Of a DNA stretch of 64,000 nt, positions 1 to 64,000 are shown in pieces. Each line of letters opens with the position of its first letter. The first letter of the stretch is position 1. The stretch covers positions 91,238,697 to 91,302,696 of the forward strand of contig OX393551.1 of assembly GCA_947650365.1 (NCBI GenBank), given 5' to 3'. The notes below the pieces were generated by a model, which saw nothing but the letters and a program-made list of their open reading frames with translations, was not told the DNA's origin and searched no databases. Origin of the DNA: Chamaelirium japonicum. Taxonomy: Eukaryota > Streptophyta > Magnoliopsida > Liliales > Melanthiaceae. Position numbers and translations under genes: made by a program.

Positions 1-1428
1 ATTCATTCGTACGATCTATTCTATTTCATTCGTACAATCCATTCTTACTCAATCGTATGATCCATTCTAATCCATTCGCACAATCTATTCTAATTCATTC
101 GTACGATCCATTCTATTTCATTCGTACGATCCATTCTAATTCATACGATCCATTCTATTTCATTCATACGATCCATTTTAATTCATTCGCACGATCCATT
201 CTAATTCATTCATACGATCCATTCTAATTCATTCGTACGATCCATTCTAATTTCTTCGTATGATCTATTCTAATTCCTTCTTACGATCCATTCTAATTCC
301 TTCGTATGATCCATTCAAATTCATTCGCACGAATCTATCTATTCTAATTCATTCGTACGATCCATTCTAATTCATTCGCACGATCCATTCTAATTCATTA
401 ATACGATCCAATCTAATTCATTCATACGATCTATTCTAATTCATTCGCACGAATATATCCTTTCTAATTCATTCGTACGATCCATTCTAATTCATTCGCA
501 CAATCTATTCTAATTCATTAGTACGATCCATTCTAATTCATTCGTACGATCCATTCTAGTTCATTAGCACAATCCAAATTCATTTATCCGTACGATCTAT
601 TCTATTTCATTCGTACGATCCATTCTTATCGCACAATCCATTCTAATTCATTCGCACGATCCATTCTTCATTCTAATTCCTTCGTACGATCCATTCTAAT
701 TCCTTCGTATCCATTCTAATTCACTCATACGATCCATTCTAATTCATTCATACGATCCATTGTAATTCATTCGCATGAATGTATCCATTCTAATTCATTC
801 GTACGATCCATTCTAATTCATTCGCAGAATCTACTCTAATTCATTCATACGATCCATCCTAATTCATTCGCACGAACGTATCCATTCTAATTCATTCGTA
901 CAATCCATTCTATTTCATTCGTACGATCCATTCTTACTCATTCGTACGATCCATTCGTATCCATTCTAATTCATTCGTACGATCTATTCTAATTCATTCG
1001 TACGATCCATTCTAATTCATTAATACGATCCAATCTAATTCATTCATACGATCCATTCTAATTCATTCGTACAATCTATTCTAATTCATTCGCACGATCC
1101 ATTCTAATTCATTCGCACGATCCATTCTAATTCATTCATACGATCCATTCTAATTCATTCATACAATCCATTCTAATTCTTTTGCACGAATGTATCCATT
1201 CTAATTCATTCGTACGATCCATTCTAATTCATTCATATGATCTATTCTAATTCATTCGCATGATCCATTATAATTCATACATACGATCCAATCTAATTCA
1301 TTCGTACGATCCATTCTAATTCATTCATACGATCCAATCTAATTCATTCGTACGATCCATACTAATTCATTCGCACGAATGTATCAACTCTAATTCATTC
1401 GTACGATCCATTCTAATTCATTCATACA
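1..1428 (+). repeat. Alpha module, first copy (cut by window edge)
   Basis: A + block whose variant monomers occur in the same order as in 5,040 to about 6,200. Shared landmarks are the TTACTCAATCGTATG monomer (46-60), the short AATTCATACGATCC monomer (about 137-150), AATTTCTTCGTATG (about 249-262), the ATCCAAATTCATTTATCCG segment (571-589) and CATTCGTATCCATTC (about 952-966). The left part of the module, seen at 4,681-5,040, lies outside the window. The block ends in the junction CATACATGTACG. Confidence 0.8.
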
Positions 1429-1942
1429 TGTACGAATGAATTAGAATGGATACATTCGTGCGAATGAATTAGAATGGATCGTATGAATGAATTAGATTGG
1501 ATCGTATGCATGAATTAGAATGGATCGTGCGAATGAATTAGAATGGATCGTACGAATGAATTAGAATGGATCGAACGAATGAATTAGAATGGATACATTC
1601 GTGCAAAAGAATTAGAATGGATTGTATGAATGAATTAGAATGGATCGTGCGAATGAATTAGAATGGATCGTACGAATGAATTAGAATGGATACATTCGAA
1701 TTCATTCGTACGATCCATTCTAATTCCTTCGTACAATCCATATTCTAATTCATTCGCACGATCCATTCTAATTCGTTTGTACGATCCATTCTAATTCATT
1801 CGCACAATCTATTCTAATTCATTCGTACGATCCATTCTAATTCATTCGCACGATCCATTCTAATTCATTCATACGATCCATTCTATTTCATTCGTACGAT
1901 CCATTCTTACTCATTCGTACGATCCATTCTAATTCATTTGCA
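1429..1942. repeat. Short - block (1429-1698) then start of a + block
   Basis: The - block is only about 270 bp and ends in ACATTCGAATTCATTCG, a junction shared with 17,580, 47,515 and 59,681. The + monomers after it contain CCATATTCTAA (about 1738), a two-base expansion also found near 59,720, which suggests these two stretches share ancestry. Confidence 0.7.
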
Positions 1943-4900
1943 CGAAGGTATCCATTCTAATTCATTCGTACTATCCATTCTAATTCCTTCGTACGATCCA
2001 TTCTAATTCCTTCGTACGATCCATTCTACTTCATTCGTACGATCCATTCTAATTCATTCATACGATCCATTCTAATTCCTTCGTATGATCCATTCTAATT
2101 CATTCATACAATCCATTCTAATTCTTTTGCACGAATGTATCCATTCTAATTCATTCGTTCGATCCATTCTAATTCATTCGTACGATCAATTCTAATTCAT
2201 TCGCACGATCCATTCTAATTCATGCATACGATCCAATCTAATTCATTCATACGATCCATTCTAATTCATTCGCACGAATGTATCCATTCTAATTCATTCG
2301 TACATGTATGAATGAATTAGAATGGATCGTACGAATGAATTAGAGTTGATACATTCGTGCAAATGAATTAGAATGGATCGTATGAATGAATTAGATTGGA
2401 TTGTATGCATGAATTAGAATGGATCGTGCGAATGAATTAGAATGGATCGTGCGAATGAATTAGAATGGATCGTACGAATGAATTAGAATGGATCGTATGA
2501 ATGAATTAGATTGGATCGTATTAATGAATTAGAATGGATCGTACGAATGAATTAGAATAGATCGTACGAATGAATTAGAATGGATACGAATGGATCGTAC
2601 GAATGAGTAAGAATGGATCGTACGAATGAAATAGAATGGATTGTACGAATGAATTAGAATGGATACATTCGTGCGAATGAATTAGGATGGATCGTATGAA
2701 TGAATTAGAATAGATTGTGCGAATGAATTAGAATAGATCGTACGAAGGAATTACAATGGATTGTATGAATGAATTAGAATAGATCGTATGAATGAATTAG
2801 AATAGATCGTGCGAATGAATTAGAATGGATAGTATGAATGAAATAGAATGGATCGTATGAATTAGAATGGATTGTACGAATGAATTAGAATGGATCGTGC
2901 GTCGTACGAATGGATCATATTAATGAATTAGACTGGATCGTATGAATGAATTAGAATGGATCGTGCGAATGAATTAAAATGGATCGTACGAATGAAATAG
3001 AATGGATCGTATGAATTAGAATGGATCGTACGAATGAAATAGAATGGATCGTACGAATGAATTAGAATAGATTGTGCGAATGGATTAAAATGGATCATAC
3101 GATTTGGTAAGAATGGATTGTACGAATGAAATAGAATAGATCGTACGAATGAATTAGAATGGATCGTATAAATGAATTAGAATAGATCGTACGAATGAAT
3201 TAAAATGGATCGTATAAATGAATTAGAATGGATCGTACGAATGAGTAAGAATGGATCGTACGAATGAAATAGAATGGATCGTATGAATGAATTAGAATGG
3301 ATCGTGCGAATGAATTAGAATGGATCGTACGAATGAATTAGAATAGATTGTGCGAATGAATTAGAATGGATCGTACGAATGAATTAGAATGGATCGTACG
3401 AATGAATTAGAATGGATCGTACGAATGAATTAGAATGGATCGTGCGAATGAATTAGAATTGATCGTACGAATGAATTAGAATGGATCGTACGAATGAATT
3501 AGAATGGATCGTTCGAATGAATTAGAATAGATTGTGCGAATGAATTAGAATGGATCGTACGAATGAATTAGAAAGGATACATTCGTGCGAATGAATTAGA
3601 ATGGATCGTATGAGTGTGAATGAATTAGAATGGATCGTGCGAATGAATTAGAATGGATCGTATTAATGAATTAGAATGGATCGTGCGAATGAATTAGAAT
3701 GGATCGTACGAATGAGTAAGAATGGATTGTGCGAATGAATTAGAATGGATCATATGAATGAATTAGAATGAATCGTATGAATGAATTAGAATGGATCGTG
3801 CGAATAAATTAGAATGGATCGTATGAATGAATTAGAATAGATTGTGCGAATGAATTAGAATGGATCGTACGAATGAATTTGAATGGATACATTCGTGCGA
3901 ATGAATTAGAATAGATCATGCGAATGAATTAGAATGGATCGTCCGAATGAATTAGAATGGATCGTACGAATGAAATAGAATGGATTGTACGAATGAGATA
4001 GAATGGATCGTACGAATGAATTAGAATGGATACATTCATGCGAATGAATTAGAATGGATCATACGAATAAATTAGAATGGATTCATTCGTGCGAATGAAT
4101 TAGAATGGATCGTACGAATGAGTAAGAATGGTTCGTACGAATGAATTAGAATGGGTTGAATTAGAATGAATCGTACGAATGAATTAGAATGGATCGTACG
4201 AATGAATTAGAATGGATTGAATTAGAATGAATTGTACGAATGAATTAGAATGAATCATACCGTACGAATGAATTAGAATGGATCATACGAAGGAATTAGA
4301 ATGGATCGTACGAATGAATTAGAATGGATTGTACGAAGGAATTAGAATGGATCGTACGAAGGAATTATAATGGATAGTACGAATAAATTAGAATGGATAC
4401 CTTCGTGCAAATGAATTAGAATGGATCGTACGAATGAGTAAGAATGGATCGTACGAATGAAATAGAATGGATCGTATGAATGAATTACAATAGATCGTGC
4501 GAATGAATTAGAATGGATCGTACGAATGAATTAGAATAGATTGTGTGAATGAATTAGAATGGATCGTACGAATGAATTAGAATGGATCGTACGAATGAAT
4601 TAGAATGGATCGTATGAATGAATTAGAATGGATCGTGCGAATGAATTAGAATGGATCGTACGAATGAAATAGAATGGATTCGCACGAATGTATCCATTCT
4701 AATTCATTCGTTCGATCCATTCTAATTCATTCGTACAATCCATTCTAATTCATTCGCACGATCCATTTGCATTCACTCAAACGATCCATTCTAATTCATT
4801 CATATGATCCATTCTAATTCATTCGCACGAATGTATCCATTCTAATTCATTCGTACGATCCATTCTAATTCATTTGTACGAATGTATCCACCCTAATTCA

Positions 4901-5040
4901 TTCATACGATCCATTCTAATTCATTCGCACGAATGTATCCATTCCAATTCATTCGTACGATCCATTCTAATTCATTCGCACAATCTATTCTAATTCATTC
5001 GTACGATCAATTCTAATTCATTAGCATGATCCATTCTAAT
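1943..5040. repeat. Third copy of the 20-23 kb segment
   Basis: It begins CACGAAGGTATCC, runs as + to the ACATGTATG junction at 2305, as - to 4680, then as + through TTTGCATTCACTCAAACG. The same order is found at 19,977-23,050 and 49,975-53,000. The - block is 2,375 bp here against about 2,378 and 2,331 bp in the other two. A local difference is about 60 bp near 2,900-2,960, where GTGCGTCGTACG breaks the monomer phase. This copy is more diverged from the other two than they are from each other. Confidence 0.75.
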
Positions 5041-5249
5041 TCATTTGTACGATCTATTCTATTTCATTCGTACAATCCATTCTTACTCAATCGTATGATC
5101 CATTCTAATCCATTCGCACAATCTATTCTAATTCATTCGTACGATCCATTCTATTTCATTCGTATGATCCATTCTAATTCATACGATCCTTTCTATTTCA
5201 TTCATACGATCCATTTTAATTCATTCGCACGATCCATTCTAATTCATTC

Positions 5250-6369
5250 ATACGATCCATTCTAATTCATTCGTACGATCCATTCTAATTTCTTCGTATG
5301 ATCTATTCTAATTCCTTCGTACGATCCATTCTAATTCCTTCGTACGATCCATTCAAATTCATTCGCAGGAATCTATCCATTCTAATTCATTCGTACGATC
5401 CATTCTAATTCATTCGCACGATCCATTCTAATTCATTCGCACGATCCAATCTAATTCATTCATACGATCTATTCTAATTCATTCGCACGAATATATCCTT
5501 TCTAATTCATTCGTACGATCCATTCTAATTCATTCGCACAATCTATTCGAATTCATTAGTACGATCCATTCTAATTCATTCATACGATCCATTCTAATTC
5601 ATTAGCACGATCCAAATTCATTTATCCGTACGATCTATTCTATTTCATTCGTATGATCCATTCTTATCGCACGATCCATTCTAATTCATTCGCACGATCC
5701 ATTCTCCATTCTAATTCCTTCGTACGATCCATTCTAATTCCTTCGTATCTATTCTAATTTACTCATACGATCCATTCTGATTCATTCATACGATCCATTC
5801 TAATTCATTCGCATGAATGTATCCATTCTAATTCATTCGTACGATTCATTCTAATTCATTCGCACAATCTATTCTAATTCATTTATACGATCCATCCTAA
5901 TTCATTCCCACGAATGTATCGATTCTAATTCATTCGTACAATCCATTCTATTTCATTCGTACGATCCATTCTTACTCATTCGTACGATCCATTCGTATCC
6001 ATTCTAATTCATTCGTACGATCTATTCTAATTCATTCATACGATCCATTCTAATTTATTAATACGATCCAATCTAATTCATTCATACGATCCATTCTAAT
6101 TCATTCGTACGATCCATTCTAATTCATTCGCACGATCCATTCTATTTCATTCACACGATCCATTCTAATTCATTCATACGATGCATTCTAATTCATTCGT
6201 ACGATCCATTCTAATTCATTCGCACGATCCATTCTAATTCATTCGCACGAATGTATCCATTCTAATTCATTCGTATGATCCATTCTAATTCATTCACACG
6301 ATCCATTCTAATTCATTCATACAATCCATTCTATTTCTTTTGCACGAATGTATCCATTCTAATTCATTC
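5250..6369 (+). repeat. 1,120-bp tandem unit, first copy
   Basis: AATTTCTTCGTATG at about 5289 recurs at about 6409, and CGCACGAATGTATCC at about 6244 recurs at about 7364, both at an offset of 1,120 bp. The intervening variant monomers keep the same order. The start is approximate because every monomer resembles its neighbour. Confidence 0.8.
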
Positions 6370-7490
6370 ATACGATCCATTCTAATTCATTCGTACGATC
6401 CATTCTAATTTCTTCGTATGATCTATTCTAATTCCTTCGTACGATCCATTCTAATTACTTCGTACGATCCATTCAAATTCATTCGCACGAATCTATCCAT
6501 TCTAATTCATTCGTACGATCCATTCTAATTCATTCGCACAATCCATTCTAATTCATTAATACGATCCAATCTAATTCATTCATACGATCTATTCTAATTC
6601 ATTCGCACGAATATATCCTTTCTAATTCATTCGTACGATCCATTCTAATTCATTCACACAATCTATTCTAATTCATTAATACGATCCATTCTAATTCATT
6701 CGTACGATCCATTCTAATTCATTAGCACGATCCAAATTCATTTATCCGTACGATCTATTCTATTTCATTCGTACGATCCATTCTTATCGCACGATCCTTT
6801 CTAATTCATTCGCACGATCCATTCTCCATTCTAATTCCTTCGTACGATCCATTCTAATTACTTCGTATCCATTCTAATTCACTCATACGATCCATTCTAA
6901 TTCATTCATACGATCCATTCTAATTCATTCGCATGAATGTATCCTTTCTAATTCATTCGTACGATCCATTCTAATTCATTCGCACAATCTATTCTAATTC
7001 ATTCATACGATCCATCCTAATTCATTCGCACGAATGTATCCATTCTAATTCATTCGTACAATCCATTCTATTTCATTCGTACGATCCATTCTTACTCATT
7101 CGTACGATCCATTCGTATCCATTCTAATTCAATCGTACGATCTATTCTAATTCATTCGTACGATCCATTCTAATTCATTAATACAATCCAATCTAATTCA
7201 TTCATAAGATCCATTCTAATTCATTCGTACGATCCATTCTAATTCATTCGCACGATCCATTCTAATTCATTCGCACGATCCATTCTAATTCATTCATACG
7301 ATCCATTCTAATTCATTCGTACGATCCATTCTAATTCATTCGCACGATCCATTATAATTCATTCGCACGAATGTATCCATTCTAATTCATTCGTATGATC
7401 CATTCTAATTCATTCACACGATCCATTCTAATTCATTCATATAATCCATTCTATTTCTTTTGCACGAATGTATTCATTCTAATTCATTCG
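6370..7490 (+). repeat. 1,120-bp tandem unit, second copy
   Basis: Same landmark order as 5250-6369. It includes the CAAATTCATTTATCCG segment at about 6734 and the TCTATTTCTTTTGCACG monomer near the end (about 7450). After about 7,490 the two copies stop matching. Confidence 0.8.
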
Positions 7491-7846
7491 TACGATCTAT
7501 TCTATTTCATTCGTACGATCCATTCTAATTCATTCGCACAATCTATTCTAATTCATTCGTACGATCCATTCTAATTCATTCGCACGATTCATTCTAATTC
7601 ATTCATACGATCCATTCTATTTCATTCGTACGATCCATTCTTACTCATTCGTACGATCCATTCTAATTCATTTGCACGAAGGTATCCATTCTAATTCATT
7701 CATACGATCCATTCTAATTCATTCGCACGAATGTATCCATTCCAATTCATTCGTACGATCCATTCTAATTCATTCACACAATCTATTCTAATTCATTCGT
7801 ACGATCAATTCTAATTCATCAGCATGATCCATTCTAATTCATTCGT

Positions 7847-10680
7847 ACGAATGAGTAAGAATGGATCGTACGAATGAATTAGAATGGATCGTACGAATGA
7901 ATTAGAATAGATTGTGCGAATGAATTAGAATGGATCGTACGAATGAATTAGAATTGATCGTACGAATAAGTAAGAATGGATCGTACGAATGAAATAGAAT
8001 GGATCGTATGAATGAATTAGAATGGATCGTGCGAATGAATTAGAATGGATCGTACGAATGAATTAGAATAGATTGTGCGAATGAATTAGAATGGATCGTA
8101 CGAATGAATTAGAATGGATCGTACGAATGAATTAGAATGGATCGTATGAATGAATTAGAATGGATCGTGCGAATGAATTAGAATAGATCGTACGAATGAA
8201 ATAGAATGGATTCGCACGAATGTATCCATTCTAATTCATTCGTACGATCCATTCTAATTCCTTCGTATGATCCATTCTAATTCATTCGTACGGTATGATT
8301 CATTCTAATTCATTAATACGATCCAATCTAATTCATTCATACGATCCATTCTAATTCATTCGTACGATCCATTCTAATTCATTCGCACGATCCATTCTAA
8401 TTCATTCGCACGATCCATTCTAATTCATTCATACGATCCATTCTAATTCATTCGTACGATCCATTTTAATTCATTCGCACGATCCATTCTAATTCATTCG
8501 CACGAATATATCCATTCTAATTCATTCGTATGATCCATTCTAATTCATTCACACGATCCATTCTAATTCATTCATACAATCCATTCTATTTCTTTTGCAC
8601 GAATGTATCCATTCTAATTCATTCGTACGATCCATTCTATTTCATTCGTACGATCCATTCTAATTCATTCGTACAATCCATTCTAATTCATTCGCACGAT
8701 CTATTCGAATTCATTTGCACGAATGTATCCACTCTAATTCATTCATACGATCCATTCTAATTCCTTCGTACGATCCATTCTATTTCGTTCGTATGATCCA
8801 TTCTATTTCATTCATATAATCCATTCTAATTCATTCGCACGACGAAAGAGATAGAATGGATCGTACGAATGAATTAGAATGGATACATTCATGCGAATGA
8901 ATTAGAATGGATCATACGAATGAATTAGAATGGATTCATTCGTGCGAATGAATTAGAATGGATCGTATGAATGAATTAGAATGGATCGTGCGAATGAATT
9001 AAAATGGATCGTATGAATGAAATAGAATGGATCGTATGAATTAGAATGGATCGTATGAATGAAATAGAATGGATCGTACGAATGAAATAGAATAGATTGT
9101 GCGAATGGATTAGAATGGATCATACGATTGAGTAAGAATGGATTGTACGAATAAAATAGAATAAATCATACGAATGAATTAGAATGGATCATGCTAACGA
9201 ATTAGAATGGATCGTTCGAATGAATTAGAATAGATTGTGCGAATGAATTAGAATGGATGGTACGAATGAATTAGAAAGGATACATTCGTGCGAATGAATT
9301 AGAATGGATCGTATGAGTGTGAATGAATTAGAATGGATCGTGCGAATGAATTAGAATGGATCGTATTAATGAATTAGAATCGATTGAATTAGAATGAATC
9401 GTATGAATGAATTAGAATGGATCGTATGAATGAATTAGAATGGATCGTACGAAGGAATTAGAATGGATAGTACGAATGAATTAGAATGGATACCTTCGTG
9501 CAAATGAATTAGAATGGATCGTACGAATGAGTAAGAATGGATCGTACGAATGAAATAGAATGGATCGTATGAATGAATTAGAATGGATCGTGCGAATGAA
9601 TTAGAATGGATCGTACGAATGAATTAGAATAGATTGTGCGAATGAATTAAAATGGATCGTACGAATGAATTAGAATGGATCGTACGAATGAATTAGAATG
9701 GATCGTATGAATGAATTAGAATGGATCGTGCGAATGAATTAGAATGGATCGTACGAATGAAATAGAATGGATTCGCACGAATATATCCATTCTAATTCAT
9801 ACGTACGAATGTATCCATTCTAATTCATTCATACGATCCATTCTAATTCATTCGCACGAATGTATCCATTCTAATTCATTCGTACGAATGTATCCACTCT
9901 AATTCATTCATACGATCCATTCTAATTCATTCGCACGAATGTATCCATTCCAATTCATTCGTACGATCCATTCTAATTCATTCGCACAATCTATTCTAAT
10001 TCATTCGTACGATCAATTCTAATTCATTAGCATGATCCATTCTAATTCATTTGTACGATCTATTCTATTTCATTCGTACAATCCATTCTTACTCAATCGT
10101 ATGATCCATTCTAATCCATTCGCACAATCTATTCTAATTCATTGGTACGATGCATTCTATTTCATTCGTACGATCCATTCTAATTCATTCGTATGATCCA
10201 TTCTAATTCATTCGCACGATCCATTCTAATTCATTCGCACGAATGTATCCATTCTAATTCATTCGTATGATCCATTCTAATTCATTCACACGATCCATTC
10301 TAATTCATTCATACAATCCATTCTATTTCATTTGCACGAATGTATCCATTCTAATTCATTTGTACGACCCATTCATAAGTATGAATGAATTAGAATGGAT
10401 CATGCTAATGAATTAGAATTGATCGTACGAATGAATTAGAATAGATTGTGCGAATGAATTAGAATGGATCGTACGAATGAATTGGAATGGATACATTCTT
10501 GCGAATGAATTAGAATGGATCGTATGAATGAATTAGAGTGGATACATTCGTACAAATGAATTAGATTGGATCGTACGAATGAATTAGAATGGATCGTACG
10601 AATGAATTAGAATGGATTGAATTAGAACGAATCGTACGAATGAATTAGAATGGATCGTACGAATGATATAGAATGGATCG
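7847..10680. repeat. Mixed short blocks between alpha copies
   Basis: Six blocks of roughly 300-930 bp. The + blocks 8211-8842 and 9772-10376 begin with GGATTCGCACGAATG-type junctions. The switch at 8842 is unusual: CGCACGACGAAAGAGATAG, with a partial monomer. The switch at 10376 also contains a partial monomer, CGACCCATTCATAAG. Parts of the - block 8843-9771 (about 9040-9180) are reverse-complement matches to the left part of alpha. Confidence 0.75.
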
Positions 10681-13510
10681 TACGAATGAATTAGAATGGA
10701 TTGAATTAGAATGAATCATACGAATGAATTAGAATGAATCATACCGTACGAATGAATTAGAATGGATCATACGAAGGAATTAGAATGGATCGTACGAATG
10801 AATTAGAATGGATCGTACGAAGGAATTAGAATGGATCGTACGAAGGAATTAGAATGGATAGTACGAATGAATTAGAATGGATACCTTCGTGCAAATGAAT
10901 TAGAATGGATCGTACGAATGAGTAAGAATGGATCGTACGAATGAAATAGAATGGATCGTATGAATGAATTAGAATGGATTGTGCGAATGAATTAGAATGG
11001 ATCGTACGAATGAATTAGAATGGATCGTACGAATGAATTAGCATGGATCGTACGAATGAATTAGAATGGATCGTGCGAATGAATTAGAATGGATCGTACG
11101 AATGAAATAGAATGGATTCACACGAATGTATCCATTCTAATTCATTCGTACGATCCATTCTAATTCATTCGTACAATCCATTCTAATTCATTCGCACGAT
11201 CCATTCGCATTCACTCAAACGATCCATTCTAATTCATGCATATGATCCATTCTAATTCATTCGCACGAATGTATCTATTCTAATTCATTCGTACGATCCA
11301 TTCTAAATCATTTGTACGAATGTATCCACTCTAATTCATTCATACGATCCATTCTAATTCATTCGCACGAATGTATCCTTTCCAATTCATTCGTACGATC
11401 CATTCTAATTCATTCGCACAATCTATTCTAATTCATTCGTACGATCAATTCTAATTCATTAGCATGATCCATTCTAATTCATTCGTACGATCTATTCTAT
11501 TTCATTCGTACAATCCATTCTTACTCAATCGTATGATCCATTCTAATCCATTCGCACAATCTATTCTAATTCATTCGTACGATCCATTCTATTTCATTCG
11601 TACGATCCATTCTAATTCCTACGATCCATTCTATTTCATTCATACGATCCATTTTAATTCATTCGCACGATCCATTCTAATTCATTCATACGATCCATTC
11701 TAATTTATTCGTACGATCATTCTAATTTCTTCGTATGATCCATTCTAATTCCTTCGTACGATCCATTCAAATTCATTCGCACGAATCTATCCATTCTAAT
11801 TCATTCGTACGATCCATTCTAATTCATTCGCACTATCCATTCTAATTCATTAATACGATCCAATCTAATTCATTCATACGATCTATTCTAATTCATTCGT
11901 ACGAATATATCCTTTCTAATTCATTCGTACGATCCATTCTAATTCATTCGCACAATCTATTCTAATTCATTAGTACGATCCATTCTAATTCATTCGTACG
12001 ATCCATTCTAATTCATTAGCACGATCCAAATTCATTTATCCGTACGATCTATTCTATTTCATTCATACGATCCATTCTTATCGCACGATCCATTCTAATT
12101 CATTCGCACGATCCATTCTCCATTCTAATTCCTTCGTACGATCCATTCTAATTCCTTCGTATCCATTCTAATTCACTCATACGATCCATTCTAATTCATT
12201 CATACGATCCATTCTAATTCATTCGCATGAATGTATCCATTCTAATTCATTCGTACGATCCATTCTAATTCATTCGCACAATCTATTCTAATTCATTCAT
12301 ACGATTCATCCTAATTCATTCGCACGAATGTATCCATTCTAATTCATTCGTACGATCCATTCTTACTCATTCGTACGATCCATTCGTATTCATTCTAATT
12401 CATTCGTACGATCTATTCTAATTCATTCGTACGATCCATTCTAATTCATTAATATGATCCAATCTAATTCATTCATACGATCCATTCTAATTCATTCGTA
12501 CGATCCATTCTAATTCATTCGCACGATCCATTCTAATTCATTCGCACGATCCATTCTAATTCATTCATACGATCCATTCTAATTCATTCGTACGATCCAT
12601 TCTAATTCTTTCGTAAGATCCAATCTAATTCATTCATACGATCCATTCTAATTCTTTCGCACGAATGTATCCATTTTAATTCATTCATACGATCCATTCT
12701 AATTCATTCGTACGATACATTCTAATTCATTCGCACGATCCATTCTAATTCATTCGCACGATCCATTCTAATTCATTCATACAATCCATTCTAATTCATT
12801 CGTACGATCCATTCTAATTCATTCGTATGTCCAATCTAATTCATTCATACGATCCATTCTAATTCTTTTGCACGAATGTATCCATTCTAATTCATTCGTA
12901 CGATCCATTCTAATTCATTAGCACGAAAAAACACGATCCACTCACATACGAATAAATTAGAATGAATTAGAATGGATTGTGTGAATGAAATTGATCGTAC
13001 GAATGAATTAGAATAGATTGTGAGAATGAATTAGAATGGATCGTACGAATGAATTGGAATGGATCGTACGAATGAATTAGAATGGATAGTACGAATGAAT
13101 TATAATGGATACATTCATGCGAATGAATTAGAATGGATCGTATGAATGAATTAGAATGGATCGTATGAGTGAATTAGAATGGATACGAAGGAATTAGAAT
13201 GGATCGTATGAAGGAATTAGAATGGAGAATGGATCGTGCAAATGAATTAGAATGGATCGTACGAATGAAATAGAATAGATCGTACGGATAAATGAATTTG
13301 GATCGTGCTAATGAATTAGAATGGATCGTACGAATGAATTAGAATGGATCGTACTAATGAATTAGAATAGATTGTGCGAATGAATTAGAATGGATCGTAC
13401 GAATGAATTAGAAAGGATATATTCGTGCGAATGAATTAGAATAGATCGTATGAATGAATTAGATTGGATCGTATTAATGAATTAGAAAGGATCGTGCGAA
13501 TGAATTAGAA
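10570..13510 (+). repeat. ~2.95-kb tandem unit A1
   Basis: A composite unit made of a - part (to 11,118), a + alpha block (11,119-12,945) and a - part. The landmark GGATTGAATTAGAACG at 10,614 recurs at 13,535 (offset 2,921). By 11,464 the offset is 2,967, because the second unit has two extra monomers near 13,930-13,975. The + part near 12,010-12,180 and the - part near 13,170-13,320 are mutual inverted copies, so each unit can fold back on itself. Confidence 0.82.
12921..12950 (+). repeat. A6 junction element, copy 1
   Basis: CACGAAAAAACACGATCC followed by ACTCACATACG, placed exactly at a + to - switch. The A6 run is not derivable from the monomer by single changes. Confidence 0.85.
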
Positions 13511-16480
13511 TGGATCGTACGAATGAATTAGAATGGATTGAATTAGAACGAATCGTACGAATGAATTAGAATGGATCGTACGAATGATATAGAATGGATC
13601 GTACGAATGAATTAGAATGGATTGAATTAGAATGAATCATACGAATGAATTAGAATGAATCATACCGTACGAATGAGTTAGAATGGATCATACGAAGGAA
13701 TTAGAATGGATCGTACGAATGAATTAGAATGGATCGTACGAAGGAATTAGAATGGATCGTACGAAGGAATTAGAATGGATAGTACGAATGAATTAGAATG
13801 GATACCTTCGTGCAAATGAATTAGAATGGATCGTACGAATGAGTAAGAATGGATCGTACGAATGAAATAGAATGGATCGTATGAATGAATTAGAATGGAT
13901 TGTGCGAATGAATTAGAATGGATCGTACGAATGAATTAGAATAGATTGTGCGAATGAATTAGAATGGATCGTACGAATGAATTAGAATGGATCGTACGAA
14001 TGAATTAGCATGGATCGTACGAATGAATTAGAATGGATCGTGCGAATGAATTAGAATGGATCGTACGAATGAAATAGAATGGATTCACACGAATGTATCC
14101 ATTCTAATTCATTCGTACGATCCATTCTAATTCATTCGTACAATCCATTCTAATTCATTCGCACGATCCATTCGCATTCACTCAAACGATCCATTCTAAT
14201 TCATGCATATGATCCATTCTAATTCATTCGCACGAATGTATCCATTCTAATTCATTCGTACGATCCATTCTAAATCATTTGTACGAATGTATCCACTCTA
14301 ATTCATTCATACGATCCATTCTAATTCATTCGCACGAATGTATCCTTTCCAATTCATTCGTACGATCCATTCTAATTCATTCGCACAATCTATTCTAATT
14401 CATTCGTACGATCAATTCTAATTCATTAGCATGATCCATTCTAATTCATTCGTACGATCTATTCTATTTCATTCGTACAATCCATTCTTACTCAATCGTA
14501 TGATCCATTCTAATCCATTCGCACAATCTATTCTAATTCATTCGTACGATCCATTCTATTTCATTCGTACGATCCATTCTAATTCCTACGATCCATTCTA
14601 TTTCATTCATACGATCCATTTTAATTCATTCGCACGATCCATTCTAATTCATTCATACGATCCATTCTAATTCATTCGTACGATCATTCTAATTTCTTCG
14701 TATGATCCATTCTAATTCCTTCGTACGATCCATTCAAATTCATTCGCACGAATCTATCCATTCTAATTCATTCGTACGATCCATTCTAATTCATTCGCAC
14801 TATCCATTCTAATTCATTAATACGATCCAATCTAATTCATTCATACGATCTATTCTAATTCATTCGCACGAATATATCCTTTCTAATTCATTCGTACGAT
14901 CCATTCTAATTCATTCGCACAATCTATTCTAATTCATTAGTACGATCCATTCTAATTCATTCGTACGATCCATTCTAATTCATTAGCACGATCCAAATTC
15001 ATTTATCCGTACGATCTATTCTATTTCATTCATACGATCCATTCTTATCGCACGATCCATTCTAATTCATTCGCACGATCCATTCTCCATTCTAATTCCT
15101 TCGTACGATCCATTCTAATTCCTTCGTATCCATTCTAATTCACTCATACGATCCATTCTAATTCATTCATACGATCCATTCTAATTCATTCGCATGAATG
15201 TATCCATTCTAATTCATTCGTACGATCCATTCTAATTCATTCGCACAATCTATTCTAATTCATTCATACGATTCATCCTAATTCATTCGCACGAATGTAT
15301 CCATTCTAATTCATTCGTACGATCCATTCTTACTCATTCGTACGATCCATTCGTATTCATTCTAATTCATTCGTACGATCTATTCTAATTCATTCGTACG
15401 ATCCATTCTAATTTATTAATATGATCCAATCTAATTCATTCATACGATCCATTCTAATTCATTCGTACGATCCATTCTAATTCATTCGCACGATCCATTC
15501 TAATTCATTCGCACGATCCATTCTAATTCATTCATACGATCCATTCTAATTCATTCGTACGATCCATTCTAATTCTTTCGTAAGATCCAATCTAATTCAT
15601 TCATACGATCCATTCTAATTCTTTTGCACGAATGTATCCATTCTAATTCATTCATACGATCCATTCTAATTCATTCGTACGATACATTCTAATTCATTCG
15701 CACGATCCATTCTAATTCATTCGCACGATCCATTCTAATTCATTCATACGATCCATTCTAATTCATTCGTACGATCCATTCTAATTCATTCGTATGATCC
15801 AATCTAATTCATTCATACGATCCATTCTAATTCTTTTGCACGAATGTATCCATTCTAATTCATTCGTACGATCCATTCTAATTCATTAGCACGAAAAAAC
15901 ACGATCCACTCACATACGAATAAATTAGAATGAATTAGAATGGATTGTGTGAATGAAATTGATCGTACGAATGAATTAGAATAGATTGTGAGAATGAATT
16001 AGAATGGATCGTACGAATGAATTGGAATGGATCATACGAATGAATTAGAATGGATAGTACGAATGAATTATAATGGATACATTCATGCGAATGAATTAGA
16101 ATGGATCGTATGAATGAATTAGAATGGATCGTATGAGTGAATTAGAATGGATACGAAGGAATTAGAATGGATCGTATGAAGGAATTAGAATGGAGAATGG
16201 ATCGTGCAAATGAATTAGAATGGATCGTACGAATGAAATAGAATAGATCGTACGGATAAATGAATTTGGATCGTGCTAATGAATTAGAATGGATCGTACG
16301 AATGAATTAGAATGGATCGTACTAATGAATTAGAATAGATTGTGCGAATGAATTAGAATGGATCGTACGAATGAATTAGAAAGGATATATTCGTGCGAAT
16401 GAATTAGAATAGGTCGTATGAATGAATTAGATTGGATCATATTAATGAATTAGAAAGGATCGTGCGAATGAATTAGAATG
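13511..16480 (+). repeat. ~2.95-kb tandem unit A2
   Basis: Tandem copy of the preceding unit, with the + alpha block at 14,086-15,914 and the A6 junction element at 15,889-15,918, 2,968 bp after its partner. Past about 16,480 the - block no longer follows unit A1 and instead continues as a reverse-complement alpha segment (about 16,560-16,900). Confidence 0.82.
15889..15918 (+). repeat. A6 junction element, copy 2
   Basis: Same element at the + to - switch of unit A2, 2,968 bp after copy 1. Confidence 0.85.
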
Positions 16481-17712
16481 GATCGTACGAATGAATTAGA
16501 ATGGATAGATTCGTGCGAATGAATTTGAATGGATCGTACGAAGGAATTAGAATGGATCGTACGAAGGAATTAGAATAGATCATACAAAGAAATTAGAATG
16601 GATCGTACGAATGAATTAGAATGGATCGTATGAATGAATTAGAATGGATCGTGCGAATGAATTAAAATGGATCGTATGAATGAAATAGAATGGATCGTAT
16701 GAATTAGAATGGATCGTACGAATGAAATAGAATGGATCGTACGAATGAATTAGAATAGATTGTGCGAATGGATTAGAATGGATCATACGATTGAGTAAGA
16801 ATGGATTGTACGAATGAAATAGAATAGATCGTACGAATGAATTAGAATGGATCATGCTAATGAATTAGAATTGATCGTACGAATGAATTAGAATAGATTG
16901 TGCGAATGAATTAGAATGGATCGTACGAATGAATTGGAATATGGATCGTACGAAGGAATTAGACTGGATAGTACGAATGAATTAGAATGGATACCTTCGT
17001 GCAAATGAATTAGAATGGATCATACGAATGAGTAAGAATGGATCGTACGAATGAAATAGAATGGATCGTATGAATGAATTAGAATGGATCGTGCGAATGA
17101 ATTAGAATGGATCGTACGAATAAATTAGAATAGATTGTGCGAATGAATTAGAATGGATCGTACGAATGAATTAGAATGGATCGTACGAATGAATTAGAAT
17201 GGATCGTATGAATGAATTAGAATGGATCGTGCGAATGAATTAGAATGGATCGTGCGAATGAATTAGAATGGATCGTACGAATGAATTATAATGGATACAT
17301 TCGTGCGAAAGAATTGATAGTACGAATGAATTAGAATGGATCGTACGAATGAGTAAAAATGGATCGTGCGAATGAATTAGAATGGATCGTACGCAATGAA
17401 TTAGAATGGATCGTACGAATGAATTAGAATGGATCGTATGAATGAAATAGAATGGATCGTACGAATGAATTAGAATGGATCGTGCGGATGAATTAGAATG
17501 GATCGTACGAATGAATTAGAATGGATCGTACGAAGGAATTAGAATGGATCGTACGAATGAATTAGAAAGGATACATTCGAATTCATTCGTACGATCCATT
17601 CTAATTCCTTCGCACGATCCATTCTAATTCATTCGCACGATCTATTCTAATTCATTCATACGATCCATTCTAATTCATTCACACAATCCATTCTAATTCA
17701 TTCTAATTTATT

Positions 17713-17742
17713 CGTATGTGAGTGGATCGTGTTTTTTCATGC
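17713..17742 (-). repeat. A6 junction element, copy 3 (inverted)
   Basis: Reverse complement (GATCGTGTTTTTTCATGC), again at a + to - switch. This means the whole junction neighbourhood was inverted, not only the element. Confidence 0.85.
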
Positions 17743-18551
17743 TAATGAATTAGAATGGATCGTACGAATGAATTAGGAAGGATACATTCGTGCGAAAGAA
17801 TTAGAATGGATCGTATGAATGAATTAGATAGGATCGTATAAATGAATTAGAATAGATCGTACGAATGAATTAGAATGGATCGTGCTAATGAATTAGAATG
17901 GATCGTGCGAATGAATTAGAATGGATCGTGCGAATGAATTAGAATGGATCGTACGCAATGAATTAGAATGGATCGTACGAATGAATTAGAATGGATCGTA
18001 CGATCCATTCTAATTCATTCGTACGATCCATTCTAATTCATTCTCACTATCTATTCTAATTCATTCGTACGATCCATTCTAATTCATTCGCACGATGCAT
18101 TCTAATTCATTCGCACGATGCATTCTAATTCATTCTCACTATCTATTCTAATTCATTCGTACGATCCATTCTAATTCATTCGTACGATTCATTCTAATTC
18201 AATCCATTATAATTCATTCGTACGATCCATTCTTACTCATTCGTACGATCCATTCTAATTCATTCGCACGAATGAATCCATTCTAATTCATTCGTATGAT
18301 CCATTCTAATTCATTCGCATGAATGTATCCATTCTAATTCATTCGTACGATCCATTCTATCTCATTCGTACAATCCATTCTATTTCATTCGTATGATCCA
18401 TTCTAATTCATTCGCACGATCCATTCTAATTTATTCGCATGATCCATTCTAATTTATTCGTATGATCCATTCTAATTCATTCATACGATCCATTCTAATA
18501 CATTCATATGATCCATTCTAATTCATTCATACGATCCATTCTAATTCATTA

Positions 18552-18581
18552 GTACGAAAAAACACGATCCACTCACATACG
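18552..18581 (+). repeat. A6 junction element, copy 4
   Basis: GTACGAAAAAACACGATCC variant (GTACG instead of GCACG) at the + to - switch near 18,578. Confidence 0.85.
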
Positions 18582-19972
18582 AATAAATTAGAATGAATTA
18601 GAATGGATTGTGTGAATGAATTAGAATGGATCGTATGAATGAATTAGAATGGATCGTGCGAATGAATTAGAATGGTTCGTGCGAATGAATTAGAATATGG
18701 ATCGTACGAAGGAATTAGAATGGATCGTACAAATGAATTCGAATGTATCCTTTCTAATTCATTCGTACGATCCATTCTAATTCCTTCGTACGATCCATTC
18801 TAATTCATTCATACGGTCCATTCTAATTCATTCGCACGATCCATTCTAATTCATTCGTACGATCCATTCTATTTCATTCATACGATCCATTCTAATTCGT
18901 TCATACGATCCATTCTAATTCCTTCGTACGATCCATTCTAATTCATTCGTACGATCCATTCTTACTCAATCGTACGTATGAATGAATTAGAATGGATCGT
19001 GCGAATGAATTAGAATGGATTATATGAATGAAATAGAATGGATCATACGAATGAAATAGAATGGATCGTACGAAGGAATTAGAATGGATCGTATGAATGA
19101 ATTAGAGTGGATACATTCGTGCGAATGAATTCGAATAAATCGTGCGAATGAATTAGAATGGATTATACGAATGAATTAGAATGGATCGTACGAATGAAAT
19201 AGAATGGATCGTACGAATGAATTAGAATGGATACATTCGTGCAAAAGAAATAGAATTGATTGTATGAATGAATTAGAATGGATCGTGTGAATGAATTAGA
19301 ATGGATCATACGAATGAAATAGAATGGATACATTCGTGCGAATGAATTCGAATGGATCGTGCGAATGAATTAGAATGGATCGTACGAATGAATTAGAATG
19401 GATCGTGCGAATGAATTAGAATGGATCGTGCGAATGAATTAGAATGGATCGTATGAATGAATTAGATTGGATAGTATTAATGAATTAAAATGGATCGTAC
19501 GAATGAATTAGAATTGATCGTACGAATGAATTAGAATGGATACGAATAGATCGTACGAATGAGTAAGAATGGATCGTACGAATGAAATAGAATGGATTGT
19601 ACGAATGAATTAGAATGGATACATTCGTGCGAATAAATTAGGATGGATCGTATGAATGAATTAGAATAGATTGTGTGAATGAATTAGAATGGATCGTACG
19701 AATGAATTAGAATGGATACATTCATGCGAATGAATTAGAATGGATCGTATGAATGAATTAGAATGGATCGTATGAGTGAATTAGAATGGATACGAAGGAA
19801 TTAGAATGGATCGTACGAAGGAATTAGAATGGAGAATGGATCGTGCAAATGAATTAGAATGGATCGTGCGATAAGAATGGATCGTACGAATGAAATAGAA
19901 TAGATCGTACGAATGAAATAGAATGAATTAGAATGGATCGTACGAATGAAATAGAATGAATTAGAACGGATC

Positions 19973-22900
19973 GCACGAAGGTATCCATTCTAATTCATTC
20001 GTACTATCCATTCTAATTCCTTCGTACGATCCATTCTAATTCCTTCATACGATCCATTCTAATTCATTCGTACGATCCATTCTAATTCATTCATACGATC
20101 CATTCTAATTCCTTCGTATGATCCATTCTAATTCATTCATACAATCCATTCTAATTCTTTTGCACGAATGTATCCATTCTAATTCATTCGTTCGATCCAT
20201 TCTAATTCATTCGTACGATCCATTCTAATTCATTCGCACGATCCATTCTAATTCATGCATACGATCCAATCTAATTCATTCATACGATCCATTCTAATTC
20301 ATTCGCACTAATGTATCCATTCTAATTCATTCGTACATGTATGAATGAATTAGAATGGATCGTACGAATGAATTAGAGTTGATACATTCGTGCAAATGAA
20401 TTAGAATGGATCGTATGAATGAATTAGATTGGATCGTATGCATGAATTAGAATGGATCGTGCGAATGAATTAGAATGGATCGTGCGAATGAATTAGAATG
20501 GATCGTACGAATGAATTAGAATGGATCGTATGAATGAATTAGATTGGATCGTATTAATGAATTAGAATGGATCGTACGAATGAATTAGAATAGATCGTAC
20601 GAATGGATTAGAATGGATACGAATGGATCGTACGAATGAGTAAGAATGGATCGTACGAATGAAATAGAATGGATTGTACGAATGAATTAGAATGGATACA
20701 TTCGTGCGAATGAATTAGGATGGATCGTATGAATGAATTAGAATAGATTATGCGAATGAATTAGAATAGATCGTACGAAGGAATTACAATGGATTGTATG
20801 AATGAATTAGAATAGATCGTATGAATGAATTAGAATGGATCGTGCGAATGAATTAGAATGGATAGTATGAATGAAATAGAATGGATCGTATGAATTAGAA
20901 TGGATTGTACGAATGAATTAGAATGGATCGTGCGAATGAATTAAAATGGATCGTATGAATGAAATAGAATGGATCGTATGAATTAGAATGGATCGTACGA
21001 ATGAAATAGAATGGATCGTACGAATGAATTAGAATAGATTGTGCGAATGGATTAGAATGGATCATACGATTGAGTAAGAATGGATTGTACGAATGAAATA
21101 GAATAGATCGTACGAATGAATTAGAATGGATCGTATGAATGAATTAGAATAGATCGTACGAATGAATTAAAATGGATCGTATAAATGAATTAGAATGGAT
21201 CGTGCGAATGAAATAGAATGGATCGTACGAATGAAATAGAATGGATCGTACGAATGAAATAGAATGGATCGTATGAATGAATTAGAATGGATCGTGCGAA
21301 TGAATTAGAATGGATCGTTTGAATGAATTAGAATAGATTGTGCGAATGAATTAGAATGGATCGTACGAATGAATTAGAATGGATCGTACGAATGAATTAG
21401 AATGGATCGTACGAATGAATTAGAATGGATCGTGCGAATGAATTAGAATTGATCGTACGAATGAATTAGAATGGATCGTACGAATGAATTAGAATGGATC
21501 GTTCGAATGAATTAGAATAGATTGTGCGAATGAATTAGAATGGATCGTACGAATGAATTAGAAAGAATACATTCGTGCGAATGAATTAGAATGGATCGTA
21601 TGAGTGTGAATGAATTAGAATGGATCGTGCGAATGAATTAGAATGGATCGTATTAATGAATTAGAATGGATCGTGCGAATGAATTAGAATGGATCGTACG
21701 AATGAGTAAGAATGGATCGTGCGAATGAATTATAATGGATCATATGAATGAATTAGAATGAATCGTATGAATGAATTAGAATGGATCGTGCGAATAAATT
21801 AGAATGGATCGTATGAATGAATTAGAATAGATTGTGCGAATGAATTAGAATGGATCGTACGAATGAATTAGAATGGATACATTCGTGCGAATGAATTAGA
21901 ATGGATCGTATGCATGAATTAGAATCGATCGTACGAATGAATTAGAATGGATCATGCGAATGAATTAGAATGGATCGTGCAAATGAATTAGAATGGATCG
22001 TACGAATGAAATAGAATGGATTGTACGAATGAGATAGAATGGATCGTACGAATGAATTAGAATGGATACATTCATGCGAATGAATTAGAATGGATCATTC
22101 GAATAAATTAGAATGGATTCATTCGTGCGAATGAATTAGAATGGATCGTATGAATGAGTAAGAATGGATCGTACGAATGAATTAGAATGGATTGAATTAG
22201 AATGAATCGTACGAATGAATTAGAATGGATCGTACGAATGAATTAGAATGGATTGAATTAGAATGAATCGTACGAATGAATTAGAATGAATCATACCGTA
22301 CGAATGAATTAGAATGGATCATACGAAGAAATTAGAATGGATCGTACGAATGAATTAGAATGGATCGTACGAAGGAATTAGAATGGATCGTACGAAGGAA
22401 TTATAATGGATAGTACGAATAAATTAGAATGGATACCTTCGTGCAAATGAATTAGAATGGATCGTACGAATGAGTAAGAATGGATCGTACGAATGAAATA
22501 GAATGGATCGTATGAATGAATTAGAATGGATCGTGCGAATGAATTAGAATGGATCGTACGAATGAATTAGAATAGATTGTGCGAATGAATTAGAATGGAT
22601 CGTACGAATGAATTAGAATGGATCGTACGAATGAATTAGAATGGATCATATGAATGAATTAGAATGGATCGTGCGAATGAATTAGAATGGATCGTACGAA
22701 TGAAATAGAATGGATTCGCACGAATGTATCCATTATAATTCATTCGTACGATCCATTCTAATTGATTCGTACAATCCATTCTAATTCATTCGCACGATCT
22801 ATTCGCATTCACTCAAACGATCCATTCTAATTCATTGATATGATCCATTCTAATTCATTCGCACGAATGTATCCATTCTAATTCATTCGTACGATCCATT

Positions 22901-23050
22901 CTAATTCATTTGTACGAATGTATCCACTCTAATTCATTCATACGATCCATTCTAATTCATTCGCACGAATGTATCCATTCCAATTCATTCGTACGATCCA
23001 TTCTAATTCATTCGCACAATCTATTCTAATTCATTCGTACGATCAATTCT
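19973..23050. repeat. 20-23 kb segment within copy A
   Basis: + (19,973-20,338), - (20,339-22,716), then + into a shortened alpha module. It corresponds to 1,943-5,040 and 49,971-53,000. After about 23,050 this alpha copy loses the stretch carrying TTACTCAATCGTATG and rejoins the module at AATTCATTAATACG (about 23,240); 53,000-53,200 has the same loss. Confidence 0.8.
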
Positions 23051-26000
23051 AATTCATTCGTACTATCCATTCTAATTCATTTGCACAATCCATTCTAATT
23101 CATTCATACGATCCATTCTAATTCATTCGTACGATCCATTCTAATTCATTCATACGATCCATTCTAATTCATTCGCACGAATGTATCCATTCCAATTCAT
23201 TCGTACGATCCATTCTAATTCATTCGCACGATCCATTATAATTCATTAATACGATCCAATCTAATTCATTCATACGATCTATTCTAATTCATTCGCACGA
23301 ATATATCCTTTCTAATTCATTCGTACGATCCATTCTAATTCATTCGCACAATCTATTCTAATTCATTCGTACGATCCATTCTAATTCATTCGTACGATCC
23401 ATTCTAATTCATTAGCACGATCCAAATTCATTTATCCGTACGATCTATTCTATTTCATTCGTACGATCCATTCTTATCGCACGATCCATTCTAATTCATT
23501 CGCACGATCCATTCTCCATTCTAATTCCTTCGTACGATCCATTCTAATTCCTTCGTATCCATTCTAATTCACCCATACGATCCATTCTAATTTATTCATA
23601 CGATCCATTCTAATTCATTCGCATGAATGCATCCACTCTAATTCATTCGTACGATCCATTCTAATTCATTCGCACAATCTATTCTAATTCATTCATACGA
23701 TCCATCCTAATTCATTCGCACGAATGTATCCATTCTAATTCATTCGTACAATCCATTCTATTTCATTCGTACGATCCATTCTTACTCATTCGTACGATCC
23801 ATTCGTATCCATTCTAATTCATTCGTACGATCTATTCTAATTCATTCGTACGATTCATTTTAATTCAATCCATTCTAATTCATTCGTACGATCCATTCTA
23901 ATTCATTCGTATTAGAATGGATCGTACGAATGAGTAAGAATGGATCGTACGAATGAAATAGAATGGATCGTATGAGTGAATTAGAATGGTTCGTGCGAAT
24001 GAATTAGAATGGATCGTACGAATGAATTAGAATAGATTGTGCGAATGAATTAGAATGGATCGTACGAATGAATTAGAATCGATCGTACGAATGAATTAGA
24101 ATGGATCATGCGAATGAATTAGAATGGATCATGCGAATGAATTAGAATGGATCATACGAATGAAATAGAATGGATTGTACGAATGAGATAGAATGGATCG
24201 TACGAATGAATTAGAATGGATCATACGAATGAATTAGAATTGATTCATTCGTGCGAATGAATTAGAATGGATCGTACGAATGAGTAAGAATGGATCGTAC
24301 GAATGAATTAGAATGGATTGAATTAGAATGAATCGTACGAATGAATTAGAATGGATCGTACGAATGAATTAGAATGGATCGTATGAATGAATTAGAATGG
24401 ATTGAATTTGAATGAATTGTACGAATGAATTAGAATGAATCATACCGTACGAATAAATTAGAATGGATCATACGAAGGAATTAGAATGGATCGTACGAAT
24501 GAATTAGAATGGATCGTACGAATGAATTAGAATGGATCGTACGAAGGAATTAGAATGGATCGTACGAAGGAATAAGAATAGATAGTACGAATGAATTAGA
24601 ATGGATACCTTCGTGCAAATGAATTAGAATGGATCGTACGAATGAGTAAGAATGGATCGTACGAATGAAATAGAATGGATCGTATGAATGAATTAGAAAG
24701 GATTGTGCGAATGAATTAGAATGGATCGTACGAATGAATTAGAATGGATCGTGCGAATGAATTAGAATGGATCGTACGAATGAATTAGAATAGATTGTGC
24801 GAATGAATTAGAATGGATCGTACGAATGAATTAGAATGGATCGTACGAATGAATTAGAATGGATCGTACGAATGAATTAGAATGGATCGTATGAATGAAT
24901 TAGAATGGATCGTACGAATGAATTAGAATGGATCGTAGAATGAATTAGAATGGATCGTGCGAATAAATTAGAATGGATCGTATGAATGAATTAGAATAGA
25001 TTGTGCGAATGAAATAGAATGGATTGTACGAATGAGATAGAATGGATCGTACGAATGAATTAGAATGGATACATTCATGCTAATGAATTAGAATGGATCA
25101 TACGAATGAATTAGAATGGATTCATTCGTGCGAATGAATTAGAATGGATCGTACGAATGAGTAAGAATGGATCGTACGAATGAATTAGAATGGATTGAAT
25201 TAGAATGAATCGTACGAATGAATTAGAATAAATCGTTCGAATGAATTAGAATGGATCGTACGAATGAATTAGAATGGATTGAATTAGAATGAATCGTACG
25301 AATGAATTAGAATGAATCATACCGTACGAATGAATTAGAATGGATCGTACAAAGGAATTAGAATGGATCGTACGAATGAATTCGAATGTATCCTTTCTAA
25401 TTCATTCGTACGATCCATTCTAATTCCTTCGTACGATCCATTCTAATTCATTCGTACGATCCATTCTAATTCATTCGCACGATCCATTCTTATTCATTCG
25501 TACGATCCATTATATTTCATTCATACGATCCATTCTAATTCATTCGCACGATCCATTCTAATTCATTCATATGATCCATTCTATTTCATTCGTACGATCC
25601 ATTCTTACTCATTCGTACGATCCGTTCTAATTCATTTGCACGAAGGTATCCATTCTAATTCCTTCGTACGATCCATTCTAATTCCTTCGTACGATCCATT
25701 CTAATTCATTCGTACGATCCATTCTAATTCATTCGTACAATCCATTCTAATTCCTTTGTACGATCCATTCTAATTCATTCATACGATCCATTCTAATTCA
25801 TTCGTACGATCTATTCTATTTCATTCATACGATCCATTCTAATTCAATAATACGATCCATTCTAATTCATTCGCACGATCCATTCTAATTCATTCACACT
25901 CATACGATCCATTCTAATTCATTCGTACGAATGAATTAGAGTGGATACATTCGTACAAATGAATTAGAATGGATCGTATGAATGAATTAGAGTGGATACA

Positions 26001-28996
26001 TTCGTACAAATGAATTAGAATGGATTTTACGAATGAATTAGAATGGATACATTCGTGCGAATGAATTAGAATGGATCATATGATTGAATTAGAATGGATC
26101 GTTTGAGTGAATGCGAATGGATTGTGCGAATGAATTAGAATGGATTGTACGAATGAATTAGAATGGATCGTACGAATGCATTAGAATGGATACATTCGTG
26201 CGAATCCATTCTATTTCATTCGTACGATCCATTCTAATTCATTCGCACGATCCATTCTAATTCATTCATACGATCCATTCTAATTCATTCGTACGATCCA
26301 TTCTAATTCATTCGTACGATCCATTCTAATTCATTCGCACGATCTATTCTAATTTATTCGTACGATCCATTCTAATTCATTCGCACGATCCATTTTAATT
26401 CATTCATACGATCCATTCTATTTCATTCGTACGATCCATTCTTACTCATTCGTACGATCCATTCTAATTCATTTGCACGAAGGTATCCATTCTAATTCAT
26501 TCGTACTATCCATTCTAATTCCTTCGTACGATCCATTCTAATTCCTTCGTACGATCCATTCTAATTCATTCGGACGATCCATTCTAATTCCTTCGTATGA
26601 TCCATTCTAATTCATTCGTACGGTTTGATTCATTCTAATTCATTCGTACGATTCATTCTAATTCAATCCATTCTAATTCATTCGTACGATCCATTCTAAT
26701 TCATTCGTACGATCCATTCTAATTCATTCGTACGATTCATTCTAATTCATTAGAATGGATCGTACGAATGAATTAGAATGGATTGAATTAGAATGAATCG
26801 TACGAATGAATTAGAATGGATCATACGAATAAAATAGAATGGATCGTACGAATGAATTGGAATGGATACATTCGTGCGAATGAATTAGAATGGATCGTAT
26901 GAATGAATTAGAGTGGCTATATTCGTACAAATGAATTAGAATGGATCGTGCGAATGAATTAGAATGGATCGTGCGAATGAATTAGAATGGATCGAACGAA
27001 TGAATTAGAATGGATCGTATGAATGAATTAGATTGGATCGTATTAATGAATTAGAATGGATCGTGCAAATGAATTAGAATGGATCGTACGAATGAATTAG
27101 AATGGATCGTACGAATGACTTAGAATGGATCGTTCGAATGAATTAGAATAGATTATGCGAATGAATTAGAATGGATCGTACGAATGAATTAGAAAGGATA
27201 CATTCGTGCGAATGAATTAGAATGGATCGTATGAGTGTGAATGAATTAGAATGGATCGTACGAATGAATTAGAATGGATCGTATTAATGAATTAGAATGG
27301 ATCGTGCGAATGAATTAGAATGGATCGTACGATTGAGTAAGAATGGATCGTGCGAATGAATTAGAATGGATTGTACGAATGAATTAGAATGGATCGTACG
27401 AATGAATTAGAATGGATACATTCGTGCGAATCCATTCTATTTCATTCGTACGATCCATTCTAATTCATTTGCACGATCTATTCTAATTCATTTGCATGAT
27501 CCATTCTAATTCATTTGCACGATCCATTCTAATTCATTCGTACGATCCATTCTAATTCATTCGTACGATCCATTCTAATTCATTCGCACAATCTATTCTA
27601 ATTCATTCGCACGATCCATTCTAATTCATTCATACGATCCATTCTATTTCATTCGTACGATCCATTCTTACTCATTCGTATGATCCATTCTAATTCATTT
27701 GCACGAAGGTATCCATTCTAATTCATTCGTACTATCCATTCTAATTCCTTCGTACGATCCATTCTAATTCCTTCGTACGATCCATTCTAATTCATTCGCA
27801 CGATCCATTCTAATTCATTCATACGATCCATTCTATTTCATTCGTACGATCCATTCTTACTCAATCGTACGATCCATTCTAATTCATTTGCACGAAGGTA
27901 TCCATTCTAATTCATTCGTACTATCCATTATAATTCCTTTGTACGATCCATTCTAATTCATTCGTACGATCCATTCTAATTCATTCGTACGATCCATTCT
28001 AATTCCTTCGTATGATCTATTCTAATTCATTCGTACGGTATGATTCATTCTAATTCATTCGTACGATTCATTCTAATTCAATCCATTCTAATTCATTCAT
28101 ACTATCCATTCTAATTCATTCGTACGATCTATTCTAATTCATTCGTACGATTCATTCTAATTCAATCCATTCTAATTCATTCGTACAATCCATTCTTACT
28201 CATTCGTACGATCCATTCTAATTCATTCGCACGAATGAATCCATTCTAATTCATTCGTATGATCCATTCTAATTCATTCGAATGAATGTATCCATTCTAA
28301 TTCATTCGTACGATCCATTCTATCTCATTCGTACAATCCATTCTATTTCATTCGTATGATCCATTCTAATTCATTCGCACGATCCATTCTAATTCATTCG
28401 CATGATCCATTCTAATTCATTCGTACGATCGATTCTAATTCATTCATACGATCCATTCTAATTCATTCATATGATCCATTCTAATTCATTCGCACGATCC
28501 ATTCTTACTCATTCGTACGATCCATTCTAATTCATTCGCACGATCCATTCTAATTCATTAATACGATCCATTCTAATTCATTCGCACGATCCATTCTAAT
28601 TCATTCACACTCATACGATCCATTCTAATTCATTCGCACGAATGTATCCTTTCTAATTCATTCGTACGATCCATTCTAATTCATTCGCACAATCTATTCT
28701 AATTCATTCGAACGATCCATTCTAATTCATTCGTACGATCCATTCTAATTCATTCGCACGATCCATTCTAATTCATTCGCACGATCCATTTTAATTCATT
28801 AGCACGATCCATTTTAATTCATTCGTACGATCCATTCTAATTCATTTATACGATCCAATCTTATTCATTCATACGATCCATTCTAATTCATTCGCACGAA
28901 TGTATCCATTCAAATTCATTCGTACGATCCATTCTAATTCATTCGCACGATCCATTCTAATTCATTCGTACGATCCATTCTATTTCATTTATACGA
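23051..28996. repeat. Right part of copy A
   Basis: Switches at 23,911, 25,385, 25,926, 26,203, 26,748 and 27,430, ending in a + block of about 1.56 kb. Part of it (about 24,645-26,130) has an additional copy at about 38,530-40,000. The switch at 26,748 is an inverted repeat with two-base spacer: ATTCTAAT-TC-ATTAGAAT. Confidence 0.8.
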
Positions 28997-31900
28997 ATAG
29001 ATTGTGCGAATGAATTAGAATGGATCATACGAATGAATTAGAATGGATCGTACGAATAAATTGGAATGGATACATTCGTGCGAATGAATTAGAATGGATC
29101 GTATGAATGAATTAGAGTGGATACATTCATACAAATGAATTAGAATGGATTGTACGAATGAATTAGAATGGATACATTCGTGCGAATGAATTAGAATGGA
29201 TCATATGAATGAATTAGAATGGATCGTTTGAGTGAATGCGAATGGATCGTGTGAATGAATTAGAATGGATTGTACGTATGAATTAGAATGGATCGTACGA
29301 ATGAATTAGAATGGATACATTCGTACGAATCCATTCTATTTCATTCGTACGATCCATTCTAATTCATTCGCACGATCCATTCTAATTCATTCATACGATC
29401 CATTCTAATTCATTCGTACGATCCATTCTAATTCATTCGCACAATCTATTCTAATTCATTCGTACTATCCATTCTAATTCATTCGCAAGATCCATTCTAA
29501 TTCATTCATACGATCCATTCTATTTCATTCATATGATCCATTCTAATTCATTCGCACGATCCATTCTAATTCATTAGCACGAAAAAACACGATCAACTCA
29601 TATACGAATAAATTAGAATGAATTAGAATGGATCGTACGAATGAATTAGAATGGATTGAATTAGAATGGATCGTGCGAATGAATTAGAATGGATCGTACG
29701 AATGAATTAGATTGGATCGTATGAATGAATTAGAATGGATCGTGCGAATGAATTAGAATGGATCGTACGAATGAATTAGAATGGATCGTTTGAATGAATT
29801 AGAATGGATCGTACTTATGAATTAGAATGGGTCGTTTGAGTGAATGCGAATGGATCGTGCGAATGAATTAGAATGGATTGTACGAATGAATTAGAATGGA
29901 TCGTGCGAATGAATTAGAATGGATCGTTCGAATGAATTAGAATGGATCGCTTGAATGAATTAGAATGGATCGTACTTATGAATTAGAATGGGTCGTTTGA
30001 GTGAATGCGAATGGATCGTGCGAATGAATTAGAATGGATTGTACGAATGAAGTAGAATGGATCGTACGAAGGAATTAGAATGGATACCTTCGTGCAAATG
30101 AATTAGAATGAATTGAATTAGAATGAATCGTACGAATGAATTAGAATGAATCATACCGTACGAATGAATTAAAATGGATCATACGAAGGAATTAGAATGG
30201 ATCGTACGAATGAATTAGAATGGATCGTACGAATGAATTAGAATGGACCGTACGAAGGAATTAGAATGGATAGTACGAAGGAATTAGAATGGATACCTTC
30301 GTGCAAATGAATTAGAATGGATCGTACGAATGAAATAGAATGGATCGTACGAATGAATTAGAATAGATTGTGCGAATGGATTAGAATGGATCGTATGAAT
30401 GAATTAGAATGGATCGTGCGAATGAATTAGAATGGATCGTGCGAATGAATTAGAATGGATCGTACGAATGAATTAGAATGGATCGTATGAATGAATTAGA
30501 TTGGATCGTATTAATGAATTAGAATGGATCATACGAATGAATTAGAATAGATCGTACGAATGAATTAGAATGGGTACGAATGGATCGTACCAATGAGTAA
30601 GAATGGATCGTACGAATGAAATAGATTGGATTGTCCGAATGAATTAGAATGGATATATTCGTGCGAATGAATTAGGATGGATCGTATGAATGAATTAGAA
30701 TAGATTGTGCGAATGAATTAGAATGGATCGTACGAATGAATTAGAATGGATACATTCATGCGAATGAATTAGAATGGATCGTATGAATGAATTAGAATGG
30801 ATCGTATGAGTGAATTAGAATGGATACGAAGGAATTAGAATGGATCGTACGAAGGAATTAGAATGGAGAATGGATCGTGCAAATGAATTAGAATGGATCG
30901 TGCGATAAGAATGGATCGTACGAATGAAATAGAATAGATCGTACGGATAAATGAATTTGGATCGTGCTAATGAATTAGAATGGATCGTACGAATGAATTA
31001 GAATGGATCGTACTAATGAATTAGAATAGATTGTGCGAATGAATTAGAATGGATCGTACGAATGAATTAGAAAGGATATATTCGTGCGAATGAATTTGAA
31101 TAGATCGTATGAATGAATTAGATTGGATCGTATTAATGAATTAGAATGGATCGTGCAAATGAATTAGAATGGATCGTACGAATGAATTAGAATGGATAGA
31201 TTCGTGCGAATGAATTTGAATGGATCGTATGAGTGTGAATGAATTAGAATGGATCGTGCGAATGAATTAGAATGGATCGTATGAATGAATTAGAATGGAT
31301 CGTGCGAATGAATTAGAATGGATCGTACGAATGAATTAGAATAGATTGTGCGAATGAATTAGAATGGATCGTACAAATGAATTAGAATGGATCGTACGAA
31401 TGAATTAGAATGGATCATATGAATGAATTAGAATGGATCGTGCGAATGAATTAGAATGGATCGTACGAATGAATTAGAATAGATTGTGCGAATGAATTAG
31501 AATGGATCGTACGAATGAATTAGAATGGATCGTACGAATGAATTAGAATGGATCGTATGAATGAATTAGAATGGATCATGCGAATGAATTAGAATGGATC
31601 ATACGAATGAAATAGAATGGATTCGCACGAATGTATCCATTCTAATTCATTCGTACGATCCATTCTAATTCATTCGTACAATCCATTCTAATTCATTCGC
31701 ACGATCAATTCGCATTCACTCAAACGATCCATTCTAATTCATTCATATGATCCATTCTAATTCATTCGCACGAATGTATCCATTCTAATTCATTCGTACG
31801 ATCCATTCTAATTCATTTGTACGAATGTATCCACTCTAATTCATTCATACGATCCATTCTAATTCATTCGTATGATCCATTCTAATTCATTTGCACGAAG

Positions 31901-33884
31901 GTATCCATTCTATTTCATTCGTACGATCCATTCTAATTCATTCGTATGATCCATTCTAATTCATTCGCATGAATGTATCCATTCTAATTCATTCGTACGA
32001 TCCATTCTATCTCATTCGTACAATCCATTCTATTTCATTCGTACAATCCATTCTATCTCATTCGTACGATCCATTCTAATTCGTTTGTACGACCCATTCT
32101 AATTCATTCGCACGATCCATTCTAATTCATTCGCACAATCTATTCTAATTCATTCGCATGAATGTATCTATTCTAATTCATTCGTACATGTATGAATGAA
32201 TTAGAATGGATCGTACGAATGAATTAGAGTTGATACATTCGTGCGAATAAATTAGAATGGATCGTACGAATGAATTAGATTGGATCGTATGAATGAATTA
32301 TAATGGATCATGCGAAGGAATTAGAATAGATCATACGAATGAATTAGAATGGATCGTAAGAATGAATTAGAATGGATACATACGAATGAATTAGAAAGGA
32401 TACATTCGTGCGAATGAATTAGAATGGATCGTATGAGTGTGAATGAATTAGAATGGATCGTGCGAATGAATTAGAATGGATCGTACGAATGAATTAGAAT
32501 GGATACATTCGTACGAATGAAATAGAATGGATCATACGAATGAATTAGAATGGATCGTATGAATGAATTAGAGTGGATACATTCGTACGAATGAATTAGA
32601 ATGGATACATTCGTGCGAATGAATTAGAATGGATCATATGAAAGAATTAGAATGGATCGTTTGAGTGAATGCGAATGGATCGTGCGAATGAATTAGAATG
32701 GATTGTACGAATGAATTAGAATGGATCGTACGAATGAATTAGAATGGATCGTACGAATGAATTAGAATGGATTGAATTAGAATAAATCGTACGAATGAAT
32801 TAGAATGAATCATACCGTACAAATAAATTAGAATGGATCATACGAAGGAATTAGAATGGATCGTACGAATGAATTAGAATGGATCGTACGAATGAATTAG
32901 AATGGATCATATGAAGAAATTAGAATGGATCGTACGAATGAGTAAGAATGGATCGTATGAATGAATTAGAATGGATCGTGTGAATGAATTAAAATGGATC
33001 GTATGAATGAAATAGAATGGATCGTATGAATTAGAATGGATCGTACGAATGAAATAGAATGGATCGTACGAACGAATTAGAATAGATTGTGCGAATGGAT
33101 TAGAATGGATCATACGATTGAGTAAGAATGGATTGTACGAATGAAATAGAATAAATCGTATGAATGAATTAGAATGGTTCATGCTAATGAATTAGAATTG
33201 ATCGTACAAATGAATTAGAATAGATTGTGCGAATGAATTAGAATGGATCGTACGAATGAATTGGAATGGATACATTCGTGCGAATGAATTAGAATGGATC
33301 GTATGAATGAATTAGAGTGGATACATTCGTACAAATGAATTAGAATGGATCGTACGAATGAATTAGAATGGATACATTCGTGCGAAAGAATTAGAATAGA
33401 TCGTACGAATGAATTAGAATGGATCGTATGAATGAAATAGAATGGATCGTACAAATGAATTAGAATGGATCGTGTGAATGAATTAGAATGGATCATACGA
33501 ATGAATATCGTACGAATGAAATAGAATGGATCGTACTAATGAATTGGAAAGGATCGTACGAAGGAATTAGAATGGATCGTACGAAGGAATTAGAATGGAT
33601 AGTACGAATGAATTAGAATGGATACCTTCGTGCAAATGAATTAGAATGGATCGTACGAATGAGTAATAATGGATCGTACGAATGAAATAGAATGGATCGT
33701 ATGAATGAATTAGAATGGATCGTGCGAATGAATTAGAATGGATCGTACGAATGAATTAGAATAGATTGTGCGAATGAATTAGAATGGATCGTACGAATGA
33801 ATTAGAATGGATCGTATGAATGAATTAGAATGGATCATGCGAATGAATTAGAATGGAACGTACGAATGAAATAGAATGGATTCG
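28997..33884. repeat. Rearranged stretch between the 18.3-kb copies, left part
   Basis: - and + blocks of 270 bp to 2 kb. The - block 29,605-31,624 joins pieces resembling 19,390-19,960 and 13,170-13,500. The + block 31,625-32,189 and - block 32,190-33,884 start with the same junctions as 1,699-2,305 and 2,306-4,680 (ACATGTATG at 32,188) but are shorter. A reverse-complement alpha segment lies at about 32,890-33,190. Confidence 0.72.
29577..29606 (+). repeat. A6 junction element, copy 5
   Basis: Diverged copy (CGATCAACTCATATACG) outside the 18.3-kb repeats, still at a + to - switch. Confidence 0.82.
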
Positions 33885-36800
33885 CACGAATGTATCCATT
33901 CTAATTCATTCGTACGATCCATTCTAATTCATTCATATGATCCATTCTAATTTATTCGCACGAATGTATCAATTCTAATTCATTCGTACGATCCATTCTA
34001 ATTCATTTGTACGAATGTATCCACTCTTATTCATTCATACGATCCATTCTAATTCATTCGCACGAATGTATCCATTCCAATTCATTCGTACGATCCATTC
34101 TAATTCATTCGCATAATCTATTCTAATTCATTCGTAAGATCAATTCTAATTCATTAGCATGATCCATTCTAATTCATTCGTACGATCTATTCTATTTCAT
34201 TCGTACAATCCATTCTTACTCAATCGTATGATCCATTCTAATCCATTCGCACAATCTATTCTAATTCATTCGTACGATCCATTCTATTTCATTCGTACGA
34301 TCCATTCTATTTCATTCATACGATCCATTTTAATTCATTCGCACGATCCATTCTAATTCATTTATACGATCCATTCTAATTCATTCGTACGATCCATTCT
34401 AATTTCTTCGTATGATCTATTCTAATTCCTTCGTACGATCCATTCTAATTCCTTCGTACGATCCATTCAAATTCATTCGCACGAATCTATCCATTCTAAT
34501 TCATTCGTACGATCCATTCTAATTCATTCGCATGATCCATTCTAATTCATTAATACGATCCAATCTAATTCATTCATACGATCTATTCTAATTCATTCGC
34601 ACGAATATATCCTTTCTAATTCATTCGTACGATCCATTCTAATTCATTCGCACAATCTATTCTAATTCATTAGTACGATCCATTCTAATTCATTCGTACG
34701 ATCCATTCTAATTCATTAGCACGATCCAAATTCATTTATCCGTACGATCTATTCTATTTCATTCGTACGATCCATTCTTATCGCACGATCTATTCTAATT
34801 CATTCGCACGATCCATTCTCCATTCTAATTCCTTCGTACGATCCATTCTAATTCCTTCGTATCCATTCTAATTCACTCATACGATCCATTCTAATTCATT
34901 CATGCGATCCATTCTAATTCATTCGCATGAATGTATCCATTCTAATTCATTCGTACGATCCATTCTAATTCATTCGCACAATCTATTCTAATTCATTCAT
35001 ACGATCCATCCTAATTCATTCGCACGAATGTATCCAGTCTAATTCATTCGTACAATCCATTCTATTTCATTCGTACGATCCATTCTAATTCATTCGCACG
35101 ATCCATTCTAATTCTTTCGCATGATCCATTCTAATTCATTCGTACGATCGATTCTAATTCATTCATACGATCCATTCTAATTCATTCGCACGAATGTATC
35201 CATTCTAATTCATTCGTACGATCCATTCTAATTCATTTGTACGATCCATTCTTACTCATTCGTACGATCCATTCTAATTCATTCATACGATCCAATCTAA
35301 TTCATTCATATGATCCATTCTAATTCATTCGCACAATCTATTCTAATTCATTCATACGATCCATTCTAATTTATTCGCACGATCTATTCTAATTCATTCA
35401 TACGATCCATTCTAATTCATTCATATGATCCATTCTAATTCATTCGCACGATCCATTCTTACTCATTCGTACGATCCATTCTAATTCATTCGTACTATCC
35501 ATTCTAATTCATTCATACGATCCATTCTATTTCATTCGTACGATCCATTCTTACTCATTCGTACGATCCATTCTAATTCATTTGCACGAAGGTATCAATT
35601 CTAATTCATTTGTACTATTCATTCTAATTCCTTCGTACGATCCATTCTAATTCCTTCGTACGATCCATTCTAATTCATTCGTATAATCCATTCTAATTCA
35701 TTCGTACGATCCATTCTAATTCATTCGCACGATCCATTCTAATTCATTAGCACGATCCATTCTAATTCATTCGTACGATCCATTCTAATTCATTTATACG
35801 ATCCAATCTAATTCATTCATACGATCCATTCTAATTCTTTCGCACGAATGTATCCATTCTAATTCATTCTAATTTATTCTAATTCAATCCATTCTAATTC
35901 ATTCGTACGATCCATTCTAATTCATTCGTACAATCCATTCTAATTCATTCGCACGATCCATTCGCATTCACTCAAACGATCCATTCTAATTCATTCATAT
36001 GATCCATTCTAATTCATTCGCACGAATGTATCCATTCTAAATCATTCGTACGATCCATTCTAATTCATTTGTACGAATGTATCCACTCTAATTCATTCAT
36101 ACGATCCATTCTAATTCATTCGCACGAATGTATCCATTTCAGTTCATTCGTACGATCCATTCTAATTCATTCGCACAATCTATTCTAATTCATTCATACG
36201 ATCAATTCTAATTCATTAGCATGATCCATTCTAATTCCTTCGTACTATCCATTCTAATTCCTTCGTACGATCCATTCTAATTCCTTCGTATCCATTCTAA
36301 TTCACTCATACGATCCATTCTAATTCATTGATACGATCCATTCTAATTCATTCGCATGAATGTATCCATTCTAATTCATTCGTACGATCCTTTCTAATTC
36401 ATTCGCACAATCTATTCTAATTCATTCGTGCGAATGAATCCATTCTAATTCATTCGTATGATCCATTCTAATTCATTCGCATGAATGTATCCATTCTAAT
36501 TCATTCGTACGATCCATTCTATCTCATTCGTACAATCCATTCTATTTCATTCGTACGATCCATTCTAATTCATTCACACGATCCATTCTAATTCATTCGT
36601 ATGATCCATTCTAATTCATTTGTACGATCGATTCTAATTCATTCATACGATCCATTCTAATTCATTCGCACGAATGTATCCATTCTAATTCATTCATACG
36701 ATCCATTCTAATTCATTCGCACGATCCATTCTAATTCATTCATACGATCCATTCTATTTCATTCGTACGATCCATTCTTACTCATTCGTACGATCCATCC

Positions 36801-37150
36801 TAATTCATTTGCACGAAGGTATCCATTCTAATTCATTCGTACTATCCATTCTAATTCCTTCGTACGATCCATTCTAATTCCTTCGTACGATCCATTCTAA
36901 TTCATTCGTACGATCCATTCTAATTCATTCGTACGATCCATTCTAATTCCTTCGTATGATCCATTCTAATTCATTCGTACGGTATGATTCATTCTAATTC
37001 ATTCGTACGATTCATTCTAATTCAATCCATTCTAAATCATTCGTACGATCCATTCTAATTCATTCGTACGATCCATTCTAATTCATTCGTACGATTCATT
37101 CTAATTCAATCCATTCTAATTCATTCGTACGATCCATTCTTACTCATCGT
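33885..37150 (+). repeat. Alpha module copy plus extended + block
   Basis: The longest unidirectional block, about 3.27 kb. Its left part follows alpha with landmarks at about 34,215 (TTACTCAATCGTATG), 34,727 (CAAATTCATTTATCCG) and 34,905. Beyond about 35,080 it is a mosaic of + pieces found elsewhere, including a second CATTCACTCAAACG start (about 35,966) and a run resembling 26,470-26,700 (about 36,820-37,100). Confidence 0.75.
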
Positions 37151-40100
37151 ATGCATGAATTAGAATGGATCGTGCGAATGAATTAGAATGGATCGTACGA
37201 ATGAAATAGAATGGATCGAACGAATGAATTAGAATGGATACATTCGTGCGAATGAATTAGAATGGATCATACGAATGAGTAAGAATGGATCGTACGAATG
37301 AAATAGAATGGATTGTACGAATGAATTAGAATGGATCGTACGAATGAATTAGCATTGATCGTGCTAATGAATTAGAATGGAACGTACGAATGAATTAGAA
37401 TGGATCGTAGAATGGATCGTATGAATGAATTAGATTGGATCGTACGAATGAGTAAGAATTGATCATACGAATGAATTAGAATGGATCGTACGAATGAATT
37501 AGAATAGATACATTTCGTACGATCCATTCTAATTCATTCGTACGATCTATTCTAATTCATTCATGCAATCCATTCTAATTCATTCGTACGAAGGAATTAG
37601 AAAGGATCGTATGAATGAATTAGAATGGATCGTGCGAATGAAATAGAATGGATCGTACTTATGAATTATAATGGATCGTTCGAATGAATTAGAATGGATT
37701 GTACGAATGAATTAGAATAGATTGTGCGAATGAATTAGAATGGATCGTACGAATGAATTAGAATGGATAAATTCATGCAAATGAATTAGAATGGATTGTA
37801 TGAATGAATTAGATTGGATCGTATAAATGAATTAGAATGGATCGTACGAATGAATTAGAATAGATCGTACGAATGAATTAGAATGGATACGAATGGATCG
37901 TACGAATGAGTAAGAATGGATCGTACGAATGAAATAGAATGGATTGTACGAATGAATTAGAATGGATACATTCGTGCGAATGAATTAGGATGGATCGTAT
38001 GAATGAATTAGAATAGATTGTGCGAATGAATTAGAATGGATCGTACGAATGAATCAGAATGGATAGATTCGTGCGAATAAATTTGAATGGATCGTACGAA
38101 TGAGTAAGAATGGATTGAATTAGAATGAATTAGAATGGATCGTACGAATGAATTAGAATGGATCATATGAATGAATTAGGATGGATCATGCGAATGAATT
38201 AGAAGGGATCGTGCGAATGAATTAGAATGGATCGTACGAATGAATTAGAATGGATCGTATGAATGAATTAGATTAGATCGTATTAAATTCGTACGATCCA
38301 TTCTTACTCATTCGTACGAAGGAATTATAATGGATAGTATGAATAAATTAGAATGGATACCTTCGTGCAAATGAATTAGAATGGATCATACGAATGAGTA
38401 AGAATGGATCGTACGAATGAAATAGAATGGATCGTATGAATGAATTACAATAGATCGTGCGAATGAATTAGAATGGATCGTACGAATGAATTAGAATAGA
38501 TTGTGTGAATGAATTAGAATGGATCGTACGAATGAGTAAGAATGGATTGTACGAATGAAATAGAATGGATCGTATGAATGAATTAGAAAGGATTGTGCGA
38601 ATGAATTAGAATGGATCGTACGAATGAATTAGAATGGATCGTGCGAATGAATTAGAATGGATCGTACGAATGAATTAGAATAGATTGTGCGAATGAATTA
38701 GAATGGATCGTACGAATGAATATGAATGGATCGTACGAATGAATTAGAATGGATCGTACGAATGAATTAGAATGGATCGTATGAATGAATTAGAATGGAT
38801 CGTACGAATGAATTAGAATGGATCGTAGAATGAATTAGAATGGATCGTGCGAATAAATTAGAATGGATCGTATGAATGAATTAGAATAGATTGTGCGAAT
38901 GAAATAGAATGGATTGTACGAATGAGATAGAATGGATCGTACGAATGAATTAGAATGGATACATTCATGCTAATGAATTAGAATGGATCATACGAATGAA
39001 TTAGAATGGATTCATTCGTGCGAATGAATTAGAATGGATCGTACGAATGAGTAAGAATGGATCGTACGAATGAATTAGAATGGATTGAATTAGAATGAAT
39101 CGTACGAATGAATTAGAATAAATCGTTCGAATGAATTAGAATGGATCATACGAATGAATTAGAATGGATTGAATTAGAATGAATCGTACGAATGAATTAG
39201 AATGAATCATACCGTACGAATGAATTAGAATGGATCGTACAAAGGAATTAGAATGGATCGTACGAATGAATTCGAATGTATCCTTTCTAATTCATTCATA
39301 CGATCCATTCTAATTCCTTCGTACGATCCATTCTAATTCATTCGTACGATCCATTCTAATTCATTCGCACGATCCATTCTTATTCATTCGTACGATCCAT
39401 TATATTTCATTCATACGATCCATTCTAATTCATTCGCACGATCCATTCTAATTCATTCATACAATCCATTCTATTTCATTCGTACGATCCATTCTTACTC
39501 ATTCGTACGATCCGTTCTAATTCATTTGCACGAAGGTATCCATTCTAATTCCTTCGTACGATCCATTCTAATTCCTTCGTACGATCCATTCTAATTCATT
39601 CGTACAATCCATTCTAATTCCTTTGTACGATCCATTCTAATTCATTCATACGATCCATTCTAATTCATTTGTACGATCTATTCTATTTCATTCATACGAT
39701 CCATTCTAATTCAATAATACGATCCATTCTAATTCATTCGCACGATCCATTCTAATTCATTCACACTCATACGATCCATTCTAATTCATTCGTATGAATG
39801 AATTAGAGTGGATACATTCGTACAAATGAATTAGAATGGATCGTATGAATGAATTAGAGTGGATACATTCGTACAAATGAATTAGAATGGATTGTACGAA
39901 TGAATTAGAATGGATACATTCGTGCGAATGAATTAGAATGGATCATATGAATGAATTAGAATGGATCGTTTGAGTGAATGCGAATGGATTGTGCGAATGA
40001 ATTAGAATGGATCGTACGAATGAAATAGAATGGATTCGCACGAATGTATCCATTCTAATGCATTCGTACGATCCATTCTAATTCATTCGTACAATCCATT

Positions 40101-40641
40101 CTAATTCATTCGCACAATCCATTCGCATTCACTCAAACGATCCATTCTAATTCATTCATATGATCCATTCTAATTCATTCGCACGAATGTATCCATTCTA
40201 ATTCATTCGTACAATCCATTCTAATTCATTTGTACGAATGTATCCACTCTAATTCATTCATACGATCCATTCTAATTCATTTGTACGAATGTATCCACTC
40301 TAATTCATTCGTACGAATGAATTAGAATGGATCGTATGAGTGTGAATGAATTAGAATGGATCGTGCGAATGAATTAGAATGGATCGTATTATTGAATTAG
40401 AATGGATCGTATGAATGAAATAGAATAGATCGTACGAATGAATTAGAATGGATCGTATGAATGAATTAGAATGGATCGTACAAAGGAATTAGAATGGATT
40501 GTACGAATGAATTAGAATGGATCGTACGAATGAATTAGAATGGATCGTACGAAGGAATTAGAATGGATCGTACGAAGGAATTAGAATGGATACCTTCGTG
40601 CAAATGAATTAGAACGGATCGTACGAATGAGTAAGAATGGA
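37151..40641. repeat. Rearranged stretch between the 18.3-kb copies, right part
   Basis: It contains the two shortest + blocks, 37,515-37,588 and 38,287-38,316. From about 38,530 to 40,000 it is a third copy of 24,645-26,130 and about 54,620-56,100. At about 40,020 it diverges into another GGATTCGCACGAATG + block (40,037-40,314). Confidence 0.75.
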
Positions 40642-43460
40642 TCATACGAATGAATTAGAATGGATTGAATTAGAATGAATCATACGAATGAATTAGAATG
40701 AATCATACCGTACGAATGAATTAGAATGGATCATACGAAGGAATTAGAATGGATCGTACGAATGAATTAGAATGGATCGTACGAAGGAATTAGAATGGAT
40801 CGTACGAAGGAATTAGAATGGATAGTACGAATGAATTAGAATGGATACCTTCATGCAAATGAATTAGAATGGATCGTACGAATGAGTAAGAATGGATCGT
40901 ACGAATGAAATAGAATGGATCGTATGAATGAATTAGAATGGATTGTGCGAATGAATTAGAATGGATCGTACGAATGAATTAGAATGGATCATACGAATGA
41001 ATTAGCATGGATCGTACGAATGAATTAGAATGGATCGTGCGAATGAATTAGAATGGATCGTACGAATGAAATAGAATGGATTCACACGAATGTATCCATT
41101 CTAATTCATTCGTACGATCCATTCTAATTCATTCGTACAATCCATTCTAATTCATTCGCACGATCCATTCGCATTCACTCAAACGATCCATTCTAATTCA
41201 TGCATATGATCCATTCTAATTCATTCGCACGAATGTATCCATTCTAATTCATTCGTACGATCCATTCTAAATCATTTGTACGAATGTATCCACTCTAATT
41301 CATTCATACGATCCATTCTAATTCATTCGCACGAATGTATCCTTTCCAATTCATTCGTACGATCCATTCTAATTCATTCGCACAATCTATTCTAATTCAT
41401 TCGTACGATCAATTCTAATTCATTAGCATGATCCATTCTAATTCATTCGTACGATCTATTCTATTTCATTCGTACAATCCATTCTTACTCAATCGTATGA
41501 TCCATTCTAATCCATTCGCACAATCTATTCTAATTCATTCGTACGATCCATTCTATTTCATTCGTACGATCCATTCTAATTCCTACGATCCATTCTATTT
41601 CATTCATACGATCCATTTTAATTCATTCGCACGATCCATTCTAATTCATTCATACGATCCATTCTAATTCATTCGTACGGTCATTCTAATTTCTTCGTAT
41701 GATCCATTCTAATTCCTTCGTACGATCCATTCAAATTCATTCGCACGAATCTATCCATTCTAATTCATTCGTATGATCCATTCTAATTCATTCGCACTAT
41801 CCATTCTAATTCATTAATACGATCCAATCTAATTCATTCATACGATCTATTCTAATTCATTCGCACGAATATATCCTTTCTAATTCATTCGTACGATCCA
41901 TTCTAATTCATTCGCACAATCTATTCTAATTCATTAGTACGATCCATTCTAAATCATTCGTACGATCCATTCTAATTCATTAGCACGATCCAAATTCATT
42001 TATCCGTACGATCTATTCTATTTCATTCATACGATCCATTCTTATCGCACGATCCATTCTAATTCATTCGCACGATCCATTCTCCATTCTAATTCCTTCG
42101 TACGATCCATTCTAATTCCTTCGTATCCATTCTAATTCACTCATACGATCCATTCTAATTCATTCATACAATCCATTCTAATTCATTCGCATGAATGTAT
42201 CCATTCTAATTCATTCGTACGATCCATTCTAATTCATTCGCACAATCTATTCTAATTCATTCATACGATTCATCCTAATTCATTCGCACGAATGTATCCA
42301 TTCTAATTCATTCGTACGATCCATTCTTACTCATTCGTACGATCCATTCGTATTCATTCTAATTCATTCGTACGATCTATTCTAATTCATTCGTACGATC
42401 CATTCTAATTCATTAATATGATCCAATCTAATTCATTCATACGATCCATTCTAATTCATTCGTACGATCCATTCTAATTCATTCGCACGATCCATTCTAA
42501 TTCATTCGCACGATCCATTCTAATTCATTCATACGATCCATTCTAATTCATTCGTACGATCCATTCTAATTCTTTCGTAAGATCCAATCTAATTCATTCA
42601 TACGATCCATTCTAATTCTTTCGCACGAATGTATCCATTCTAATTCATTCATACGATCCATTCTAATTCATTCGTACGATACATTCTAATTCATTCGCAC
42701 GATCCATTCTAATTCATTCGCACGATCCATTCTAATTCATTCATACGATCCATTCTAATTCATTCGTATGATCCAATCTAATTCATTCATACGATCCATT
42801 CTAATTCTTTTGCACGAATGTATCCATTCTAATTCATTCGTACGATCCATTCTAATTCATTAGCACGAAAAAACACGATCCACTCACATACGAATAAATT
42901 AGAATGAATTAGAATGGATTGTGTGAATGAAATTGATCGTACGAATGAATTAGAATAGATTGTGAGAATGAATTAGAATGGATCGTACGAATGAATTGGA
43001 ATGGATCGTACGAATGAATTAGAATGGATAGTACGAATGAATTATAATGGATACATTCATGCGAATGAATTAGAATGGATCGTATGAATGAATTAGAATG
43101 GATCGTATGAGTGAATTAGAATGGATACGAAGGAATTAGAATGGATCGTATGAATGAATTAGAATGGAGAATGGATCGTGCAAATGAATTAGAATGGATC
43201 GTACGAATGAAATAGAATAGATCGTACGGATAAATGAATTTGGATCGTGCTAATGAATTAGAATGGATCGTACGAATGAATTAGAATGGATCGTACTAAT
43301 GAATTAGAATAGATTGTGCGAATGAATTAGAATGGATCGTACGAATGAATTAGAAAGGATATATTCGTGCGAATGAATTAGAATAGATCGTATGAATGAA
43401 TTAGATTGGATCGTATTAATGAATTAGAAAGGATCGTGCGAATGAATTAGAATGGATCGT
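40642..43460 (+). repeat. ~2.95-kb tandem unit B1
   Basis: Counterpart of unit A1 with its + alpha block at 41,081-42,890. One 23-bp monomer present near 12,800 is missing near 42,770, so the spacing between this unit's alpha block and the next is about 22 bp shorter than in copy A (2,945 against 2,967). Confidence 0.8.
42863..42892 (+). repeat. A6 junction element, copy 6
   Basis: Counterpart of copy 1 in segment B, 29,942 bp away. Confidence 0.85.
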
Positions 43461-46425
43461 ACGAATGAATTAGAATGGATTGAATTAGAACGAATCGTAC
43501 GAATGAATTAGAATGGATCGTACGAATGATATAGAATGGATCGTACGAATGAATTAGAATGGATTGAATTAGAATGAATCATACGAATGAATTAGAATGA
43601 ATCATACCGTACGAATGAATTAGAATGGATCATACGAAGGAATTAGAATGGATCGTACGAATGAATTAGAATGGATCGTACGAAGGAATTAGAATGGATC
43701 GTACGAAGGAATTAGAATGGATAGTACGAATGAATTAGAATGGATACCTTCGTGCAAATGAATTAGAATGGATCGTACGAATGAGTAAGAATGGATCGTA
43801 CGAATGAAATAGAATGGATCGTATGAATGAATTAGAATGGATTGTGCGAATGAATTAGAATGGATCGTACGAATGAATTAGAATAGATTGTGCGAATGAA
43901 TTAGAATGGATCGTACGAATGAATTAGAATGGATCGTACGAATGAATTAGCATGGATCGTACGAATGAATTAGAATGGATCGTGCGAATGAATTAGAATG
44001 GATCGTACGAATGAAATAGAATGGATTCACACGAATGTATCCATTCTAATTCATTCGTACGATCCATTCTAATTCATTCGTACAATCCATTCTAATTCAT
44101 TCGCACGATCCATTCGCATTCACTCAAACGATCCATTCTAATTCATGCATATGATCCATTCTAATTCATTCGCACGAATGTATCCATTCTAATTCATTCG
44201 TACGATCCATTCTAAATCATTTGTACGAATGTATCCACTCTAATTCATTCATACGATCCATTCTAATTCATTCGCACGAATGTATCCTTTCCAATTCATT
44301 CGTACGATCCATTCTAATTCATTCGCACAATCTATTCTAATTCATTCGTACGATCAATTCTAATTCATTAGCATGATCCATTCTAATTCATTCGTACGAT
44401 CTATTCTATTTCATTCGTACAATCCATTCTTACTCAATCGTATGATCCATTCTAATCCATTCGCACAATCTATTCTAATTCATTCGTACGATCCATTCTA
44501 TTTCATTCGTACGATCCATTCTAATTCCTACGATCCATTCTATTTCATTCATACGATCCATTTTAATTCATTCGCACGATCCATTCTAATTCATTCATAC
44601 GATCCATTCTAATTCATTCGTACGATCATTCTAATTTCTTCGTATGATCCATTCTAATTCCTTCGTACGATCCATTCAAATTCATTCGCACGAATCTATC
44701 CATTCTAATTCATTCGTACGATCCATTCTAATTCATTCGCACTATCCATTCTAATTCATTAATACGATCCAATCTAATTCATTCATACGATCTATTCTAA
44801 TTCATTCGCACGAATATATCCTTTCTAATTCATTCGTACGATCCATTCTAATTCATTCGCACAATCTATTCTAATTCATTAGTACGATCCATTCTAATTC
44901 ATTCGTACGATCCATTCTAATTCATTAGCACGATCCAAATTCATTTATCCGTACGATCTATTCTATTTCATTCATACGATCCATTCTTATCGCACGATCC
45001 ATTCTAATTCATTCGCACGATCCATTCTCCATTCTAATTCCTTCGTACGATCCATTCTAATTCCTTCGTATCCATTCTAATTCACTCATACGATCCATTC
45101 TAATTCATTCATACGATCCATTCTAATTCATTCGCATGAATGTATCCATTCTAATTCATTCGTACGATCCATTCTAATTCATTCGCACAATCTATTCTAA
45201 TTCATTCATACGATTCATCCTAATTCATTCGCACGAATGTATCCATTCTAATTCATTCGTACGATCCATTCTTACTCATTCGTACGATCCATTCGTATTC
45301 ATTCTAATTCATTCGTACGATCTATTCTAATTCATTCGTACGATCCATTCTAATTCATTAATATGATCCAATCTAATTCATTCATACGATCCATTCTAAT
45401 TCATTCGTACGATCCATTCTAATTCATTCGCACGATCCATTCTAATTCATTCGCACGATCCATTCTAATTCATTCATACGATCCATTCTAATTCATTCGT
45501 ACGATCCATTCTAATTCTTTCGTAAGATCCAATCTAATTCATTCATACGATCCATTCTAATTCTTTCGCACGAATGTATCCATTCTAATTCATTCATACG
45601 ATCCATTCTAATTCATTCGTACGATACATTCTAATTCATTCGCACGATCCATTCTAATTCATTCGCACGATCCATTCTAATTCATTCATACGATCCATTC
45701 TAATTCATTCGTACGATCCATTCTAATTCATTCGTATGATCCAATCTAATTCATTCATACGATCCATTCTAATTCTTTTGCACGAATGTATCCATTCTAA
45801 TTCATTCGTACGATCCATTCTAATTCATTAGCACGAAAAAACACGATCCACTCACATACGAATAAATTAGAATGAATTAGAATGGATTGTGTGAATGAAA
45901 TTGATCGTACGAATGAATTAGAATAGATTGTGAGAATGAATTAGAATGGATCGTACGAATGAATTGGAATGGATCATACGAATGAATTAGAATGGATAGT
46001 ACGAATGAATTATAATGGATACATTCATGCGAATGAATTAGAATGGATCGTATGAATGAATTAGAATGGATCGTATGAGTGAATTAGAATGGATACGAAG
46101 GAATTAGAATGGATCGTATGAAGGAATTAGAATGGAGAATGGATCGTGCAAATGAATTAGAATGGATCGTACGAATGAAATAGAATAGATCGTACGGATA
46201 AATGAATTTGGATCGTGCTAATGAATTAGAATGGATCGTACGAATGAATTAGAATGGATCGTACTAATGAATTAGAATAGATTGTGCGAATGAATTAGAA
46301 TGGATCGTACGAATGAATTAGAAAGGATATATTCGTGCGAATGAATTAGAATAGATCGTATGAATGAATTAGATTGGATCGTATTAATGAATTAGAAAGG
46401 ATCGTGCGAATGAATTAGAATGGAT
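43461..46425 (+). repeat. ~2.95-kb tandem unit B2
   Basis: Counterpart of unit A2. + alpha block 44,027-45,858, A6 junction element 45,831-45,860, then the - part. GGATTGAATTAGAACG at about 43,477 marks its start. Confidence 0.8.
45831..45860 (+). repeat. A6 junction element, copy 7
   Basis: Counterpart of copy 2 in segment B; spacing to copy 6 is 2,968 bp, as in segment A. Confidence 0.85.
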
Positions 46426-47648
46426 CGTACGAAGGAATTAGAATGGATAGATTCGTGCGAATGAATTTGAATGGATCGTACGAAGGAATTAGAATGGATC
46501 GTACGAAGGAATTAGAATAGATCATACAAAGAAATTAGAATGGATCGTACGAATGAATTAGAATGGATCGTATGAATGAATTAGAATGGATCGTGCGAAT
46601 GAATTAAAATGGATCATATGAATGAAATAGAATGGATCGTATGAATTAGAATGGATCGTACGAATGAAATAGAATGGATCGTACGAATGAATTAGAATAG
46701 ATTGTGCGAATGGATTAGAATGGATCATACGATTGAGTAAGAATGGATTGTACGAATGAAATAGAATAGATCGTACGAATGAATTAGAATGGATCATGCT
46801 AATGAATTAGAATTGATCGTACGAATGAATTAGAATAGATTGTGCGAATGAATTAGAATGGATCGTACGAATGAATTGGAATATGGATCGTACGAAGGAA
46901 TTAGACGTACGAATGAATTAGAATGGATACCTTCGTGCAAATGAATTAGAATGGATCGTACGAATGAGTAAGAATGGATCGTACGAATGAAATAGAATGG
47001 ATCGTATGAATGAATTAGAATGGATCGTGCGAATGAATTAGAATGGATCGTACGAATAAATTAGAATAGATTGTGCGAATGAATTAGAATGGATCGTACG
47101 AATGAATTAGAATGGATCGTACGAATGAATTAGAATGGATCGTATGAATGAATTAGAATGGATCGTGCGAATGAATTAGAATGGATCGTGCGAATGAATT
47201 AGAATGGATCGTACGAATGAATTATAATGGATACATTCGTGCGAAAGAATTGATAGTACGAATGAATTAGAATGGATCGTACGAATGAGTAAAAATGGAT
47301 CGTGCGAATGAATTAGAATGGATCGTACGCAATGAATTAGAATGGATCGTACGAATGAATTAGAATGGATCGTATGAATGAAATAGAATGGATCGTACGA
47401 ATGAATTAGAATGGATCGTGCGGATGAATTAGAATGGATCGTACGAATGAATTAGAATGGATCGTACGAAGGAATTAGAATGGATTGTACGAATGAATTA
47501 GAAAGGATACATTCGAATTCGTTCGTACGATCCATTCTAATTCCTTCGCACGATCCATTCTAATTCATTCGCACGATCTATTCTAAGTCATTCATACGAT
47601 CCATTCTAATTCATTCACACAATCCATTCTAATTCATTCTAATTTATT

Positions 47649-47678
47649 CGTATGTGAGTGGATCGTGTTTTTTCATGC
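47649..47678 (-). repeat. A6 junction element, copy 8 (inverted)
   Basis: Counterpart of copy 3, with the same CATGC ending. Confidence 0.85.
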
Positions 47679-48487
47679 TAATGAATTAGAATGGATCGTA
47701 CGAATGAATTAGGAAGGATACATTCGTGCGAAAGAATTAGAATGGATCGTATGAATGAATTAGATAGGATCGTATAAATGAATTAGAATAGATCGTACGA
47801 ATGAATTAGAATGGATCGTGCTAATGAATTAGAATGGATCGTGCGAATGAATTAGAATGGATCGTGCGAATGAATTAGAATGGATCGTACGCAATGAATT
47901 AGAATGGATCGTACGAATGAATTAGAATGGATCGTACGATCCATTCTAATTCATTCGTACGATCCATTCTAATTCATTCTCACTATCTATTCTAATTCAT
48001 TCGTACGATCCATTCTAATTCATTCGCACGATGCATTCTAATTCATTCGCACGATGCATTCTAATTCATTCTCACTATCTATTCTAATTCATTCGTACGA
48101 TCCATTCTAATTCATTCGTACGATTCATTCTAATTCAATCCATTATAATTCATTCGTACGATCCATTCTTACTCATTCGTACGATCCATTCTAATTCATT
48201 CGCACGAATGAATCCATTCTAATTCATTCGTATGATCCATTCTAATTCATTCGCATGAATGTATCCATTCTAATTCATTCGTACGATCCATTCTATCTCA
48301 TTCGTACAATCCATTCTATTTCATTTGTATGATCCATTCTAATTCATTCGCACGATCCATTCTAATTTATTCGCATGATCCATTCTAATTTATTCGTACG
48401 ATCCATTCTAATTCATTCATACGATCCATTCTAATTCATTCATATGATCCATTCTAATTCATTCATACGATCCATTCTAATTCATTA

Positions 48488-48517
48488 GTACGAAAAAACA
48501 CGATCCACTCACATACG
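48488..48517 (+). repeat. A6 junction element, copy 9
   Basis: Counterpart of copy 4, keeping its GTACG variant. Confidence 0.85.
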
Positions 48518-51500
48518 AATAAATTAGAATGAATTAGAATGGATTGTGTGAATGAATTAGAATGGATCGTATGAATGAATTAGAATGGATCGTGCGAATG
48601 AATTAGAATGGTTCGTGCGAATGAATTAGAATATGGATCGTACGAAGGAATTAGAATGGATCGTACAAATGAATTCGAATGTATCCTTTCTAATTCATTC
48701 GTACGATCCATTCTAATTCCTTCGTACGATCCATTCTAATTCATTCATACGGTCCATTCTAATTCATTCGCACGATCCATTCTAATTCATTCGTACGATC
48801 CATTCTATTTCATTCATACGATCCATTCTAATTCGTTCATACGATCCATTCTAATTCCTTCGTACGATCCATTCTAATTCATTCGTACGATCCATTCTTA
48901 CTCAATCGTACGTATGAATGAATTAGAATGGATCGTGCGAATGAATTAGAATGGATTATATGAATGAAATAGAATGGATCATACGAATGAAATAGAATGG
49001 ATCGTACGAAGGAATTAGAATGGATCGTATGAATGAATTAGAGTGGATACATTCGTGCGAATGAATTCGAATAAATCATGCGAATGAATTAGAATGGATT
49101 GTACGAATGAATTAGAATGGATCGTACGAATGAAATAGAATGGATCGTACGAATGAATTAGAATGGATACATTCGTGCAAAAGAAATAGAATTGATTGTA
49201 TGAATGAATTAGAATGGATCGTGTGAATGAATTAGAATGGATCATACGAATGAAATAGAATGGATACATTCGTGCGAATGAATTCGAATGGATCGTGCGA
49301 ATGAATTAGAATGGATCGTACGAATGAATTAGAATGGATCGTATGAATGAATTAGAATGGATCGTGCGAATGAATTAGAATGGATCGTGCGAATGAATTA
49401 GAATGGATCGTATGAATGAATTAGATTGGATCGTATTAATGAATTAAAATGGATCGTACGAATGAATTAGAATAGATCGTACGAATGAATTAGAATGGAT
49501 ACGAATGGATCGTACGAATGAGTAAGAATGGATCGTACGAATGAAATAGAATGGATTGTACGAATGAATTAGAATGGATACATTCGTGCGAATGAATTAG
49601 GATGGATCGTATGAATGAATTAGAATAGATTATGTGAATGAATTAGAATGGATCGTACGAATGAATTAGAATGGATACATTCATGCGAATGAATTAGAAT
49701 GGATCATATGAATGAATTAGAATGGATCGTATGAGTGAATTAGAATGGATACGAAGGAATTAGAATGGATCGTACGAAGGAATTAGAATGGAGAATGGAT
49801 CATGCAAATGAATTAGAATGGATCGTGCGATAAGAATGGATCGTACGAATGAAATGGAATAGATCGTACGGATAAATGAATTTGGATCGTGCTAATGAAT
49901 TAGAATGGATCGTACGAATGAATTAGAATGGATCGTACGAAGGAATTAGAATGAATTAGAATGGATCGCACGAAGGTATCCATTCTAATTCATTCGTACT
50001 ATCCATTCTAATTCCTTCGTACGATCCATTCTAATTCCTTCGTACGATCCATTCTAATTCATTCGTACGATCCATTCTAATTCATTCATACGATCCATTC
50101 TAATTCCTTCGTATGATCCATTCTAATTCATTCATACAATCCATTCTAATTCTTTTGCACGAATGTATCCATTCTAATTCATTCGTTCGATCCATTCTAA
50201 TTCATTCGTACGATCCATTCTAATTCATTCGCACGATCCATTCTAATTCATGCATACGATCCAATCTAATTCATTCATACGATCCATTCTAATTCATTCG
50301 CACGAATGTATCCATTCTAATTCATTCGTACATGTATGAATGAATTAGAATGGATCGTACGAATGAATTAGAGTTGATACATTCGTGCAAATGAATTAGA
50401 ATGGATCGTATGAATGAATTAGATTGGATCGTATGCATGAATTAGAATGGAACGTGCGAATGAATTAGAATGGATCGTGCGAATGAATTAGAATGGATCG
50501 TACGAATGAATTAGAATGGATCGTATGAATGAATTAGATTGGATCGTATTAATAAATTAGAATGGATCGTACGAATGAATTAGAATAGATCGTACGAATG
50601 GATTAGAATGGATACGAATGGATCGTACGAATGAGTAAGAATGGATCGTACGAATGAAATAGAATGGATTGTACGAATGAATTAGAATGGATACATTCGT
50701 GCGAATGAATTAGGATGGATCGTATGAATGAATTAGAATAGATTATGCGAATGAATTAGAATAGATCGTACGAAGGAATTACAATGGATTGTATGAATGA
50801 ATTAGAATAGATCGTATGAATGAATTAGAATGGATCGTGCGAATGAATTAGAATGGATAGTATGAATGAAATAGAATGGATCGTATGAATTAGAATGGAT
50901 TGTATGAATGAATTAGAATGGATCGTGCGAATGAATTAAAATGGATTGTATGAATGAAATAGAATGGATCGTATGAATTAGAATGGATCGTACGAATGAA
51001 ATAGAATGGATCGTACGAATGAATTAGAATAGATTGTGCGAATGGATTAGAATGGATCATACGATTGAGTAAGAATGGATTGTACGAATGAAATAGAATA
51101 GATCGTACGAATGAATTAGAATGGATCGTATGAATGAATTAGAATAGATCGTACGAATGAATTAAAATGGATCGTATAAATGAATTAGAATGGATCGTAC
51201 GAATGAGTAAGAATGGATCGTACGAATGAAATAGAATGGATCGTATGAATGAATTAGAATGGATCGTGCGAATGAATTAGAATGGATCGTTTGAATGAAT
51301 TAGAATAGATTGTGCGAATGAATTAGAATGGATCGTACGAATGAATTAGAATGGATCGTACGAATGAATTAGAATGGATCGTGCGAATGAATTAGAATTG
51401 ATCGTACGAATGAATTAGAATGGATCGTACGAATGAATTAGAATGGATCGTTCGAATGAATTAGAATAGATTGTGCGAATGAATTAGAATGGATCGTACG

Positions 51501-54500
51501 AATGAATTAGAAAGAATACATTCGTGCGAATGAATTAGAATGGATCGTATGAGTGTGAATGAATTAGAATGGATCGTGCGAATGAATTAGAATGGATCGT
51601 ATTAATGAATTAGAATGGATCGTGCGAATGAATTAGAATGGATCGTACGAATGAGTAAGAATGGATCGTGCGAATGAATTAGAATGGATCATATGAATGA
51701 ATTAGAATGAATCGTATGAATGAATTAGAATGGATCGTGCGAATAAATTAGAATGGATCATATGAATGAATTAGAATAGATTGTGCGAATGAATTAGAAT
51801 GGATCGTACGAATGAATTAGAATGGATACATTCGTGCGAATGAATTAGAATGGATCGTATGAATGAATTAGAATCGATCGTACGAATGAATTAGAATGGA
51901 TCATGCGAATGAATTAGAATGGATCGTGCGAATGAATTAGAATGGATCGTACGAATGAAATAGAATGGATTGTACGAATGAGATAGAATGGATCGTACGA
52001 ATGAATTAGAATGGATACATTCATGCGAATGAATTAGAATGGATCATTCGAATAAATTAGAATGGATTCATTCGTGCGAATGAATTAGAATGGTTCGTAT
52101 GAATGAGTAAGAATGGATCGTACGAATGAATTAGAATGGATTGAATTAGAATGAATCGTACGAATGAATTAGAATGGATCGTACGAATGAATTAGAATGG
52201 ATTGAATTAGAATGAATCGTACGAATGAATTAGAATGAATCATACCGTACGAATGAATTAGAATGGATCATACGAAGGAATTAGAATGGATCATACGAAT
52301 GAATTAGAATGGATCGTACGAAGGAATTAGAATGGATCGTACGAAGGAATTATAATGGATAGTACGAATAAATTAGAATGGATACCTTCGTGCAAATGAA
52401 TTAGAATGGATCGTACGAATGAGTAAGAATGGATCGTACGAATGAAATAGAATGGATCGTATGAATGAATTAGAATGGATCGTGCGAATGAATTAGAATG
52501 GATCGTACGAATGAATTAGAATAGATTGTGCGAATGAATTAGAATGGATCGTACGAATGAATTAGAATGGATCGTACGAATGAATTAGAATGGATCATAT
52601 GAATGAATTAGAATGGATCGTGCGAATGAATTAGAATGGATCGTACGAATGAAATAGAATAAATTCGCACGAATGTATCCATTATAATTCATTCGTACGA
52701 TCCATTCTAATTCATTCGTACAATCCATTCTAATTCATTCGCACGATCTATTCGCATCCACTCAAACGATCCATTCTAATTCATTCATATGATCCATTCT
52801 AATTTATTCGCACGAATGTATCCATTCTAATTCATTCGTACGATCCATTCTAATTCATTTGTACGAATGTATCCACTCTAATTCATTCATACGATCCATT
52901 CTAATTCATTCGCACGAATGTATCCATTCCAATTCATTCGTACGATCCATTCTAATTCATTCGCACAATCTATTCTAATTCATTCGTTCGATCAATTCTA
53001 ATTCATTCGTACTATCCATTCTAATTCATTCGCACAATCCATTCTAATTCATTCATACAATCCATTCTAATTCATTCGTACGATCCATTCTAATTCATTC
53101 GTACGATCCATTCTAATTCATTCGCACGAATGTATCCATTCCAATTCATTCGTACGATCCATTCTAATTCATTCGCACGATCCATTATAATTCATTAATA
53201 CGATCCAATCTAATTCATTCATACGATCTATTCTAATTCATTCGCACGAATATATCCTTTCTAATTCATTCGTACGATCCATTCTAATTCATTCGCACAA
53301 TCTATTCTAATTCATTCGTACGATCCATTCTAATTCATTCGTACGATCCATTCTAATTCATTAGCACGATCCAAATTCATTTATCCGTACGATCTATTCT
53401 ATTTCATTCGTACGATCCATTCTTATCGCACGATCCATTCTAATTCATTCGCACGATCCATTCTCCATTCTAATTCCTTCGTACGATCCATTCTAATTCC
53501 TTCGTATCCATTCTAATTCACCCATACGATCCATTCTAATTTATTCATACGATCCATTCTAATTCATTCGCATGAATGCATCCACTCTAATTCATTCGTA
53601 CGATCCATTCTAATTCATTCGCACAATCTATTCTAATTCATTCATACGATCCATCCTAATTCATTCGCACGAATGTATCCATTCTAATTCATTCGTACAA
53701 TCCATTCTATTTCATTCGTACGATCCATTCTTACTCATTCGTACGATCCATTCGTATCCATTCTAATTCATTCGTACGATCTATTCTAATTCATTCGTAC
53801 GATTCATTCTAATTCAATCCATTCTAATTCATTCGTACGATCCATTCTAATTCATTCATATTAGAATGGATCGTACGAATGAGTAAGAATGGATCGTATG
53901 AATGAAATAGAATGGATCGTATGAGTGAATTAGAATGGTTCGTGCGAATGAATTAGAATGGATCGTACGAATGAATTAGAATAGATTGTGCGAATGAATT
54001 AGAATGGATCGTACGAATGAATTAGAATCGATTGTACGAATGAATTAGAATGGATCAAGCGAATGAATTAGAATGGATCATGCGAATGAATTAGAATGGA
54101 TCATACGAATGAAATAGAATGGATTGTACGAATGAGATAGAATGGATCGTACGAATGAATTAGAATGGATACATTCATGCGAATGAATTAGAATGGATCA
54201 TACGAATGAATTAGAATGGATTCATTCGTGCGGATGAATTAGAATGGATCGTACGAATGAGTAAGAATGGATCGTACGAATGAATTAGAATGGATTGAAT
54301 TAGAATGAATCGTACGAATGAATTAGAATGGATCGTACGAATGAATTAGAATGGATCGTATGAATGAATTAGAATGGATTGAATTAGAATGAATTGTACG
54401 AATGAATTAGAATGAATCATACCGTACGAATGAATTAGATTGGATCATACGAAGGAATTAGAATGGATCGTACGAATGAATTAGAATGGATCGTACGAAT

Positions 54501-57500
54501 GAATTAGAATGGATCGTACGAAGGAATTAGAATGGATCGTACGAAGGAATAAGAACAGATAGTACGAATGAATTAGAATGGATACCTTCGTGCAAATGAA
54601 TTAGAATGGATCGTACGAATGAGTAAGAATGGATCGTACGAATGAAATAGAATGGATCGTATGAATGAATTAGAAAGGATTGTGCGAATGAATTAGAATG
54701 GATCGTACGAATGAATTAGAATGGATCATGCGAATGAATTAGAATGGATCGTACGAATGAATTAGAATAGATTGTGCGAATGAATTAGAATGGATCGTAC
54801 GAATGAATTAGAATGGATCGTACGAATGAATTAGAATGGATCGTACGAATGAATTAGAATGGATCGTATGAATGAATTAGAATGGATCGTACGAATGAAT
54901 TAGAATGGATCGTAGAATGAATTAGAATGGATCGTGCGAATAAATTAGAATGGATCGTATGAATGAATTAGAATAGATTGTGCAAATGAAATATAATGGA
55001 TTGTACGAATGAGATAGAATGGATCGTACGAATGAATTATAATGGATACATTCATGCTAATGAATTAGAATGGATCATACGAATGAATTAGAATGGATTC
55101 ATTCGTGCGAATGAATTAGAATGGATCGTACGAATGAGTAAGAATGGATCGTACGAATGAATTAGAATGGATTGAATTAGAATGAATCGTACGAATGAAT
55201 TAGAATAAATCGTTCGAATGAATTAGAATGGATCGTACGAATGAATTAGAATGGATTGAATTAGAATGAATCGTACGAATGAATTAGAATGAATCATACC
55301 GTACGAATGAATTAGAATGGATCGTACAAAGGAATTAGAATGGATCGTACGAATGAATTCGAATGTATCCTTTCTAATTCATTCGTACGATCCATTCTAA
55401 TTCCTTCGTACGATCCATTCTAATTCATTCGTACGATCCATTCTAATTCATTCGCACGATCCATTCTTATTCATTCGTACGATCCATTATATTTCATTCA
55501 TACGATCCATTCTAATTCATTCGCACGATCCATTCTAATTCATTCATACGATCCATTCTATTTCATTCGTACGATCCATTCTTACTCATTCGTACGATCC
55601 GTTCTAATTCATTTGCACGAAGGTATCCATTCTAATTCCTTCGTACGATCCATTCTAATTCCTTCGTACGATCCATTCTAATTCATTCGTACGATCCATT
55701 CTAATTCATTCGTACAATCCATTCTAATTCCTTTGTACGATCCATTCTAATTCATTCATACGATCCATTCTAATTCATTCGTACGATCTATTCTATTTCA
55801 TTCATACGATCCATTCTAATTCAATAATACGATCCATTCTAATTCATTCGCACGATCCATTCTAATTCATTCACACTCATACGATCCATTCTAATTCATT
55901 CGTACGAATGAATTAGAGTGGATACATTCGTACAAATGAATTAGAATGGATCGTATGAATGAATTAGAGTGGATACATTCGTACAAATGAATTAGAATGG
56001 ATTGTACGAATGAATTAGAATGGATACATTCGTGCGAATGAATTAGAATGGATCATATGAATGAATTAGAATGGATCGTTTGAGTGAATGCGAATGGATT
56101 GTGCGAATGAATTAGAATGGATTGTACGAATGAATTAGAATGGATCGTACGAATGCATTAGAATGGATACATTCGTGCGAATCCATTCTATTTCATTCGT
56201 ACGATCCATTCTAATTCATTCGCACGATCCATTTTAATTCATTCATACGATCCATTCTAATTCATTCGTACGATCCATTCTAATTCATTCGTACGATCCA
56301 TTCTAATTCATTCGCACGATCTATTCTAATTCATTCGTACGATCCATTCTAATTCATTCGCACGATCCATTTTAATTCATTCATACGATCCATTCTATTT
56401 CATTCGTACGATCCATTCTTACTCATTCGTACGATCCATTCTAATTCATTTGCACGAAGGTATCCATTCTAATTCATTCGTACTATCCATTCTAATTCCT
56501 TCGTACGATCCATTCTAATTCCTTCGTACGATCCATTCTAATTCATTCGGACGATCCATTCTAATTCCTTCGTATGATCCATTCTAATTCATTCGTACGG
56601 TTTGATTCATTCTAATTCATTCGTACGATTCATTCTAATTCAATCCATTCTAATTCATTCGTACGATCCATTCTAATTCATTCGTACGATCCATTCTAAT
56701 TCATTCGTACGATTCATTCTAATTCATTAGAATGGATCGTACGAATGAATTAGAATGGATTGAATTAGAATGAATCGTACGAATGAATTAGAATGGATCG
56801 TACGAATAAAATAGAATGGATCGTACGAATGAATTGGAATAGATACATTCGTGCGAATGAATTAGAATGGATCGTATGAATGAATTAGAGTGGCTATATT
56901 CGTACAAATGAATTAGAATGGATCGTGCAAATGAATTAGAATGGATCGTGCGAATGAATTAGAATGGATCGAACGAATGAATTAGAATGGATCGTATGAA
57001 TGAATTAGATTGGATCGTATTAATGAATTAGAATGGATCGTGCAAATGAATTAGAATGGATCGTACGAATGAATTAGAATGGATCGTACGAATGACTTAG
57101 AATGGATCGTTCGAATGAATTAGAATAGATTATGCGAATGAATTAGAATGGATCGTACGAATGAATTAGAAAGGATACATTCGTGCGAATGAATTAGAAT
57201 GGATCGTATGAGTGTGAATGAATTAGAATGGATCGTACGAATGAATTAGAATGGATCGTATTAATGAATTAGAATGGATCGTGCGAATGAATTAGAATGG
57301 ATCGTACGAATGAGTAAGAATGGATCGTGCGAATGAATTAGAATGGATTGTACGAATGAATTAGAATGGATCGTACGAATGAATTAGAATGGATACATTC
57401 GTGCGAATCCATTCTATTTCATTCGTACGATCCATTCTAATTCATTTGCACGATCCATTCTAATTCATTTGCACGATCCATTCTAATTCATTTGCACGAT

Positions 57501-58973
57501 CCATTCTAATTCATTCGTACGATCCATTCTAATTCATTCGTACGATCCATTCTAATTCATTCGCACAATCTATTCTAATTCATTCGCACGATCCATTCTA
57601 ATTCATTCATACGATCCATTCTATTTCATTCGTACGATCCATTCTTACTCATTCGTATGATCCATTCTAATTCATTTGCACGAAGGTATCCATTCTAATT
57701 CATTCGTACTATCCATTCTAATTCCTTCGTACGATCCATTCTAATTCCTTCGTACGATCTATTCTAATTCATTCGCACGATCCATTCTAATTCATTCATA
57801 CGATCCATTCTATTTCATTCGTACGATCCATTCTTACTCAATCGTACGATCCATTCTAATTCATTTGCACGAAGGTATCCATTCTAATTCATTCGTACTA
57901 TCCATTATAATTCCTTTGTACGATCCATTCTAATTCATTCGTACGATCCATTCTAATTCATTCGTACGATCCATTCTAATTCCTTCGTATGATCCATTCT
58001 AATTCATTCGTACGGTATGATTCATTCTAATTCATTCGTACGATTCATTCTAATTCAATCCATTCTAATTCATTCGTACTATCCATTCTAATTCATTCGT
58101 ACGATCCATTCTAATTCATTCGTACGATTCATTCTAATTCAATCCATTCTAATTCATTCGTATGATCCATTCTTACTCATTCGTACGATCCATTCTAATT
58201 CATTCGCACGAATGAATCCATTCTAATTCATTCGTATGATCCATTCTAATTCATTAGAACGAATGTATCCATTCTAATTCATTCGTACGATCCATTCTAT
58301 CTCATTCGTACAATCCATTCTATTTCATTCGTATGATCCATTCTAATTCATTCGCATGATCCATTCTAATTCATTCGCATGATCCATTCTAATTCATTCG
58401 TACGATCGATTCTAATTCATTCATACGATCCATTCTAATTCATTCATATGATCCATTCTAATTCATTCGCACGATCCATTCTTACTCATTCGTACGATCC
58501 ATTCTAATTCATTCGCACGATCCATTCTAATTCATTAATACGATCCATTCTAATTCATTCGCACGATCCATTCTAATTCATTCACACTCATACGATCCAT
58601 TCTAATTCATTCGCACGAATGTATCCTTTCTAATTCATTCGTACGATCCATTCTAATTCATTCGCACAATCTATTCTAATTCATTCGAACGATCCATTCT
58701 AATTCATTCGTACGATCCATTCTAATTCATTCGCACGATCCATTCTAATTCATTCGCACGATCCATTTTAATTCATTAGCACGATCCATTTTAATTCATT
58801 CGTACGATCCATTCTAATTCATTTATACGATCCAATCTTATTCATTCATACGATCCATTCTAATTCATTCGCACGAATGTATCCATTCAAATTCATTCGT
58901 ACGATCCATTCTAATTCATTCGCACGATCCATTCTAATTCATTCGTACGATCCATTCTATTTCATTTATACGA

Positions 58974-60740
58974 TCCATTCTAATTCATTCATACGATCTA
59001 TTCTAATTCTTTCGCACGAATGTATCCATTCTAATTCATTCGTACGATCCATTCTAATTCATTCGCACGATCCATTCTAATTCATTCATACAATCCATTC
59101 TAATTCTTTTGCACGAATGTATCCATTCTAATTCATTCGTTCGATCCATTCTAATTCATTCGTACGATCCATTCTAATTCATTCGCACGATCCATTCTAA
59201 TTCATTCATACGATCCATTCTAATTCATTCGTACGATCCATTCTAATTCATTCGTACGATCCATTCTAATTCATTCGCACAATCTATTCTAATTCATTCG
59301 TACGATCCATTCTAATTCATTCGCACGATCCATTCTAATTCATTCATACGATCCATTCTAATTCATTCGTACCATCCATTCTAATTCATTGGCACGAATG
59401 TATCCATTCTAATTCATTCGTACGATCCACTCTAATTCATTCGCACAATCTATTCTAATTCATTCGTATGATCCATTCTAATTCATTCGCACGAATGTAT
59501 CCATTCTAATTCATTCGTACGATCCATTCTAATTCATTCGTACGAATGAATTAGAATGGTACGAATGAATTAGAATGGATCGTGCGAATGAATTAGAATG
59601 GATCGTACGAATGAATTAGAATGGATCGTACGAAGGAATTAGAATGGATCGTACGAATGAATTAGAAAGGATACATTCGAATTCATTCGTACGATCCATT
59701 CTAATTCCTTCGTATGATCCATATTCTAATTCATTCGCACGATCCATTCTAATTCATTCATACGATCCATTCTAATTCATTCACACAATCCATTCTAATT
59801 CATTCTAATTTATTCGTATGTGAGTGGATCGTGTTTTTTCGTGCTGATGAATTAGAATGGATCGTACGAATGAATTAGAATGGATACATTCGTGCGAAAG
59901 AATTAGAATGGATCGTATGAATGAATTAGATTGGATCGTATAAATGAATTAGAATGGATCGTACGAATGAATTAGAATGGATCGTGCGAATGAATTAGAA
60001 TGGATCGTGCGAATGAATTAGAATGGATCGTACGAATGAATTAGAATGGATCGTTCGAATGAATTAGAATGGATCGTACGAATGAATTAGAAAGGATACA
60101 TTCGTGCGAATGAATTAGAATGGATCGTATGAGTGTGAATAAATTAGAATGGATCGTGCGAATGAATTAGAATGGATCGTATTAATGAATTAGAATGGAT
60201 CGTGCGAATGAATTAGAATGGATCGTACGAATGTGTAAGAATGGATCGTGCGAATGAATTAGAATGGATCATATGAATGAATTAGAATGGATCGTATGAA
60301 TGAATTAGAATGGATCGTGCGAATAAATTAGAATGGATCGTATGAATGAATTAGAATAGATTGTGCGAATGAATTAGAATGGATCGTACGAATGAATTAG
60401 AATGGATACATTCGTGCGAATGAATTAGAATGGATCGTATGAATGAATTAGAATCGATCGTATGAATGAATTAGAATGGATCATGCGAATGAATTAGAAT
60501 GGATCGTGCAAATGAATTAGAATGGATCGTACGAATGAAATAGAATGGATTGTACGAATGAGATAGAATGGATCGTGTGAATGAATTAGAATGGATCATA
60601 TGAATGAATTAGAATGGATCATATGAATGAATTAGAATGGATCGTGCAAATAAATTAGAATGGATCGTATGAATGAATTAGAATAGATTGTGCGAATGAA
60701 TTAGAATGGATCGTACGAATGAATTAGAATGGATAGATTT
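58974..60740. repeat. Terminal satellite blocks before the retrotransposon
   Basis: + to 59,543, a 138-bp - block, a 135-bp + block, then - (59,817-60,740) up to the LTR. The last block has a run like 21,540-22,030 and 3,560-3,980 (GAAAGGATACATTCG followed by GTATGAGTGTGAATG). Monomers near the end are no more degenerate than those inside, so the array seems interrupted rather than decaying at its edge. Confidence 0.78.
59815..59844 (-). repeat. A6 junction element, copy 10 (inverted)
   Basis: Inverted copy beyond the 18.3-kb repeat, ending CGTGC then TGATGAATTAG. It marks the last + to - switch before the retrotransposon. Confidence 0.85.
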
Positions 60741-60742
60741 GG
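60738..60742. other. Candidate target-site duplication next to the LTR
   Basis: TTTGG lies between recognisable satellite (AGAATGGATAGATT) and the LTR terminus TGTTGG. Copia elements usually create 5-bp target duplications. The other end of the element is outside the window, so this cannot be confirmed here. Confidence 0.3.
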
Positions 60743-61283
60743 TGTTGGAAACTAATCCGGGTCAGAGGCTCGCAGCGGAAACGATTTGGCGGTCTAATAG
60801 ACCGTTCATGGTGCACGTTACACTATTTAACTTTTCATGGAAACTAAACTACATATGTGTGTATGTGTATGCACGAGTATCGAAAACCCCTAACGGTAAT
60901 CTAGCGTAATGATTAACTAGCATGGATGCAAATCATAATGCTCGCTAGATCTACATGTTAGATTACACATACCTTTCGTACGGATCTTTTAACCGCGGAG
61001 GATTGTCTTCTTTGTCGATGGAGACGGAAGATCGTTCGCGAAGATACCGACGGTACGAATGGAGATGTTGGCTTCTTGTTCACTCGATCTCACACGATGC
61101 ACGGAACATCGCTCTCGGATCTCTGAGTGCCTCCGAAGAACGACCCTTCTCCTTCTTCAGAACTCCACGCGAGGAAGACGAAGTAGCAAGCGGGAAACGG
61201 GAGATGAAACGGGAGAGAACTCGAGAGATGAGAGAGAGGGGGGTTCGATTTCTGTAGCACATGGGGCCGGCGCCCCATAGGTC

Positions 61284-61290
61284 TTTTATA
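61284..61290 (-). promoter_or_regulatory. Putative LTR TATA box
   Basis: Minus-strand TATAAAA, followed downstream by a pyrimidine-rich leader (complement of about 61,205-61,245, CT repeats) as expected for an LTR transcription start. The start would be about 30 bp further, near 61,255. Same strand and LTR as Pol. Confidence 0.6.
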
Positions 61291-61302
61291 GGGCCGGCCT
61301 AC

Positions 61303-61326
61303 CCCCTTGGATAAGGATCCAAGGGG
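61303..61326. repeat. Inverted repeat just upstream of the LTR TATA box
   Basis: CCCCTTGGAT and ATCCAAGGGG, a perfect 10-bp stem with loop AAGG, located 13-36 bp upstream of the TATA box in the direction of transcription. It could be a protein-binding site or a DNA hairpin; no function is shown by sequence alone. Confidence 0.7.
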
Positions 61327-61448
61327 ATAAAGACCTCCCACAATTATCTCTCCATTATCTCCTTTTTTTATCTCTCCGCGTATTTATCCGTTTTCCCACT
61401 TTTTAGGGCTCGATCTTAACCGATTTATCGCCCCATCCCTATCTATAT

Positions 61449-61500
61449 GGCCGGCCCTATAGATGAGGGATTCTTATCCCTACATCATAGGGCCGGCCCT
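61449..61500. repeat. GGCCGGCC motifs in U3
   Basis: GGCCGGCCCTAT at 61,449-61,460 and the palindrome AGGGCCGGCCCT at 61,489-61,500; a third GGGCCGGCCT is at 61,291-61,300 next to the TATA box and a near copy (GGGGCCGGCGCCCC) at 61,263-61,276. GC-rich palindromes repeated in U3 are candidate regulatory sites and dense methylation targets. Confidence 0.55.
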
Positions 61501-61555
61501 AGTGAGGTGTCCCACCACTGGGGTCGGCCAACAGTGAGGTCCGGCAGAGTGAGGT
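61501..61555. repeat. Three AGTGAGGT direct repeats in U3
   Basis: AGTGAGGT at 61,501-61,508, 61,533-61,540 and 61,548-61,555 (ACCTCACT in the element's sense), separated by 24 and 7 bp. Short direct repeats in U3 often act as enhancer-like elements in plant LTRs; that role is inferred here. Confidence 0.5.
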
Positions 61556-62876
61556 TTTTACCAAAACGCCCCGACGCCTCATTTTGACCATTTCTAGCGT
61601 GCGATACCTAACGGCCATTACTTAAGTGATATCTACTAGTTACTTACTATTAACTGAGGCCACCGGAGGTGCCTCTAGCAAAGTCAACTAGTCAACTCGC
61701 AACATACCCCGGTGCATCGCACCTATGTAGCGAAGTTCACTTATGGCAAGGGATTACAACATACGACTCCGCACTAGTCTCGGGCTCAACCCTTAGTACT
61801 CGTATGTAGTTACGCATCTACCGTGATCTAGTGCCAAGCACACACGGAGCGTATACTTCTTTCTTCCTCCTGCTTATGGTGTTCCGAGGAGACGGTTCAA
61901 GAACTGTACATAATGTTGATAAGGTGGAACCATCAGGGACCGGGGTTCATGGCTTCCAACTCAAGCTCGATCGACACACTACCCGAGTGTACCATCGATC
62001 CTCTGAGCTCGAGTTAACCTGCGTAGCCACCCAGAGTGCGACGCAGGCTGCACTCCAATTCACCCAGACTTACTATGTTCTCCATCATACCCCTGCTCTC
62101 CGCTTAGTAGTGGTAAACCCGCTGTCCCTCCACTTGATGCCATGATTCACTTCGAGCGGTGAAGACTACCGTCAGACTCGAATGATCATATGACTTGGTT
62201 CCTTCCAGGTTGACCTATACATCGTACCTCTGATTACCCCGTCGAGTAATCGAACCCGGTCAACAGTCAAACTGATGACCACCAGGCCTGGGTTTGGTAC
62301 AGTGTAAGTCACACCAAGGAACGCATCTCCCATCAGGGGTGTGGATGGCCTGCAGGAGTGACACGCTAATGCAACGCCAGCCGGGTAACCCAGTACACCG
62401 TGGTTTTGGATCACTGCATATGGACCCTCACACATTGGTGCGCGAAAGCACCACACAACTGGTTAGTCCATCAGTCGTGGTTCCTCAGGGTTTAGGACCG
62501 TTTTACCCTAAGCAGAAACACGGCTTAGTGTACCAGTGTCTGCTCACTGATCTGTACACCGTGTTAGTTCCGTTCAGCCACAGACACTGTGCCTGGTGAT
62601 GACCATGGTGAAGACATCCCATGAACTGTCATCGCCAACAGCTTAACATGATGAGGCGACCAACCTGATCATAGCTGCGAACTTATTTAGGTTATACGGG
62701 ACCAATCCACTTAGTCTTCAACTCAGTGGACTACCATATAACCATGGCTCTCTGTTCTCTAAAGAACACGTAACTATGTTACGCACCTATATGCATCTCA
62801 TATATTAATAACTATCAATCTTTATTAGACCAAAACATAAAGTTTTTACAAGCTTAGAACACATCAATCCTAACAA

Positions 62877-62886
62877 TCTCCCACTT
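62877..62886 (-). promoter_or_regulatory. Polypurine tract (plus-strand priming site)
   Basis: Minus-strand AAGTGGGAGA followed by T and then the LTR start TGTTAGG. It lies 4-13 bp after the Pol stop codon. Plant copia elements commonly have this AGTGGGAGATTGTT arrangement, where RNase H leaves a purine primer for plus-strand DNA synthesis. Confidence 0.85.
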
Positions 62887-62889
62887 GGT

Positions 62890-64000
62890 CTAGCGAAGCA
62901 AAACGGTTTTGACTCCCATCGCGTCCACATATCGCTCGAATGCCTTGGTAGGTATTGCCTTTGTGAAAGGATCAGCAACATTATCTGTAGATGCAATCTG
63001 TGTCACCGCTACTCGCCCTTGCTTTTGAAACTGCCTAATCAAGTGGAACTTGCGCTCGATGTGCTTCCCCTTTTGGTGATGTCTTGGCTCCTTTGCTTGT
63101 GCTACCGCCCCACTATTGTCGCAGTAAAGCACAATAGGTAACTGGGCCTCTGGTACGCACCCCAAATTCGTAAGGAATTTCTTGAGCCATACCGCCTCTT
63201 TGGCTGCCTCGCACGCTGCAACGTACTCAGCCTCTGTGGTAGAGTCTGCGATGCATTTCTGCTTCACACTCTGCCAACTAACCGCTCCTCCTCCTAGCAT
63301 AAACACAAAACCTGATGTCGACTTTCTAGATTCCAAATCTGACATAAAGTCAGAATCTGTATATCCAATCGGCGTCAGTTCTTGTCCAGTGTAAACCAAC
63401 TCATAGTCCCTTGTTCTACGAAGGTACTTGAGTATACACTTCACAGCTGTCCAGTGATCTGGACCCGGATTCGACTGAAACCGACCCATCATTCCTACTG
63501 CGAAACAGATATCAGGCCTTGTACAATGCATAGCATACATTAGACTACCTAATGCCGAAGCATAAGGTATCTTCTGCATTTCTGCTCTCTCCTCAGGTGT
63601 CTTAGGACATTGATCCTTAGACAGTTTTACGCCATGTCTAAATGGCACAAAACCCTTCTTGGAGTTTTGCATGTCAAATCTAGCCATAACCTTATCTATA
63701 TATGCAGCCTGTGATAGCGAGAGAATCCTGTTCTGGCGATCACGTGTTACCTTGATCCCCAAAACATAACTCGCTTCACCTAGGTCTTTCATATCGAACT
63801 GTGTTGACAACCAGACCTTTACCGTTGACAATGTTCCTACATCATTTCCAATGAGTAGAATATCGTCTACGTAAAGTATCAAATATACTACTGTGGTCTT
63901 ATCAGTCCTCTTGTATACACATGGTTCATCCTCGTTTTGAGTAAATCCATATGACTGGATTGCCTGATCAAAACGGATGTTCCAACTTCTAGATGCTTGC
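62890..64000 (-). CDS. Copia Pol polyprotein, C-terminal part (reverse transcriptase end and RNase H)
   Basis: Partial coding region, 369 residues plus TAG stop at 62,890-62,892. The frame is open to the window edge, with the first complete codon at 63,999. The visible protein begins QASRSWNIRFDQAIQSYGFT. The reverse transcriptase active-site motif YVDD is at residues 43-46. The conserved YASALGSLMYAMHCTRPDI lies at about 146-164. RNase H follows, with GYTDSDF (about 212-218), TEAEY (about 255-259), LYCDNSGA (about 291-298) and KHIERKFHLIR (about 312-322), supplying the acidic residues expected for catalysis, and ends with DNVADPFTKAI (about 339-349). A full copia Pol is usually over 1,000 residues, so integrase and most of the RT lie off the right edge. 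The protein would copy element RNA into DNA and degrade the RNA strand in virus-like particles. No frameshift or internal stop is seen. Confidence 0.93.
   Translation of the reverse strand, partial: QASRSWNIRFDQAIQSYGFTQNEDEPCVYKRTDKTTVVYLILYVDDILLIGNDVGTLSTVKVWLSTQFDMKDLGEASYVLGIKVTRDRQNRILSLSQAAYIDKVMARFDMQNSKKGFVPFRHGVKLSKDQCPKTPEERAEMQKIPYASALGSLMYAMHCTRPDICFAVGMMGRFQSNPGPDHWTAVKCILKYLRRTRDYELVYTGQELTPIGYTDSDFMSDLESRKSTSGFVFMLGGGAVSWQSVKQKCIADSTTEAEYVAACEAAKEAVWLKKFLTNLGCVPEAQLPIVLYCDNSGAVAQAKEPRHHQKGKHIERKFHLIRQFQKQGRVAVTQIASTDNVADPFTKAIPTKAFERYVDAMGVKTVLLR

Follow-up and report, generated by a model that had tools for sequence, protein, structure and literature searches.

The satellite array that fills most of the window, a stretch of 64,000 nucleotides, changes strand 65 times, and these switches are not independent of one another and are mostly not separate events. 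A strand-switching satellite of this kind is already known. What our analysis adds is that junctions are reused, and that a few old junctions appear to have been inherited in both directions. We favor, with a probability of roughly 0.7, a history in which a few founding switches were spread by duplication and ectopic recombination and were flipped by recombination between plus and minus blocks.

A strand-alternating satellite array

Using monomer 9-mers, a two-state strand HMM divides positions 1-60735 into 66 blocks separated by 65 orientation switches, with a mean block length of 920 bp (median 601.5, range 25-3239 bp). The count remains 65 at switch probabilities of 1e-3, 1e-4 and 1e-6 (71 at 1e-2), and a separate 46-state phase HMM also yields 65. 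When every minus block is turned to plus, no switches are called, which rules out chance or a model artefact as their source. The strand-switching array is thus confirmed, and the sequence-only reading, which had claimed about 65 switches in 60 kb for a 23-bp repeat with blocks averaging near 1 kb and reaching down to about 30 bp, is borne out.

The TRF period of the array is 23, as is the commonest spacing (835 intervals). A 28-bp unit, GTACGAATGAATTAGAATGAATCATACC, is also present, with the spacing of 28 occurring in 123 intervals, and Chio2-like 24-mers occur 20 times (14 forward, 6 reverse). The consensus unit contains the 9-mer TTCGTACGA. Judged by described features, the array looks like the Chio1/Chio2 satellites of Chionographis japonica, which are enriched with CENH3 (PMC10264360) and whose frequently alternating orientation has already been published (PMC12722358, PMC10264360); the observation as first noted is therefore ordinary for this species. 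We place the window within a centromere unit, several megabases in size, of this satellite, very probably in C. japonica.

The alternating architecture continues through the adjoining 200 kb on the left. Across this region and the window array, which together hold 220,047 satellite bases by a three-state model, that model detects 213 switches but misses about 10 class-1 switches (classes are defined below) inside the window; the phase model counts 221 in the same 260 kb. Five stretches of contigs C1 and C2, each of 5-10 kb and picked for holding a class-0 junction, have 10, 4, 10, 8 and 21 switches. On contig C3, the satellite is present in 19 of 20 400-bp probes spread over 89.5-92.2 Mb, which at these probe points indicates a unit of megabase scale. 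Genome-wide, satellite 34-mers number 661,101 forward vs 668,600 reverse. The satellite stops at about 60734, and LTR-like sequence begins at 60743; the first 1.2 kb of this repeat is matched at 98.4% in L026 (6800-8000).

Table 1. Features of the window, with positions counted from its first letter
Feature	Position	Strand	Basis or remark
Chio1/Chio2-like satellite array, 23-bp monomer GAATGAATTAGAATGGATCGTAC, 65 switches	1..60734	alternating	consensus + HMMs
Class-0 plus-to-minus junction, example (AGAATGGATTCGCACGAATGTATCCATTC)	4671..4699	+	
Segmental duplication copy 1, 19 switches with partners in copy 2	10383..28996	+	
2.97-kb higher-order unit with two internal switches (class 0, then class 1)	11129..14096	+	
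Two-junction cassette (class 2 + class 1)	17574..17719	-	inverted copy at 18576-18746
Two-junction cassette (class 1 + class 2)	18576..18746	+	orientation opposite to 17574-17719
Near-perfect fold-back palindrome around switch 40047, 498-bp arms 99.0% identical	39538..40568	.	
Segmental duplication copy 2, 19 matching switches	40367..58973	+	
LTR-like repeat (TGTTGG...CTAACA), Ty1/copia-type retroelement, interrupts the array	60743..62875	-	first 1.2 kb matched in L026
Open frame with RVT_2 (Ty1/copia-type reverse transcriptase), runs past the window end	62893..63999	-	domain match

The sequence-only reading had named as its own refutation the case in which the switches arise from assembly or from fold-back reads. 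This explanation is extremely improbable. Mean identity between junction arms is 0.839 vs a background of 0.839 for 400-bp arms (27 junctions) and 0.844 vs 0.849 for 200-bp arms (50 junctions), which rules out a fold-back read artefact for nearly all switches. None of the 27 junctions at 400 bp and only 40047 among the 50 at 200 bp lie above the background 95% point; with 100-bp arms, a modest excess is seen, as 8 of 61 junctions surpass the corresponding point of 0.921. Also against an artefact, both copies of a duplication have kept 19 switches although the copies have diverged, junction sequences recur on other contigs and number in the thousands genome-wide, and the same architecture is reported for the published assembly from HiFi reads (PMC10264360). 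Judging from arm identity and from the junctions on other contigs, then, the switches appear to be real. The sole switch with strikingly similar long arms is 40047 (Table 1), which could possibly be a fold-back artefact.

Reuse of junctions

Single linkage at 88% sorts the 65 switches into 16 junction classes, a number that depends on the threshold (6 at 85%, 17 at 90% and 20 at 93%). Because 65 random 60-mers from the array also group together, giving 5 components at that threshold, single linkage alone is insufficient as proof of junction classes, and the case for inheritance rests on flanks and phases. In phase terms, the 221 switches in 260 kb occupy 43 phase-pair classes, vs 182 expected with uniform phases (500 draws, minimum 166) and 174 for simulated switches passed through the same phase model. 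Breakpoints show only a moderate excess in phases of the CGTACG dyad, which hold 38 of 86 class endpoints (p = 0.0049 vs 7/23; p = 0.0015 vs the 28.6% of the simulation); this preference is compatible with repeated events at a hot spot. The possibility that breakpoints are exact palindrome centres was set aside, as small loop sizes are in no clear excess among the 43 classes (no formal test).

Much of the reuse within the window reflects duplication. Thirty-eight of the 65 switches form 19 pairs at an offset of ∼30 kb (29.94-29.98 kb), in identical order and at matching positions in two copies that, with gaps ignored, are 99.1% identical in 18,313 aligned columns. A 20th switch of copy 1, at 28995, lies at its extreme end and has no partner in copy 2. 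On a smaller scale, the 2.97-kb higher-order unit is partly repeated from 14096 and appears in copy 2 from 41093 (2.95 kb) and from 44038. Smaller still, the pairing of classes 2 and 1 seen in the two cassettes of the window is also found on C2 with a spacing of 136-166 bp. There, the two-switch cassette is present at 17 of 30 comparable class-1 sites among those listed, with a constant mirror relation, vs a mean of 0.85 and a maximum of 6 in 1000 random shifts.

The window contains 20 class-0 junctions, 14 of them forward and 6 reverse; 13 of the 20 are exact to the 29-mer pattern, and all 48 exact copies within 260 kb sit at a plus-to-minus switch. Exact copies genome-wide number 12,460 for class 0 (6239 forward, 6221 reverse), 1,450 for class 1 (749 and 701) and 4,411 for class 2 (2184 and 2227), and the reversed patterns of these three classes have 0 matches each across the genome. 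Because contig orientation is arbitrary, such balanced counts are weak evidence for flipping; the telling evidence is that both orientations are mixed within one array. Moreover, the 12 class-0 copies in the C1 and C2 stretches adjoin inverted pieces of only 7-136 bp (≤65 bp in 9 of the 12), and the genome-wide 29-mer count is thus not a count of block-scale switches. The class-0 junction may have begun as a micro-inversion. A single direction for all class-0 junctions on C2 was also considered and rejected, as both orientations occur there.

Sequence shared beyond the junctions extends to copies in opposite orientation. Many same-class pairs have flanks 30-150 bp past the junction that are alike at 0.93-1.00, vs a background mean of 0.846. 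Part of this sharing in the window is due to the ∼30-kb duplication; class-0 flanks are also common to the left 200 kb. Over the 260 kb, similarity is raised for ∼150-250 bp on each side of classes 0, 1 and 2, and lies at 0.73-0.82 beyond. Pairs in opposite orientation resemble each other as closely as pairs in the same orientation. Left and right flanks of opposite-orientation pairs score 0.930 and 0.900 in class 0 (vs 0.936 and 0.897 for same-orientation pairs), 0.914 and 0.870 in class 1 (vs 0.914 and 0.883), and 0.886 and 0.870 in class 2 (vs 0.885 and 0.870). The share of pairs above the background 95% point of 0.92 is only 55% on the left and 36% on the right for class 0, 49% and 31% for class 1, 58% and 31% for class 2, and 40% and 60% for class 3; in class 5 it includes all pairs. 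Three of the 20 class-0 members (19982, 49977 and 37511) lack the common left flank and may be separate events.

Origin of the switches

From this pattern we infer that plus and minus arrays were joined in a small number of founding events, possibly when a template was switched or a break repaired close to the TTCGTACGA dyad. Segments bearing these junctions would then have been copied tandemly, in steps of 2.97 kb and ∼30 kb, while ectopic recombination or conversion carried them from one unit or chromosome to another. Since plus blocks are inverted homologues of minus blocks, a crossover or conversion between them would flip the intervening DNA and make no new switch, so that the main junctions would come to exist in both directions. 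The probable centromere role draws on the CENH3 data of PMC10264360.

Alike junctions might instead arise with no shared descent if the dyad of TTCGTACGA forms hairpins, breaks and is rejoined inverted time after time. Hairpin-driven breaks at this 9-mer have been proposed (PMC12722358), and both the excess of class breakpoints in CGTACG phases over simulation and the three class-0 members with no common flank fit such recurrence. Nonetheless, we consider it unlikely, because copies in both orientations share flank variants as far as ∼150-250 bp out, the unusual class-1 sequence, which includes six consecutive A, has 1,450 exact copies, and two-junction cassettes keep a near-fixed spacing. Selection on the architecture, with hairpins or cruciforms at switches aiding the folding of chromatin or the loading of CENH3, an idea put forward for the macro-dyads of Tribolium, is decidedly unlikely as well. 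It could account for the conservation of junctions in thousands of copies and for conserved inversion sites in an unrelated animal (PMC13081366), and the junction bins are indeed the most alike or tied (0.965 in class 0, 0.956-0.958 in class 1, 0.926-0.936 in class 2). However, this comparison is biased toward the core, since copies were selected on the core, and the class-0 value barely exceeds that of the next bin on the left (0.960). In addition, the centromere arrays of the sister species Chamaelirium luteum are consistently oriented (PMC12722358), which indicates that switching is unnecessary for a satellite centromere.

The sequence-only reading had also supposed that transcription across a switch would give fold-back RNA. 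The capability is there: 400-nt RNAs over 50 testable switches are predicted to fold at a mean of -246.8 kcal/mol, vs -70.9 for 50 within-block stretches. Published data lend the proposal no support in what PMC10264360 reports: transcriptome and CENH3 chromatin are negatively correlated (r = -0.50), and CHH methylation of Chio repeats is low and gene-like, a poor fit with strong RNA-directed methylation. An action of the switches by way of fold-back RNA and small RNAs is accordingly very improbable. In our view, the pattern more likely arose as a side effect of recombination in a satellite prone to hairpins than as something kept for fold-back RNA.

With copying from a few founding switches as the preferred history, junction analysis turns alternating orientation into countable, apparently heritable markers. 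These could trace the copying of centromere DNA between units and chromosomes as the holocentromere spreads.

Comparison with known satellites

The array shares with Chio1/Chio2 a 23-bp monomer with a 28-bp variant that has a 5-bp indel and a single substitution, an extent on the megabase scale in a mixture of forward and reverse orientation, a reported higher-order cluster (CL73) (all PMC10264360), and the 9-mer TTCGTACGA named in PMC12722358. No description of shared junction classes was found in the sections of PMC10264360 that we compared. The Chama satellite of Chamaelirium luteum, from a sister genus, likewise has this 9-mer in common and is CENH3-associated, but its monomer is 60 bp long and its arrays are consistently oriented (PMC12722358).

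Orientation reversals and higher-order repeats inside arrays are also features of human HSatII and GSATII (PMC2588610), human alpha satellite (PMC9549924) and maize CentC (PMC4806543). However, HSatII has one large inversion in a 70.7-kb array, and alpha satellite a single inversion among live arrays. GSATII has 'complex multiple inversions', given with no count, in a 121-kb array, and CentC a marked junction of two arrays. In the portions of these three reports that we compared, a switch density near one per kb is given for none of the four satellites.

The closest parallel, with conserved satellite inversion sites, is provided by the TmSat1/TmSat2 macro-dyads of Tribolium madens (PMC13081366), a type documented so far only in Tribolium according to its authors. 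There too, direct and inverted subarrays alternate, major and minor satellites intermingle, and inversion-site sequences are highly conserved in thousands of copies (2044 INV_1a, 3486 INV_1b). Conserved inversion-site sequences in many copies are likewise found here, with class 0 in the sampled stretches of C1 and C2 bordering only short inverted pieces. The beetle element is ∼110 bp long, however, and predominantly forms two subarrays per array (PMC13081366), whereas the plant array is made of a 23-bp repeat in many blocks that differ in length; the 66 blocks of the window do not form a pair of near-symmetric inverted subarrays. It is conceivable, though improbable, that the plant holocentromere and the beetle pericentromeres independently reached the same device, in which a few inversion-junction cassettes, in thousands of copies of both orientations, keep arrays strand-alternating. 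If so, cassette flipping by recombination between opposite blocks, or hairpins, would be part of how centromere DNA spreads or is recognized. The junction classes thus match, in a plant, the conserved inversion sites known from Tribolium, and the parallel allows a test of whether selection maintains such sites or they are just carried along in copying.

Satellite identity and genomic setting

TRF resolves the array into a 23-bp unit and a 28-bp unit, the latter with five extra bases and a single substitution. Compared by published description, this is the same relation as that between Chio1 and Chio2 of Chionographis japonica, two satellites associated with CENH3 and reported as a "23- and 28-bp monomer satellite" distinguished by "a 5-bp deletion and 1-bp substitution" (PMC10264360). 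The unit in the window also contains the 9-mer TTCGTACGA, which is named for Chio in PMC12722358. Matched on these described features, the array is very probably the Chio1/Chio2 satellite of C. japonica. Nineteen of 20 400-bp probes across 89.5-92.2 Mb of the contig (C3) are satellite, the exception being the probe at 89.5 Mb, and the window therefore lies inside a megabase-scale unit. Genome-wide, a plain satellite 34-mer occurs 661,101 and 668,600 times in the two orientations.

To the left of the window (L001-L020, C3:91038697-91238696), three non-satellite stretches, of 8.7, 28.6 and 2.4 kb, interrupt the array. The LTR-like end of the retroelement listed below matches a second copy ∼16 kb further on (98.4% over 1.2 kb; 6800-8000 of L026, the stretch right of the window), and satellite is present again at C3:91320000.

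Features of the array (window coordinates)
Feature	Position	Strand	Remark
Duplication, copy 1	10383-28996		
Duplication, copy 2	40367-58973		
Mirrored junction classes	17574-18746		2,1,6,1,2 about switch 18000
Inverted match at switch 40047	39538-40568		498 bp, 99.0%
Ty1/copia-type retroelement in array	60743-64000	minus	LTR-like end

Orientation switches

A two-state strand model, built on 9-mers from both strands of the monomer GAATGAATTAGAATGGATCGTAC, divides positions 1-60735 into 66 blocks separated by 65 switches. The count is the same at switch probabilities of 1e-3, 1e-4 and 1e-6 and rises to 71 at 1e-2; blocks run from 25 to 3239 bp, with a mean of 920 bp and a median of 601.5. A 46-state phase model likewise yields 65 switches, and a control in which all minus blocks were flipped to plus yields 0. 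The sequence-only reading was accurate in describing a short-monomer array that switches strand. Alternating orientation of the Chio satellite is already published and hence known. Over 260 kb (the window array plus 200 kb of C3 to its left), a three-state model gives 0.97 switches per kb of satellite.

If fold-back reads had generated the switches, the two arms at each should be nearly identical. Mean arm identity is 0.839 for 400-bp arms (n = 27 junctions; background 0.839), 0.844 for 200-bp arms (n = 50; background 0.849) and 0.852 for 100-bp arms (n = 61; background 0.846), with 0 of 27, 1 of 50 and 8 of 61 junctions, respectively, above the background 95% point. These background-level means contradict a read artefact as the source of the switches, with the possible exception of the one junction exceeding that point at 200 bp. 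This switch, 40047, is the only one with near-identical long arms (0.979 over 200 bp), and may reflect either a recent inverted duplication or an artefact.

At the 50 switches with 200-bp arms, 400-nt RNAs spanning the switch have a mean folding energy of -246.8 kcal/mol, versus -70.9 kcal/mol for 50 stretches inside blocks. Of the earlier proposal that transcription would yield fold-back RNA, these values uphold only the capability to fold. CENH3 chromatin is reported to be negatively correlated with the transcriptome, and CHH methylation of Chio repeats to be low (PMC10264360).

Reuse of junction sequences

The 60-mers around the 65 switches form 16 classes at 88% linkage (6, 17 and 20 at 85, 90 and 93%), the largest with 20, 10, 9, 5, 4 and 4 members, and just two classes hold 29 of the 32 plus-to-minus junctions. 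Because 65 random array 60-mers also link (5 components), flanks 30-150 bp beyond the junction were compared (background mean 0.846, 95% point 0.92) for classes 0, 1, 2, 3 and 5, which comprise 48 of the 65 switches. In class 0, a plus-to-minus type, 17 of 20 members have a common left flank (mostly 0.88-1.00, single pairs down to 0.83), and 12 of 20 right flanks are mutually at least 0.96 identical, including three reverse-orientation members (26193, 29318 and 56170). Members 19982, 49977 and 37511 lack the left flank (0.65-0.84, except 0.90 for 37511 versus 57396) and, judged by this divergence, may be separate events. In class 0 the 95% point is exceeded by 55% of pairs for the left flank and 36% for the right; the corresponding values are 49% and 31% in class 1, 58% and 31% in class 2, and 40% and 60% in class 3, and in class 5 every pair exceeds it. 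Class-1 junctions (12945, 15913, 18576 and other sites) carry a six-A run, GAAAAAACACG, that does not belong to the monomer.

This sharing within the window is due in part to the ∼30-kb duplication, whose copies share 99.1% identity across 18,313 aligned columns, a value that omits 24 gap events totaling 595 bases. Nineteen switches of each copy have counterparts in the other, with the junction classes in identical order; a twentieth, at the extreme end of copy 1 (28995), is without a partner. The window's switches are not independent events. A 2.97-kb unit carrying two switches recurs inside each copy. At minimum thresholds of 95% identity and 150 bp, direct copies account for 95.6% of the array and inverted copies for 94.1%. 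A class 2 plus class 1 junction pair at 17574/17719 reappears inverted at 18576/18746. The mirrored classes there surround a perfectly palindromic switch with an arm identity of 0.91 over 200 bp, an arrangement that suggests an older inverted duplication.

Across the 260 kb, a loose definition gives 64 copies of class 0 (34 forward, 30 reverse), 17 of class 1 (12, 5) and 32 of class 2 (12, 20). Similarity is raised for ∼150-250 bp on either side of these junctions and is 0.73-0.82 beyond. Opposite-orientation pairs match as well as same-orientation pairs, both in left flanks (0.930 versus 0.936, 0.914 versus 0.914 and 0.886 versus 0.885 for classes 0, 1 and 2) and in right flanks (0.900 versus 0.897, 0.870 versus 0.883 and 0.870 versus 0.870), from 400 sampled pairs each for classes 0 and 2 and all 136 for class 1. 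The class-0 junction bin scores 0.965, barely above the next bin on the left (0.960) and above that on the right (0.893); those of classes 1 and 2 stand somewhat above their neighbors, the copies having been picked by core, which favors the core. Each of the 48 exact class-0 copies is no more than 30 bp from a plus-to-minus switch, compared with 2.65% of 2000 random positions in the first 100 kb.

Genome-wide, exact junction copies number 6239 forward and 6221 reverse for class 0 (29-mers), 749 and 701 for class 1, and 2184 and 2227 for class 2, with 0 matches to each backward-read control pattern; the near-equal totals mean little because contig orientation is arbitrary. Junction sequences are present on at least three large contigs: among the matches listed, classes 0 and 2 occur on C1 and C2, and class 1 on C2 and C3, with none on C1. 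On C2, 17 of 30 comparable class-1 sites among the matches listed are accompanied by a class-2 site at a distance of 136-166 bp, all 17 in one mirror relation, whereas 1000 random shifts gave 0.85 such sites on average and never more than 6. This is the pairing found at 17574/17719 and 18576/18746 in the window.

In five stretches of C1 and C2 chosen for holding class 0 (L021-L025), the inverted piece past the junction spans 7 to 136 bp in 12 exact copies and is at most 65 bp in 9, whereas most minus blocks adjoining class 0 in the window run to hundreds or thousands of bases. Genome-wide totals therefore count junction sequence, not block-scale switches. Longer blocks occur in these stretches as well (for example, 2643 bp in L025). 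To judge from these lengths, the class-0 junction may have begun as a micro-inversion and lengthened afterward, or vice versa.

Proposed origin of the junctions and known parallels

The 221 switches in 260 kb fall into 43 phase-pair classes, the five commonest accounting for 145; uniform phases predict 182 classes (minimum 166 in 500 draws), and simulated random switches passed through the same phase model give 174. CGTACG phases hold 38 of 86 class endpoints (p = 0.0049 versus 7/23; p = 0.0015 versus 28.6% from simulation), p values that treat classes as units although these may not be independent. The excess fits the published suggestion that TTCGTACGA forms hairpins and breaks (PMC12722358).

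The sequence shows a small number of junction types, flanks held in common, both orientations within a single array, and tandem duplication. Founding switches might have arisen by break repair or template switching near the CGTACG dyad, and unequal exchange together with ectopic recombination could then have copied the junctions; a published proposal is non-allelic gene conversion (PMC12722358). Recombination between opposite blocks would account for flipping: at its two ends, such an exchange would connect plus with plus and minus with minus, and therefore would invert the intervening junctions without adding a switch. The reuse of junction sequences in both orientations is apparently a matter of inheritance.

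The sequence-only reading correctly observed a known satellite architecture, to which this reuse adds a new layer of detail; the literature searched, including the available text of PMC10264360 and PMC12722358, yielded no account of shared Chio junction classes. Orientation reversals also occur in human HSatII and GSATII arrays (PMC2588610), in human alpha satellite, with one among live arrays (PMC9549924), and in maize CentC (PMC4806543), a comparable density not being given in the available text of these sources. In Tribolium madens, satellite macro-dyads, symmetries documented in Tribolium only according to the authors, have conserved inversion sites, with 2044 INV_1a at 98.9% and 3486 INV_1b at 98.2% (PMC13081366).
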